DNA from: Bryopsis sp. KO-2023
Taxonomy: Eukaryota > Chlorophyta > Ulvophyceae > Bryopsidales > Bryopsidaceae
DNA: 64,000 bases
Assembly: GCA_030272585.1 (NCBI GenBank)
Contig: BSYQ01000011.1
Location: forward strand, 2,728,001-2,792,000
Reading direction: 5' to 3'
In this document: piece by piece, positions 1 to 64,000 of the stretch
Layout: each line of letters begins with the position of its first letter
Position numbering within the stretch: the first letter of the stretch is position 1
Made by a program: the position numbers and the translations under genes
The notes under the pieces: generated by a model
What the model saw: only the letters and a program-made list of their open reading frames with translations
Databases searched by the model: none
Told to the model about the DNA's origin: nothing

Positions 1-223
1 GAAGATGAAGTCTCCAATAAAACCCCAATACAATCAACGAGAGACCCATCACTAGGTTATTAATGTATCAGAAAGTATTGCCAAAAACGTTCCCAAGAAA
101 AAGAAACCTGGAACACCAAGCAACAACCAAAAGGAGAGCGAAAACTACTGTCAAACGCCCACCACAAACGACCAACAAACGAAACCAAACAAACAAACAC
201 AAAACAAACGAATAAAAACCACG

Positions 224-1517
224 TCACGGCTGAGCCTCAAGCCACTGAGAGCGAAAATCCAACGCCCGACGAAGGTAAACGGCCACCCGATACTGACCCG
301 GCAAATTGAATAAACGACGCAACGAACACCCCGATTCAGCCACCACCGATCCCGCACGCAAACCAGAATACAACGGACAAAAGAAAAGAAAATGCCGCTC
401 GTTCTCAGCCGTTCTGTTGCCTTGCGACAAACAATAAGGACAGAAACGCTCGTGCAAAGGCACGTCCCTCCGTTGCAGATCCGCCACATCGATCTCCAAA
501 CCGTGCAAACGCGCACGAAAACGCACCCACACCGTCCGCAGCCCGATGTCTTCGAAAGAAGACAGCGCTCTCGAGTATCCAAACACCGGCTTGAACACGT
601 TGTAAAACGCCACGATACGAGGATGTCCCGAACGAAGACGAGCCACGATGTCCGCCTTATACGCCGCGGTCCACGACGCAAGGTCCACCTCAGCAGAACC
701 ATCGAATCCAGGAGCGAATCGACACACCATGTCCTTGAACAGTACCCACCAAGAGCGCTGAGAGACCGTGGCAAGGAAACAAGGAAACAAGGATTACAAG
801 TGGGCTTGTAGCGACTGGTGGTGTTTGTTTTTCGTTGTTCTGGATGTTTCGTTTGATGGGGAAGTTGGTGTTCTTCGTTGTTTGCTTTGTTTGTTGGGCG
901 CTCGCTCCGGGTTTCTGAGTTGGAAGCGACCGATTCTTGTGTTTGGTTTTATGTTTTGACGTTTGGGCTCTTTCTTGAGTTTCGATTGGGGCTTTCTGGT
1001 TTCAGAGACGTTGGAACTTTTTTGTTTTAGGAGATTTTGTTCATTTAGGAGTTGATTACATTCAGAGGCTTTTGCCTTGCTTCGAACGTTGGGACACGAT
1101 TCACTCATGTATGTCGTTGCAACAGGGCGGTTTGCCCTACGCAACTTGTAATTCTGTTTCTGTTTCTGTTACAAGTTGCGTAGGGCAAACCGCCCTGTTG
1201 CAACAACATACATGAGTGAATCGGGTCCCAACGTTCGAAGCAAGGCAAAAGCCTCTGAATGACCGTGGCCTCCGATTGAAGCCAAACGATCAACTGACGA
1301 GCCGGATGGTCCACAGGAAGAGTCATCATACGATTCCAGAACCGCACCGCGCTCTTGTTGAAATAGTAAAGGATCGGCAGAGCGCCCATCTCCAAATACA
1401 CAACGTTCCGAAGAGTCCTCACGGGCAGCCGCAACACCCGCTTCAGAAAACGAACCTGCAAACCGTTGAACGCATCCTTGTGCGCCCGAGTCAAGAAAAA
1501 GCACCACACCGGCGCCG
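224..1517 (-). CDS. LINE A ORF, C-terminal part (thumb/connection and zinc knuckle)
   Basis: The minus-strand frame encodes the region after the RT palm and ends at a TGA at 224-226. The last ~100 residues carry a C-x2-C-x12-H-x4-C knuckle (CPYC...H-FLFF-C), typical of the C-terminal zinc-binding region of many LINE proteins. An inserted LINE B fragment (772-1260) splits the frame. The sequence matches the second family A copy at 37,405-38,527 almost throughout, which fixes the reading frame and the insertion borders. The frame is continued at 2888 and beyond, on the other side of a second insertion. As interrupted, it cannot make a full protein. Confidence 0.8.
772..1260 (-). mobile_element. 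LINE family B 3' end in LINE A (itself split)
   Basis: A short minus-oriented 3' end of LINE B lies between two copies of GACCGTGG (764-771 and 1261-1268), the target duplication in LINE A. It keeps the tail unit of CCTTGTTT type (seen here as its complement) and the terminal hairpin at 1175-1204. Another LINE B end (801-1168) has landed inside it, so only about 120 bp belong to this copy. It is extreme 5' truncation, leaving no coding sequence. Confidence 0.82.
801..1168 (+). mobile_element. LINE family B 3' UTR copy nested in another LINE B end
   Basis: A plus-strand 368-bp copy of the LINE B 3' UTR, flanked by TTACAAGT at 793-800 and 1169-1176. It contains the terminal hairpin (1116-1145: GTTGC, AGGGC, loop, GCCCT, GCAAC) and ends in repeated TTCTGT units. 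The target is the ACAAGTTGCG stretch of an older, oppositely oriented LINE B end. The open frames across it are chance readings of untranslated sequence. Confidence 0.85.
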
Positions 1518-1525
1518 CATACTGA

Positions 1526-2887
1526 GGTGTTGTGTGCGGGCAACGTGGCTGTTGGGCGTTTGCGTGCGAGGGCGTTTGAGATCGGTTTGAGGGATCCACG
1601 GACTCTGGTGGCTCTCTTCAAGATGTACGTTTTGGGGAAGGTGCAGTATGCTGCGCCGGTTTGGGTGTTCTTTCTGACTCAGCAGCACAAGCGGGAGCTG
1701 AACGATCTGTTGGTGCGTTACTTAAAATCGGTGCTACGTCTTCCGATGAGGGCGCTGAAGAATTTCGTGTATTTGGAGTGTGGTGTTTTGCCGGTCACGT
1801 TTTATTTGTACCGGAACGCGTTGAAGTTTTGGAATCGCCTGATGCAATTGCCGGCGACGCATCCCACGCGGGCGATGCTGTTCTGGTTGCGTGGTCAGCC
1901 GGATTCTCGGCGTTCTTGGTGGGTCCAGTTTCGTGATATGGTGAGACGTTTTGTTCCACAGTTCGATGGGTTTGTGGAGGTGGACGTGGCGACCTGGGCG
2001 CGTGCCTATAAGGCAGATATTGTGGGTCAGTTGCGTTCTCGACATCCGCGTATCGTGGCGTATTACAATCGATTCACTCATGTATGTCGTTGCAACAGGG
2101 CGGTTTGCCCTACGCAACTTGTAATCCTTGTTTCCTTGTTTCCTTGTTCAAACCGACGTTTTGTTACACGAACGCGTTGTCTTCTTTTACGGATTTGGGT
2201 TTGCGTACGACTTGGGTGCGTTTTCGGGCTCGTCTTCACGGTTTGGAGATCGATGCTGTGGACTTGAGTGATAGAGACGTGCCTTTGAACGAGAGGTATT
2301 GTCCGTTTTGTTTGGACGCTGGGGTTTCGACGCCTGAAAACGAGGTGCATTTTCTTTTTGCTTGTCCGCTTTATGTGCGGTTGCGTGTGAACTCGGTTGT
2401 GGAAGAGAGTCGTGGCTCTCTGTTTCGTTTGTTTAATTGTCCAGGGCAGGTTCGTGTGGCTGTTTATATTCGCCGGGCGCTCGCCTTGCGTAGGGAGTGG
2501 TTGGACGCTCGTTCGTAGTGGGCTTGTAGCGACTGGTGGTGTTTGTTTTTCGTTGTTCTGGATGTTTCGTTTGATGGGGACGTTGGTGTTCTTTGTTGTT
2601 TGCTTAGTTTGTTGGGCGCTCGCTCTGGGTTCCTGAGTTGGAAGCGACCGATTCTTGTGTTTGGTTTTATGTTTTGACGTTTGGGCTCTTTCTTGAGTTT
2701 CGATTGGGGATTTCTGGTTTCAGAGACGTTGGAACTTTTTTGTTTTAGGAGATTTTGTTCATTTAGGAGTTGATTACATTCAGAGGCTTTTGCCTTGCTT
2801 CGAACGTTGGGACACGATTCACTCATGTATGTCATTGCAACAGGGCGGTTTGCCCTACGCAACTTGTAATCCTTGTTTCCTTGTTTC
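1526..2887 (+). mobile_element. LINE family B, 5'-truncated copy in LINE A
   Basis: This plus-strand insertion is flanked by CATACTGA at 1518-1525 and 2888-2895. It begins inside the post-RT coding region and reads to a stop at 2516-2518, ending with the zinc knuckle (CPFC...H-x4-C), then 3' UTR, hairpin and a tail of CCTTGTTT units. It is nearly identical to the longer copy at 4044-5824. A 75-bp piece of a LINE 3' end (2072-2146) is lodged in its coding part and breaks the frame. The terminal hairpin has one base change in the outer stem (GTTGC to ATTGC). Confidence 0.9.
2072..2146 (+). mobile_element. 75-bp LINE 3'-end micro-insertion
   Basis: Compared with the uninterrupted sister copy around 5085-5095, this LINE B copy carries an extra 75 bp. 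It consists only of the last bases of the LINE 3' UTR, the terminal hairpin (2089-2118) and two and a half CCTTGTTT tail units. No target duplication is evident and one base of the target seems missing. It is essentially only hairpin plus tail, much smaller than a usual SINE. Confidence 0.82.
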
Positions 2888-3944
2888 CATACTGAACCTT
2901 TCCCAAAACATACATGCGAAACAAAGCCAGAAGCGTCTTCGGATCGCGAAGCCTCAGATCCCCGGATCGAGCCAACAAACGCCCCACCGCCGCCTGTCCG
3001 TTTTGCAGAGTTCTGTCGATATGATCCCCAAACACGTTCACGTTACCCGGACCATCCTTGAACAAAACGCCCAGATATTTCATCGTAGATTGCAACTCCA
3101 CATCCACTCCGTTGAGAGACACAGTCGAGAGCCCCCGCGCATTCACTACCATCCCTTCCGTCTTCTCCAGATTCGTCTTCACTCCCCAGTCGCGCTCATA
3201 CTGCCCCAGCACGTCGCCAACATCCGAGACATCCTCCACCGACGAGCACGGCACCAGCGTGTCGTCCGCAAAGATGAGCGCCACAATGATCGCCAAGCCC
3301 AAAACAATGTGGCTGATCTGCGCCCCCTCCAGCAGCCGCGGAAGATTGTCATGGTATAACGTGAAGAGCAACGGACTGAACGGACAGCCCTGACGAACGC
3401 CCCTGCCGATTCCAAACGGCGCCGTGCACCCCTTGGTCCCACGAACCACCGCCGTGGAGTTCTCGTACATGAACTTCAGGAGAACGAAAAAAGGATCAGC
3501 CAGACCCAACCGCCGCAAGTGCAACCACAACCGCGAATGGCTAACGCTGTCGTACGCCTTCTCCAAATCCAGCGAGAGCAAAATCAGCAAAGCACCAGAT
3601 CGCCGCGCCTTGTACAGCAAACCCCAAGTCACGAAAATCCACGTCGTCGTCTCGCAACCACGCCTGAATCCAGCTTGAGAGAGGTGTCGAATCGGATCCA
3701 GAAGAGGGGCCAACCGCTCCATCAACAAGTATACAAACACTTTGTACCATAAGGTACAAAGCATAATGGGCCGGTACCGGAACGGGTCCCCCTTAGAACC
3801 ACGCCGCTTCCAGATGGGCCTGATGACGCCCAGAAGCCACCGTCGCGGCACGCGACGCTCAGCAAGACACCTGTTGAACATGGCCACCAGCAGCGGCCGC
3901 CAAGCGTCCGCCAAGCCTTGTCCCTTAAAGAAGGCAGGAGTCCA
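2888..3944 (-). CDS. LINE A ORF, reverse transcriptase part
   Basis: The minus-strand frame encodes most of a non-LTR reverse transcriptase. Visible motifs in order are RPIMLCTLWYKV (fingers), a SLDLEKAYDSVSH palm block with a catalytic Asp, GVRQGCPFSPLLF, and the IFADDTLV catalytic FADD. A KYLG motif follows in the thumb. The upstream part of the same protein (endonuclease and linker) resumes at 6764 beyond the MITE inserted at the GGAGTCCA site. Partial by interruption. Confidence 0.85.
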
Positions 3945-4043
3945 CATACTATGGATCTGATCGATCTTCCAAAACTAAGGTAATATTAGGTCACAGCAGT
4001 AATCCGACATCATAACTGCGTCCTAGAACCGATTTTAGCAATG

Positions 4044-5456
4044 GGCCTGCATCCTTGGCTGATTGCACTTGTGAGGTACATGTATCAGAACTCCTCGGCG
4101 GTGGTTAGGGGGACTCGTGGCTGTTCGCGCTCGTTTGAGATGCGCCGTGGTGTGCGACAAGGCTGCCCTTTCAGTCCTCTGTTGTATACTTGTTACCATG
4201 ATAACTTTCCTCTTCTCTTGGAGCGACTGGACTTGGAACGAGTTGTTTTTGACCTGGTGAAGATCGTCGCGATGATCTTTGCGGACGACACTCTGGTGCC
4301 TTTGCGTGATGAGGAAGGTGTGCAGGCGGTGGGCGACTTGACGCTTCGGTTTGAGCAAGACTGGCATATCAAGACGAACCATGAGAAGACGGAGGTGCTT
4401 GCGGTGAACCCGGGGTCGCGTACTTCGGTTTCGTTTGGTGGACACGATGTGCCGTTGCAGCGCACGCTCAAGTATTTGGGTGTGGTGTTTTACGATGGGC
4501 CTGGGGACGTCAACATGTTTCGGGAGCATATTTCCAAGGTGTTGTGTGCGGGCAACGTGGCTGTTGGGCGTTTGCGTGCGAGGGCGTTTGAGATCGGTTT
4601 GAGGGATCCACGGACTCTGGTGGCTCTCTTCAAGATGTACGTTTTGGGGAAGGTGCAGTATGCTGCGCCGGTTTGGGTGTTCTTTCTGACTCAGCAGCAC
4701 AAGCGGGAGCTGAACGATCTGTTGGTGCGTTACCTAAAATCGGTGCTACGTCTTCCGACGAGGGCGCTGAAGAATTTCGTGTATTTGGAGTGTGGTGTTT
4801 TGCCGGTCACGTTTTATTTGTACCGGAACGCGTTGAAGTTTTGGAATCGCCTGATGCAATTGCCGGCGACGCATCCCACGCGGGCGATGCTGTTCTGGTT
4901 GCGTGGTCAGCCGGATTCTCGGCGTTCTTGGTGGGTCCAGTTTCGTGATATGGTGAGACGCTTTGTTCCACAGTTCGATGGGTTTGTGGAGGTGGACGTG
5001 GCGACCTGGGCGCGTGCCTATAAGGCAGATATTGTGGGTCAGTTGCGTTCTCGACATCCGCGTATCGTGGCGTATTACAATCGGTTCAAACCGACGTTTT
5101 GTTACACGAAGGCGCTGTCTTCTTTTACGGATTTGGGTTTGCGTACGACTTGGGTGCGTTTTCGGGCTCGTCTTCACGGTTTGGAGATCGATGCTGTGGA
5201 CTTGAGTGATAGAGACGTGCCTTTGAACGAGAGGTATTGTCCGTTTTGTTTGGCCGCTGGGGTTTCGACGCCTGAAAACGAGGTGCATTTTCTTTTTGCT
5301 TGTCCGCTTTATGTGCGGTTGCGTGTGAACTCGGTCGTGGAAGAGAGTCGTGGCTCTCTGTTTCGTTTGTTTAATTGTCCGGGGCAGGTTCGTGTGGCTG
5401 TTTATATTCGCCGGGCGCTCGCCTTGCGTAGGGAGTGGTTGGACGCTCGTTCGTAG
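4044..5456 (+). CDS. LINE B reverse transcriptase, C-terminal two-thirds
   Basis: An open frame of about 471 codons from the truncation point to a TAG at 5454-5456. It contains the RT block GVRQGCPFSPLLY, the catalytic IFADDTLV, KYLGVVF, a long conserved connection region and a C-terminal C-x2-C-x12-H-x4-C knuckle (CPFC...H-FLFA-C). It lacks the endonuclease and the RT fingers through 5' truncation, so no native start codon is present. Family B is clearly related to family A (same domain order, knuckle spacing and 3' hairpin) but has diverged through the coding region. Confidence 0.87.
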   Translation, partial: GLHPWLIALVRYMYQNSSAVVRGTRGCSRSFEMRRGVRQGCPFSPLLYTCYHDNFPLLLERLDLERVVFDLVKIVAMIFADDTLVPLRDEEGVQAVGDLTLRFEQDWHIKTNHEKTEVLAVNPGSRTSVSFGGHDVPLQRTLKYLGVVFYDGPGDVNMFREHISKVLCAGNVAVGRLRARAFEIGLRDPRTLVALFKMYVLGKVQYAAPVWVFFLTQQHKRELNDLLVRYLKSVLRLPTRALKNFVYLECGVLPVTFYLYRNALKFWNRLMQLPATHPTRAMLFWLRGQPDSRRSWWVQFRDMVRRFVPQFDGFVEVDVATWARAYKADIVGQLRSRHPRIVAYYNRFKPTFCYTKALSSFTDLGLRTTWVRFRARLHGLEIDAVDLSDRDVPLNERYCPFCLAAGVSTPENEVHFLFACPLYVRLRVNSVVEESRGSLFRLFNCPGQVRVAVYIRRALALRREWLDARS

Positions 5457-5824
5457 TGGGCTTGTCGCGACTGGTGGTGTTTGTTTTTCGTTGTTCTGGA
5501 TGTTTCGTTTGATGGGGAAGTTGGTGTTCTTTGTTGTTTGCTTTGTTTGTTGGGCGCTCGCTCTGGGTTTCTGAGTTGGAAGCGACCGATTCTTGTGTTT
5601 GGTTTTATGTTTTGACGTTTGGGCTCTTTCTTGAGTTTCGATTGGGGATTTCTGGTTTCAGCGACGTTGGAACTTTTTTGTTTTAGGAGATTTTGTTCAT
5701 TTAGGAGTTGATTACATTCAGAGGCTTTTGCCTTGCTTCGAACGTTGGGACACAATTCACTCATGTATGTCGTTGCAACAGGGCGGTTTGCCCTACGCAA
5801 CTTGTAATTCTGTTTCTGTTTCTG
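4044..5824 (+). mobile_element. LINE family B, longest copy (5'-truncated, young)
   Basis: Inserted in the MITE and flanked by TTTTAGCAATG at 4033-4043 and 5825-5835, an 11-bp target duplication. It starts within the RT domain and runs without a stop to the ORF end at 5456, then 3' UTR, terminal hairpin (about 5772-5801) and TTCTGT tail units. The intact frame and exact duplication indicate a recent insertion. It is the youngest layer of a LINE-in-MITE-in-LINE stack. Confidence 0.92.
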
Positions 5825-6154
5825 TTTTAGCAATGATCGGTTTTTTTTTTTTTTTTTTTTTCATTTTTGGCTGATCGGTGATCGTGATCGTGATCGGCCG
5901 ATCAAATGTTGATCGTGCTCTTGATCGTCCGATCACATGTTGATCGTGATCGTGATCGGTTCGCCGATCACCGATCTGATCGGTTGTTCCGATCACGATC
6001 CCGATCACGATCAAGCGCCGCGACCTGTCGGCACTTCATCGGCTGACCTTGATCGGTGTGATCGTGATCGGCCGATCGTGATCGGACCTGCATCCGATCA
6101 TGATCGGTATTGATCATTTGATCGATGAATTGATCGGTCTCGCGAAAATGCCGA

Positions 6155-6440
6155 CAAGTCACCACCCACAGGTGTTTCTAAGGTGGAAGGATTCGAACCG
6201 GGTACCTAACGGATCAGAAGCATACTCACTAACGCTTGGACCACTCGGAGCCACGGTTTGTAGGTCATCCGTGTCATTATATACGTGATCTGTCCGTCCG
6301 ACAAACTGAGGTATATAATGACACGGATGACCTAGTGACCGTGGCTCCGAGTGGTCCAAGCGTTAATGCGTCTGTCTCTAGTCTGTTAGGTCCCAGGTTC
6401 GAATCCCTGCACCCCAGAAACACCTGCGGGTGGTGATTTC
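6155..6440. repeat. tRNA-like inverted pair in MITE copy 1
   Basis: Two arms of about 120 bp in inverted orientation. The right arm reads like a degenerate class II tRNA, with an A-box-like TGGCTCCGAGTGG and a perfect B-box core GGTTCGAATCC; the left arm is its complement with changes. The centre holds mirrored TATATA motifs (CATTATATAC and GTATATAATG). It would fold into a long hairpin. No acceptor-stem closure is clear, so I do not call a functional tRNA. Confidence 0.75.
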
Positions 6441-6763
6441 TCGGCATTTGTGATGGACCGATCAATTGACCGATCATGATCCGATCTAATCGGCATCTCC
6501 GATCACGATCACGATCACGATCAAGCGCCTCGCCCTGTCGGCGCTTGATCGGCCGATGTTGGACGGTGTGATCGTGATCGGCCGATCAAAGTTGGCCGAT
6601 TAAATCGGTCAGCCAATCAGATTGGTGATCGGCCGATCTCCATCGATGATCGGCCAAACCGATTTGATCGGCGATCGATCTGATCGGAAAAACCCGATCA
6701 CGATTTAATCGGTCGGACCGATCAATCCACGACCGATTAGATCGTGATCGGATCCATAGTATG

Positions 6764-7740
6764 GGAGTCCACGAATCGGCGCCCCCACAGGTACGCAAAT
6801 GCAGACGCCCCAAAGCCGCCGCCACCTCGAATTCCGTAAAAGGTTCCACCAACGACGGATGAGACAAGCAATCTTCGTGAATCGAAACCCGAGGTGCCGG
6901 ATAATCCCCATCCAGACCACGTTCCGCGAAGAAGTCCGCAAAATAACGTTCCCAAACAGCCACATCCACACCATCAGACGCACGCTGACCCTTCGGAAAC
7001 AGAGCACGATGAAACGCCCGAGAATCACTCGTGAACAGAGCCTGCATCCTGTCGCCATAAGAACGATCAAACTCCCTGCGCGCCCGCCTCAACACCGCAT
7101 AGTACCGATTGCGTAGATTCCGTGCCGATTGAGCTAGCACGACGTCCGAACGCCGACGATGATGTGCACGCCATGCAACACGATACGCTCTGTAGGCCAA
7201 CACACACGCCTCCGAATACCACGGCTGTCGCGCAAGACGTCGTCGTGGGCGAGAAGGAGGAAGCCACTCCAAGCGATGCTCCACCACATCCGAGACCGCA
7301 GAACCCATCGCGTCCACCGATGGCGCAGCTTCGATTTCAGCCAGCAACGAAGCTCTATGAACAGAAAGAAACGAGGCCAACCTTTCTTGCTCGCGAGCCC
7401 CCAAACGAAAACGCCCTGCATTCACCTGCGGATTCCACTCCTGACGGAACGACAAACTTAGAACAACAGGCATGTGATCCGACGCAATCGTCTCCGGACA
7501 CACACGCAAAGAATCAGCAAATGCAAACAGCCCCGGCGATCCCAAAACGTAATCAATCAACTGCAAACCACCCGTAGAGCCCAAACGAAACGTGGGCAAG
7601 CCCTGAGCGTCGCCCGAAACACGACCGTTGAAAATCCTGAGATAATTTTCTGAGCACAAACGAAGCAAAAGCCGACCATTGGCGTCAACACCACGAGAAT
7701 CACTAGAAACACGAACTGGCAAGTCCGGAACGTCCGGTCC
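6764..7740 (-). CDS. LINE A ORF, endonuclease C-terminus and linker
   Basis: The minus-strand frame starts at the junction with the truncated chromovirus, so the first ~two-thirds of the endonuclease is missing. It shows the end of an APE-type fold, with a LIDYVLGSP block and the ASDHMPV motif whose Asp-His pair is catalytic in this family. An Arg-rich linker towards the RT follows. It stops making LINE sense at the GGAGTCCA target of the MITE (6764-6771) and continues on the other side at 3944. Confidence 0.82.
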
Positions 7741-8076
7741 ATCACTAGAAACTGTCCAGCCTTTCCGGGATTGGCAAGCGTGGGCCGAGGAGGCCAGGCG
7801 AATGTTCGAGCCGACCACCACCCCCGAGCGAGCCCGCATTGAGCTCCGCAGTCTCCGACAGCACACGACTGTCAAAGAGTACGTGAAGCGTTTCAACTCG
7901 ATAACGTTTCGCATACCCGACATGTCGGAGGCGGAGACCTTCAGTGCCTTCACTAATGGCCTGAAGGACCCGATCAGGAGTCAGGTGGTCGGGTTTGTAC
8001 GGGGTAACGTACGGGAAGCGGTGGAAATGGCGGAGCGTTTGGACGGTGTTCGGGGAATGCACTCAGCACCTCCGGG

Positions 8077-8541
8077 CAGAGATAGGACTTGGGCCAAATT
8101 TTTGGTCCGACTCCGGTCCGGTCCGGTTACGGTCGGGTTACGGTCACCGTACTACGGCCGTAACTCCGTACCGTAACCGGAGTAATATGTTGTTTTTACG
8201 GTACGGAACAGGTACGGTATAACTACGGTAGGCCCTAAATCACCGTGAAGTAGCGTGGTTCAGTGCTAAAGCGTTAGGCTGCAGTCAGTAGGGTCGCGGG
8301 TTCGAATCCCCCTGGGTTCCTTTGGAATCGCGGGACCCTGCGGGGGTCACTTTCTACGGTTTACGGTTGTTACGGCCGTTACGGTCGTTACGGTCCGGTA
8401 CGGAGCGGTACGGAGTGGTACGGTGCTACGGTTACGGCCGTAAAAGTACGATTTTCTGACGAAAATTGTACTCCGGTTACGGTCCGGTTACGGTGGTTAC
8501 GGTCCGGTTACGGTGACCGTAACCGTAAAGTCCTATCTCTG
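8077..8541. mobile_element. hAT-type MITE, TTACGG-rich
   Basis: 465 bp with inverted ends CAGAGATAGGACTT (8077-8090) and AAGTCCTATCTCTG (to 8541). It is flanked by exact 8-bp copies CCTCCGGG at 8069-8076 and 8542-8549. The CAG-start ends and the 8-bp duplication are characteristic of hAT elements. The interior is almost all GGTTACGG/CGGTCCGG words around a single tRNA-like segment (about 8250-8322). It has no coding capacity. Its target is the gag remnant of element 1. Confidence 0.93.
8250..8322 (+). repeat. tRNA-like segment in the TTACGG MITE
   Basis: An A-box-like GTGGTTCAGTGCTAAAGCG is followed about 30 nt later by a perfect B-box GGGTTCGAATCCCC, the spacing of a tRNA gene. The segment is single rather than paired. 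The acceptor stem does not close well, so it looks like a tRNA-derived promoter or relic rather than a working tRNA. Confidence 0.65.
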
Positions 8542-9226
8542 CCTCCGGGCCGGAACCATGGGCCGAGACGCTGGAATCGCAGGGGCGGCGTGAATCACAT
8601 TCGTGATCAAGAGCCGGACCAAGTGAATGCTATTGGTGCGAACCGTGGCCGAGGCCGTGGCGGTGGCCGTGGCCGTGGCCGTGGTGGAGGAAGATTTAGG
8701 AAGATTTGGTGGTGGTGGAAGAAACGGAGGCCGATTCCAGGGCCGTGGCAACGCGGCCGGGGGCCGTTGTTTAGAACCTCTCCTGCGCGACCTTGTCGCC
8801 AAAAGAAGCCCCCTGGACAGCCCCTTGAAGTCCTTTAACCCTCCAACCCCATGGGTCCCATCAACCACGTGGAGGAACCTAGCAAGCTAGGCGGACACCC
8901 TGTCCAGTCACATCACCCATCAGGGGGATGTGACATCGACCACCCACTACACCACGCCACCCACGTGGCTAGTGGAGGCGGCACACTCAGGCAAGGAGGG
9001 CATAACAGCCGTGGAATGTCATGTTATTTGTGTGGTGCTAACCATAGCATCAGGGTCTGCCCTAAGCTCGCGGACGCCAAGCGTTCAGTAAACTGAGCGT
9101 CCGGGGGGCAAGGCCACCACCCCTGGACGGCAATACGGGTGGTAGTGAGGCCGAAGAGCCGGAAGATTTTGGGAATAAAAAGAACGAGGGACGAAAGGAC
9201 GAAGAAAAATCACCTGGGGTGATACG

Positions 9227-10881
9227 TTGGCGGGGCCGACGCATGTACAGGATACGGGTTTCAGCCTGCAAAAACGTTCCATATTAGCAGAAGAAACAGA
9301 AACAAAAACAGAAATTACATGTTGCGAAGAGCGGGCCGGATCACCTGGAACGGGATCCTTGGGAGAAACCGACGACAATGGTCATTTGAAGCCACAAGAG
9401 TCGTCTAGCGGGCCGATGTCAGAAGCGCAACTGGGCCTCGGGGAGGATCAGCCGGCATCTGCGCCCACAACATTAGTACCTGGGGTACATACTCGGACCG
9501 ATCCTGCTACGGCCGAGGGGGACAATTTTTCTTTTATTATGAAGACTGGTAATTTGGAGTCGTGCAAGCGTTTTACTGGATTTGAGATCCAGGTGACCGT
9601 GAGTGGCCAACCACTTACGGTGTACATAGATTCCGGTAGTTGGGAGAACTATATCTCAGCCCGGACGGGGGAGAGCCTGGGGATCAGGCCGAGTGGAGAA
9701 CAAAGAACGTTGGTGATGGCGGATGGATCAAAATCGCAGACGTTGGGTGAAGCGAAAGGAGTGAAATTTCGGGCCGGAAAAGCATCGTTTGTTTCAGACT
9801 TCCACATCTTTCCGGGGATGGCGTATGACATCATTTTGGGGATTCCGTGGTTAGTGTCAGAGGACCCGTCACTCTGTTTCCGGACACGCACAGTCTCGGT
9901 CCGCAGAGGCCGGGCCGCGATCAATTTACCTCTCGTCGTGTCAGAGAAGCCGAGGCCGACAGAGGTCATGACCGTGGGCAACATGACCCATACCTCAGCC
10001 ACAGATATATGGAAGGATGTCAAGGCACAGGAGTGCGACGCGGTGATGGTCGTCGTCAATGAAATCGAGGCCGAAGACACACATACCAAGGACGATCTGA
10101 GCAAGCTTTCCCGGCCGGACCATTCCAAGGCGATTAGCAATCTTTTGGAGAGTTATCGCCGGGTTTTCGCTTCGGATCTACCGAAGGGCACGCCTCCAGT
10201 GCGCAATGGGCATGAGTTTGAAATACAGCTCGAAGAGGGCACCAAACCCATATTCCGGCCCATGTACAAGTTGTCTCCGGCCGAGCTCACCGAGGTCAAG
10301 AAGCAGCTGGACTACATGTTGGACCGGGATATCATCCGGCCCTCGAAGAGCCCATGGGGAGCACCTATCCTTTTCGCAAATAAAAAGGATGGCGGGCTCC
10401 GGTTCTGTACAGACTACCGCTGGATCAACCAGCGTACTATTAAGAATCGGTACCCCCTACGGCTCCCGGAGGAGCTCTTGGATCGATTCCACGGAGCAAA
10501 GGTGTTCTCGCGGCTGGATCTTCGGTCCGGCTATTGGCAGATGCCGGTCCGGGCCGAGGATCAGGAAAAGACGGCTTTCCGGACGAGGTATGGCCACTAT
10601 GAATATAAGGTGGTACCGTTCGGCCTCACGAACGCGCCACCTCAATTCATGGCCATGGTCAATGATCTCTTCCGGGACTTCCATGATCAGTTTATTGATA
10701 GTGAAGCTTGTGGGTGGCGCAATAGTGGTTGGCTGTGTTGGTTGGATTCGTGATAACTTGCTGGCTAACGCAAGTATACTTGTGGGGTTTGTTGGTTTAG
10801 ACAACTCTCTAGCTAGCGCGGTTGTGAACGCTACTAGAGCACTTGGTTGGATAAGTGATTGCGTCAGGCAAACACTTAGAC

Positions 10882-10912
<31 letters not shown>

Positions 10913-13466
10913 AGCGGGAACACACCAATCCCACGAATCCCGAGTTCTTACAAGTAAAGTGAATAAGATGTCAAAACAACGAGTGGGCCTCTTAAGTACC
11001 CCTAAGTGTAGTACGCTGACGCATGCCCCAAACTCTGGGTCTAATCTGTCTTACTCGTGAACCCACATGCGTCAGCCACCCTAGACTCTATCCCAGACTA
11101 CCTCGTACAGCGCTAAAGTACTAGAAAATACTAACATTATGGTCGTCTTCCTGGACGATATTATCGTGTACAGCCGCACGAAGGAAGAGCACGCAGAGCA
11201 CCTCCGGCTTGTCCTCGATAAACTGGCCGAGCACAACCTCTTCGCCAAGGCGTCCAAGTGTGCCATCGCCGTGGCCGAACTCGATTTTGTCGGCCACTGG
11301 ATCACCAGCAAGGGCATCTCTCCTCACAGGAGTAAAGTTACAGCGATCCGGGACTGGGAGCCACTGAAGTCCGTGGCCGAAGTGCGGAGCTTTTTGGGGA
11401 TGGTCTCTTACTACAGGAGATTCATCCGGGAGTACTCTCGCAGGGCGGCCCCCATCCAAAAATTGGTGAAGAAGGATCAAGCATGGGAGTGGGGGCCGGA
11501 TCAGGAAGCGGCATTTGCATGTCTCAAGGACCGGCTAACTTCGGCCCCGGTACTGTTGATCCCGGACCCGGCCAAGCCATACGTGGTTGTGACGGATGCT
11601 TCGGACTTTGCCCTGGGAGCTACCCTCATGCAAGAGGCAACGGAGGGACTACAACCGGTCGCATTTTTGAGCCGGTCTCTGAACAACGCGGAACAGAAAT
11701 ACTCGGCCTACGAGCGCGAGCTGTTGGGTATCTCGTATGCCCTGGCTCAGTGGAGGCACTATTTGGAAGGAGCGCCAGGTGGCACAACGGTGTACACGGA
11801 TCACCAGCCAGCCACGCACTTCCTGCAGCAACGAGTTTTGTCCCGTACTCAGACCCGGTGGCTCAAAGCCGGTTATTTTCAGTCCATCATGCCCAAGATC
11901 GTGTACCTCCCGGGCCGCTCCAACGTGGTTGCGGACGCCCTGTCTCGCAAGCCACAACTGAAGAGCCTGGCGATTTTGGAGGCCAAAATTTCCCCGGGGG
12001 AGGCGCAAGAGTGGCAGGCCGCCACAACAGCTGATCCTTCCCTCAAGGATCTGGTCACCAAACTTGACCGGGGTGACACCGTTCCCGGTTACTTCAGAGC
12101 CGAGACTGGATTTCTTAAGTACCAACCTACACCTGAGGCCGAGCCGAAGATTGTTGTGCCGGCCGAGAAACGACAGATGGTGATGCACGACCATCATGAT
12201 GTTCCGATGGCGGGACATCCTGGATGAGCTCGGACGGCCGAGCTGGTGAGCCGGAACTATTGGTGGCGCGGCTGGAGACGGGCCGTGACACACTATGTTC
12301 GCACCTGCCCCACCTGTCAGGTCATGAAGACAGAGAACGCGAAGCCGAAGGGGTTGCTAAACCCGCTTCCTGTTCCGACCTACAAATGGGAGCAGCTGAC
12401 CACGGATCTGGTTACCGACCTCCCGCTCTCACAGGGATATACGGCCGTGGCCGTATTCGTGGATCGGCTCACGAAAATGTGCAAGTTCGTTCCGTGCACA
12501 AAAGAGGTGTCAGCGAAGGAGTATGCAAAGATGTTCCTGACGAAGGTGTTCCCCACCTCTGGAATACCAGAGGTGATCGTGTCCGACAGAGACCCACGTT
12601 TTACGAGCCAATTCTACAAAGAATTGTTCCGGCTCGTGGGCACGGATCTGAGGATGTCCACGGCCCATCACCCACAATCGGATGGGCAAAGCGAGGTCAC
12701 AATACGGACGCTGGAGAACTTCCTCCGGCCCTACGTTGAGGCCAGGCCGGAGGACTGGAGCGAGCACCTGAGCACCGCTGAGTTCGCGGCGAACAATGCA
12801 GTTAATGCCACAACCAAGTACTCGCCCTTCTACCTGATGTTTGGGCAACACCCGAGAGGCTTGGAGATCGATCGGCCTGAAACAAAAGTTGAGGCCGCAG
12901 AGGAGATGCTTGGACGGATGAGCGATGACCTTGAGGAAGCAAAGCGGAACTACGAGGCGGCCCAAAATTACATGTGCGAGGTCGCTAACAAGAAGCGCCG
13001 GCACGTGGAGTTCCGGGTCGGCCAGGAAGTGTGCCTCAGGAGCGCCCATCTACCCCTTGCAGTAACCAAGCATATTCCGGCCAAGATCCGGAGGCGCTAC
13101 GTCGGCCCATTCAAGATCGAGGCCGTGGTGTCACCGGTAGCTTACAGGATCAATCTCCCGGCCGGCTGGCGGTTGCACCCTACATTCCATGTATCCAAAC
13201 TCAAGGAGTACCTGCGCTCGGACGAATACATCCGAGATGATCCACCCGGCCCGGCCCTGGTGGATGAGTTGACAGGAGCTGAGGAGTTTGAGGTGGAGTC
13301 GGTGCTCCGAGCCAAAGGGAAAGGGGCCAGGAAAAAGTACCTGGTATTGTGGAAAGGATATCCGGCCCATGAAGCGACATGGGAGCCGGCCGAAAACCTC
13401 ACCCATTGTGCTGAACGGCTGGCCGAGTTCTCAAAAAGGAACGCGGCCGGGCCGGGCCGGAAGTAA
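9227..13466 (+). pseudogene. Element 1 pol region
   Basis: Domains in order are aspartic protease (active-site DSGS, then IILGIPWL), reverse transcriptase (with LDDIIVYS), RNase H (VTDASDFALGATL), integrase (zinc-binding HHCC, then DDE core with DRDPRFTS and TAHHPQSDGQSE) and a C-terminal chromodomain (YLVLWKGYPAHEATWEP). The chromodomain defines the chromovirus branch and in relatives targets integration to marked chromatin. A solo LTR of element 2's family lies inside the RT. Broken. Confidence 0.85.
10696..11136 (-). mobile_element. Solo LTR of element 2's family
   Basis: A 441-bp reverse-oriented sequence matching the 433-bp LTR of element 2, including the CA/GT microsatellite and the TGACGCATG inverted pair. 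It is bounded by TG...CA-type ends and by a short TTAT repeat on both sides. There is no internal region, so it arose by recombination between the two LTRs of an earlier insertion. Small differences from element 2's LTRs show it is older than element 2. Confidence 0.9.
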
Positions 13467-14477
13467 ACGCTAAGATGGGTGGAATGTGGTGATGGAGGAG
13501 TTGGACATGTGATGAAGGGGTCATTACGGAACCTTGGCTGGTATGGGACAGCCCAAGGGGGGATGTGATGGAACCCGAAGGGAAACTCCTATCCACTTTC
13601 ACATCAGGCGATACTTCGGCGGTACGAAGTACGAGGCGATTAGGTCAGCAAGAATAATAGTGGTTCCGAAAGCCGACTATTGAAGGAACCCTCAGCGAGA
13701 TTAAAATAAAACTATCGGCAGCAGTTATTCCGCAACCGAAGCCGAGAACAACCATGAGCGATTTCGAAGGAATGGTGAAACGCTTCGTGGAAGAGGCAAC
13801 GGAAGCGCTCGGGAAAGAAGTGGCGACGTTAAAGGAAGAAAACGCCACCCTCCAAGAGGAAGTCGACGTCTGGCGTAATAGAGCGCTGCAAAGTGAGCGT
13901 CGGGTTACGGAGTTGGAAAGCTGGGAACAGCGAGGGAGAACGGCCGAGGAACGTGTGAGGGGGTTACGCGCGGAGCTCGCAGTAGCCAAAGCACCCGCAC
14001 CACATGACAGGAGGAAAGAGGAAGCATTAGCGCAAGCTTCCCGAGCAGCCATCGACGCGTTGTCAGCCGGCCTTGTGTCGTGCTATGGCACCGTCTTTGC
14101 CTCCAGCGTTCCCACCGTCACGTCAACTCCGGATCCAGCAACCACGATGGCTCCTCCTCCTCCCTCTCGATGGCGTCAGAAGCGGAGCCGGAGCTTTAAG
14201 CCCAGAAGGAAGCTGCTCCGCCTGCGCCACCTGATCGACGACGAGGCCCAGGAAACGGACGCGCCTGAGGAGATTTGCGACTCCGGGGAAGGCCCGCCGG
14301 AGATTCAAGGAGAGGGGGAGGAGAAGGGGGAGGATGACGACGACCTCTATGGAAACCTTCCCGAGCCAGGCAAACTCCGCGCAACGTTGCGGACACAGGC
14401 AGAAAGCGGTGGCGGAAAGAAAAGCGACAAAGAGCCCAAACCAGGGGCAATGGATGTAGACAAGGAGCCACTGTCGC

Positions 14478-14910
14478 TGTTAGTATTTTCTAGTACTTTA
14501 GCGCTGTACGAGGTAGTTTGGGATAGAGCCGAGGGTGGCTGACGCATGTGGGTTCACGAGTAAGACAGATTAGACCCAGAGTTTGGGGCATGCGTCAGCG
14601 TACTACACTTAGGGGTACTTAAGAGGCCCACTCGTTGTTTTGACATCTTATTCTAGTTGTAAGAATTCGGGATTCGTGGGATTGGTGTGTTCCCGCTTGT
14701 GTGTGTGTTTGTGTGTGTGTGTGTGTCTAAGTGTTTGCCTGACGCAATCACTTATCCAACCAAGTGCTCTAGTAGCGTTCACAACCGCGCTAGCTAGAGA
14801 GTTGTCTAAACCAACAGACCCCACAAGAATACTTGCGTTAGCCAGCAAGTTATCACGAATCCAACCAACACAGCCAACCACTATTGCGCCACCCACAAGC
14901 TTCACTATCA
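14478..14910 (+). repeat. Element 2 5' LTR
   Basis: Begins TGTTAG and ends CTATCA. It holds a GT-rich microsatellite (about 14,698-14,728) and an inverted pair TGACGCATG / CATGCGTCA (14,540-14,548 and 14,589-14,597). The TGACG core is the classic plant bZIP (TGA-factor) target, which is a hint of regulated transcription but not proof. Confidence 0.95.
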
Positions 14911-14912
14911 AT

Positions 14913-14924
14913 TGGTTTCGGAGC
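14913..14924 (+). promoter_or_regulatory. Element 2 primer-binding site
   Basis: TGGTTTCGGAGC starts 2 nt after the 5' LTR, where the 3' CCA end of a tRNA primes minus-strand DNA. It differs at two of 12 positions from the usual initiator-Met site TGGTATCAGAGC. The same 12-mer is found in elements 3 and 4. Confidence 0.82.
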
Positions 14925-15057
14925 TAGGCAAGAACTTTAAGTTCTTGAGATCGAAACTTGTGAACGTGGTGTAACAAACACATTCGTTTGTTTGTTTGTT
15001 TGGTAGAGAAACTCCAACCGTGGTTGTTGAGTACTCCCAAATAGTGGCTGAGAGACT

Positions 15058-17706
15058 ATGGCTGACCGTGAACACGCATTGGAAGTGCGCGAGCCTCAAG
15101 TTGAAGAGCCAGGGATTGAACCTGAGTTCGATGAGGAATTGCCTGACGCACCCAATGTGGTGTACCAACAAATAAACGTCCAGAACATCCACAATGTCCA
15201 GCAAGCAGCTGTCGACATAGACATGGGAGCTGATGCGGAAGCCTTAAGAGAGGATGTGGATGCGGTCCATGACCGTGTGGACGATTTAACCCACGGGTTA
15301 AGGGGTCACCTGCAGCAAGTTGACCAGACACTGGGGCAGAGGCTAGCCCATACTGAAGCCTCTGTGTCGAACCAACTGGCTGGCGCATCAGAGGTGATCG
15401 GGCAGGCGCTGGAAACACAGCACCAGCATGCGCAACAGGTTGAGGCCACACAGCATGCGGTGGTGTCGCAACAGGAGAAGCTGGATACAGTGGTGGCTCA
15501 ACATGGTCGATACGAGCAAAGGCTATTGCGCCAGGATATCGAACATAGAAAAGAAAGAGCCGAAATCAAAGCTTCTGTGGATGCAATAACGAGGAGAATG
15601 GATGCCGCAGACATTCTGGCGGACTCTCGTTTTGCTGACCTAAAAGAAGCAACTGAAGCATCAGCACTTCAGTTAAAACAACTCTCCGAGCTATCCCTTG
15701 TACAAGGGCGGAGAATTGAAGGCTTATTAGGCACTGTTGCGGATTCCAACGAAAAAGTTGAACGGACTCTAGAGTTGTTTCGGGAGTCCTTGAACAAACA
15801 AGGTGCTGAGGTGAAGCGTTTGCAGAGCTCAAGAGTAGCAATTCAAAAAGATTTGATTGCCTTGGAGAAAAAGGCATCCAAAACCTGGGATCAGCAGCAA
15901 GATGCAGCTGATGTGGTTGCCTTAAGATTATCTGGCCTGGAACGAAGCATGGAAGATGTGAGTGGCGGGAGTCAGAGTGCCCAAAGTGGAAGTGATGCTC
16001 GTGCAGTATCACCAGAGCGTGAAGAATCAACTTCTCCTGAGCCTGAGGACTCAGCCTTTGGGATGCCGCTGCCGAAGAAATCAGTAAAGCAGTTGGCTGC
16101 ATCATGGCCGCCACTAGACCAGAGCTTCGCGGTAGGAATGGTTGGGGCAGGAACTTCAACAATTCCAGCTCCACCAGCCGTACAGGTCGAGGAGGGTGAA
16201 ATCGTTGCTGCAGAAGCACCACCATGCACTGCAGTGGATAGCGCACCAGACGCTGATTTCACATTCCCTCAACTGATACCTCCAAGTACAAGAGCTCAGC
16301 CTGGAGTACGCATCTCAGAACCCGACTCTGCCGATGGATCACGTAGACCCACACGAACTGACCCAAGAGTTCTCTCCTCAGCAGAGGTGTTATACCAAAT
16401 TGACCTTGAGCGTGCTAAGGCACAGGTCAGAGAAGAGAAAGGAAAAGAACCCATGCAGATCCCCACACGTACTGGGAGATTGGGACTTGGGTTAAGTGCT
16501 TTAGGAGCAAGGGTAGAAAATAACCCTTTTGCTGCACTTGGTTCATATGAGTCTACTGGTGGACCCAGTCGAGTTCCGCGTATGCGTGGAAACTTTGGAG
16601 ACCCTGGTGATGACGATCCAGATGATGATGGCGGTGATGATTACCGCGACAGACGAAACCGCCCACCTTCCCGCATTCCAGGTGCGCCTGATGGCGGTGG
16701 GGGTGGTGGCGGTGGTGGAGATGGTGGAGGCGGTGGACCTCCCGGTGGACCTCCTGGTGGAGGTGGAGGTGGAGGTGGCGCTGGACCAGCAGGGCCAGGA
16801 CCTCCTAGGCAAGGACAGTGGTTGCCTAGCACCGTCAAGTTGCAAATGCCTCGTGCATTTAACGGAAGTGGCGAACCAAAAGCCCGTAAATGGCAAGTGC
16901 TCATGACGCGGTACTTGAGAACCTGCGGAGTGCATGAAGCACAGTGGCAATCTGTGATGGCCACTAACCTTTATGGGGCTGCCTCGGATTGGTTAACGAT
17001 GCAAGAGTTGAAAATTCACCGAGGTGAAAGACCACCCTTCCGTGACTGGATGGACTTCATGGATGGCTTAGCTACAGCTTTCGAATTCTCTAGTGATCGA
17101 GATGAAGCGTGGCGTGACCTCCACAAACTCAAGCAGACTGGAACTGTGAAACAGTTTGTAAAAGAGTTTCAGCGGTTAGTCTTGAGGATTCCAGACCTCG
17201 AAGAGGATCACCAGTATTTGCTCTTCGTGGATGGACTTAAGAGTGAAGTTCAGAAGTTAGTCGCTGCAACGGTACCTCGAGATGTCGAGGCTGCCATCAT
17301 ATCCGCCGAACGATTGGAAGCCCTTGGAGTTGGAACACAAGGCCAAGGAGGGCAGACCAATCAGAAAAAGAAAGGAGTCTGGCGTGGTGGAAGAAAAAAG
17401 AAAGGCCAGAATCAGGGTCAGCAGCAGCAGAACCCTACACCACCAGCCCAAGCACCACCACAAGCTGCCGCAGGAGTACAGCAACAGCAACAGCAACAAG
17501 GCAGAGGAGGAGGACGTGGTGGTGGTGGACGTGGACGCGGTGGTGGTAACCGTGGAAGAGGACAAGCCAATCAGGGAAGACAGAACCCCCAGGGGGGAGG
17601 GGGATATAATTGTTACCTTTGTGGAAAGAAGGGTCATCCTGTGAGGCAATGTCCTAGATTAGAGGAGGTGAAAAACCTCCCTGATGTAAAGAAAATGTTA
17701 AACTGA
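15058..17706 (+). CDS. Element 2 gag
   Basis: 882 codons from the first in-frame ATG after the leader to TGA at 17,704-17,706. In order: an acidic N-terminus with a V-rich VYQQINVQNIHNVQ motif, a long coiled-coil-prone middle, an acidic and Pro-rich linker, a run of Gly/Pro (about residues 540-580), a retrotransposon capsid segment (about 600-750, WLTMQELKIHRGERPPF..., FSSDRDEAWRDLHKLKQTGTVKQF), an RG/Q-rich tail and a C-x2-C-x4-H-x4-C knuckle (CYLCGKKGHPVRQC). It is expected to build virus-like particles in the cytoplasm. It is large for a Ty3 gag because of the coiled coil. Confidence 0.92.
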   Translation: MADREHALEVREPQVEEPGIEPEFDEELPDAPNVVYQQINVQNIHNVQQAAVDIDMGADAEALREDVDAVHDRVDDLTHGLRGHLQQVDQTLGQRLAHTEASVSNQLAGASEVIGQALETQHQHAQQVEATQHAVVSQQEKLDTVVAQHGRYEQRLLRQDIEHRKERAEIKASVDAITRRMDAADILADSRFADLKEATEASALQLKQLSELSLVQGRRIEGLLGTVADSNEKVERTLELFRESLNKQGAEVKRLQSSRVAIQKDLIALEKKASKTWDQQQDAADVVALRLSGLERSMEDVSGGSQSAQSGSDARAVSPEREESTSPEPEDSAFGMPLPKKSVKQLAASWPPLDQSFAVGMVGAGTSTIPAPPAVQVEEGEIVAAEAPPCTAVDSAPDADFTFPQLIPPSTRAQPGVRISEPDSADGSRRPTRTDPRVLSSAEVLYQIDLERAKAQVREEKGKEPMQIPTRTGRLGLGLSALGARVENNPFAALGSYESTGGPSRVPRMRGNFGDPGDDDPDDDGGDDYRDRRNRPPSRIPGAPDGGGGGGGGGDGGGGGPPGGPPGGGGGGGGAGPAGPGPPRQGQWLPSTVKLQMPRAFNGSGEPKARKWQVLMTRYLRTCGVHEAQWQSVMATNLYGAASDWLTMQELKIHRGERPPFRDWMDFMDGLATAFEFSSDRDEAWRDLHKLKQTGTVKQFVKEFQRLVLRIPDLEEDHQYLLFVDGLKSEVQKLVAATVPRDVEAAIISAERLEALGVGTQGQGGQTNQKKKGVWRGGRKKKGQNQGQQQQNPTPPAQAPPQAAAGVQQQQQQQGRGGGRGGGGRGRGGGNRGRGQANQGRQNPQGGGGYNCYLCGKKGHPVRQCPRLEEVKNLPDVKKMLN
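17697..17703 (+). promoter_or_regulatory. Candidate -1 frameshift heptamer, gag to pol (element 2)
   Basis: GTTAAAC is read in gag as ..G TTA AAC and lies directly before the gag stop. The pol frame is -1 to gag and only opens after about 17,685, so any shift must occur in this ~20-nt stretch. Ty3 relatives are known to use gag-pol frameshifting. GUUAAAC is the shift site of equine arteritis virus. The same heptamer is at the same place in element 4. Confidence 0.65.
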
Positions 17707-20700
17707 CCGCCAGGCAGGAAACTGCTTCGTCTGAGCCTGGCCGACGCAAACGTCGTAAGCGAAATAGAGTTCGTAGGCGGCGTAGGAAGCTAAGATCAAA
17801 AGTAGGTGCCTCGAAAAAGGTTTGTACTCACAGCGGAAAACCTGAGGAGCGGACTAGTACACCGCGTGAAGAGAGAACAGAGACACTCTCCACATCTACC
17901 CAATCGGCACATGACAACTGCGATTGGCAAAGTGAACAGAAGGAAAGCACACCGGATGAGATGGATGCGCCTCATGCGTCCTCTGCATCTCTTCCCTCTG
18001 TTAGTGAATCTGTGGGCTCATTGGAGTCGCAGAGTAGTCTACAGGAGTCCCTGCCTGCAGACGTAGACGATAGTGGGTCAGAAACAACCCAGCGGTCTAC
18101 CACAGAGCGAGTTAATGTGTCAGAAGTTCGATCAACTTCGTCAACCAAGGGTGACACATGCCCTCTGTTAAAAATTCAAGAAGTGCCTGTGAGAGGGTAC
18201 GAAGTAAAAGCACGGATCAAGACCACGGACCTTTATGCATTCATTGATTGTGGAAGTACAGCAAACTATATCAATGATAAGGTAGCGCGTGATCTCGGGT
18301 TGTCGATTACACCAAGCTCAAAGAGAGCGATGTTGGCAAACGGAGATATTAAAGAACTGGCTGGCAGCTGTAACAACCTCCGAGTTAAGATAGGAGGGCT
18401 GAAATGCAAGATGAAAGCGGATCTGTTCCCAGACCTTGGTTATGACCTAATATTGGGCATGCCTTGGTTGCAGAAAGAAAACCCCCGCATAGACTTTCAG
18501 CAAAATGAGATTTCAGTTTGTAAAAACAGCCAAGTGTTTCATCTCCCGTTGCGTCATCCAACCCAAGAGAGTATTGAACCTGAACGAAAAGTACAGTCGA
18601 TACTGCAGAAAGTGCCAGTGACTGAGTGTTCTGCTAAGAGAATGATGCGTCATCTCAAAACAGAGACAGCATTCATGGTTGTAGTGCAAGAGTCTGAAGA
18701 TAAAGCTTTAGGCCAACATGAATTGCCTGACGCAATAGAGCGAACACAGCCATTCAACACTGAGGATGAGATTGGCAAACTTATTCGTTCAGACACACCT
18801 GCCGAAATTAAAAAGGTGGTAGAAAAACACCGTGGTGTGTTTCCTCGTGATTTACCCCCAGGAATCCCTCCGAAGAGAAAAGGTCATGAGTTTAAGATAG
18901 ACCTGGAGGACCCCACACCTATCCATCGTCCAATATACAAACTTTCACCAACAGAGCTGGATGAAGTGAAAGCACAAGTGGACTACCTTCTGGAACAGAA
19001 GAAAATCAAACCATCCGAGTCCCCTTGGGGCGCGCCAATCCTATTTGTACCGAAAAAGGATGGAGGCTTAAGGATGTGTGTGGATTACAGGTGGATTAAT
19101 AAGGTGACGGTGAAAAACCGGTATCCTTTACCCCTGCCAGAAGAATTGATGGATAGAGTGTTTAAAGCCAAAGTGTTCTCAAAGTTAGATCTGCGATCAG
19201 GCTACTGGCAATTTCCAGTAAGGCCATCTGATACAGATAAAACAGCGTTCCGAACGAGATACGGTCACTTTGAGTTTTTGGTAGCGCCTTTTGGGCTAAC
19301 CAATTGCCCAGCGCAATTCCAAACTCTAGTGCAAGACCTACTCGCAGAGTTTTTAGATGATTTTGTTGTTGTCTTTATTGATGACATACTCATCTTCTCT
19401 GAAAATATGGAACAGCATGCCGAACACTTAGAGAAAGTCCTGTCGCGATTAGCAGAATATCAGCTCTTTGCTAAGGCAAGTAAAAGTGAGCTGGCTGTCG
19501 CAACAGTAGACTATCTTGGCTACCGCATTAGCGGAAGTGGGTTAGAACCACAGGAACAAAAAGTGAAGGCAGTGAAGGAGTGGAAGGAACTACAGAGTGT
19601 TACCGATGTACGTAGTTTCCTTGGAATGGTTTCATACTATAGGAAATTCATTCCCCAGTTTGCACATGTTGCTGGACCACTCCATGACTTAGTGAAAAAA
19701 GACCATCCCTGGAGATGGGGACAGGTTGAGCGTGGCGCATTCAATGAACTGAAAAAGCGTCTAAGTCAAGCTCCCGTCCTTATTTTTCCAGATGCGTCAC
19801 TGCCTTACACTGTGATCACTGATGCGTCGAATGAGGCCATCGGTGCCGTGTTAACACAGGATCACGGAGAGGGGCTACAGCCAATAGCTTATCTCTCACG
19901 TAGATTCAAGCCTGCTGAGCTTAACTATGCACCATACGACAAAGAGTTGTGTGCAATATGTTATGCGATGGTGCAGTGGAGGCATTATCTAGAAGGTTGT
20001 GCGGGTGGAGTAACAGTGTTCACTGACCACCAACCTCTGACGCATATTCTATCGCAGAGGAACCTTTCTAGAACCCAAGCAAGATGGCTTGAGGCGGGGT
20101 ACCTGACTTCGATCAACCCCAAGATCTCCTACATAAAAGGCAAGGCTAATGTGTTAGCAGATGCTCTCTCCCGCAGTGTTCCTAAGCCCGTGGAAACTGC
20201 GATGAACATTTCCACTTGGCAAGTGCATCAAGCAAGCCAAGACGAGTGGAAACAAGCCCTCCAAGCTGATAACTCCTTGGTGAAGATATTGCGGAAGCTT
20301 GAGAGTGGTGAGGAAGTTGAGGGATATTTCCTCAGAGAGGGAATACTCTGGACGGTCCCAAAAAGAGGATTAGTCGAGAAAGTGGTGGTTCCTAAAGGCC
20401 AGCGCAATAAGATCATGAAGGAGTGCCATGAGACACCTTCAGCAGGCCATACAGGACCAGCGCGAACAGGAGAAATCCTAGCGCGGCGATATTGGTGGAA
20501 AGGGTGGATGAATGAGTTGAAGGCGTTTGTACGCGAATGCCCTGTGTGCCAACAAATAAAGGCTGACACACAGAAGCCTATGGGCTTACTTCAACCCTTG
20601 CCAATACCTGAGCGGAAGTGGGAGCAGATTACCACTGACTTGGTGACAGATCTACCAGCATCCAATGGGTTTAGTGCTGTAGCTGTCTTTGTCGATAGAC

Positions 20701-21701
20701 TTACCAAGTTTGTGCATTTCGCCCCATGTACTAAAGAGATTACCGCTGCAGGATACGCCCAACTTTTTATCGAACATGTTTACCGCAACCATGGCCTACC
20801 TAAAGTGATTGTGTCTGATAGAGACCCTCGCTTTACCAGTAAATTCTGGCAGACGCTTTTTAAAGCTCTGGGTACAGAGATTCGTATGAGTACAGCTTAC
20901 CACCCTCAGACGGATGGGCAGAGTGAGGTTACCATACGTACTCTGGAAAATTTTCTAAGGCCATATGCTGAGAGGTATCCCCATAAGTGGGTTGAGTATT
21001 TACCTACAGCAGAGTTTGCAGCAAACAATGCAGTGAATGCGAGTACTGGGTACGCACCTGCATATTTGATGTATGGGTACCATCCAGAAACACCAAACAT
21101 TGGTGGGACGGCAACGCAATTTCAAGTGGAAGCAGTTAAGACTATGGTGGCACGGATGGCACAGGACTTAGATACCGCAAAAGCATATTACTCTAGAGCA
21201 CAACACAGAATGTGTGTAAGTGCAAACAAGAAGAGGAAAGATATTGCTTTTGAGAAAGGGGATAAGGTCCTGATAAAAAGCCGTTTTATTCCGTTGGCTG
21301 CTTTGAACAAAGTGAGTCCCAAACTGCGCCGTCGATTTGTGGGTCCCTTTGAAATTGTGGAGAAAATATCAAAGGTGGCTTACAGAGTTCAACTTCCGGA
21401 AACATGGCTCATTCACCCAGTGTTTCATGTTTCTAAGTTCAAGCGTTATCACGCCTCGAGTGATAACAGCAGGCAAATACAACCTCCAGAAGGAGAGTTG
21501 ATTGGTAGCGAAGTAGAATATGAGGTCGAAAATATCCTAAGGGCTAGAGGTAAACGCAATCGCGAATACCTAGTGCTGTGGAAAGGATACGATCTACTTG
21601 ACGCTACTTGGGAACCTGAAGCTAATCTGGTTAACGCACTAGATATACTTCGCGCATTTAAAGAGAAAGAAAGAAAAGAGTTGCAGAAAGGAAGAGAATA
21701 G
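17700..21701 (+). CDS. Element 2 pol
   Basis: Open from the gag end to TAG at 21,699-21,701, -1 to gag. The first ~25 residues are a dense Arg/Lys patch, then a Ser/Thr-rich linker. Then follow aspartic protease (AFIDCGSTANYI, LILGMPWL), reverse transcriptase (FVVVFIDDILIFS), RNase H (VITDASNEAIGAVL), integrase zinc finger (HETPSAGH...CPVCQQIK), DDE core (DRDPRFTSKF, STAYHPQTDGQSEV) and a chromodomain (EYLVLWKGYDLLDATWEP). The polyprotein would be cut by its own protease. It looks whole. Confidence 0.95.
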   Translation, partial: KLTARQETASSEPGRRKRRKRNRVRRRRRKLRSKVGASKKVCTHSGKPEERTSTPREERTETLSTSTQSAHDNCDWQSEQKESTPDEMDAPHASSASLPSVSESVGSLESQSSLQESLPADVDDSGSETTQRSTTERVNVSEVRSTSSTKGDTCPLLKIQEVPVRGYEVKARIKTTDLYAFIDCGSTANYINDKVARDLGLSITPSSKRAMLANGDIKELAGSCNNLRVKIGGLKCKMKADLFPDLGYDLILGMPWLQKENPRIDFQQNEISVCKNSQVFHLPLRHPTQESIEPERKVQSILQKVPVTECSAKRMMRHLKTETAFMVVVQESEDKALGQHELPDAIERTQPFNTEDEIGKLIRSDTPAEIKKVVEKHRGVFPRDLPPGIPPKRKGHEFKIDLEDPTPIHRPIYKLSPTELDEVKAQVDYLLEQKKIKPSESPWGAPILFVPKKDGGLRMCVDYRWINKVTVKNRYPLPLPEELMDRVFKAKVFSKLDLRSGYWQFPVRPSDTDKTAFRTRYGHFEFLVAPFGLTNCPAQFQTLVQDLLAEFLDDFVVVFIDDILIFSENMEQHAEHLEKVLSRLAEYQLFAKASKSELAVATVDYLGYRISGSGLEPQEQKVKAVKEWKELQSVTDVRSFLGMVSYYRKFIPQFAHVAGPLHDLVKKDHPWRWGQVERGAFNELKKRLSQAPVLIFPDASLPYTVITDASNEAIGAVLTQDHGEGLQPIAYLSRRFKPAELNYAPYDKELCAICYAMVQWRHYLEGCAGGVTVFTDHQPLTHILSQRNLSRTQARWLEAGYLTSINPKISYIKGKANVLADALSRSVPKPVETAMNISTWQVHQASQDEWKQALQADNSLVKILRKLESGEEVEGYFLREGILWTVPKRGLVEKVVVPKGQRNKIMKECHETPSAGHTGPARTGEILARRYWWKGWMNELKAFVRECPVCQQIKADTQKPMGLLQPLPIPERKWEQITTDLVTDLPASNGFSAVAVFVDRLTKFVHFAPCTKEITAAGYAQLFIEHVYRNHGLPKVIVSDRDPRFTSKFWQTLFKALGTEIRMSTAYHPQTDGQSEVTIRTLENFLRPYAERYPHKWVEYLPTAEFAANNAVNASTGYAPAYLMYGYHPETPNIGGTATQFQVEAVKTMVARMAQDLDTAKAYYSRAQHRMCVSANKKRKDIAFEKGDKVLIKSRFIPLAALNKVSPKLRRRFVGPFEIVEKISKVAYRVQLPETWLIHPVFHVSKFKRYHASSDNSRQIQPPEGELIGSEVEYEVENILRARGKRNREYLVLWKGYDLLDATWEPEANLVNALDILRAFKEKERKELQKGRE

Positions 21702-22151
21702 GGAAACAGAGTGTTTGATGGCTAAGGTGGAACTCCTTATAGCAAGGGGGCGCGAAAAAGGATACCTTAGAAAAACTCTGTCAACTTCCAAACCAACTCT
21801 TTAACTTTAATGCGTTAGGTGCCTAAGTTATTTGGCTGGCGCAGTAAGTGTAGCTTCAGTAGTACTTTAGAAACCGGGCAAACGATGTCACATTCGAGAT
21901 AGTGTGGTTGTTCCGAGGAAACCCCTATCAAGTGACGTGTTGAGGTGGTCTTGACGAGACTCCAACCGAGCGAAACGTTGGTGTCTCACCCCAATAACCC
22001 AACGAGGAAAGTGTACGAGTCACCCAGCCTTATAAGCGCAGCCCTCGAACCATTTTGCCCTAGTGTTTGTGTGAACGGAGCGAGCTCCTGAGTAAAAAGA
22101 GTCTAAAGACGCACAAAACCGTTGTTTATTTCTTTCTTTCCGACGAACATA
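21702..22151 (+). promoter_or_regulatory. Element 2 spacer between pol and third ORF, with TATA-like box
   Basis: 450 bp without a frame of note. TATAAG at 22,031-22,036 stands about 120 bp before the first ATG of the third ORF. Element 3 has TATAAA about 112 bp before its third ORF. This suggests separate transcription of the third ORF; inference only. Confidence 0.4.
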
Positions 22152-23966
22152 ATGGCTGCCGACACACCCGCCGCAATTATTGCGAGGTTGGAAGCGGAGG
22201 TAGCTCAAAAAGAAGAGGAGCTGCAGCACTTTGTTACGACCGCAGAGGAAGTGCTGCAGAACAATGAGGCCTTAACCCGGCAGCTCTCAGAGTTGAGTGA
22301 CCGGACGAAAGCAGCTGAGGCTGCGAAGGAGGCAGCGGAGAAAGCCAAGGAAAAGGCGGAGGCGGAAAAGAAAGAAGCGGAGGACAAGACTAAGGTCTTG
22401 GAGGAAAAATTGGAAGCCATGAAGCTGAAAAAGCAAAGGTTCCAATCTCACATGATGGCTAACCATCGTGAGAACGACCTCCGCAAACAAGCTCTCGGGG
22501 GGATAGTGGATCGATTTACCGCGGTAGAGGAAACGCTGCAGCAAGCTGTAGCAACCGCCTGGAATGCAGCAGCCAACAACCTTAAGAAGGAATTGGCAGA
22601 ACAAGAGCTGCAGATCGATTTGCTGGGAGAGTCCCTCAGAGACGGCTCTGAAAAATTACAAGTGCAGAGCGAGACAACGGACAAGATGCTGCGTTTGAAC
22701 CCGGCGGTGCCAGCACCACGGGTGCGGGAAGAACTGGATCGCCAAGTCCAAGTTCTGTTGTCAAACGCAACACTTGATCTGGAACCGTCCAAGGACGATG
22801 ATGCGGGAGGCTCAAGCAAGGGCAAGGGGAAAGGGAAAAACAAACGCCCAAGCTCGCCGTGTAGGGATGAAGATCCACACGGAAAGAGAAGGCGAGAGGA
22901 CGGTGACGATGAAGGTGGTGAGCCACCGAGGGATCGTAGGCCTGGAGATGCAGCAAGAGCCAACTTGTTACTCAAGTTAAAGGCTGCCGCAGTAAAAACT
23001 CCAGCACCCTCACAACCAGCACCAACAGTTCAGACACCCGGGGATGAGGCTACCGCAATAGCACCGGGGGAGGACCTCTTCGACATGAGAGAGGAGGAAC
23101 TTTTGGACTTGGATTTTAACGAAGAACTTGACTTCGGTAGTCCACCTCCTAGGCTCGAGGGTCCTAGTTCTGAACTGGAGGACGGGGAAATAAGGGATGA
23201 TGAAGGGCCAAGCCAGGTGACAGAGGTTCAGCGTGCGGTACATCCACCGTTGGAGTTAGCTCCAACAGAAGCAGCACTTCGGGCTTTCCGAGAAAAGGTT
23301 AAGCTTAGAAGGTTAAAGGCGGCTGCTCAGGACAAAGTGGATGCTGCACCCAGCGAAGTGAACCTGTCACGGGAGGATATCGAGGAGGCTTGCAACCCCA
23401 TCACTGCGTCAGAGAAATGGCCGAAGGTCCAATATACTAACCCCAGGGACCGAGCCTTGCAAAATTACCGCGGCAACCGGCACTTTCACGAGTTGCCCAT
23501 GTGCATTTGGTGCGGGAGAAGCCCAATGCAAGCAAGTGCTCAGCGGCTGACGCAGAAGAAGTATTCCGTCCTTCCTTGTGGGTATCACCTTGTGTGTGAT
23601 GCTCACTGGTTGGCATACTCGATGCTGGGGCGCATCGTCACCGCGGTGCAAAAAGTCGCCGAAGTGGACAACAAGTCCATTGCCACCGTCTCCCCATTCT
23701 CTCTACCTGCCCATATGTTGAAGCTGACACGCTCGACGTTCGAAGAAATCCCTCCGTTCCCGGCTGAGCACGAGAAGTTGCCACACTGCCATATGTGTGT
23801 GAAGCGGCAGCTTAAGGTGTCCGGCATCACAAGGGATCTGCCATTCCTTAAGTCCAAGAGGGTGGCTGCCGCATTTGATCCCTGTGTCCGGTATCGTGCA
23901 GTGCAGCAGGCGCATGCGCAGGAGCAGCGTGCTATCCAGCAAGCGCAAGCGCAGGAACAGCGTTAA
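22152..23966 (+). CDS. Element 2 third ORF: coiled coil plus RING-like Cys/His array
   Basis: About 604 codons, starting at the ATG in AACATAATGGC, the first ATG after the TATA-like box. Residues ~1-90 are a strong coiled coil (runs of EAAEKAKEKAEAEKKEAE type). A basic, serine-rich segment (KGKGKGKNKRPSS) that could be a nuclear signal and an acidic middle follow. The last third carries CIWC (23,502), CGYHLVCDAHW, and CHMC (ends 23,798), i.e. C-x2-C...C-x2-H-x2-C-x2-H-W...C-x2-C. That ligand order and spacing recalls RING-type cross-brace fingers with a His in place of one Cys. No env-like signal peptide or membrane span is seen. Function unknown. Confidence 0.85.
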   Translation: MAADTPAAIIARLEAEVAQKEEELQHFVTTAEEVLQNNEALTRQLSELSDRTKAAEAAKEAAEKAKEKAEAEKKEAEDKTKVLEEKLEAMKLKKQRFQSHMMANHRENDLRKQALGGIVDRFTAVEETLQQAVATAWNAAANNLKKELAEQELQIDLLGESLRDGSEKLQVQSETTDKMLRLNPAVPAPRVREELDRQVQVLLSNATLDLEPSKDDDAGGSSKGKGKGKNKRPSSPCRDEDPHGKRRREDGDDEGGEPPRDRRPGDAARANLLLKLKAAAVKTPAPSQPAPTVQTPGDEATAIAPGEDLFDMREEELLDLDFNEELDFGSPPPRLEGPSSELEDGEIRDDEGPSQVTEVQRAVHPPLELAPTEAALRAFREKVKLRRLKAAAQDKVDAAPSEVNLSREDIEEACNPITASEKWPKVQYTNPRDRALQNYRGNRHFHELPMCIWCGRSPMQASAQRLTQKKYSVLPCGYHLVCDAHWLAYSMLGRIVTAVQKVAEVDNKSIATVSPFSLPAHMLKLTRSTFEEIPPFPAEHEKLPHCHMCVKRQLKVSGITRDLPFLKSKRVAAAFDPCVRYRAVQQAHAQEQRAIQQAQAQEQR

Positions 23967-24128
23967 GGAGGAGGGAAAGGAGTTATCGTCGACCAAGTGT
24001 GTGCGTGCAGCAGCTGTCAGAGACGTCAGAGCCAGAGACAGGTCCAAGACAGTTGGGTGTGGGTATGGGAGTGGGTTAGTTTTGTGTTTGTGTTTTTGTG
24101 TTTTGTTTTTCTTTGTGTTTCGGTGTGC

Positions 24129-24159
24129 GTGGGCGCCCACTTTTTGCGGGGGGGGCGTA
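24129..24159 (+). promoter_or_regulatory. Element 2 hairpin and G-run before the 3' LTR (polypurine-tract position)
   Basis: A perfect palindrome GTGGGCGCCCAC (24,129-24,140) is followed by a run of eight G (about 24,148-24,155), ending 4 nt before the LTR. The G-run occupies the place where plus-strand DNA synthesis is primed. Confidence 0.7.
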
Positions 24160-24592
24160 TGTTAGTATTTTCTAGTACTTTAGCGCTGTACGAGGTAGTT
24201 TGGGATAGAGCCGAGGGTGGCTGACGCATGTGGGTTCACGAGTAAGACAGATTAGACCCAGAGTTTGGGGCATGCGTCAGCGTACTACACTTAGGGGTAC
24301 TTAAGAGGCCCACTCGTTGTTTTGACATCTTATTCTAGTTGTAAGAATTCGGGATTCGTGGGATTGGTGTGTTCCCGCTTGTGTGTGTGTTTGTGTGTGT
24401 GTGTGTGTCTAAGTGTTTGCCTGACGCAATCACTTATCCAACCAAGTGCTCTAGTAGCGTTCACAACCGCGCTAGCTAGAGAGTTGTCTAAACCAACAGA
24501 CCCCACAAGAATACTTGCGTTAGCCAGCAAGTTATCACGAATCCAACCAACACAGCCAACCACTATTGCGCCACCCACAAGCTTCACTATCA
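24160..24592 (+). repeat. Element 2 3' LTR
   Basis: 433 bp, the same length as the 5' copy and without a difference that I noticed. Followed directly by the target duplication GTCGC. Confidence 0.95.
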
Positions 24593-25154
24593 GTCGCCAC
24601 CATCGCCGAAGCCGGTCACGATGTTCAATTGCGCTGCGTGCGCGCAAGGGAGGCCATTTCCTCGTCCCGGCCTGGACCGCCCTATGTGCGAGAAGGGGCA
24701 TTTGCTGTGCCTAACGCACAACGTGGGAACAAGGCTGGCGGTCCGAGCAGGGACATTCTTTGCGCGCGGCATAACGCCGACGGTGGCCCAGCTTGTGTCG
24801 GGCAGGGACGACGGCGTGGGCATCATGCCAGTACCAGGGTTTTCCGACCCGCTCACGGTGTGCCCCAATTGCCACAAAGAGGAACTTGGAAAGAGATGGC
24901 CCGGGAAATATAAACAGCAGATCAAGGATTGGACGACGGGCTACTACACGACACTGGGGCTGCCTGTACCGACGACACGAGTGCGAGCCAAGTCCGCGGC
25001 TGCATCAACACCGGTCAGGGGAGCCGACGCCATCGTCATCGAGCCCGCGCATCCACCCATCGTCACAGTATCAGCACCAGCTCCCGTTCCAGACTCAGCC
25101 GACGTCTCGGACGTCAAGGGAGGTCCGATGACGCGTTCGCGTTCGCAGCGCTAA

Positions 25155-25658
25155 AGCGCGCGGCGCTTTGAGCAGTTCGCAGGATGGGGGAACTTTACAG
25201 TTTCGTTATTGTGGGTGTTGGCATGGGTTGCGACCGTCGGGTGATGCACGGTATTTTTCTTATTAGGTATTTTCTTTTGTTTTGCTTTGAAGCAGTTTGG
25301 GTGATGGGTAACATTCGAACAAGGTTAAGCTGTTATGCTGTGGGTTTCGTATCGAGGATTCTCTGGACAATGGGCCGTTTGTTTTTCGCCCTTAAACGAT
25401 AAAGGTTTTTATTGCTGTTTGGGTTAAGGTATTTTTCCTGTTTTCGAGTTCCGGACACTTGGGTGTGTTCGCAGATTATGGGATCAATGAACGGTGTTGT
25501 TATTAGTTGGAGTTTCCTTGGTTTTATTAAAATGGGTTTTGGGTTACGAACCACTTGGATTTTCGAGTTTCTGGACACTTAGTTAAATAAAGGGTTGTTG
25601 GACATTTTGGGTTCCGGATCTGTGCTCGGGTCGCGCACTTGCGTGGGGGGGGAGTGGT
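25155..25658 (+). other. Element 1 3' untranslated region with hairpin and G-run
   Basis: About 500 bp with no convincing frame. Near its end a GTGC...GCAC hairpin (25,622-25,638) and a run of eight G (25,645-25,652) precede the LTR, as in the other three elements. Confidence 0.6.
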
Positions 25659-25932
25659 TGATACGCCATTTCTCCACAACCCGGGTCAGCTTCCCACGGC
25701 CTGTCCAGTCATAGGCGGCCCGGCCCATGGGCCGCTTACATGCGGTCCATGAGCCGCGGCCGATTCAGTAAAGGGGCCATTAGAACCCAAGGGGTCCTAA
25801 TGGCCGGTACAGTTCAGGGCTCGGGCCGGCTACATAAGCGGCCCGAGCTGGAAGTTATCGTTGTATTCAAACCTGAGTTGTAAACAGAGTTCGAGAGTAT
25901 CCTTTGAGTCCGCATTCGAGAAGTTCTTATCA
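25659..25932 (+). repeat. Element 1 3' LTR (inferred)
   Basis: Begins TGATACGCC just after the G-run and ends near CTTATCA at 25,932. It contains a GC-rich palindromic stretch (GGCCCGGCCCATGGGCC). No second copy is in the window because the element is 5'-truncated, so the borders rest on TG...CA ends and the G-run. Confidence 0.6.
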
Positions 25933-25935
25933 ACA

Positions 25936-26409
25936 ACGTCCAAGTCCGGTACAACAACGATCCGACGTTACTGTAACGCCAAAGCGTTGTTGTAACGCAG
26001 TACGTTATCAGTAACGTCTACGCCGGCTGCTATAACGTCCGCACCGAGGCAAGACGTTACAACAACGATCGGTTGCGTTACGTGTAACGGTAACACGCTG
26101 CAACAACGGCCAGGTCGGTACAACAACGTAAGGTCCCCAAAACCGAAGGGAACCGAGTGGGATTCGAACACCGTACCGCACGGTGTCGAATCATCTACAC
26201 TGAGCGCTAAGCCAAGTGGACCACAATGATTTTGTGGCTGTTGCGATCATATACCTTAATCTGTTTGTAATTCTGTGAAATTAGGGTATATTATTGCAAC
26301 AACCACAGAATCATCGTGGTCCACTTGGCTTAGCGCTCAGTGTAGATGACTCGACACCGTGCGGTACGGCGATCGAATCCCACTCGGTTCCCTTGGGTTC
26401 TGGGCACCC
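25936..26409. mobile_element. AACAACG/GTAACG-rich tRNA-palindrome repeat, left part
   Basis: Repeated words ACAACG, GTAACG and CGTTAC surround a tRNA-like inverted pair (26,145-26,400). Element 3 is inserted with a TCGGG duplication. The sequence after it (36,748 on, GGTCACTTT) continues the same motif found after the tRNA-like core of the TTACGG MITE (8340-8352). So this belongs to the same class of repeat, although I cannot define its inverted ends or target duplication. Confidence 0.62.
26145..26400. repeat. tRNA-like inverted pair in the AACAACG repeat
   Basis: Arms of about 100 bp, roughly 90% matching when one is reversed, separated by about 65 bp with mirrored ATATACC/GGTATAT motifs. 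Each arm holds a GGCTTAGCGCTCAGTG A-box-like block and a GATTCGAATCCC-type B-box, as in the GATCGG MITEs. Confidence 0.72.
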
Positions 26410-26414
26410 TCGGG

Positions 26415-26615
26415 TGTTAGGTCCCTGTAGGTTTCAGTGAAGTCGTTGCTGAGACTGGGGTCACACACACTCAAACCAGAGAATTATTTTTCAAAGTGTT
26501 CTCTCTGAACTTAACCCCCTAGAACCCGTACTAACCCGTACTACACACTCGTACTGCAAAATGAGTGCGATCAACGTATCAACTACACTGCAAAATGAGT
26601 GCGATCAACGTATCA
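26415..26615 (-). repeat. Element 3 3' LTR
   Basis: 201 bp, TGTTAGG...GTATCA as read on the plus strand. It holds a tandem duplication of about 30 bp (CTGCAAAATGAGTGCGATC... twice) near one end, present in both LTRs. Confidence 0.95.
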
Positions 26616-26621
26616 ACTACT

Positions 26622-26653
26622 CCCCCCCCCCCCCCCAAAGGGTGTCCACACCC
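26622..26653 (-). promoter_or_regulatory. Element 3 G-run and hairpin before the 3' LTR
   Basis: A run of 15 C on the plus strand (26,622-26,636) is G15 in the element's sense, 6 nt from the LTR. It is preceded in that sense by GGGTGTGGACACCC (26,640-26,653), a hairpin with a 2-nt centre. Element 4 has the identical 14-mer at the same place. Confidence 0.75.
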
Positions 26654-26675
26654 GTAGAAGAACCCAAAAAGAAAG

Positions 26676-26725
26676 AAAAATAAAAGAAAAGAAAAGAAAA
26701 GAAAAGAAAAGAAAAGAAAAGAAAA
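26676..26725. repeat. AAAAG microsatellite in element 3
   Basis: About ten tandem AAAAG units on the plus strand (a CTTTT pyrimidine tract in the element's sense), between the third ORF stop and the G-run. Confidence 0.85.
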
Positions 26726-26785
26726 CCCCCAAGGAAAAACTGTCTCTGTCCGGCTCTGACTCTCTGGCTCTGGCTCCGCGCGCTC

Positions 26786-28666
26786 TCACTCTGTCTCCGA
26801 GTCCAAGCCCTCGAGATCCCACATCGTTCGTAGGATGTATGTTAGCCGGGATCCAAGCTCCTTGACACCGGTTTTCGAAGGGAAGGCTGCGGATTTGACC
26901 CGACACACCTGACATGGTAAGGTGAGCTGATCAGTGGTGTCCGGGGATGGAAGCGATGGGAGCGGAAGAAAATCCTCCGCACGTTTCCCGAGGCGAAGAT
27001 GCTCCGCGGTCATATCGAGCGGCCGGATAGTTTTATCCGCGAGCCACCGATTGATGACCCGATCCATTACATGATGATGGGGCCAGTGTGTGGGACAAAC
27101 GTAGTGTGCCCCACAACTGGTTTTTACCCCGACACCATGTTGCGTTCCCGCGCAGTAATAGCACTTCGTTCCCGCGAGTGCTGGATCGTGCGTGCCTTTG
27201 ATCTTCTTGAGCGCTGCACGCAACTCTTTCGCGTCCTTCGCGCGTGTGCGTTTCTTCCCCCGCTTGGTGCTTTTCTCCGCGCCCTTTTTTTCCGCTTCCT
27301 TCACTTTTTCCGCATCCGCCTGAGTCGACGGCTCCCCTTTCTTGGTTTCGGCGGTTGTCTTTTTCTCCGCGTCCGCCTTCTTTTGTTTTCCCGCGTCCGC
27401 GTGTGTTTTTCCCGCGTCCGCCTTTTGTTTTTCCGCAGCCGCCTTTTTCTCCGCGTGTGTTTTCTCCGCGTCCGCCTTTTGTTTTTCCGCGGCCGCCTTT
27501 TTCTCCGCGGCTGCTTTCTTTTTCTCCGCATCCGCCTCCGCGAGTGCTTTGAGCATTGCTGCTTTGACGAGTGCTTTTGTTTGTGCGTCCTCCGCGCTCA
27601 GCGGTGGTTTTGAACCTGTCGGTTCTTCCGCTATGACGTCTTCATTGTCGTCATCGTCAAGGGAACTCTGGGGTGGTTTCGCCAATTGCTTTGAGATATT
27701 CTCCGCTGCCCCGTTTATCCGGCTCAACCAGTCGTTCACTTGGTCCAAATTGTGCGCTTTCGTAAGGTCCACGTTCGTGATGGTGATCTCCTTGACCTTA
27801 TGCATGTCGACCTGATCTTTTATCCGGCCGTCTCGCACCAACTGCGCCTGCGCCTTCGCGGTGTCCAGCCGTACTCCCACGAGTCCGTGTGAGAAGCTCG
27901 CGAGTGACTGCGGGATGTCCATGAGGTTGGCCCGAAGCCGGTTGACCTCAACTTTGGACGCGACGAGTTCTGACATCAGCACACGGGCGGTCGTGCTGCT
28001 GCAGAAGTCGTCTCCCTTTTCCGCCTTGGCGAGAGCGGCTTTTGTGGCTGCCAACTCTTTTTGGACCGTGACGAGGTTGCGGTAGCGTTTCTCCGCCTCA
28101 CTGATGAGCTGCTTATTCTCCTTGTGATACCATTCGGTATCCGCTTGAGCTTTGGTGGCTGTTTTCCGGGATAGGGCCAGATCGGTGGTCAGCTGGGTAA
28201 TTTCCTTGGCTTTCGCGGAAATTTCTTGATTCCGCGCGGAAATTACTTGATCCTTTGCGGAATTTTCTTCCTCTAGCGCGGATAACTCTCTTTTGATAGT
28301 CTTGAGTTCCGCTTCCGCACCGCGGGCTTTCACTTGAGCATCACTCAACTGCTGTTGAAGAGCCCGGTATCGGTTGGTCCAATCCGCCTCCAGCTTAGTT
28401 TTTTCCGCCGCCCTTTCCTCTTTTGCTTCCCGGAGTTCCGCCGCCAGCTCACAGATTTCCGCCTCCTGCTCATCCCTTTTTGTCACACCCTCCTGAAGCT
28501 TCTTGTGTAATTTTTCGTAATCCGCCGCCACATTTGCATGTGATTCCACCGCCTCAGTTCCAGATTCTAAGGCTTCCGCGAGCTCCGTTTCCAAGGCCTC
28601 TGCCTTTGTTTTCCACTCATCCCTCTGCTGACGGAGTCGCTCCAAATGCTCGGATGTTCCAGACAT
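26786..28666 (-). CDS. Element 3 third ORF: coiled coil plus RING-like Cys/His array
   Basis: 626 codons from an ATG at 28,664-28,666. Residues ~1-230 are a nearly continuous coiled coil (LERLRQQRDEWKTKAEALETEL...). Then comes a Lys/Ala/Glu repeat region (AEKKKAAAEKKAAAEKQKADAEK type, about 380-470), a basic stretch (KRGKKRTRAK), and the array CYYC...CGAHYVCPTHW...CQVC (27,163 down to 26,903). The array matches the other third ORFs in ligand order although the rest has diverged. The third ORF lies after pol, where plant retroviruses-to-be carry env, but no signal peptide or membrane helix is visible. Confidence 0.85.
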   Translation of the reverse strand: MSGTSEHLERLRQQRDEWKTKAEALETELAEALESGTEAVESHANVAADYEKLHKKLQEGVTKRDEQEAEICELAAELREAKEERAAEKTKLEADWTNRYRALQQQLSDAQVKARGAEAELKTIKRELSALEEENSAKDQVISARNQEISAKAKEITQLTTDLALSRKTATKAQADTEWYHKENKQLISEAEKRYRNLVTVQKELAATKAALAKAEKGDDFCSSTTARVLMSELVASKVEVNRLRANLMDIPQSLASFSHGLVGVRLDTAKAQAQLVRDGRIKDQVDMHKVKEITITNVDLTKAHNLDQVNDWLSRINGAAENISKQLAKPPQSSLDDDDNEDVIAEEPTGSKPPLSAEDAQTKALVKAAMLKALAEADAEKKKAAAEKKAAAEKQKADAEKTHAEKKAAAEKQKADAGKTHADAGKQKKADAEKKTTAETKKGEPSTQADAEKVKEAEKKGAEKSTKRGKKRTRAKDAKELRAALKKIKGTHDPALAGTKCYYCAGTQHGVGVKTSCGAHYVCPTHWPHHHVMDRVINRWLADKTIRPLDMTAEHLRLGKRAEDFLPLPSLPSPDTTDQLTLPCQVCRVKSAAFPSKTGVKELGSRLTYILRTMWDLEGLDSETE

Positions 28667-28987
28667 TTTTATGCAAATGCGCTTAATGTTTTGCTCTGGT
28701 GGCGGTTGCTTCTGAAGGTTCAGTGCGCTCGGCGTAAACTTTTGACGAAATAGGGCTGGAGGGTTGCAGCCTAGCTAGTTTATACAAGTGATAGAGTCAC
28801 TCACTTGTCACTGATGGAAGACTTCCTCTATTGAGTGTCGTCTCATCCAAGGTTCTAGCCCGTTTTGATATTACCCTCGCTATCTTGACTCAGCTCTCTA
28901 TAGCTCGCTCTTAGATGTATTTGATTATGGGTGAACTGATACCAACACATCAACCATCGTTCCCTTCCCCATATCAACCTGTATCAT
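28667..28987 (-). promoter_or_regulatory. Element 3 spacer between pol and third ORF, with TATAAA
   Basis: 320 bp without a frame. TATAAA lies on the minus strand at 28,778-28,783, about 112 bp before the third ORF's ATG, mirroring the layout in element 2. Confidence 0.4.
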
Positions 28988-31900
28988 CTAAAGAGGTTGT
29001 TTCCGCCGCCTTGTCCGCCTTTCTTCCCGCTTAGAGCGGATTTCCTCTTTGGTCGGCAAGCGCGTGCGGTTTCTGAGATACTCTGCCAAGATATCGCTGG
29101 CATTGGCCAGGTGGGCTTCTGGCTCCCAGGTGGCTTCCATCAAATCATAGCCCTTCCACAGAATCAAGTACTCCCGACGGTTGGGTGTGCCTCGATCCCG
29201 CAGAATACGCTCGACCTCATATTCAATGGCGCCATCCACCAACTCCCCTTCGGGAGGTTCCACCTCCCGCTCATCATCTTCTGACAAGCGGTTGTATGCC
29301 TTCAGCTTGGAGACATGGAAGGTAGAATGAATAGTCCAATGGGGTGGTAGTTGTAGGCGATAAGCGACTGTGGATATCGCTTTGTCCACTTTGAATGGCC
29401 CGACAAACCTCCGGCGGATTTTTGGTGGGATCTTTTGCAAGGATTGCAGCGGAATAAATGTACTCCGCACCAAAACTTCATCCCCTTCTTTGAAGATTAC
29501 TTCCCGCCGCCGTTTGTTCGCTTGGACACACATCCGCTCTTGTGCGGTTGCATACTGCTGCTTTGCCTGCTGCAGTTGCTCGTCCATTCGTTTCACCATT
29601 TCGGTTGCCATTTCGGACTCTTCTTTCGCCGTTAACTTTTTCTGCACGGTAATTTGTCCCATATGCTGCCCATACAACAAGTGTGCTGGGGCATAGCCGG
29701 TTGACACATTGCGGGAGTTGTTGGCAGCAAATTCCGCTGTCGCCAAGAAATCAACCCAGCGGTCTGGATACCGCTCCACATAAGGCCGCAAAAAGTCTTC
29801 CAACACCCGAATAGTAACCTCTGACTGCCCATCTGTTTGTGGGTGGTAGGCTGTGCTCATTCGGAGTTGGGTTCCCAGAAGTGAAAATAACGACCGCCAG
29901 AAGGAACTTGTGAATCTGGGGTCTCGATCGGAAATTATCACTTTGGGGAGGCCGTAGTGTTTGTATATTTTGTCCACAAACAACTTAGCATATTCCGGGG
30001 CGGTTATTTCCTTGGTGCAGGGTGCAAAGCGAACGTATTTGGTTAACCGATCAACAAATACCGCGATGGCGGTGAACCCACGTGACTTTGGTAAATCAGT
30101 CACGAGGTCAGTGGTGATCTGTTCCCACTTTGTTGTCGGTATTGGGAGTGGATGCAGAAGCCCTTTCTGCTTCGTCGTATCAGCTTTTGTCCGCTGACAG
30201 ACAGGACATGTCCGCACGTATGCTTGGACATCCTTTCCAACTCCTTTCCACCAGTAGTATCGCTGTAGCACATCCGATGTCCGGGCGGCACCTGCGTGTC
30301 CAGCACTCGGAACATCATGGAACTCCCCCATAACCTTTTTCCGGTATCCATTTGGAACCACTAGTACTTTGTCTGAGGTGGGAGTTGCTTGATAATACAA
30401 CCAGCCATCCTCGAACGAAAGTTTCGTGGGTTTACCCTCTTGGATTTTCGCGACTTCCGCTTGCAGTTTTGGATCTGCTGCAATAGCGGTCTTCCATGCA
30501 TCCGCTTCATCCACCACCCAGGCGGACAAAGCATGAATTTGATCCTGTGAATCAGGAAGGCTTCGGGATAACGCATCCGCCAGTACATTGGCTTTACCAG
30601 GCACATAGACGATTTTTGGATCTATGGAATCAAAATACCCTGACGTATACCATCGGGATTGTGTCCGCGACATTTTAGCTTGGGTCATGAAGTGGGTTAT
30701 CGGCTGATGGTCTGTCAGAACCGTAACCTCCCCAGGCGCTCCTTCGAGGTAATGTCGCCATTGGCTGAGCGCATATGCTACAGCCCCCAGCTCCCGCTCA
30801 TATGCGGAATATCGTGTCTCAGCTGGTTTTAATCGTCTTGAAAGGTAGGCTATTGGCTGTAGCCCCTTTCCATGGTCCTGACACAGAACTGCTCCATATG
30901 CAGTTCCTGATGCGTCCGTTATTACGGTGTACCTAAGAAGCGGATCGGGTAGGAGAAGTATGGGGGTGCGGGTGATCTTTTGCTTGAGTTTGCTGAAGGC
31001 TTCACGCTGAATAGGCCCCCATGTCCACACATGATTCTTTTTGATCAGATCATGTAGGGGTCCTGCAATCCGCGCAAACTCTGGTATAAACTTACGATAG
31101 TAAGATACCATGCCCAGAAAACTTCGCACATCCCCAACTGAGCTCAACTCCTTCCATTCTTGAATAGCCCGCACTTTATCACTCATTGGTTGCAGGCCTT
31201 TCCCTGACAAATGATATCCCAGATAATCGGTCTCGCTGACCCCCACTTCACACTTGCTCGCTTTCGCGTAGAGCTTGTGTTTGTGTAACCGCTCGAATAC
31301 CTGTTTCAAATGATCGACATGTTCTTCCACTGAATTGGAAAACACCAGAATGTCGTCAATGAAAACAACCACAAAGTGGTCCAAAAACTCCCCCAACAAA
31401 TCCTGCACCATAGTTTGAAACTGGGCCGGACAGTTGGACATTCCGAAGGGACAAACGAGGAACTCGAAATGCCCGTATCGTGTGCGGAATGCAGTTTTTG
31501 GGGTATCCTTTGGCCGGACTGGAAATTGCCAGTAGCCCGAGCGGAGGTCGATCTTGGTGTAGATCTTTGCTTTAGCGAGCCGGTCCATTAACTCTTCGGG
31601 GAGCGGAAGTGGATAGCGGTTTTTGATGGTGTAGTGGTTGATCCATCTGTAATCAACACACATCCGCAATCCGCCGTCTTTCTTAGGGACAAAGAGTATG
31701 GGGGCTCCCCAGGGACTCTCTGACGGCCTAATCTTCCGTTGCTCGAGGAGATAATCCACTTGTGTCCGAACTTCATCCAATTCAGCCGGAGAAAGTTTGT
31801 ACAGGGGACGGTGGATTGGGCTCATACTCTCATCCTCAAGGTCGATCCTAAATTCATGACCCTTGCGGACGGGAGGTATGCCAGGTGGGAGATCTTTTGG

Positions 31901-33097
31901 AAAAATGTGGCTATATTCCTCCACCACAGAGCGGATATCCGGGTGCATCTGATCATGCAGCAACTTCGGTACCTCCGTCTCTTGTGGTGTGTTGGTGCCC
32001 GCTGAAGTTTGAAGGCTATCAACGGTTACCCCCTCATACGGATATTGCATCAAGTGATTGCTATCCGTGGGGTCAGATTCACGCACCACCACCAAGTAAG
32101 CCAAACTATCTGTGGCTTCAGTTTGCTTCTTGATGTAGCGGAATATCTTCTTGTGGGTGATGAGAGGTGTGGTTTCATTCGCAAGTTGAAGATAATCAGT
32201 CGGTCTTTCTTTTACCGGTACTGTTATCCAACCTTGACCTTGGCGAATGTTGATAGTTCCCTGTGCAAAGTCTATGGACGGGTTATTGGCGATCAGCCAC
32301 GGTAACCCTAACACGATGTCATACGTGAGATGAGGAAAAACATCCGCAGAAAACTGGGTTTTGTATCCGCCCAACTGCATGTTGATGTTTCCGCATCGTT
32401 TGTCCACATTGCAAACAGATCCGTTGGCTAATGAAACGGTCTTATTACACGAGGAGAACTCTAACCCCAAACGATCCACAAGTTTCTGCGCTACATAATT
32501 TTCCGTAGCTCCACAGTCCAAATAAGCGGAGATTGAAACTCCCCCTATCCGCCCCTTAAGCTCATACCCCATGAACTTAAGGTGGTGATTATTTACCAGC
32601 GGGTTAAAACTGTCTTGAAGGTAATCCCCACCTTCAACCCCTGGTTGTTTCTTTCTGTCCGGTGCCTCCCTTGCATCGGCGTCAGACGGAACCCTTGGGC
32701 TGGTCCGGTCTAAACTTTTTACACTTCCTTCCGAAGCCTGTTTCTCTCCACAAGGCGGGACAGATTCCAGGTTGCTATCTCCGGAGGAACTTCCAGAGTC
32801 TTCATGTACTGAACCAACACTTTCCGCCAACTCTCTGCCGGAAGTGCTTAGGATGACCGTACTTGAATCATCCATCCGCTCTTTGTCACCAAGTTTTGTA
32901 CTCATCAGCGGATTTTCAGCCCTCTGGGCGGGATTTCTTTTTGACTCTTTCTCGGTCTTTTTATTCCCCTCTCGTTCTCTTGCTCGTGACTCCCGGAGCT
33001 TCTGACGTCTGCGATGTCTATATCTTCGGCGTCTGGCTCTTTTTCTTCTGGCCGCATGGAGTGAAGTCTCCTCTATGCGGCGTGATCTTTTAGCCAT
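28988..33097 (-). CDS. Element 3 pol
   Basis: 1,369 codons, overlapping the end of gag by about 25 nt in the -1 frame. It opens with MAKRSRRIEE and an Arg-rich patch (RKRARRRRYRHRRRQK). Then: aspartic protease (AYLDCGATENYV, IVLGLPWL), RT (FVVVFIDDILVFS), RNase H (VITDASGTAYGAVL), integrase HHCC (CPVCQRTK) and DDE (DRDPRFTSSFW, STAYHPQTDGQSEV), and a chromodomain (EYLILWKGYDLMEATWEP). It looks whole. Confidence 0.95.
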   Translation of the reverse strand: MAKRSRRIEETSLHAARRKRARRRRYRHRRRQKLRESRAREREGNKKTEKESKRNPAQRAENPLMSTKLGDKERMDDSSTVILSTSGRELAESVGSVHEDSGSSSGDSNLESVPPCGEKQASEGSVKSLDRTSPRVPSDADAREAPDRKKQPGVEGGDYLQDSFNPLVNNHHLKFMGYELKGRIGGVSISAYLDCGATENYVAQKLVDRLGLEFSSCNKTVSLANGSVCNVDKRCGNINMQLGGYKTQFSADVFPHLTYDIVLGLPWLIANNPSIDFAQGTINIRQGQGWITVPVKERPTDYLQLANETTPLITHKKIFRYIKKQTEATDSLAYLVVVRESDPTDSNHLMQYPYEGVTVDSLQTSAGTNTPQETEVPKLLHDQMHPDIRSVVEEYSHIFPKDLPPGIPPVRKGHEFRIDLEDESMSPIHRPLYKLSPAELDEVRTQVDYLLEQRKIRPSESPWGAPILFVPKKDGGLRMCVDYRWINHYTIKNRYPLPLPEELMDRLAKAKIYTKIDLRSGYWQFPVRPKDTPKTAFRTRYGHFEFLVCPFGMSNCPAQFQTMVQDLLGEFLDHFVVVFIDDILVFSNSVEEHVDHLKQVFERLHKHKLYAKASKCEVGVSETDYLGYHLSGKGLQPMSDKVRAIQEWKELSSVGDVRSFLGMVSYYRKFIPEFARIAGPLHDLIKKNHVWTWGPIQREAFSKLKQKITRTPILLLPDPLLRYTVITDASGTAYGAVLCQDHGKGLQPIAYLSRRLKPAETRYSAYERELGAVAYALSQWRHYLEGAPGEVTVLTDHQPITHFMTQAKMSRTQSRWYTSGYFDSIDPKIVYVPGKANVLADALSRSLPDSQDQIHALSAWVVDEADAWKTAIAADPKLQAEVAKIQEGKPTKLSFEDGWLYYQATPTSDKVLVVPNGYRKKVMGEFHDVPSAGHAGAARTSDVLQRYYWWKGVGKDVQAYVRTCPVCQRTKADTTKQKGLLHPLPIPTTKWEQITTDLVTDLPKSRGFTAIAVFVDRLTKYVRFAPCTKEITAPEYAKLFVDKIYKHYGLPKVIISDRDPRFTSSFWRSLFSLLGTQLRMSTAYHPQTDGQSEVTIRVLEDFLRPYVERYPDRWVDFLATAEFAANNSRNVSTGYAPAHLLYGQHMGQITVQKKLTAKEESEMATEMVKRMDEQLQQAKQQYATAQERMCVQANKRRREVIFKEGDEVLVRSTFIPLQSLQKIPPKIRRRFVGPFKVDKAISTVAYRLQLPPHWTIHSTFHVSKLKAYNRLSEDDEREVEPPEGELVDGAIEYEVERILRDRGTPNRREYLILWKGYDLMEATWEPEAHLANASDILAEYLRNRTRLPTKEEIRSKREERRTRRRKQPL

Positions 33098-36039
33098 TTT
33101 TGAAAAGTTGGGCCTTTAGGACATTTTCCAAAGCCATGACCCACTTCACCGCAGATGTAACATGCGCCTCCGCCTCTAGCTCCGCCTTGTTGCTGCCTTC
33201 CGCCACCACCTCGATTTCGTCCGCCACCTCGTCTTCCGCCTCTTCCGCGGCCACGGCCGCCGCCACCTCTGTTGCCTCCGCCCATTTGTTGATTTTGATC
33301 TTGGGGTGGAGGTGGTGGTTGCGGTTGCTGACCTTGCATTTGCTGGTTCTGATCAGCTTTGGGCTTGTTTTTCCAATTCCAGTTCCATCGCCCTCGTCCG
33401 CGACCACGTCCGCGGTTGTTTTGAGATTGGCCACCCAACGAATCGATTCTTTCGGCAGTGACTATCGCCGCTTCCACTCCTTCTGTCACCATTGTAACAA
33501 CTTGATGTCGGATCTGGGGCCGTAATCCGTCAACAAACGTCAAGTACTGCTCCTCCTCCGTCATATTCGGAATTCTGAGTATGAGATCCCGAAATGCGTT
33601 AATGTAGGAACGAACAGTCCCCGTTTGTTGAAGTTTCCGCAGCTTCCTACGCGAAACATCGGACATTCTTGTTGGTTCGAAAGCAATAGCTAACTCTTCC
33701 ACAAGTTGTACCCAGTCCTGGAACATCGGACGAACTCCTTCCCGAATCCGCATCTCTTGCATATTCCGCCATGTGGCGGCTGAACCAGAGAGATTTGTGC
33801 GGAATACTTTAAGCCAAACAGACTCATCCAAATCATAAACTTTACAGAAGTTGGTGAGTTCTGCCTGCCAATCCCGAATCCAGCGATCGCCAGCGCCAGT
33901 ATACGGTTTCGGCATCGGGAATTTGACCGCATTTGGAATGTGAAGCAAACGATTTTCTGGACGTGCATAGCCCATAAAATCGGGGCCCCCGCCTGGGGGA
34001 CCAGGAGGTCCGCCTCCTCCGCCACCTCCACCACCACCATCTCCAGGACCGCCTCCTGGGTTCCTAGATGGTCCTTCTCTTCCTCCACCAATATGTGGTC
34101 CAGGTGCAGACCCACGGCCACTTCTGTCCGATGGGCCTCCGCCACTTCCATCACCGGAACCATCATCATCTCCACCTCCGCCTCCTCCGCCTCCTCCGCC
34201 TGCGCGTTGAGGAATACGCGGATAGGATCCCCATCCAACATAGGGGTTTCCGGATGATGGAGCTCCGTATACATTCACGGAGTGACCTAAGATAGAAGGC
34301 CGAATGTATGATGCTCCCATGGCATAATAGCCGGGTGGTGAAATCATTGATGGATGTGATAACACTGGCTGAGAAACTGGTGGTGGCATGGGTAATGTTC
34401 TAGGTGGCTCGGGTGACGTGGTTGTTGGCGTTGTCAGCGGAACAGTTTGTACCACGGGAGAAGCCTGCGTACGCTGTGGCGGTTGTACTTGCTGTAATAC
34501 CGCTGGTGGTCTTGTATTTGGTGTTTGTCCAAACACAGCGCTAGGCCTCACGATCGGCCTAGGTACATTTCCCTGTCCGCTGATTGCACTGCCTCGCCCC
34601 ACTCCAGGAATAATGACTGGGGGTGATGCAGGTCGGGTAATCGGTCTATTTGCCCGCGGGAATACTGGTGGTATTGGCGGGAAACCTACGGAATCCGGGG
34701 CAAAGCCGGATGAGGTTTGGGGAGGTTGCCCAAATGAAACTTGTACTTCGGACAACCTTGGTGGTTGTGCCACCGTTCTGATTCCCGCTCCCGCCATAGC
34801 AGCCACAAGAGGTGTTTGTTGAGCAGCGGATGCCATTTGTGTGGCAACTGCTGCAGCATCTTTCTTCCGCCAAAACTCAAAGTTCGACGTGAACTTTGTG
34901 TCCGCTACATCCTCAAACACCTTCTTTAGCTCTTGCGCTGTTTCCGGATCTTGTAGCATTTCTTGTAACATTTCCCGCGGCTCCCTGCTCCTTGTTGAGC
35001 TTCTCGATCTGCTTCTCCTTGAAGACCGACTCTGACTTCTTTTCAACTCCTCCATTTCCATTTGTAATCTAGCCGCTGCTTCTTTCGCAGCCGCTGCCTC
35101 CTTTAACAAATAGGCTACTTCCGCATGATGCTGTGTTTGAAAACTTTCCGCTCTGTCGTTAGTCGCTTCGAGATCATGCTTAACACGAATGAGTTCTTTG
35201 AACTGTTTACTCTGACCCGCGTCCACTAGTGCTTGGGTCTCTCTCAGTTCTTGTTGAACCGTATCCAACCCCCAAAGGGCGTCGGCATGTTGCCGGTCAA
35301 ACTCTTCTTCGAGTTTCCTTCTTTGCTCATCCGTGTCTGCTACTTGTTCAGCCAATATCCGCTGAGCCTCTTTGGCTTCGTCCACCTCTTTCTGGGCGAC
35401 ATCACGGATATTCGCCAAGCCAGCTTCCATTTGGCTGAGCCTCCCCTTGGCTGCAGCATCCAGATCTTGTATCCGCTCATCCAACCTTTCACTGAGCTGT
35501 CCTTCGATCTGGTGATGGCGGGACTGTAGAGTAGAGTCCAACACATCATGTACTTGGGAAGCCATGCTTGAACAAGCTCCCTCCATCCGACTATCAAGGT
35601 GCTCGGCGACCTGGGCTGTCCGCTGGGCAGCCTCATCGGACAATTGGCTGTATAACCGCTCTTGCGATTCATGGAGATCGCGCTCCCGCAGGCCGTCATT
35701 GTGCACGTGCAAGGTCTGGTTATGCACGTTCACTTGGCTCTGTTGCAGGTGCTGCGTTTGTTGATTGATGAAGACTCCCGGCTCTTCCTCCATCTCCTCA
35801 TCAAACTCCGGGCCAATGTCCGCTTCCTCATCGCCTGCTTCCTCCACCATGTCCGGGTGCGCGGGGATACCGTATGCCTGTAATGGCCGGTCCATCTCTG
35901 CCTGTATTGGCAGTCCGACAGCAGGTAATTCCTGGGCGACGATCAGCGGATATAGCGGCGGGCCATCTGGGGCGTCGCGCTCTTGCTGATTGTCTTCGAT
36001 ACCGTATTCCAGGTATAGCTGCTCGTCGTTTCCGCTCAT
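33073..36039 (-). CDS. Element 3 gag
   Basis: 988 codons from an ATG at 36,037-36,039 (MSGNDEQ...). Acidic start, then an H/Q/V-rich strand-like motif (QVNVHNQTLHVHNDGL), a long coiled coil (about 110-350) with an SR-rich patch (SRSSRRSRSRSSTRSR), Pro-rich linker, Gly/Asp/Pro runs, capsid segment, RG-rich basic tail and a zinc knuckle (CYICGEVGHGFGKC). The order is the same as in elements 2 and 4. Confidence 0.92.
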   Translation of the reverse strand: MSGNDEQLYLEYGIEDNQQERDAPDGPPLYPLIVAQELPAVGLPIQAEMDRPLQAYGIPAHPDMVEEAGDEEADIGPEFDEEMEEEPGVFINQQTQHLQQSQVNVHNQTLHVHNDGLRERDLHESQERLYSQLSDEAAQRTAQVAEHLDSRMEGACSSMASQVHDVLDSTLQSRHHQIEGQLSERLDERIQDLDAAAKGRLSQMEAGLANIRDVAQKEVDEAKEAQRILAEQVADTDEQRRKLEEEFDRQHADALWGLDTVQQELRETQALVDAGQSKQFKELIRVKHDLEATNDRAESFQTQHHAEVAYLLKEAAAAKEAAARLQMEMEELKRSQSRSSRRSRSRSSTRSREPREMLQEMLQDPETAQELKKVFEDVADTKFTSNFEFWRKKDAAAVATQMASAAQQTPLVAAMAGAGIRTVAQPPRLSEVQVSFGQPPQTSSGFAPDSVGFPPIPPVFPRANRPITRPASPPVIIPGVGRGSAISGQGNVPRPIVRPSAVFGQTPNTRPPAVLQQVQPPQRTQASPVVQTVPLTTPTTTSPEPPRTLPMPPPVSQPVLSHPSMISPPGYYAMGASYIRPSILGHSVNVYGAPSSGNPYVGWGSYPRIPQRAGGGGGGGGGGDDDGSGDGSGGGPSDRSGRGSAPGPHIGGGREGPSRNPGGGPGDGGGGGGGGGGPPGPPGGGPDFMGYARPENRLLHIPNAVKFPMPKPYTGAGDRWIRDWQAELTNFCKVYDLDESVWLKVFRTNLSGSAATWRNMQEMRIREGVRPMFQDWVQLVEELAIAFEPTRMSDVSRRKLRKLQQTGTVRSYINAFRDLILRIPNMTEEEQYLTFVDGLRPQIRHQVVTMVTEGVEAAIVTAERIDSLGGQSQNNRGRGRGRGRWNWNWKNKPKADQNQQMQGQQPQPPPPPQDQNQQMGGGNRGGGGRGRGRGGRRGGGRNRGGGGRQQQGGARGGGACYICGEVGHGFGKCPKGPTFQKWLKDHAA
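33088..33094 (-). promoter_or_regulatory. Candidate -1 frameshift heptamer (element 3)
   Basis: GCTAAAA in the element's sense (gag reads ..G CTA AAA) stands at the same place as GTTAAAC in elements 2 and 4, in the last codons of gag. It fits the classic X-XXY-YYZ pattern less well. Confidence 0.45.
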
Positions 36040-36527
36040 GGTGGATGTCTTGATTCGTCGGCGGTAGAATCACGTGTCCGTTTGGTGGATTCCGTTGGCG
36101 GATAATCCACGTGACTAATTGGTCACTCTTTGTCAGCGGTTTCTGGCAGCGGTTTCTGGCACGTAATTTCTGGCGGAAACGTATTCGTCCGCAGAAACGT
36201 CCGCTGACAGACTCGTTTTGTCCGCTCTGCGGTAACCGCGTGCAGTGTCGACAACTCTCCGACAAACGGAAGTACTACTACGCCGTGCTGTGGTCGTAGC
36301 GTCCAAGGATCTATAGATCCTGTGATTTTGGGAGGGATGATCGAGCGCAGCAGCGTGCGTTCTCTTTCGTCCAGCGTTTGGTTGGTGCGCAGCAACACGA
36401 AGTAGGTTCCAGACACGAGGGGAAACCTTCTTCGACCTAGCCGACCCTGATCTTTTGCACCTCGACTGCAAAATCTCCTGTCGATCTCTTCCACTAAGTA
36501 GACTCGACTTGCAGGTAGGGTGCTTCG

Positions 36528-36539
36528 GCTCCGAAACCA
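36528..36539 (-). promoter_or_regulatory. Element 3 primer-binding site
   Basis: TGGTTTCGGAGC on the minus strand, 2 nt inside the 5' LTR, identical to the sites of elements 2 and 4. Confidence 0.82.
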
Positions 36540-36541
36540 GT

Positions 36542-36742
36542 TGTTAGGTCCCTGTAGGTTTTAGTGAAGTCGTTGCTGAGACTGGGGTCACACACACTCA
36601 AACCAGAGAATTATTTTTCAAAGTGTTCTCTCTGAACTTAACCCCCTAGAACCCGTACTAACCCGTACTACACACTCGTACTGCAAAATGAGTGCGATCA
36701 ACGTATCAACTACACTGCAAAATGAGTGCGATCAACGTATCA
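36542..36742 (-). repeat. Element 3 5' LTR
   Basis: 201 bp, matching the other LTR except for one C/T difference that I could find. Confidence 0.95.
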
Positions 36743-36747
36743 TCGGG

Positions 36748-37045
36748 GGTCACTTTGTACGTCATCCACATGACGTTACTGCAACGCCATTACGTTGTTG
36801 TAACGAACATCGTTACTCGAACCGTCTAGGGCGGTACAACAACGCCAGTAACACGTTGCAACAACGACCCTTGAACGGGTGCCGGTCATTGGCGACAACG
36901 TATTGTACCAACCCAGTACCGATGTTGTACCGTAACGTGAAAATATCCAATACCGTACCGTACCGTAACGACCCCTTACGGTACGGTACGACACGTTACG
37001 TACCGTACCGTACCGTAAGGGGTCGTTACGGTACAGCCAAGCTCT
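36748..37045. mobile_element. AACAACG/GTTACGG-rich repeat, right part
   Basis: Continues the repeat interrupted by element 3. The words shift from GTTGTAACG/ACAACG to CGTACCGTAACG and end in palindromic GTACCGTAC-type strings. It meets the second family A LINE at about 37,046, which may have truncated it. Confidence 0.55.
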
Positions 37046-38527
37046 GGGCGCAGGTCAGCCACATTGTTTTGGGCTTGGCGATCATTGTGGCGCTCATCTT
37101 TGCGGACGACACGCTGGTGCCGTGCTCGTCGGTGGAGGATGTCTCGGCTGTTGGCGACGTGCTGGGGCAGTATGAGCGCGACTGGGGAGTGAAGACGAAT
37201 CTGGAGAAGACGGAAGGGATGGTAGTGAATGCACGGGGGCTCTCGACTGTGTCTCTCAACGGAGTGGATGTGGAGTTGCAATCTACGATGAAATATCTGG
37301 GCGTTTTGTTCAAGGATGGTCCAGGTAACGTGAACGTGTTTGGGGTTCATATCGACAGAACTCTGCAAAACGGACCGGCGGCGGTGGGGCGTTTGTTGGC
37401 TTGATCCGGGGATCTGGGGCTTCGCGATCCGAAGACGCTTCTGGCTTTGTTTCGCATGTATGTTTTGGGGAAGGTTCAGTATGCGGCGCCGGTGTGGTGC
37501 TTTTTCTTGACTCGGGCGCACAAGGATGCGTTCAACGGTTTGCAGGTTCGTTTTCTGAAGCGGGTGTTGCGGCTGCCCGTGCGGACTCTTCGGAACGTTG
37601 TGTATTTGGAGATGGGCGCTCTGCCGATCCTTTACTATTTCAACAAGAACGCGGTGCGGTTCTGGAATCGTATGATGACTCTTCCTGTGGACCATCCTTC
37701 TAGCGACCGATTCTTGTGTTTGGTTTTATGTTTTGACGTTTGGGCTCTTTCTTGCGTTTCGATTGGGGATTTCTGGTTTCAGAGATGTTGGAACTTTTTT
37801 GTTTTAGGAGATTTTGTTCATTTAGGAGTTGATTACATTCAGAGGCTTTTGCCTTGCTTCGAACGTTGGGACACGATTCACTCATGTATGTCGTTGCAAC
37901 AGGGCGGTTTGCCCTACGCAACTTGTAATCCTTGTTTCCTTGTTTCCTCGCCAGTTGATCGTTTGGCTTCGATCGGAGGCCACGGTCTCTCAGCGCTCTT
38001 GGTGGGTACTGTTCAAGGACATGGTGTGTCGATTCGCTCCTGGATTCGATGGTTCTGCTGAGGTGGACCTTGCGTCGTGGACCGCGGCGTATAAGGCGGA
38101 CATCGTGGCTCGTCTTCGTTCGGGACATCCTCGTATCGTGGCGTTTTACAACGTGTTTAAGCCGGTGTTTGGATACTCGAGAGCGCTGTCTTCTTTCGAA
38201 GACATCGGGCTGCGGACGGTGTGGGTGCGTTTTTGTGCGCGTTTGCATGGTTTGGAGATCGATGTGGCGGATCTGCAACGGAGGGACGTGCCTTTGCACG
38301 AGCGTTTCTGTCCTTATTGTTTGTCGCAAGGCAACAGAACGGCTGAGAACGAGCGGCATGTTCTTTTCTTTTGTCCGTTGTATTCTGGTTTGCGTGCGGG
38401 ATCGGTGGTGGCTGAATCGGGGTGTTCGTTGCATCGTTTATTCAATTTTCCGGGTCAGTATCGGGTGGCCGTTTACCTTCGTCGGGCGTTGGATTTTCGC
38501 TCTCAGTGGCTTGAGGCTCAGCCGTGA
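37046..38527 (+). pseudogene. LINE A ORF remnant, copy 2
   Basis: Encodes part of the RT palm (LIFADDTLVPCSS), thumb (MKYLGVLFKDG), connection and C-terminal C-x2-C-x12-H-x4-C knuckle (CPYC...H-VLFF-C). It is 5'-truncated, has a premature TGA at 37,402 and a 246-bp insertion at 37,704-37,949 with a few target bases lost. It cannot make a protein. Confidence 0.85.
37704..37949 (+). mobile_element. LINE family B 3' end in LINE A copy 2
   Basis: About 246 bp of LINE B 3' UTR, ending in the terminal hairpin (about 37,890-37,919) and CCTTGTTT tail units. It replaces a few bases of the LINE A frame (compare the sequence near 1290-1310) and has no clear target duplication. Confidence 0.85.
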
Positions 38528-38528
38528 C

Positions 38529-39007
38529 CAGTCATGGGCTGCACAGGACAGACCCCTGTCCTGTGCATCGCACAGGACAGGGTTCTGTGCGGGTTCTGTG
38601 CACCCTGTGCTGTCCTGTCCTGTTTTTCAAAAATCCAGGACAGACGTGCACAGGGTCAGATCTGTGCTGCACAGGCGCACAGACTGCACAGCACAGCACA
38701 GAATCTGCACAGACTCTGCACAGACTCTGCACAGACTCTGCACAGACTCTGCACAGACTCTGCACAGACTCTGCACAGACTCTGCACAGAATTTGCACAG
38801 ACTCTGCACAGACTCTGCACAGAATTTGCACAGACTCTGCACAGAACTGCACAGACTCTGCACAGAAACTGCACAGACCCTGCACAGACCCGGTCTGTGC
38901 TGTGCTGTGCAGGTCTGTGCACCTGTGCAGCACAGGTCCAACCCTGTGCACAGAACAGACAGTCTGTTCTGTCCTGTCCTTTGCACAGGGGTCTCAGCCC
39001 ATGTCTG
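38529..39007. mobile_element. hAT-type MITE, GCACAG-rich
   Basis: 479 bp with imperfect inverted ends CAGTCATGGGCTG and CAGCCCATGTCTG, flanked by exact copies of GCCGTGAC (38,521-38,528 and 39,008-39,015). LINE A copy 1 has this 8-mer once at the same place, which proves the insertion. The interior is nearly all CACAG/CTGTG words, including about ten tandem 11-bp units CTGCACAGACT (about 38,704-38,870), with inverted CTGTCCTGTGC / GCACAGGACAG blocks near each end. It has no tRNA-like core. Open frames across it in every phase are an effect of the repeat. Confidence 0.94.
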
Positions 39008-39330
39008 GCCGTGACGTGGTTTTTATTCGTTTGTTTTGTTTTGTGTTTGTTTGTTTGATTTCGTTTGTTGGTCGTTTGTGGTGGGCGTTTGACAGTAGTT
39101 TTCGCTCTATTTTGGTTGTTGCTTGGTGTTCCAGGTTTCTTTTTCTTGGGAACGTTTTTGGCAATACTTTCTGATACATTAATAACCTAGTGATGGGTCT
39201 CTCGTTGATTGTATTGGGGTTTTATTGCAGACTTCATCTTCTGTGGACTTTTGGACATGGCAGAGACATTGTATGTGGTTGCAACAGGGCGGATTTGCCC
39301 TTCGCAACATGTAATTTCTGTTTCCGGTTT

Positions 39331-39523
39331 CTGTGACAAGTGTTGATAGGTTGTATCAGGGGACTACTTAAAGGGCCTTCGCGCCCACTATTGTAATTCA
39401 TTTTTCACGCGAACAAAAGTGCCAGTGCGTATCACCAGTGGTCTCCACCACTGTTTCAACCCTGCTGAGGTCATGTTTTGGTATGTTCCAAACATACACC
39501 TTGTTTAATACAACACCTGTTGC
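39331..39523. other. Unassigned sequence between LINE A and MITE copy 2
   Basis: About 190 bp without a frame. It contains a small perfect hairpin CAGTGGT...ACCACTG (about 39,439-39,456). It may be part of an older repeat; nothing more can be supported. Confidence 0.4.
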
Positions 39524-40536
39524 CATACTATGGACGTGATCGGAAATGATCGGCCGTCCATTTTCGATGTCAGGACAGGTCATTTCACTGATCTGACCTG
39601 ACACGATCTCGTTCCACATGATTCTAAAAATGATCGGTTTTTTTTTTGTTTTTTTTACCGATCATGATCGATGATCGTGATCGTGATCGGCCGATTGAAA
39701 CCTGATCGATGATCGTGATCGGGCTTCCGATTATCGATCTGATCGGCAGCTCCGATCACGACCACGATCACGATCAAGCTCGCGACCTGTCGGCACGTGA
39801 TCGGTTGATCAAGATCGGTGAAACGCCGATTGATCGGCCGTTGATCCGATCAGCTCCGACCATGATCGGCCATGGATCAATTGATCGGAATTTAATTTAA
39901 GATTCCGATCATGATCGGTCAATTGATCGTTCTTACGAAAATGCCCACAAGTCACCACCCGAAGGTGTTTCTGGAGGTGTAAGGATTCGAACCTAAAACC
40001 TCACTAACTAGAATCAAGCACATCATTGCTTGGACCACTCTGAGCTACGGTTGGAGTGTGCTCCGTGTCATTATATACCTGATCAGTCAGTCCGACAAAC
40101 TGAGGTATATAATAACACGGATGACCCAATGATCGTGGCTCAGGGTGGTCCAAGCGTCGATTTGCTTGATTCTAGTCAGTGAGGTCCTAGGTTCGAATCC
40201 TTACACCTTTAGAAATACCTTCGGGTGGTGACTTGTGGGCATTTTCGTAAGACCGATCAATTGACCGATCAATTGATCATGGGACCGATCATGATCGGAA
40301 TCAATTGATCAAGATACCGATCTGATCGGCAGCTCCGATCCCGATCTCAATCTCGATCAAGCGTCGCACCCTGTCGGCAACTGATCGGCAGTTTTTGATC
40401 GGCCGACCACGATCCGACCGATCAAAAACTGCCGATCAGGTGGGGCGACCGATCTGATCGATGATCGGCCCTGGCAGGTTTGATCGGCGACCGATCAGAT
40501 CGGAGATCGGCCGATCCCGATTTGATCAATAGTATG
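39524..40536. mobile_element. hAT-type MITE, GATCGG-rich, copy 2
   Basis: 1,013 bp with ends CATACTATGGAC (39,524) and TCAATAGTATG (to 40,536), flanked by exact 8-bp copies CCTGTTGC (39,516-39,523 and 40,537-40,544). It shares with copy 1 the inverted ends, a T-run after ATGATCGG (about 39,634-39,657), the tRNA-like inverted pair (about 39,955-40,235) and dense GATCGG/CCGATC words on both sides. No coding capacity. The two copies have diverged, so the family has moved more than once. Confidence 0.92.
39955..40235. repeat. tRNA-like inverted pair in MITE copy 2
   Basis: Two arms with a TGGCTCAGGGTGGTCC A-box-like block and a GGTTCGAATCC B-box, arranged head to head around mirrored CATTATATAC / GTATATAATA motifs. 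It corresponds position for position to the pair in copy 1. Confidence 0.75.
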
Positions 40537-40544
40537 CCTGTTGC

Positions 40545-41448
40545 AGGTCTTTCAGTTCTATGTGACCCTTATCTCCTGGCGTACCTGGCCTTTTTTCCCC
40601 TCCATCCACTTCACGATCACGATGGCTCTCATGTCTGACAGTTTGACCAGCTCCAACTGCACAACACCAAAGATACAAAAGAGGAGCCGTTGATACTTTG
40701 CTTTGATACAAACCCTTGTATCATTGCATTGTACGGAGGGAGCCCCCGTTGAGGACCCCGTGGAGAAATCCTCGTGGTGGCGCCTCGACAGCCTCGGTGT
40801 CGCTCGCGCATGGAGGAACCTTGTATCCCAAGATGCATGGGGCTTCCTATCCGCTTACGAGACACGATACCAGGAGTTAGCATCGGAGGGTAGGACGCCA
40901 CCATCCGCCCGATAGATGGCAACGGTAGTGGCGAAAGGCATCTCGCTTGCTGAGGGGGATGGCAAGTGGGAGATCTCCGCCCTACTCTCCAACGCCATCA
41001 CAACAGGCACCACCCCCTCCGTCGTGGTAAGAAAACCCAACCAAGATATAGTTGTGTTTTCAAATTAGACTAAGTTTGTGTGTGTTGTGTGGAAAGATCA
41101 TCTCACCGTCTCTCCGCGCATGCCACATCCCACGGAGTCGACCTCACACCCACCGACACGTACGCATCGGCGATGGCTAAGTTATACACAGCTATCGCTA
41201 ACATCCCCCGCACCCTCTCCTTCACAAACCTCATCCACCACCCTCCGTCCACCACCATCGCCACCACCACTACCGTCACTGAGGCCGACTCCCGTGTCAT
41301 CGATGCGATGCTTGCCTTCACCCCCACACCAACCCCCACGATTTCAGCACCGCTTCCGACGATGCCTTCCCCCAACATAATTGGCGCACCATCCGGCTCC
41401 GGTAATCTCCCAGTCACGGCTCACCTACCAACACTCCTCTCCCCAACC
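40545..41448 (+). other. Possible host or unknown coding sequence, split by element 4
   Basis: A plus-strand frame encodes SSWWRLDSLGVARAWRNL... to a TAG at about 40,915. In the same frame an ATG at 40,918 begins MATVVAKGISLAEGDG... and ends at a good donor (GTAAGA, 41,030). After a candidate acceptor near 41,095 a frame continues with HATSHGVDLTPTDTYASAM and a Pro/Thr-rich stretch up to the CCAAT target of element 4. Phases of the candidate intron do not agree, and I recognise no family. It may be a decayed gene or part of another repeat. Confidence 0.3.
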
Positions 41449-41453
41449 CCAAT

Positions 41454-41487
41454 TGATAAGGGGGTCTAGGACCCCGAGACACAAGCA

Positions 41488-41522
<35 letters not shown>

Positions 41523-41626
41523 TCACTGGGAAGATTAATTTTTACAGGAGGGCCCCCTGCCCTATAAACCCTGTCGTACATCCCATTGTACTACACAATA
41601 CCCCTAAACCCGAGTTACTACTATCA
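41454..41626 (-). repeat. Element 4 3' LTR
   Basis: 173 bp, TGATAAGG...CTATCA, with a CA/GA microsatellite of about 40 bp inside. Very short for a 10-kb Ty3 element. Confidence 0.95.
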
Positions 41627-41632
41627 ATTTGT

Positions 41633-41662
41633 CCCCCCCCCCACGAGAGGGTGTCCACACCC
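41633..41662 (-). promoter_or_regulatory. Element 4 G-run and hairpin before the 3' LTR
   Basis: Ten C on the plus strand (41,633-41,642), i.e. a G-run in the element's sense, with GGGTGTGGACACCC beside it (41,649-41,662), the same hairpin as in element 3. Confidence 0.75.
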
Positions 41663-41910
41663 GTCACAACCCTGGAAAGAAAGAAAGAAAAAGGTCGAAC
41701 GAGAAGAAAAAGAAACCCCAAACAAACCCACAACAAAAACCCCAACTAAAGGTCAGACTAAACCCCAAACAAACCGATGAAAAATCCCAAACCAAACCCA
41801 TGCTCAACCCCACAGAAAAACCCCGTTCTGTCTTGAGGCTTGGTCTCTGGCTTGGACGGTAGCTTGGTCTCCGGCTTGGTCTGCTTTTCGTTGTCACTCC
41901 AGAACCCATC

Positions 41911-43659
41911 TCAGCCGCCAGCTGGTTGTTCAGCTGGTTCATCGACTGGCTCTGCCACTAAGTCGATCGGAGGCTCGTCCTCTTCCACATCCAAAGGAGG
42001 GAAATCCTCATCCAAAGGTGGAGGAAGAGGTCCCAAAGACGAGGGCTCCGAGGATGGACTCCTGCTGGACACGGAAGGACTTTTTCCTTCGTCCTGTTCT
42101 GGATCCTGTTCTCCTTTTGTTTCTGGTTCGGGTGTTCTCTCTTTTTCCTGCTTCTCATACTCCTCCGCCCACTTTTTCACCAACGGACCCAAGCGCTTCA
42201 GGGCAAGGCCTTTCGGAAAGCCCATGTCCCTTCTCAAGCACTGATAGCACTCGGTGAGAGTCTGGGTCGTGGGTGGAGCCTGAAGGAGTGGCTGGAAGTC
42301 TGGCTCCCGCATGTCCAAATGTAGGTCCTTCAGCTGAACCTGTGGCGGGTCGATTCGCTGCTCCTGCCACACCCCGTATAAGCGCACGAGGATAATCATG
42401 AGGTTCCAGTGGGTTCGGCACACCGTGTGGCTCGTGCATGTGGTGATCACGTAGCTATCCGCCAGCGCCGGCGGCGAATAGCACCACAAGCAGATCGGTG
42501 GCTTTTCCCCACGCCTGTCCTTGAACCTCTTGGACATGTCGGCGAGCGCCTCCTCTTCCTCTCTCTCCTTCCTTTTCTTGGGCGCCGACTTTTCGTCGGT
42601 CTTTCCACCGGTCTGTCCCCCGGTCAGATCGCGGATTCTCCTTGGTTGTGGCTCTGAGATCATATCGTCGGCGACGTCGGGAATTTCAAAGTGCCCCGGT
42701 GCACGACTTCTGATTCTCTCCAGCGTTCTGTCCACCTGCGTATAGTCATACCCGGCTAGCCGGTGGTTAACCGGAACGTTCCCTTTGCCGTAGTAGACAG
42801 GCTCCTCTCCGTCTCTGATCGCAGCAGCAGCTCCAGCACCCTGCGTGATGATGTCGTCCATCGTCGCCCGACAAAGGTTTTCCACATAGTCCCCAAGGCG
42901 TGCGGGAACGCTGTGGAGCAACCGGCTCATCAACCCGGACTGTGCCTCAGACGAGTACACAGCCGTTTGCCAGGCCGACCTTTCGTCTGTGGACGTCAGG
43001 TGCGGCTGCTGTTTCGTCAACTGCGACTGCAGCTTTTTCTGCGTCTGGTTCGCAGTGTCGAGTTCCTTTTGAAGCTGCCTCAGCTCCTGTTCGGCTGTTC
43101 CCCTCGCTTGTTGAGCGATTTTTAGATCGTGTTCAAGTTGGCTAACTTGATTGCAGAGTCGTTGAGCTGCACCCTCAAACTTTTTCAAGTGCTTCTCTGC
43201 CTGATCCGCCCGCGCGCGTTGTGCGTCGCGTTCTGCACGGAGTTCCAACACATCGTCTTGTAACCGTTGACACCTAGCTTGGAGAGTAGCTGGGTCGGCG
43301 TCCCGGTCGAGTGTTTTTCCTGTTCTGGAACTAGGTTTTTCCGGCAGTTCTGTCGGTGGACGGATCACGATCTTTGAGGTGCCTTTCAGCAACGATGTTT
43401 CGAAGTTCCGAAGTTTCGAAAGCACCGAAGGAGCTGGGAGAGTTTTCATGAGTTTCGCCTTAGGAGGTGGTGTGATAAGTGGTTTGGGTTCCCCTCTGGG
43501 TGGGCAAGCGTCGGCGAGAGTTCCACTTTTTCCTTTTCCGCCTTTCTCGCCGCCACTGCCTTTCGTTTTTCCGCTGCCACCCAATTGTTTTCCACTCGAC
43601 TCCTTTCCTTCAACCGCCTTATCACCACTGCGCCACATGATCGGGCTGTGCTTTGGCAT
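41911..43659 (-). CDS. Element 4 third ORF: coiled coil plus RING-like Cys/His array
   Basis: 582 codons from ATG at 43,657-43,659. A basic Gly/Lys/Ser-rich start is followed by a coiled coil of ~120 residues (LQARCQRLQDDVLELRAERD...), a short basic segment, and the array CLWC...CTSHTVCRTHW...CYQC (42,492 down to 42,238). An acidic Glu/Pro/Ser-rich tail ends it. The HTVCRTHW core lines up with HYVCPTHW and HLVCDAHW of elements 3 and 2. Function unknown. Confidence 0.85.
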   Translation of the reverse strand: MPKHSPIMWRSGDKAVEGKESSGKQLGGSGKTKGSGGEKGGKGKSGTLADACPPRGEPKPLITPPPKAKLMKTLPAPSVLSKLRNFETSLLKGTSKIVIRPPTELPEKPSSRTGKTLDRDADPATLQARCQRLQDDVLELRAERDAQRARADQAEKHLKKFEGAAQRLCNQVSQLEHDLKIAQQARGTAEQELRQLQKELDTANQTQKKLQSQLTKQQPHLTSTDERSAWQTAVYSSEAQSGLMSRLLHSVPARLGDYVENLCRATMDDIITQGAGAAAAIRDGEEPVYYGKGNVPVNHRLAGYDYTQVDRTLERIRSRAPGHFEIPDVADDMISEPQPRRIRDLTGGQTGGKTDEKSAPKKRKEREEEEALADMSKRFKDRRGEKPPICLWCYSPPALADSYVITTCTSHTVCRTHWNLMIILVRLYGVWQEQRIDPPQVQLKDLHLDMREPDFQPLLQAPPTTQTLTECYQCLRRDMGFPKGLALKRLGPLVKKWAEEYEKQEKERTPEPETKGEQDPEQDEGKSPSVSSRSPSSEPSSLGPLPPPLDEDFPPLDVEEDEPPIDLVAEPVDEPAEQPAGG

Positions 43660-44279
43660 TCTCTTTTGTTGGCTGCGCTTTGTTCTCCGTCTAGTCTCCG
43701 ACTTTTCTGTATGCGCGCCGAGAATAACCAGGACAAAATGATCGCAAGTCCGCTTTAAGATACGCTAGGCGTATTAGCTAACGTACCTCGGTAACGTGAC
43801 ACTCTATGGAGGTCACCGTCACCACACGGGTTCGTGCCTATTTGATTTTACCCTAACTTGCTTATGTCAACTCAGTTCCACCTGCGGCGCAATCACGTGA
43901 CCTCCAGGTCGGACATTAACCCATCACTTGATCCAATGTCCCCATCACCTGTTGTCAGTCGCTATGAGCGTGTGAGTTGTGCGTTAGGTAAACCTCCCCG
44001 GAAAGAAAACTGACCCCTAGCCCGTCCTGCGAACCGTCTACAGTTCTGTCACGGGAAAAGATAGCAACCCGTTCGCCGGAAAAGATGGAAACTTTCCCTA
44101 GGAAAAGATGGAAACTTTCCCTAGGCTTTTCCGGGAGTTCTACTTGGTGTTCTTTTCCTAAGTCTTTTTGGTATCCCATCTGGATAGCGTTCCAAATCGA
44201 CTTTCTCGGCTTAATATTTTTCCCCCAGCTGGAAGGATAGTATTAAGTCGAGCGTGAACAGAGTGGTAATGATCCCTGT
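43660..44279 (-). other. Element 4 spacer between pol and third ORF
   Basis: About 620 bp without a frame. It contains a short direct repeat (GGAAAAGATGGAAACTTTCC, twice near 44,078-44,125). No TATA box as clear as in elements 2 and 3. Confidence 0.5.
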
Positions 44280-47200
44280 TTAGGTTCGAGTTCTGCGTTG
44301 GGCCCTAGTCTTTTTCTTAGACTGGGTCACTTGTTTATTCTCCGGTTTGTTGGCTAAGTACTCCTTAAGCAAGTCCTGGGCATTGGCCAGGTGGCTTTCT
44401 GGCTCCCAGGTGGATTCCATCAAATCGTAGCCTTTCCAAAGGATCAGGTACTCCTTGCGAGTAGTGCCCCGATCTCTGAGGATGCGCTCGACCTCGAATT
44501 CGATGGTTCCATCCACTAGCTCCCCCTCTGGAGCGTCTATCTCTCGCTGATCGTCATCAAGCCGAGAGTAAGCCTTCAGTTTCGACACATGGAAAGTTGG
44601 GTGGATTTTCCAGTGGTCGGGAAGGTCAAGACGGTAGGCGACAGCCCCAATTCGGCTAGCCACCCGGAAAGGTCCAACAAATCGCCGGCGGATTTTCGGT
44701 GGGATTTTCTGAAGTGAAGCAAGAGGAATATACTTGCTTTGCACCAGCACTTCATCGCCAACCTGAAAATCCACTTTCCTTCGACGTTTGTTTGCTGAGG
44801 TGCACATGCGGTTCTGTGCCTCTGCGTATTTCGCCTTCGCGTTTCGCATTTGGTCGTCCATTCGACGTACCATCTCAGCCGCCATTTCCGATTCATCGCC
44901 CGTCCGAACTCCCTTCCTGGCAACAACTATCTGCCCCATGTTCTGGCCATACAGAAGATGGGCTGGCGCGTAGCCTGTGGAGACATTTCGTGAATTATTT
45001 GCGGCAAATTCCGCGGTCGGCAAATAATCCACCCAACGGTCTGGGTACCGTTCCACATACGGACGCAGGAAATCCTCCAGCACCCGGATGGTGACTTCCG
45101 ACTGCCCATCCGTTTGAGGATGGTATGCAGTGCTCATCCGGAGCTGAGTACCTAAAAGTTTGAAAAGGGAGGTCCAGAACAAACTTGTGAACCTTGGATC
45201 CCGATCCGAAACTATGATTTTAGGCAGCCCGTAGTGTTTGTATATGTTCTCCACGAACAGCTTTGCGTATTCTGGCGCCGTGATAGTTTTGTTACAGGGT
45301 ACGAACCTCGCATACTTCGTCAATCGGTCTACAAAGACAGCGATTGCTGTGAAGCCATGGGAAGACGGTAGGTCGGTAACCAAGTCCGTCGTGATCTGTT
45401 CCCATTTCTGGTCTGGGATAGGCAACGGCTGCAAAAGACCTTTCTGTCTTTGCAAGTCCGATTTGTTTAGTTGACAAGTTGGGCACGTTTTCACGTATGC
45501 CTTTACGGCTAACCCAACGCCTTTCCACCAGTAACTGCGGGTAAGTACTTCGGTCATGCGGTCTGCTCCAACATGACCGGCACTGGGAACGTCGTGATGC
45601 TCTTCCAGAATCCGTTTCTGGAAAGAAGCAGGGACCACAAGCAAACTAGGACCTGGGTCTGTCTTGGTATAAAACAAGAACCCGTCGTCCAGCTTGTATT
45701 GCGGAGAAACCCCTCGTTCCATCCTTTCAAAGATAGGCTTGAGTTGTTCATCACTTCTCAAAGCCTCTTTCCATGCCTCCTTCTCTGCCACTTCCCAAGT
45801 GGAGAGGTTATTGAGCTGGTCTGGCGGACCAGGAAGGCTCCGGGATAACGCATCAGCCAAGACATTGGCTTTCCCCTGGATATAGACGATTTTTGGACCT
45901 ATGGATTGGAAAAACCCTGAGTTTAACCACCGGGTTTGGGTCCGCTACAACGTGCTCTGGTTCATGAAGTGGGTGATCGGTTTGTGGTCCGTCAACACCT
46001 TCACACCCCCATCGCATCCCTCAAGGTAGTGTCGCCACTGGGCTAAAGCATATGCTATTGCCCCCAGCTCCCGCTCATATGCGGAGTATCGCGTTTCAGC
46101 TGGTTTTAATCGTCTGGAAAGGTATGCAATTGGTTGCAAACCTTTCCCATGATCCTGGGTAAGAACCGCTCCATATGCAGTTCCAGATGCATCCGTTATT
46201 ACGGTGTACTCCTTAGCCGGATCAGGAAGGAGTAAGATCGGTGCGCGGCTAATCCGATCCTTAAGTTCGTTGTAGGCATTGCGTTGGTTCAGCCCCCATT
46301 CCCAGACAGTGTCCTTCTTGGTTAGATCTGTCAAGGGACTCGCAATCCTAGCGAACTCAGGAATGAACTTACGATAGTAAGACACCATTCCCAGGAAACT
46401 TCGCACATCAGTGACCGAAGTTAACTCCTTCCATTGTTGAATAGCCTTAACCTTATCCTGCATTGGTTGAAGGCCTTTTTCCGACAAATGATACCCCAGG
46501 TAGTCCGTCTCTGCTACCCCTACTTCGCACTTACTGGCTTTTGCGTACAACTTATGTTTCCGCAACCGTTCAAAGACCAGTTTTAGGTGCTCGACGTGCT
46601 CTTCCACCGAGTTGGAAAAGACCAGGATGTCGTCGATAAACACCACTACAAACTCGTCAAGGAACTCCCCCAGCAAATCCTGAACCATGGTCTGGAACTG
46701 GGCTGGGCAGTTGGTCATTCCGAACGGACACACGAGAAATTCGAAATGTCCGTATCTCGTCCGGAATGCCGTCTTGGGAGTATCCTTGGGTCGAACGGGA
46801 AACTGCCAGTAGCCTGAGCGGAGGTCGATCTTCGTATAGATCTTCGCTCTGGCGAGACGGTCCATTAACTCCTCAGGAAGAGGGAGTGGATACCTATTCT
46901 TTACCGTGAATTTGTTGATCCAACGGTAATCCACACACATTCTCAACCCTCCGTCTTTCTTGGGAACAAAGAGTATGGGTGCGCCCCAGGGACTCTCGGA
47001 GGGTCGGATCTTCCTTTGTTCAAGGAGGTAATCCACCTGCGTCCTAACTTCGTCCAGCTCGGCTGGAGAGAGTTTGTACAAGGGACGGTGGATTGGGGTC
47101 ATTTGTTCGTCCTCCAGGTCCACCTTAAATTCGTGGCCTTTTCTGACTGGAGGAATGCCGGGTGGTAAGTCTTTCGGGAACACATCCTTGAAACTTGTGA

Positions 47201-48398
47201 GGACAGCCTTGATCCTTGGGTCGAGACCCGAATGCATTACCTTTTCCACATCCGGCTGGAGATAAGCTGGTGTGGTTCCAGTAGCGTTTAAACGCTCTTC
47301 TGGAATTCCCGGATATGGATACTGCATGAGATGTGCCATATCTTCCGGGGTGGTTGGTCGCACAACCACAAGGTATGCCTGATCAACTTCTGGACTGTTC
47401 TTCACGAGCGAGAATAACTTCTTCGCTGAGACTGTATCAATAGCCGGTGCTAGGTGCTGTAAGTAATCTGATGGTCGTTCCTTCATAGGAACAGTTGTCC
47501 ATCCAGCACCCACTGGAACTTTGAGCGTGCCTGTTGCAAAGTCCAGTTTGGGATTGGTCTGCATCAACCAAGGAAGCCCTAGTATCATGTCATATGAAAG
47601 GTTTGGGAAGACGTCTGCGGAAAGGGTTGTGGTATAAGTACCCATCCTGAGCTGCAAGTCTTCGCATCGCCGATCAAGTGAACATAGGGTTCCGTCCGCC
47701 AAAGTGACTCCCTTTTTGCACTCGGTTGTTTCGAGTTTCAGTCTCGTGACTAGTTTCTTGGTAATGTAGTTCTCCGTTGCACCACAATCAACATAGGTGG
47801 AGATCGGTACTCCTCCTAATCTGGCTCGGATCTCATATCCCATAAATTTCAAATGGTTAGGACCTCCTAGTGGTAACATACGCTCAGAAGGTGAATACTG
47901 ACCTTCATCCACTTTTTGTCCTCTACCTGTTCCCTGAACAGGGGCTGCTGACTCGTCAGTTGGTGGTGAACGAGTGACAGGCTTATTTGATTCCCTTGCG
48001 GGTTCCCTTCCTTCCGGACTTCGTTTCGTTCCTTGAGGCGGGAACGATACCGAATTCTCAGTTCCTTCAGGACTACCAAGGTCTCCATGAACAGAGTCGA
48101 CAGGTTCCGAACTTGATTCTGAACTTGTCCTAGTAAGCGTGCTGCACTTACTGGATCGCGTTTCCAACTTAGCACTCATAATCGATCCCTCTGCACCTTG
48201 GGTAGCATTCTTTTCTATTTCCCCTTGTGCTCTTTTATTCACTTCTGCATTTCGAGCTAACCTTTCTTTTCTAAGAAGTTTCTGGCGCTGCTTATATCTG
48301 TGACGGCGTGCCCTTCTGCGTTTCGCCGAACGAGTCTGGGCTCTGTTCATCCGGCTTTTTCGTTTAACCATTTCTTGAACTTTTCGCCCTCTGGACAC
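44280..48398 (-). pseudogene. Element 4 pol region
   Basis: Starts in the -1 frame relative to gag with VKRKSRMNRAQ and an Arg-rich patch. Then: aspartic protease (TYVDCGATENYI, MILGLPWL), RT (FVVVFIDDILVFS), RNase H (VITDASGTAYGAVL), integrase HHCC (CPTCQLNK) and DDE (DRDPRFTSLFW, STAYHPQTDGQSEV), and a chromodomain (EYLILWKGYDLMESTWEP). Close to element 3 in sequence. It appears broken about once. Confidence 0.9.
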
Positions 48399-51184
48399 TT
48401 ACTTTGAATATGTCCAGTTTTTCCACACATATAGCATTTGGGATTTGCGCCTCCACCTCCACGTCCTTGATTCCTGCCACCACCTCGTCCGCGACCTCGG
48501 CCACCACCCCGTCCCCGACCTCGACCTTGGCCAATGTTTTGAGCCTGGTCTGGCTGAGGTTGCTGTTGGCCACCCATCTGGTTTGCCTTATCAGTCTGGG
48601 GTTGGTTTTGCTTTTTATTTTGGCCTCGGCTTTTACCTCCGCGCCATCGTCCGCGGCCACGAAAGTTTCCTCCTCCGGATGAGGCAATAGCATCAAGACG
48701 AGCCGCCGTCTGGATCGCCAACTCAATGCCATGCGGCACTTGAGCCACAGTTTGTTGTTTGATATGGAACTTTAACCCGTCCACGAAGAAGAAGTATTGT
48801 TCTTCATCTGTCATGTTGGGAATCCTCAGCACTTGTTCTCGGAAAGCAACAATGTACTGGTGCACTGACCCAGTCTGTTTCAGGTTCCGTAAGGAGCGCC
48901 TGGCTACATCAGACATTCTGGTGGGTTCAAATGCTTGGACCAGTTCCTCAACAAACTCAATCCAATTTGTGATTGGATGTCTTTTTCCTTCCCTTGTACG
49001 CAGATCCTGGACGTTTCGCCACTGAGCAGCAGCTCCGGTCAGGTTACTGCGGAAGAGCCTGAACCATACGCTCTCATCGATGTCCAAAGTCTGGCAATAG
49101 ACCGTCATTTCTAGTTGCCAATCTCTGATCCACCGCTGACCATCACCTGAGAAGGCCTTTGGGAAAGGAATACGAACGGATGACGGAATCCGTCCGTGGC
49201 GATCTTGCGGAGCAGCAAAGCCTTGGTTAGGGTCTGGAGGACCCCCACCTCCACCTCCGCCACCTCCACCTCCACCTGGGTGGTACGGCCATCCACCACC
49301 CCCACCTCCACCTGGTCCGGAAAGGAAAGATCCCCCTCCACTTCCAGGTGGTCCTCCTCCGCCTCCGCCTCCACCCCCAGGTCCACCTCCGGGTCCCCCT
49401 CCACCACCACCAGATCGATTTCCACCCTGTGGCTGGCTTGATGGAGTTGAGGGATAAGAACCCCACCCGTAATACGGGTTACTCGCGGAAGGTGCTCCGT
49501 ATTGGTTTACGGATTGTCCCAAACTTGGTTGGGTGCCTGGTTGGTTTCCTGGTTGCATACCAGGTTGGGTGTTAAGAGCCGGGATTGGATAGAAGACAGA
49601 CAGCGGAACTGTCGTCAGTGGTTGTGTTAACATGGATGTCGTTGGTGGTAACACACTCGTTACAGGGGCACTAAGTATGGGTCTGGCTGTGCCAAGTTGA
49701 CCCGCTTGGCCGAATGGTGCGCCCATTGCCATAGTTTGTGGCGGCGCAAGACTCCATGCCGTCCGTGTTCTTGGGGATGTAAATAAACCCCAGGAAGATG
49801 GAGAACCTCCACCCACGGAGTCTGCGACAGTTGTCGATGGGCTGCGACCACCCAATCCTCCTAACGTGGTTAGACCAGTAAAAGTACTCAGATCCGGAAC
49901 AGGTGGTACCGGAAATGGGATACTGGTAAGAGGAGTGGATGACACAAAAGGAACGCTTGTGGCTGCAGCTGTCGTGGCCGGCAAAGTGACCGTGCCAGTT
50001 CCTGCTCCCATCATACCCACTACAACTGGGTCCTGAGCCGGGACTCGAACTTTCTCCCGTTTTTTCCACGCACTCAGTGTTTCTTTGAACTTCGAATCAA
50101 CATACTTGGAGAGATTACTTTCCAAAGTCTGCTGTTTCTCTGTCGCGTCTGATAGAAATTTCTCCATCAGTTGCATCGACCTGTGTCCTCCTGCAGTGTC
50201 ATCAGAACTCACACTGCCTCGTTCCGCTCTTCTTTGTTTGCGTTGTTCTTCGGCTTGGTGTAAGTCCCGCAACACTTTTAAGCTCTGGCTTACCAAGCCT
50301 GAGAGTGTGTCTAGCTGGCCTTGGTGGTCGACTTGCTCGCACCGAGACTCATCAGTAGTCCGAGCTAGGTTATCCAGCGTTGTCTGCTGTAGGCGCATAC
50401 CTTCAGCAACTTTTGTCAGAGAGGCTTGCAGAGACAGAATTTGTTTCTCCCTGAGCGCATTGGTCTGATCAACAGCTTCAGCTTGGGTACGGGCTGATTC
50501 CTGCAGTCGATCGAGTCGCTCTTGCAGAATAGCCTCGTTATCGTATTTACCCAACAGATTCCTGTCGATCCGCTCTGTGGACCTTATATTCTGTTCCAGC
50601 AATTTGTGCTGGTGGTCTAACAATTTCTGTTGTCTTTCTATAGACTCAGTATTTTGATTGACCAGCTTCTGGGCCTCCTTCCTGACATAGAGCACGAACT
50701 GCTCATATTCCTCTTTCAGGTCGCCTTTTAAGGTCGACTCTGCACGCTGAACCTGCTCGTGAACTTGTCCTTCCAGGTTTTGTGCGACCTCTTGCACATT
50801 CGAGGAGACAGCGGCATACACATGCTCAGCTGTGTCCCTAAGTTGTCCCTCGTCCACACCATGAACGTGCACCTCCTGCTGGTGGACGTTTATATGCTGA
50901 TGTTCGTGGTGAAGGATGTTGGTGACTTCTATTGTCGGGACGTCCTCCATATCCTCATCATACTCCTCGTCCCCGGACTCTTCCGACTCTTGTTCCGAGT
51001 CTAAGTCTTCGTCCGGTTCCTCAACCTGGTCGGGTACATGTCTGTCCCACTGCAAATCATGTATTTGCTGCGCTGGTGGGTGCACCACATCTGGATAAAC
51101 CACGGGAATTAGTTGGTTATCCACCACCTCTTCCTCCTCAGGAGGTGGAATAGGTGGTAGCTGTGGCGGCGTCTGGCCGGACAT
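48350..51184 (-). CDS. Element 4 gag
   Basis: About 944 codons. I take the ATG at 51,182-51,184 (MSGQTPPQLPP) as the start because element 3 gag also begins MSG. In order: Pro/Glu-rich start, acidic stretch, H/V-rich motif (HINVHQQEVHVHGVDEG), coiled coil, Thr/Pro-rich linker, long Gly/Pro runs, capsid segment, RG-rich tail, and a zinc knuckle (CYMCGKTGHIQSKC). The capsid, RG tail and knuckle are those of a nucleic-acid-packaging gag. Confidence 0.92.
48362..48368 (-). promoter_or_regulatory. Candidate -1 frameshift heptamer (element 4)
   Basis: GTTAAAC in the element's sense (gag reads ..G TTA AAC), a few codons before the gag stop. It is identical in sequence and frame to the heptamer of element 2. 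Confidence 0.65.
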
Positions 51185-51901
51185 GTTTTTGTTTGAATTT
51201 CCTGGAATTTTGACGTAATAGGAGTGTGTCCGGAAAGTTTCCAAACTTTCTGGTGACTTGGGTGCGAACTTGTTTCAGTTCTGGTTGCACTCCTAGTCGC
51301 TATCTTTTCTTGAACCTTACTAGGTCAGAAATAGATAGGAGTTTTACACTTGACAACGTCGGGTGTTACTTTCCCGTTCGCGTTCTGTCAGCCGACTAGG
51401 TTAGTACCTTGGCCGGTGATTCAGTAGAACCAGTCGTGACTCAGGCGGTGCGGTAACCGATTGCGCGCTGGAAAGAGTGACAATGAGTCACCTGCCAGAA
51501 CGACTATTTTTCGTGTTACTGGCAGAAGCGTCAGTCGACGGAAGTTGGTCGTTCCGGACGACGTTCTTTCCTACGCCGGTTCGCACTTCCAGTTGTTCGC
51601 CTGCGCGTTTCGGGTTTACGCCGATCGTTGCTCTCCTTGCACTGTTGTAGTGCTTTCGCCTTGTTTTCCTTTAGATCTACAGATCTGTAGGTTTCCAGAA
51701 ATTCGTTCACTGGACTCCGATTCTTTTGCGACTTCGCCTGACGTTTTCGAACGACGACGCGAGCACGTCGTTCGAAGGATAGCTCTCCTCGCGACCCCTG
51801 GAACACAGAGTTCCAGATCTGTGGGATTTAGTAATCCCTAAGGTCAGATCTTTAGGGGGGGGTTCGCGAGTTCTCCTGTGGGGTGCGCCTGGCCTCGCCT
51901 T
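51185..51901 (-). other. Element 4 leader between 5' LTR and gag
   Basis: About 730 bp of untranslated leader from the primer site to gag. Several short palindromes such as AGATCTACAGATCT (51,673-51,686) suggest a folded RNA. No coding frame with composition like its neighbours. Confidence 0.55.
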
Positions 51902-51913
51902 GCTCCGAAACCA
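51902..51913 (-). promoter_or_regulatory. Element 4 primer-binding site
   Basis: TGGTTTCGGAGC on the minus strand, 2 nt inside the 5' LTR, the same 12-mer and spacing as in elements 2 and 3. Confidence 0.82.
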
Positions 51914-51915
51914 AA

Positions 51916-51949
51916 TGATAAGGGGGTCTAGGACCCCGAGACACAAGCA

Positions 51950-51984
<35 letters not shown>

Positions 51985-52088
51985 TCACTGGGAAGATTAA
52001 TTTTTACAGGAGGGCCCCCTGCCCTATAAACCCTGTCGTACATCCCATTGTACTACACAATACCCCTAAACCCGAGTTACTACTATCA
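51916..52088 (-). repeat. Element 4 5' LTR
   Basis: 173 bp, the partner of 41,454-41,626, with no difference noticed. Followed by the CCAAT duplication. Confidence 0.95.
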
Positions 52089-52093
52089 CCAAT

Positions 52094-53388
52094 TCCTCAC
52101 GACGCCTTCCATCCATGACCGACGGCACATCCCCGCCAATCATTCGCCCTCCCCCCACCAAGAAACGCCCAAACCCCTCCGACGCCTCTAAGAACAAGAA
52201 GCCCCGACAATGATTCCAACAAGAACCCCAAAAACACTTCCGACAATGAAAAAACAAACAAACAAACAATGATTTGGGTGGTGAACAAATACGAAGCAAG
52301 GATTAGACAATCGTGTATCAGGACAGATATAAGGTCTTTAGTTTTTGTTTGTTATACATTGAACTGTAAATTGTAAGTGACGGTCTTCCCATCGTCCAAC
52401 AACACCATCCTACAATGAAAACTATGTTTTCTGATTGAAGTCGGTCTGGGCTCCATCAACCACGCATTGTTCCTCTTGCATGGGTCCTTTTCTGTATATA
52501 AATTGGTTAAAAATATGATGGTCATCCACCTTTCTATTTTTAGCAAAGGCCTTGCAAAATCATTTGTCATTCGTTCATACTTGCGTCGGCAGTGATGTCG
52601 AACTGCTTGCTTGTTTCGACTCTGTTGTGTAAAGGGAAATAATCTCTTTTAGGGTGGCTGGCTGCTGTAACCTGGTTCCTTGTAAATGAAATATTTATGA
52701 AATTAAATGTGATGAGTTCTGAATGTATTTGTAGCGATCATTCCTACAATTCCCACAGGAATTTAGATTTTTTTTCACCGCCATGACCAAAAAACAATAC
52801 ACTGCAGTCGGCAACACACTCCTTCTCTCAGACAGTCAGCGATGTCATTATCGCTGACTGTCCCTAAACTTTTTAGGTTGCTCCTTAAGAAGATCCGGAA
52901 GGACTATTGTCCCTTCCTTATCGGGAGGAGTCCAACCACTTGGGAGAAATCACAACGGAGACAAAAAGAAAAGATGAAGCTCGAGGACTGAATTACATTC
53001 AACCTGACCGACTTTAAATAGTCGAATCACAACTTACACCCAACTTCTGATTAACTGTAAATCAGCTTCTAATGTGCTGAGTAAATTGTCCCATTCTGTG
53101 GCAGTTTGTCGTACTAATCCCCCAGATCATCGATCAAATCCAAAACCTCACGAAACCTTTTCCTCTACACACCCTTGAACTACTCCACAGCATTCCAGGA
53201 AAACTCGAAGTACTATTTCCAATAGGATTGTCAATGTATTTCCAGTCGTTTTTTAAAAACAACCTCCCCCCCTGTCCAACCTTCTTAGCCACCCACAGCT
53301 GACATATACTTAAGTATATATTGCGATATATATATATCTTTCAGCCTAAAGGCTCGACGCCCCCGGGCGGCTTTCCCTCGTTTTACTA
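52094..53388. other. Intergenic host sequence with small hairpins
   Basis: No convincing gene. The first ~120 bp are the other flank of element 4's target and can be read as a short basic tail (KKRPNPSDASKNKKPRQ then stop at about 52,214), perhaps the end of the split sequence at 40,545-41,448. A perfect 13-bp hairpin lies at 52,831-52,862, and an AT microsatellite near 53,322-53,337. Confidence 0.5.
52831..52862. repeat. Perfect 13-bp hairpin
   Basis: GACAGTCAGCGAT and its exact complement are separated by GTCATT. A second small hairpin (CCTAAA...TTTAGG) follows directly. Role unknown. Confidence 0.8.
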
Positions 53389-53880
53389 GTGGTGGGGGTG
53401 TGGAACACTGTGCGCGTTCCAGCACAGCAGATTCCTGTGCGACACGGTTTGTGTTGTGTGCGGCGCTGCCATGCACACCGCACGAGTGGTTTACATCGAC
53501 CCAAAAAAAAAATCGCGTGCTTTTTGCGATTCCGGCGTTTTGAGGAAATCGGTTGGGATTCGTGTAACCCCGCACAGAGCGGGTCTTCCCACAGTGAGGG
53601 AGAGGATTTAACAAATGGACATGCTGTGGAAAAGGCTGAGAAACCAACTTCAGGGAAAAACGATCCTTCGTGTGATTCTTCTCGCTTCAGTGAATCTTCG
53701 GCTGCATCGATTGGTAGACTGGCTGCTGGTCACTTACCCCGAATGGCAATCGTTGAGCTTCCTGTTCGCGAACAGAAGCTATTTCGATAGAATTCGGGCT
53801 CATAAACACTTGTTCACAGAGTGCTCAAAAGGTGGTTGCTATCGCGGGAAAATTGACGTTCCCTGAAGTCCAGACCAAGA
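53389..53880 (+). other. Region with overlapping open frames upstream of the ubiquitin-like gene
   Basis: Two plus-strand frames are open here. One has a Ser/Glu/Lys-rich stretch (SSHSEGEDLTNGHAVEKAEK...), the other a hydrophobic one ending at 53,866. Neither matches a family I know. It may be 5' UTR, an upstream exon, or an unrelated small gene. Confidence 0.25.
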
Positions 53881-53902
53881 CTCAAGAAGGCGAAGGGCCA
53901 CG

Positions 53903-55161
53903 ATGCAAATATTCGTGAAGACGAATGGAAGAACGATTAGCGTGGAAGTGGAATCGTGCAGTTCAGTGCAGACTTTGAAAGACAAAATATACTTGAAAGA
54001 AGGTAGACATTTTGAGGCGAATACCCTGTGCGTGATGTATTCGAACTAGTGGTATGCGAAATATCGAGTCAAGCAAGACTTCAGCCATGTATCCTCTATT
54101 TTTTGTGTTTTTTTTCTCTTCACAGGAGTTGAGCCTGAAGATCAGCGGATCGTTTTCGAGGGCAGGACCTTGTCGGATGAAGCACTGCTACGGGGGGCCC
54201 ATGTGCAAAAGGAGTCCACAGTTTACATGATGCGAAGGCTTCTTGGGGGCGGAAACCTGACGTTCATTGTGAACCCACGGGTTCAGAAAGAAACGTGGTC
54301 TCTCTATTGGAAAGAATCAATGACCACGGAGACTGTGTGCTTGGACCCCTGCACTATTACCGTGGACCAGTCGACGTCTGTTGCAGATCTTCAGGTGAGG
54401 AGTTTCTTCGTCCTATTTGAGACTGAAAAGGACCAAACATAGAATCTATCTTTGGGGAAAGACAAATTTCGAACCTTTGAGAGTTGGAAACAACACATTT
54501 AGGCGAAATTGTGTTTTACTGAGTTGTACATCGCCATTCACTGCATGCAAACACTGCACATGCCAAAGCGTCTTTAAAGCATTTCGCTTGCCAGCCGAAT
54601 TTCAGCTTTGAGACTTTCGAATTGTGTACACGACTGGTCCTTGCTGTGCTCTCAAGGCTGAAGTTGCTAAAAAGCTCGGCTGGGCACCGGTTTCAAGTCT
54701 CTTGAGACTGGAAGGTTTCGACGAGCCATGGGAGAGATCTATACACAAGGGCCGAGAACTCCCAGCTGGGAACAGTTTGGCAGAGTGTGGGATTGAAGAT
54801 GGGGCTTCTATCGCAACAGTGCGAAAAGCACTCGTGGCCGAAGGTAAGATCTAGCGCTGAGGACCCGCATCAAAACCAGTGAAAACACATAAGGGGGTTG
54901 AAATTGTTGTGTTCGCGTGCAGGTTGGGAGGTACGCATGTTGCTTGTGTACTAGAAGTCGGAGAGGAATCCAACAACAGATCACGGATCACTAGTGCAGA
55001 TACAACGCATAAATTCTGGATCGAAACCCCCACACGCCACTTTCATCTCAAGTGATCAGTATGTGCGGTGGTCAACAGAGGTGAAGTGCCTTCCACCATC
55101 CAATTTACAATTTTCTTGTGCTTGTGTCTAATCTGCAGCTGCGAATCGATTCCGACGATGA
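53903..55161 (+). CDS. Two-domain ubiquitin-like protein
   Basis: Four proposed exons: 53,903-54,002, 54,126-54,394, 54,657-54,843 and 55,139-55,161, about 192 residues. The start MQIFVKTNGRTISVEV aligns with ubiquitin MQIFVKTLTGKTITLEV. KDKI, KEG-VEPEDQRIVFEGRTLSDEALL and KESTVYMMRRLLGGG cover the rest of the fold to a diglycine-like end at about residue 76, but residues continue, so it is not simply processed ubiquitin. A second, more diverged domain follows (NLTFIVNPRV... to about 155, with LKRL-like SSLLRLEGF and GRELPAGNSLAECGIEDGASI). The start is fixed by an in-frame stop 37 nt upstream. Donors and acceptors are GT-AG with matching phases for the first three exons. The last exon is uncertain: another frame there would give an acidic tail (SDDESSTDEEDS). 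Exact role unknown; likely cytosolic or nuclear. Confidence 0.72.
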
Positions 55162-56341
55162 ATCTTCCACGGACGAAGAAGATTCACGTTTCTGAGCTGC
55201 AATGTCATTATTCACAAGACAAACTCGCCAGCAGAGCCAACGATGGCGTGCGTGACGAGGTTGCATTGAGGCGGTGGAGGTTTTAAGTTGTCGCCGTGTA
55301 AACTTCAAATTTTCATTTTTTTTTTTTAAATGAAACGATGAGAACCCAACAGCAAGAGCTCCAAAATCTTCTTCTGTGTTTCAATTCAACCTTTCAAGAC
55401 AATAATAATAATAATAATATCCGCCCAGGTCGTTCTTTTACCAAAATCATGATGTTTGTTTGTTTGTTCTTTACCAAAATCACAGCCTCGATATTAAATG
55501 CCCTCCTGTTCAAGGAACTCTTGTGACATGGAGTGAACTCTCACTCCATGTCACAAGAGGTCCTTGAACAATAACTTGAAAAGAAACCTCCAAATCTCTT
55601 CGGGTGGGACAGGTGGGCAGCAACCAATATCCTACTCACTCTCTGGTATATTAAGTAGTGGGTGTCTACAGATACCACACTCTCTTGTGTAAGTCCTTCA
55701 TAAACAAGTTTATTGACACATACATTATTAGCATCCGAATTCAACAAAGTGAATGGATCAACCACAGAAAAAGAACGTTCAATAAAAAAAAACACCTTTT
55801 CCCAAGTTTTTTTTTTTCTAACAGCAATCAACAAAAGGAACGGATCAATCATTCATAATCTAAAGAGAATCCCCCCAATGGAGAACAGAACTCTTTGTTT
55901 TCATAAGAAAATGGAGGCCGCATTGTTCTTTGCTGTCGGATTGTACATTTCCAAACTTTAGCTCTCTTCGTGACAAGAAGAGATTCCAATTCGTGAATAG
56001 GAAATGTCTAGGATCTTCATTGCCAGTGCAGGGATGGGTTGGGGTTCTTGCTGGATGTTTGTTTGTTTGGGATTCAACTACAAAGTCACTGATTGAATGA
56101 TATGGGGTACTTTGATAAACAAGGCATTCCAAAATTACAGTCACCTCTTCCCTTCGATGACGGAAACCAAGATCCCACAAAAATCCCAATAACAAAATGA
56201 TGCAGAAAACAATCCCATTTGAAAGAAATGAAAAGCATAACCTCATGTGTGACAGCGACACATCAATTCTTTTTCATTGGATAATTTCCTCCCTTCTTCT
56301 CAAAATCTTGAGGGTTTCTTCTTGCACTGTTCAGTGTTCCC
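55162..56341. other. Intergenic sequence with a long hairpin
   Basis: About 1.2 kb between the convergent 3' ends of the ubiquitin-like and thylakoid genes. AT-rich, with an AAT microsatellite (about 55,402-55,420) and the hairpin at 55,508-55,569. No gene seen. Confidence 0.6.
55508..55569. repeat. 29-bp-arm inverted repeat
   Basis: Arms 55,508-55,536 and 55,541-55,569 pair at 28 of 29 positions around a 4-nt centre (ACTC). It lies about 350 bp after the ubiquitin-like gene. Too tight for a normal plant miRNA precursor; it may be a small foldback element or a transcript end structure. Confidence 0.85.
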
Positions 56342-58328
56342 TTACTTCCTCACACGACAACCCACTTCCAATCGACTCTCCCCCACCAAAGTTGGATTAT
56401 CACACAGCTGAATAGCATCTTGGCTGCCAATCAGTGCATCCTCGAAATCCACTCCCTCCAGATTGGTTCCTTTGAATTGGGCACCTGTGATGACGGCATT
56501 CACCAGTTTCGCATTCTTAAGATTGGCATTCGTGAAATCAATTCGGTCCAATACAGAATTTGTCAGATCGGCGCCCTCAAAATTTGCTCCAACTGCATAT
56601 GCCTGCAACAAAAAACACACACACAACCCAGTCATGGCGTATTCCCGTTATGGCTCAAAATTCTTACAAGCACCTAAACAAACATAATTTTCCTTCAAAA
56701 ACATCATAAGGGAGGAAAACAAGCGTGTGTGTGCCTGATTTTGTGTTCTAGAACCACTCATAGATAACTGTTTTTTTAAATTCACTTTCTCGGAGCTGAA
56801 AGCACCATGACATAATTCTGCGAATGTTAAGAGTGGTCGCACATCAGATAAATAGCTCCAAAAATTTCACGGTTTCAACCAAAAGTACAAGGACAGCTGA
56901 TAGGGTACAAAATCCACAAATGACCAGCCAAGGGGTCTGAGTGATTCTAGGGTGTTCCACCCTCCCACCCCACAACACTAAGATACAGCGTATTGTGCAT
57001 GAAAAAGGCCACACCGTCAAGAATTTTTTTGCAGATCTTATAAGTGTTCGGGCTAAAAATTTATAGGAATTTCTCAATGAAGATCGCATTTTCATACAAT
57101 CCGTTCCATATTATCAACACTTCCAATTTTTACGAACACGCGAACAAAGTCACACAATCATGTTCATTTTTCAAAACAAAGGCAGCAGAACTGAAGCGGA
57201 GCTCATGTTTGAATTCTCCTCCCCCTTCCCCCTCCTCCTTTTTCGCTTGATCGCCAGATACTTGCTTTTGAATAGTGTTAGTTTGTGTCTGACCTTCGAG
57301 AACACAGCCTCCCGCAAATTTGCTTTCCTCAGATCGGTGTTGGATAGCAGAGCCCCCGAAAGCGTTTTTCCAGCAAGGTCGGTTTCAGATAGCACGCAAT
57401 TTCTCAAGTCCAACACGGTGTCAGATACAGCATTTGCCTGCAGACCACCAGCAGAAGTAAAAGCACATCAGGCTTTTGGGCAGTTTGCATTTTTTTTTCT
57501 TTTTTTTTCTTCCTTCCATGTTCTTCCTGCCATTTTACGCAAGAACTTGAAAGTGAATAAAGCCCCCATCATCGAGTTCACTATCTGGAGGGATATTTTC
57601 AGCAAGTGCGAAAGCAGCAGAAAAATGAATGTTCATTTGAACATATATGTATATATATATATATGTTCATTTGATATTCCACCCATACTACAGTTCTCTC
57701 TAATGTGCACACAACGAGAGCTCAGTTCTTTCTGCCATCAAGGAATCATTGGCACCACCCTCCAAATATCCATTTCTCAACAAATGCAGTTGACAGCTTG
57801 CCTGGCCGATGGTGTTTCCAACAAAGGCACGATCACATCGGTTTGGATCATTGCTGATAGGTGGCAATCGAATTGCCTGGACAGGGCCAGACAAAGCCAG
57901 GGATGCTGCAAACCCAATTGCCAAGGCCCCAATGCCACGTTTGATTTGAACATCTGATTCCACAAGAATGAAAGAAAGTTGTGAGCCGAAACAGCGGGGA
58001 TGAAGCAAAAAAAATCAAAAGAGGTCCACCCAAAACTCAAAAGGGTGAACACCCCTCAAACTTTTTTGTAAATAAACATAACTAAGCAGTGTTCCTTTGC
58101 GGTTCCGTTTCCCAACCCCCCCCCCCCCTTGGTGGCGCCAGGTCAAGTCTTTAGGGCCCAAAGTTTCTGAAATAGCGTGGGTGTATCACGGAAAACTCTA
58201 TGGAACTCCCGTGTGGAGTCCGAAAGCCAGAATCAGACCCGGTCCCTACCTCTGACGGGAGCTTTCGCAGCCCTCGAGACCGGCCTGGACGTTGCCACCT
58301 TGGGAGCGGAACAAGATATGGACTGCAT
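56342..58328 (-). CDS. TL17: Thylakoid lumenal 17.4-kDa-type pentapeptide-repeat protein
   Basis: Four exons on the minus strand: 58,250-58,328, 57,802-57,953, 57,294-57,437 and 56,342-56,602 (636 nt, 211 residues); all phases agree. Residues 1-35 (MQSISCSAPKVATSRPVSRA...) look like a chloroplast transit peptide. IKRGIGALAIGFAASLALSGPVQA is a lumen-targeting signal ending in an AxA-type site before IRLPP. The mature start IRLPPISNDPNRCDRAFVGNTIGQAN closely matches Arabidopsis TL17 (At5g53490) from memory. Pentapeptide repeats follow (TLSGALLSNTDLRKANLREAVF; ANFEGADLTNSVLDRIDFTNANLKNA...), and the end LEVGCR is also typical. Four cysteines fit the disulfides known in the family. Its biochemical role is not settled. 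Intron 2 is GC-AG. The gene diverges from eIF4G. Confidence 0.92.
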
Positions 58329-59005
58329 CGTCGGCACTGGGAGAACGAAACGATCTGCTTGGTGGAGCGTTTGGGGGGAATGGATGGTAACTTGTTGAAA
58401 TCGTTGATTAGTCCATGAGTAACCACGCACGTCTGTTCCGCAAGTGGCGGCGGGCATGCGGGGCCTTCAAGTTTCCGGTTTCAATTGGTCGTCCAGAAAC
58501 TGGACACAGCAGCACATCATTTGCTGATTATGGGCATTTGCTGGTGGCTGGTAGGCTTCCCTTGTTGGGAGGCAGGTTTGCTCTGGGCATTTTCTGTTCC
58601 CAGTCAACACCTGCGAAATCGCAGTCAGGTTTGGTCAGGATTCGGCCAGCCTTCCGTCTGTCATAGAGGCAGCACCCCCCCTAAATTGCGTCATTTGGAG
58701 TGGACGCCAGCGTGTATTTTTCTATTCTTGACAGTTGGGGAAGTTGGGTAAACCAAAGTCTCACGGTGTGCTTCAAAGCTTTATTTCCCGGTATCGAAAT
58801 ACGAAAAGCGCTTCTTCAGTTTTTTTTGGTTCGTTGTAACACATACTTCTTCTTTCCACGTCGCTTCTATCCACAAGTTTTGACATAGAGAAAACGAAAA
58901 AAGGCAGAGAGGAGAGAGAGAAAGGTCCCGTTGCTTGTCTATTTGCGTCCCTGCCAGCGCTTGCATGTGAAGTGAGCTCCGCTCCTATTGCACTACTTTG
59001 AGGGG
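58329..59005. promoter_or_regulatory. Shared upstream region of TL17 and eIF4G (divergent)
   Basis: 677 bp separates the two start codons on opposite strands, so it must hold both 5' UTRs and both promoters. A GA-rich stretch (GGCAGAGAGGAGAGAGAGAAAGG, about 58,903-58,925) lies about 80 bp before the eIF4G start, probably in its 5' UTR. No TATA box is clear in either direction. Confidence 0.6.
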
Positions 59006-62000
59006 ATGGCTTACCCGTATCCTGACCCTTACGGATACTACCAGCCTGGATGGGGGGCTCCAGCGACGGCACCACCGTCGGGAGGGGGTAAGAAAGGAGG
59101 ACCGAAAAAAAAGCTCCAAGGGGGGGGGGACGAGGAAAGAACAGCGAGTGTCCTAGTTCTTCACCACTCGGTGTACTTTTCCGCTTGTTACGGTTTGATG
59201 CAAAGTTTCCAGGGCTGTCAAGACAAACTGTCTTTTTTTGGCATGAAATGAATTCTCTCTGTTCCTGGAGTTGTTGCTTTCTACAGGGATGGGTGAAGTG
59301 AAGTAAGGAAGTTTCTCTTTTGACGTTGCAGAGAACACGATTCAGTTCGGGACCTTCCCTGGGTTGACGGTGAGTATACTCTTTGTCTAGTTTCCGTCTC
59401 GCGACTTGCGCGTTCGTTGGGTTTCGGCCGGGTGCCTCTTTGTGATAATCATTTCTGGAAAAACCCTGCCTGGTTTTGGTCTGTCGGGTCTCAGTGATGA
59501 CTGGTTGAGGCAGTGAGTCCCGACTTGGTGGTGCGTTGTTTCGGATTGTTACCCAAGAAGATGGCAGAAATTCGACTCTTCCACAGTTTTCGGCGAGTCA
59601 GTGTGCGGAACGCACGACGAGGACGTTGACCTCTTTCGTTGTTTCGGTGACAACCTTTTTCGGGAATGTGGCCACCTCACGATTTCCACTCTGTTTCGGA
59701 AGCCGCGAAGAAACTCGCTCCCTGAACGTCGAGGAGCAACTGTTTGTTGAAGATGCGACCGCTGCTTAGACGTGTGTGTGTTTCGCAGCAGGAGTTCCCG
59801 AATCCTGGGATGGCAGCAGCAGGACCAGGGTACCCGATGTATCCGGTGCCACCGTACCCATACATGGGCCCTGGGCATCCCGGACCTCCACATCCTCAAC
59901 CCGCCCCTCCACCAAACCACGGGCAGCGTCCGTCGCAACGGAAACCCCGTGACGAAAAAAGACGCCCCGACAGCAACCATCGTCCCCCCGCACCCGAGAG
60001 TCGCAACAGTGACCGTCGAGAGCAGCCTGAGAGGCACGGGAATCCGTCGGTGTATCCGCCACGAGGTCCGCCCCCTGCGCAGGCAATGCCCTATGGTGGA
60101 TACATGGCTCCGCCCTACGGGATGTTCCCTTACCCTCCACATCCTGCCAATTTCGCCCCCTCCCCTGATTATAACCAACCAATGCCCTACAAGGTGGGGT
60201 CCCACAGGCTGCCTTTGGACACCCCACCTCAACCCCCAGTTCCGGGTCACAGCGCGCAGAGGAGTAGTGCACAAGAGGCAGAGGCAGCTCAATCGCCCAA
60301 ATCTACAACTTCAAACACTAGTGGAGTGTCCCGAAGCAGGAAGATAATTCCTTTGGTTAATCCAGATACAGGGCAGCAGCTAAGTAAGTAGGAACTCCTC
60401 AAAAAAATCCGAATTGGGATGAACAAATGAAAGTGAAAAGCCCCCCCTCGAAAAGAATGTTGATTCGGTCCACCAAAAAAATGTGGGTGGGAGACAAAAG
60501 TAGCACATGCGGATTTTTGGAAGCTTCAACCACAGTGAGGGAAAAATCTGGAAGTGTTTTTTTAAAGTGGTCCAGAGGAGGGCGAACGGAGATACTACAT
60601 TGATTTTATTCTCAATACGGTGAGAATATTGTTAAACTGAAGGAATTGTGGATGCAGACCATGATGATGCTCGACAGTCGCAATTGGGTTCAAGTCGGCA
60701 GCATCAGGGTGGGGCCGGTGGGGGCAAGGACGCATCATCTTCATACGCAGACATTCTGCGTTTAAAGCCTCAGAGTGGAAGCTCGCAGGCGGGCTCACAA
60801 AACGGGGGCGTGGAGCCGAGGATGACAAATGCGAAATCGGAGGACGCCAAAGCAGCACCCAGCAGAACCAAGCGTGTGCTGACTAGCGAAGTCATTGTGT
60901 CTTCCGTGAAACAGGCTCCATCTCTTATGGACGAGGCCAAAAAGTTAGATATGCCTAGAGAAAAACAGAGGTTGCCGCTGCAGCCCCCGAAAAACGAGGA
61001 CTCAGCACCTGCAAATCAGAATAAGCAACGGCAGAAAAGTGCCGCACCTGTGGATATTGCTCCCCAGGCACAGCCAGTCTCTAGGAAAGATAGCCCCCCA
61101 CGGAACACGCCTCCCAGAAGTACACCGCCCAGGGAGGGACTCACTCTGATGAAGTCCACGGTGGTGCAAGTTGCTGTGACTCAGACGCAATTGCCGACGA
61201 AGAAGAGTGTTCCTTTGAAGACATCTCCTTCCAAGACCTTGGACAAGGAGAAGGGGGATTCGAAACTGGTTAGAGCCGATTCTGCGGCAAGAGCCCGTGC
61301 TCCGGAGTCCAAAATTCCAGCGGCACCAACATCAGTGACCAAGTCTTCTTCACCCTCAAATGCTGCATCTCCAGCTGGAAGCCCACTTCCAGAACAAGCC
61401 CCACCGACGGACAAAATTGTTTCTGTGGAGGAACCTCCACAGGATACTCCGGCTCCTAACAAGGACAAGCAAGCCGAGGCATCTCCAGAGCCTGAAAACC
61501 CTAAAGTGGATACACCAGAGGCTAAAGAGGCTACACCAGAAAAGGCCAAAGTTGTGGTGGAGGAAGTCTCATCACCAGTTGCTGCTGAGGAAGAACCCAA
61601 GAAACCGACTGCTAAAATTGTGGTGACTGAGGATCCTGTGGCTGACAACGAGGAGGTTGGGACACCGGAAGCATTTAGCTCTGGTGGGAGACTTGGCAGT
61701 CGGGATGTTAAATCTCCAGAAACAGTGATTGTGAATGATGGAGAAGACAGCCAGGAGGAGGAAGAGAAATCTCCACAAGAGTGAGTGTTCAAATATTTCT
61801 CTCCTATGTAGTGTGGCAATTAAGTGCAGTTTTTGCTAATTCTATTTTGTTCACTGTGATATTTTAGGGAAGAGTGTAGGAATTGGAAAAAAATTTGATA
61901 AAATAGAACTGCTGTCCAACTGACCTCTCCTGTTGGTCAAAGTTACGTATGTCTGTCAGCCATGCATAGTTGCAAGAGTCTTCGGTTTTCGAAAAACAGG

Positions 62001-63950
62001 AAACCCCATAGCTGGGTTCGATTTACTCTTAGACTAGCTCTTTTGATGTCGAAAGGGAAGAAAAGCTCCAACAAGAGTAAAAATCCGGGTCGTCGCAATG
62101 CGCCACCCAGGTGGTAAGGTTTATGGACCTGTTGGCCCGGTCTTCCGCTCCTCTTTCCACGGAAATGGTAAATATTGTCCAGCTTCCAAGATTTTTATCG
62201 CCAGCGATTTCGCGCGCGCATTGTCCGATGCATCAAACACGAAGCTTCGACTCGACACGGTCGTCGCGACGGTTGCTGTAATCCAGCCCCTGTCATTTTC
62301 TGGTGGCAGACTTGACGGTTTTTTGTTGTGTTGCAGGAGCTATTCTTCCGAGGGCGCTCGGGATGCACGAAGTTCGGAAGCGAGTAAAACTGGCGGGGTT
62401 GATCCTGCACCAAAGGTTGAGGAGAGAGACCCGTCCAGGAATGGAAGCGAGCGACAGCGTCAAGACCCGCCACCAAGGCAAGACAGCATTGGTCGTCGAG
62501 CGTCGGGTTCCCTCAAGGCAGGCGTGTCGCGCTCTGCCAGTTTTGAAAAAGGATGGCGCTTGCAGCGGGACAACAGCCGCAAGAGCACTCGGGGCCGAGG
62601 CGACGACTATGACGTGTTGCACAAGTCGAGCGGGTGCAGGAGATACACAGTGGACTATATGTTGGTAGTTCGGGAGAAGTGCCCGGAGAAACCACTCGGT
62701 GTGAATGAGACGAGTATTTGGAGAGACAGCATTGGTTCATTGAAGAGTCGAGGCTCAGAGCGGTCTCGCTGGAGTGGAAAAGGTTCGTTTGATGATAGAG
62801 AACGACGAGGGGATAGGCAAGGTGGTCCCTCAGCATGGAGAGATGCAGGTATAAAAGACTGCCTGGTTGGACGCGATTATTGTCTGGGAGTTGTAACTGA
62901 TAGAATGTACAATCACTTGCATGGGAAGACAGGGTCTGGTTATCTCTCTCCCCCCCCCTCTTTTTTAGTTGGATCAGGGCTGAGATTTGTTCCGTGATGC
63001 TCATAGGACGCCAGTTCTCTGGAGCTGGGAGGCAGAGTGCGGGTCGCAACCAACCTCGTGGCCGTGATATGGATGAAAGATGGGGCTCAAAAATGTCTCC
63101 ATCTCCATTTGCTGGAAGTGGAGGTGGCGGGCTGCATCATGCAGAAGACAAGTAGGCAAAAGATCCATTAAATCGTGTTCTGATATCAAAACAAGCTTTG
63201 AAAAAAAATGGATTTTGTGGCTCATTTGGAATGTGACTGCTTTTGGGGCTTTTCTAACATCACTACATCCAAAGAGATAATAGTACAATCTACATGTGAG
63301 GAAGCCTTTGTGCTTTTGAGTTTGATGTTTTTATGGCAAGAGAGGATCTAATATCTGGGGCTCGACATGCAGATATGTAATTGGTGAATTGAGAAGCGAC
63401 GATCCGGAGGAAGAAAAGCGACAAAAGAAGTACAAAGCAGTGCTCAACAAGCTTACACCTGAAAATTTCGACAGAATGTTTGAGCAGGTACAGTGACTCT
63501 AATTCCTATGGAAAGGAGCCAAGTAAATCAGAAAAATCTTAATATTTTTTGGGGGGTTGTGCGTTGGTTGTGTTTGTTTTTGGACACCCCATGTTTCTTA
63601 TTATGCAGATCCCCCTGAAATCCCTGACACCGGTGGAAAGGATTGTGTATTTTGTTGTATTTCTGACATTTTTTTTCTTGCTGCAGATTATTGACGTGAA
63701 AGTGGAAGAACACAAGACTCTAGAAGGTCTTATCGACCAAATATTTGACAAAGCATTGACCGAGACCACATTTTGCCCCTTATATGCAAACTTATGCAAA
63801 AAGCTGATGAGCACAATGCCAGAATTTGAAATCGAAGGCGATAAAAGGAAAGTCACCTTCCGGCGCCTTCTGTTGAACAAATGCCAAAATGAATTTGAAA
63901 AGGGAGATGCGGCCCTCAGAGCGGCAGATGCTGTGGAGAAGAGCGGCTCG
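59006..63950 (+). CDS. EIF4G: Eukaryotic translation initiation factor 4G, 5' part (continues beyond window)
   Basis: Nine exons with consistent phases: 59,006-59,087, 59,332-59,369, 59,789-60,383, 60,658-61,780, 62,033-62,110, 62,337-62,848, 63,007-63,151, 63,373-63,487 and 63,687-63,950 (984 residues so far). eIF4G is the cytoplasmic scaffold joining cap-bound eIF4E, the eIF4A helicase and the 40S side. The N-terminus is low-complexity (Tyr/Pro/Gly, then Ser/Lys/Pro/Glu), with ENTIQFGTFPGL near residue 30, a block typical of plant eIF4G. GCRRYTVDYML (about 741-747) is the eIF4E-binding motif, YxxxxL-phi, with Met at the Leu position. MIF4G begins in exon 8 (KYKAVLNKLTPENFDRMFEQ) and continues in exon 9 (TFCPLYANLCKKLMSTMPEF..., RRLLLNKCQNEFE). 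The long N-terminus favours eIF4G over eIFiso4G. Exon 3 has a NAGNAG acceptor and exon 5 has two in-frame donors (62,111 and 62,114). Confidence 0.93.
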
Positions 63951-64000
63951 GTAAGAAAATACGATATATGTACTTTTGTGTACAACTCCAGGCCTATATG

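Follow-up and report, generated by a model that had tools for sequence, protein, structure and literature searches.

Ty3 chromoviruses are usually described as consisting of gag and pol, and a locus of the green alga Bryopsis sp. KO-2023 raises the question of what a third gene might contribute to such elements. The window, i.e. the whole stretch of DNA analysed, comprises 64,000 nt (assembly GCA_030272585.1, contig BSYQ01000011.1, positions 2,728,001–2,792,000, forward strand) and contains four elements, designated 1 to 4, each of them with a third open reading frame (ORF3), whole or broken, between pol and the 3′ LTR, as the original prediction had it (Table 1).

Chromoviral elements with a third gene

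The assignment of the four elements to the chromoviruses was borne out by a chromodomain scoring above the Pfam cut-off in every pol (for element 4, Chromo 2.4e-12 and rve 5.6e-8 in the C-terminal frame). Element 2, with a GTCGC target duplication, interrupts ORF3 of element 1; the latter was confirmed as a split gene, although it lies partly outside the interval originally assigned to the ORF3s (22152–43659), and near-identical copies without the interruption are present elsewhere in the genome. Because pol of element 4 is split between two frames and insertions have broken element 1, the description of some elements as open copies is valid for ORF3 but not for the whole elements. The gags are very long (882–988 aa), with the Pfam gag domain confined to the C-terminal third; by eye, the remainder looks partly helical.

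Table 1. Features of elements 1 to 4, in coordinates of the window.
Feature	Position	Strand	Remarks
Element 1, integrase end of pol	12246–13466	+	chromodomain; Chromo 4.4e-14, rve 2.8e-8
Element 1, structured RNA	13475–13607	+	8 nt past pol stop; row used in model building
Element 1, ORF3, N-terminal part	13754–14477	+	interrupted there by insertion of element 2
Element 1, ORF3, C-terminal part with array	24621–25154	+	frame resumes beyond element 2
Element 2, 5′ LTR	14478–14910	+	identical to 24160–24592
Element 2, gag	15058–17706	+	882 aa; Retrotrans_gag 4.8e-11
Element 2, pol	17961–21701	+	PR-RT-RH-IN-chromodomain; RVT_1 3.3e-33, rve 1.3e-10, Chromo 4e-11
Element 2, structured RNA	21700–21787	+	match begins inside pol stop codon
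Element 2, ORF3	22152–23966	+	604 aa; N-terminal coiled coil, basic linker, array at residues 451–549
Element 2, 3′ LTR	24160–24592	+	identical to 14478–14910
Element 3, 3′ LTR	26415–26615	-	99.5 % to 36542–36742; target duplication TCGGG
Element 3, ORF3	26786–28666	-	626 aa
Element 3, structured RNA	28916–28982	-	directly after pol stop; weak match
Element 3, pol	28988–33097	-	chromodomain; RVT_1 1.7e-34, Chromo 3.5e-12
Element 3, gag	33073–36039	-	988 aa; Retrotrans_gag 2e-14
Element 3, 5′ LTR	36542–36742	-	pairs with 26415–26615
Element 4, 3′ LTR	41449–41626	-	99.4 % to 51911–52088; outer end approximate
Element 4, ORF3	41911–43659	-	582 aa
Element 4, structured RNA	43894–43962	-	ca. 320 nt past pol stop; 28.5 bits, E 1.4e-5 for 64 kb
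Element 4, pol	44280–48398	-	two frames, 44280–45860 and 45945–48398
Element 4, gag	48347–51244	-	965 aa; Retrotrans_gag 9e-13
Element 4, 5′ LTR	51911–52088	-	pairs with 41449–41626

Architecture of the ORF3 protein

The C-terminal part of ORF3 contains the array C-x2-C-x12-21-C-x2/3-H-x2-C-x2-H-x47-60-C-x2-C, found as predicted in all four elements and in none of 20,000 shuffles of each (three whole ORF3s and the C-terminal piece from element 1). Single-protein searches identified the array in ten more divergent representatives from the same genome, and each of the 14 divergent ORF3 representatives retains all eight ligands in the order CC-CH-CH-CC, their array domains being only 14–24 % identical to that of element 2. 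The C-x3-H variant occurs in six of the 14 domains, and the second and last gaps, originally given as 11–21 and about 45–60 residues, measured 12–21 and 47–60. Profile-profile comparisons joined the element-1 type to elements 3 and 4 (P 2.1e-5, probability 77 %, with the third ligand one column off), and these to element 2 (P 4.8e-6, probability 86 %).

An N-terminal coiled coil had been proposed for every ORF3. Heptad periodicity was above that of shuffled sequences (p ≤ 0.002) in 10 of 13 proteins, using shuffles of the best stretch only, which biases the test toward a coiled coil, whereas the other three (the element 1 piece, L066 and L067) had no scorable stretch. Basic clusters of the NLS type are present in the middle of 11 of the 13 proteins; K[KR]x[KR] clusters are missing from two and are elsewhere just mildly above shuffled expectation. 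An AlphaFold2 model from four alignment rows was too poor for a fold call (mean pLDDT 52.9), neither supporting nor contradicting a two-zinc cross-brace, so the case for zinc binding is that of the ligand pattern, from which we infer that the eight Cys/His residues may bind two zincs.

Copies, selection and mosaicism of ORF3

All 73 genomic copies of the element 2 ORF3 family that were scored, from 301 candidates, lack stop codons. For ORF3 of element 3 there are 30 or more open copies of full length, at 94–100 % identity, plus a subfamily at 37–47 %. That of element 4 has at least 40 open and (nearly) full-length copies at 94–100 %, and the C-terminal part from element 1 gave 118 matches across the genome, which fall into several divergent groups. 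The dN/dS ratio of ORF3 was 0.05–0.26 in the nine usable pairs out of 17 (of the remainder, one was identical, five were saturated and two, at 0.33–0.35, had dS ≥ 2), and pN/pS was 0.14 over 29 of the 30 element 2 ORF3 copies sampled; pol is under stronger constraint still. With ratios far below 1 and every ligand retained, the array is under constraint, as anticipated. ORF3 is a genuine accessory gene under selection, belonging to a lineage of green-algal chromoviruses, which agrees with the lineage-specific accessory protein envisaged originally.

Additionally, ORF3 behaves as an exchangeable mosaic cassette, in that ORF3s of 49 % identity can follow near-identical pol ends. Such diversity among elements whose pol ends are nearly the same suggests a fast-changing partner as well, either a host factor or rival elements. 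The mosaic nature of ORF3 and the structured RNA found after pol both go beyond the original prediction.

A structured RNA between pol and ORF3

A covarying structured RNA follows pol in all four elements, although it was detected only weakly in elements 2 and 3. Its layout is a stem, a GANGG loop, a second stem and GGA, with a GGWATGGGAC hairpin in one group. Both sides changed in 27 of 29 pairs, on nine distinct rows, and 60 double-sided cells were observed, versus 17.5 in shuffled and at most 13 in slid controls, counts that are biased in favour of the structure because it was derived from the same alignment. With filters off, the match in element 2 scored 19.1 bits (E 1.6e-4 for 2.6 kb; absent from the default search) and that in element 3 scored 15.6 bits (E 0.0013 for 2.7 kb; missed by the default model search and by the descriptor search), its relative L076 reaching 15.9 bits. 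Under default filters the RNA model had no match in 7 of 24 loci. Rfam 15 gave no match at E ≤ 1 in ten loci, nor in the window at the gathering score.

The genome has 112 occurrences of the hairpin motif and none of its reversed control. An element-1-type array was situated 0.9–2.0 kb downstream, on the same strand, at 64 of the 100 motif sites among the matches listed, with no downstream array at the other 36 and none upstream or on the opposite strand at any of the 100. No upstream motif was found for 41 of the 104 arrays on contigs C1–C11. At loci L058 and L059 the RNA goes with pol while ORF3 differs, indicating that the RNA is not passed on together with ORF3 as a single block; an allele-specific protein–RNA pair is thus unsupported. 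As for signals for ORF3 expression, TATA enrichment was not significant (Fisher p 0.085), and splice signals were absent in the one gag-to-gap deletion copy (L044).

Relationship of the ORF3 domain to RING fingers

No Pfam or NCBIfam model matched the ORF3 domain above its cut-off, no LIM model was among the Pfam matches, and a sequence search of the PDB gave no meaningful match. Relatives of the array, which the original prediction proposed to seek in other genomes, amount outside this genome, among the public proteins searched, to one, which looks like a host contaminant.

The proposal of a RING-type ubiquitin ligase is only partly supported. The domain resembles RING fingers (zf-RING_5, PF14634; Prok-RING_4, PF14447) in how its first six ligands are ordered and, roughly, spaced, and RING models matched three of the 14 domains in register (E 0.025–0.22), over at most those six ligands and below cut-offs (best scores of 14.9 bits against 27, and 14.5 against 27.9). 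However, ligand 6 is His instead of Cys in all 14 domains, and the last loop is longer. Ile, Leu or Val directly precedes Cys2 in two domains and Arg or Lys directly follows Cys8 in one (K/R is found one residue further on in 12), so that the residues which we take to be the E2 contact and the linchpin of RING E3s are mostly missing; Pro follows the seventh ligand in ten. A nucleic-acid-binding oligomer, the other option originally put forward, fits at least as well because of the conserved RNA beside ORF3.

Possible role of the ORF3 protein

We tentatively favour, with a probability of about 0.42, the reading that ORF3 encodes a zinc-binding, oligomeric protein that regulates the RNA of its own element. 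Candidate counterparts of the parts of a Rev or CERV system are a heptad coiled coil (10/13) as putative self-association domain, a Cys/His domain (14/14) as putative nucleic-acid-binding domain and a conserved RNA adjoining ORF3 as putative cis element. The protein would oligomerise through its coiled coil and may act in the nucleus on the RNA of its element, in export, packaging or translation, with the intergenic RNA as its candidate binding site. Its role would be analogous to that of CERV for Cer1, or to that of Rev, which serves HIV as RNA export protein. The intergenic RNA can be likened, by description, to the RRE and the CTE, in that a conserved stem with an internal loop is carried by an element with a gene for a probably oligomeric protein. 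A fuller version, taken with all its conditions, is unlikely: a Rev/RRE-like pair in LTR retrotransposons of the plant lineage, in which an ORF3 protein with two zincs, oligomeric and from a new domain family, would recognise a new intergenic RNA for export or packaging, and elements would exchange the ORF3 gene as a diversity cassette under pressure exerted by the host or rival elements.

CERV of Cer1, from Caenorhabditis elegans, is like ORF3 an extra protein besides gag and pol. The available text of PMC10309623 gives it a potential leucine zipper, a candidate NLS and a Cys-rich region, perhaps a C4 finger, required for export of the genomic RNA. By the same description it has a short Cys loop, a G domain and a spliced mRNA, whereas ORF3 has eight CC-CH-CH-CC ligands in its C-terminal part and no signs of splicing. 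Among plant LTR retrotransposons, the additional ORFs (those of Retand and Grande and the env-like ones) share with ORF3 the slot between pol and the 3′ LTR and retention in many copies; in the available parts of PMC7264820 and PMC11963269 the sense ones are env-like, those of Retand and Grande are antisense, and a protein with coiled coil and Cys/His array is not described among them. Chlamyvir and other green-algal chromoviruses have chromodomain and hosts in common with our elements, but the available text of PMC3350952 describes no ORF3 of this type, its sole ORF3 being that of SM1-Galahad from Selaginella, which encodes a chromodomain.

Alternatively, ORF3 might be a structural or targeting protein serving the particle or integration, its coiled coil assembling with the N-terminal part of gag and its zinc domain binding chromatin or capsid, which we consider possible but doubtful. 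The long gags, partly helical outside the Pfam domain, are in keeping with this, and the ligand order is compatible with a sequential two-finger layout as in LIM domains, which have CxxC, four ligands mostly two apart, and CxxC. Nevertheless, the ligand identities differ from those of LIM, the last loop has two to three times the LIM length, and C-x3-H, which LIM spacing does not allow, occurs in six of the 14 domains; besides, pol already carries a chromodomain. A variant RING ubiquitin ligase that would recruit an E2 and mark a host restriction factor, dimerising through the coiled coil as in TRIM, seems quite unlikely. Ligand order, most gaps, the Pro after ligand 7 and the in-register matches would fit such a ligase, and mosaic diversity would suit an arms race, but the invariant His at ligand 6, the last loop of 47–60 residues, the scarcity of E2-contact and linchpin residues and the database results argue against it.

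It is scarcely credible that ORF3 is a captured fragment of a host gene with no function at the element level; its rapid divergence relative to pol would agree with this, but the ligands all kept in 14 divergent representatives and the scores of open copies speak against it, and dN/dS well below 1 contradicts it. Very improbable, too, is an env-like protein for cell-to-cell spread, comparable to other sense additional ORFs after pol: ORF3 occupies the appropriate slot, and such plant ORFs include env-like ones (available text of PMC7264820), yet it is charged and of low complexity, with a coiled coil and a Cys/His array, and by eye neither a signal peptide nor a long hydrophobic stretch is seen in ORF3 of the elements.

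A whole set of chromoviruses in one alga retains a third gene, whose domain falls below every Pfam and NCBIfam cut-off, and many of these elements also keep a structured RNA without an Rfam match. Young, high-copy elements with many divergent alleles provide a natural experiment on what LTR elements need beyond gag and pol, candidate needs being RNA export, protein targeting and host escape.

Elements and insertions in the window

The window (C11:2728001-2792000, in a genome of 91.1 Mb and 28 contigs) holds four chromoviral LTR elements, with a chromodomain at the end of pol in 4/4. Elements 2, 3 and 4 are young insertions; perfect 5-bp target duplications flank elements 2 and 3, that of element 4 is probably CCAAT, and the pol of element 4 is held in two reading frames. 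Element 1 is older: its pol is interrupted by an element-2-family LTR of solo type (10694-11136), and its ORF3, the third ORF, after pol, by element 2 itself.

Coordinates in the window of elements 2-4 and of the intergenic gaps that contain the structured RNA
Feature	Coordinates	Strand	Observation
Element 2	14478-24592		LTR pair 100% identical
Element 3	26415-36742	minus	LTR pair 99.5% identical
Element 4	about 41449-52088	minus	LTR pair 99.4% identical
pol-ORF3 gap, element 1	13464-13756		covarying structured RNA
pol-ORF3 gap, element 2	21700-22151		structured RNA
pol-ORF3 gap, element 3	28667-28987		structured RNA, weak match
pol-ORF3 gap, element 4	43660-44279		structured RNA

Beside element 3 lies a 277-bp inverted repeat (26132-26408) with arms about 87% alike, near whose ends there is tRNA-like text (GATTCGAAC / CGAATCCC); ARAGORN found no tRNA anywhere in the window. 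Regions 1-6600 and 36700-40500 contain several inverted repeats together with nested fragments of reverse transcriptase that look non-LTR in type, all of which recur between the two regions at 65-99% identity, and 38646-38951 is a tandem, self-complementary repeat of the TCTGCACAG type.

A conserved Cys/His array in ORF3

The original prediction of a conserved Cys/His array in ORF3 of four chromoviruses was borne out, since 4/4 elements have the array, against 0 in 20,000 shuffles made of each protein or piece. Each of 14 representatives retains the full set of eight ligands, with the spacing C-x2-C-x12-21-C-x2/3-H-x2-C-x2-H-x47-60-C-x2-C, a K/R two residues past the last Cys in 12/14 domains and a P after the seventh ligand in 10/14. 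Identity of the other domains to that of element 2 is 14-24%. Profile comparisons gave P 2.1e-5 (probability 77%, with the third ligand one column off) for the element-1 type versus elements 3/4, and P 4.8e-6 (probability 86%) for elements 3/4 versus element 2; these scores, moderate and not overwhelming, join the domain groups.

Copies of ORF3 in the genome

All of the 73 scored copies of the element-2 family ORF3 (301 candidates) are free of stops, and those of elements 3 and 4 have at least 30 and at least 40 open copies, respectively, full-length or nearly so, together with fragments and some stop-bearing copies. The C-terminal part of element 1 ORF3 retrieved 118 genomic matches, mostly 29-52% identical and some with stops; L067, a locus with distant kin of element 1, retrieved 85, largely the same set. 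Among 22 loci around element-1-type or element-3-type ORF3 matches (L051-L072), a chromoviral pol end, 54-100% identical to that of element 1, lies just upstream on the same strand in 16. The other six initially lacked a pol end; one of them, L069, does follow a pol (L076), and L060, of the L060/L061 group, has no pol within 1.2 kb upstream (stretch L075). Where an LTR end directly abuts the ORF3 region, as at L025 and L027, the likely cause is a nested insertion or a tandem arrangement of units.

Starting from reverse transcriptase, one of the best 150 of 1978 RVT_1 places precedes ORF3 among the matches listed, a count that carries little weight because there are at least as many ORF3 copies again as a capped listing shows or fewer. 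These best 150 places belong mostly to other families, with pol frames of 1387, 1395, 1483, 1701 and 1781 aa in many copies. No recognisable pol is present in either of the stretches L077 and L078, which hence are of no use as controls lacking ORF3. Locus L080 (C8:2257000-2259100) holds an ORF3 remnant that keeps N- and C-terminal stretches and misses the array, as if internally deleted.

With regard to expression, the enrichment of TATA-like boxes expected of an internal ORF3 promoter was not significant. Locus L044 (C1:9652965-9657710) is a copy of element 4 missing pol, with gag fused to the pol-ORF3 gap and 99.7-99.9% identity to element 4 on either side of the joint. It was rejected as a spliced retrocopy because there is no GT..AG at the joint, which therefore points to an ordinary deletion or recombination.

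Selection and mosaic structure

ORF3 proved to be under constraint, as had been proposed for its array, although less so than the pol ends. Over 17 ORF3 pairs, several sharing a member and hence not independent, dN/dS was 0.05-0.26 across ORF3 in the nine with usable synonymous distance, and 0.03-0.13 across the array (eight pairs; one had no changes there); of the remaining pairs, one was identical, five were saturated and two, with dS of at least 2, gave 0.33-0.35. Within the element-2 family, synonymous changes outnumbered non-synonymous ones by 112 to 52 (pN/pS 0.14; 0.10 for residues 424-583) across 29 of 30 copies, which were taken as the best-scoring ones and are thus biased towards intact copies; the thirtieth, L031, was left out because its locus contains a partial neighbouring copy. 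In the pol ends, dN was zero in 5/6 of the closest pairs, and purifying constraint is stronger there than on ORF3.

Synonymous distances of ORF3 and of the pol ends disagree. At loci L058 and L059 the pol ends share 98% identity (dS 0.016) and the RNAs diverge by about 1%, whereas the ORF3s are 49% identical with saturated dS; between element 3 and L069/L076 the pol ends are 89% identical (302 codons, dS 0.75) and the ORF3s 41%. In L054, L055 and L056, pol dS of 0.013-0.03 compares with ORF3 dS of 0.20-0.42, and ORF3 contains islands with 5-23% nucleotide divergence between flanks at about 1%, mostly N-terminal and extending into the array in L056. Among pairs with pol dS below 0.1, whose pol ends span just 71-112 codons, ORF3 was discordant in 5/6 and concordant in L062/L063. 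Close copies of the element-2 family showed no divergent island in ORF3, with about 2% divergence throughout; some loci have unrelated flanks, and these account for at least part of the higher divergence upstream of ORF3. Exchange of ORF3 by template switching would be the natural reading of these comparisons, and the low dN/dS across discordant ORF3s makes them look like old alleles and not the product of fresh positive selection.

A structured RNA between pol and ORF3

The gaps of ten element-1-type copies align across about 140 nt. Their shared structure consists of an outer stem, then, on one side, GANGG (mostly GAUGG), a stem of 7 bp, GGA and, innermost, a domain bearing a hairpin loop of the GGWATGGGAC type. 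Both sides changed in 27/29 base pairs (nine distinct rows), with 60 double-changed cells versus 17.5 shuffled and at most 13 slid, and covariation of 0.682 versus 0.262; the structure was derived from the very alignment used for these counts, a procedure biased in its favour. A covariance model (R1) built from the ten rows, element 1 among them, matches copies outside the training set (L059, 120.6 bits; L063, 119.1 bits; L064, 80.5 bits). With default filters it matches 17/24 loci, and gave no match in L009, L039, L060, L061, L068, L069 and L072, some of these stretches being too short. Across the 64 kb of the window, R1 recovered element 4 at 28.5 bits (E 1.4e-5) besides element 1, which is one of its training rows. 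Unfiltered searches added a match at the pol stop of element 2 (19.1 bits; E 1.6e-4 over 2.6 kb) and a weak one in element 3 (15.6 bits; E 0.0013 over 2.7 kb); L076, a relative of element 3, scored 15.9 bits. All E-values are rough. Weak second matches inside the ORF3s of L058 (E 0.028) and L070 (E 0.017) are taken as chance. No Rfam family matches the RNA.

Genome-wide, the hairpin motif GGCYGGWATGGGACRG has 112 occurrences, versus 0 for the reversed motif. An element-1-type array lies 0.9-2.0 kb downstream on the same strand at 64 of the 100 motif sites listed, both position controls giving 0 among these 100, and the motif is upstream of 63/104 arrays on contigs C1-C11. Four of the 36 listed sites without an array were inspected: two hold broken ORF3 remnants and two do not. 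A simple descriptor of the RNA found 8 sites in the window versus about 1.2 expected; three coincide with the sites of elements 1, 2 and 4 and two with copies of a single further repeat, whereas the site of element 3 escaped it.

Relatives outside this genome

A protein homology search with the L054 domain gave one match among 973 candidates, and with the element 2 domain none among 224; the same search with pol gave 7815 among 8000 scored. ORF3 diverges too fast for word-based search, so few outside matches are not proof of absence elsewhere. Three of the pol matches listed, 73-76% identical, are from short contigs, and no relative appeared in viral contigs searched with element 2 pol or in genome contigs searched with the L054 domain. 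Among public proteins, P0002 alone comes close to an ORF3 (96%); it carries the label Parasphingorhabdus, and two of the pol matches listed (65 and 58%) bear the MAG names Pars2KO and Marn2KO. KO-suffixed bacterial MAGs, including Parasphingorhabdus and Marinobacter, come from cultures of the marine green alga Bryopsis sp. KO-2023 (GCA_030272585.1; PMC12509668), which is probably the host. Records P0002, P0022 and P0036 appear to be bacterial records contaminated with retrotransposon contigs of the host alga. Separately, the light-harvesting family PF00504 has 107 genomic matches, counted exon by exon, and the one that was translated looks like a green-type LHC, which places the host among the green algae or their relatives.

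Among the top papers listed in the open-access literature, no title or abstract opening describes such a chromoviral ORF; the literature consulted includes parts of PMC3350952, PMC6338049, PMC10309623, PMC11963269 and PMC7264820.

Possible function of ORF3

Readings weighed for ORF3 include a RING-type ubiquitin ligase and a regulator of the element's own RNA. Profile searches matched RING below threshold only, the best NCBIfam match to the ORF3 domain had E 0.072, and a sequence search of solved structures returned no meaningful match to ORF3. RING activity requires residues contacting E2 and ubiquitin; by the usual rules, these residues are mostly missing in the ORF3 domains, and we regard a ubiquitin ligase as improbable. 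AlphaFold2, run with the four window domains, gave a mean pLDDT of 52.9; helices start close to ligand 5 and around ligands 7-8, a pattern that does not separate cross-braced from sequential zinc sites.

ORF3 combines a coiled coil, which likely oligomerises, with basic clusters and the Cys/His domain, and its element also carries a conserved RNA. CERV, a protein that Cer1 encodes in addition and that is needed for export of Cer1 genomic RNA, has a Cys-rich region and what may be a leucine zipper (PMC10309623). The two proteins resemble each other in their described anatomy (coil or zipper, Cys-rich part). Swapping affects ORF3 but leaves the RNA with pol, which counts against a tight protein-RNA pair. 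As a regulator of the element's own RNA, ORF3 may be a counterpart of CERV, by working analogy as distinct from homology.
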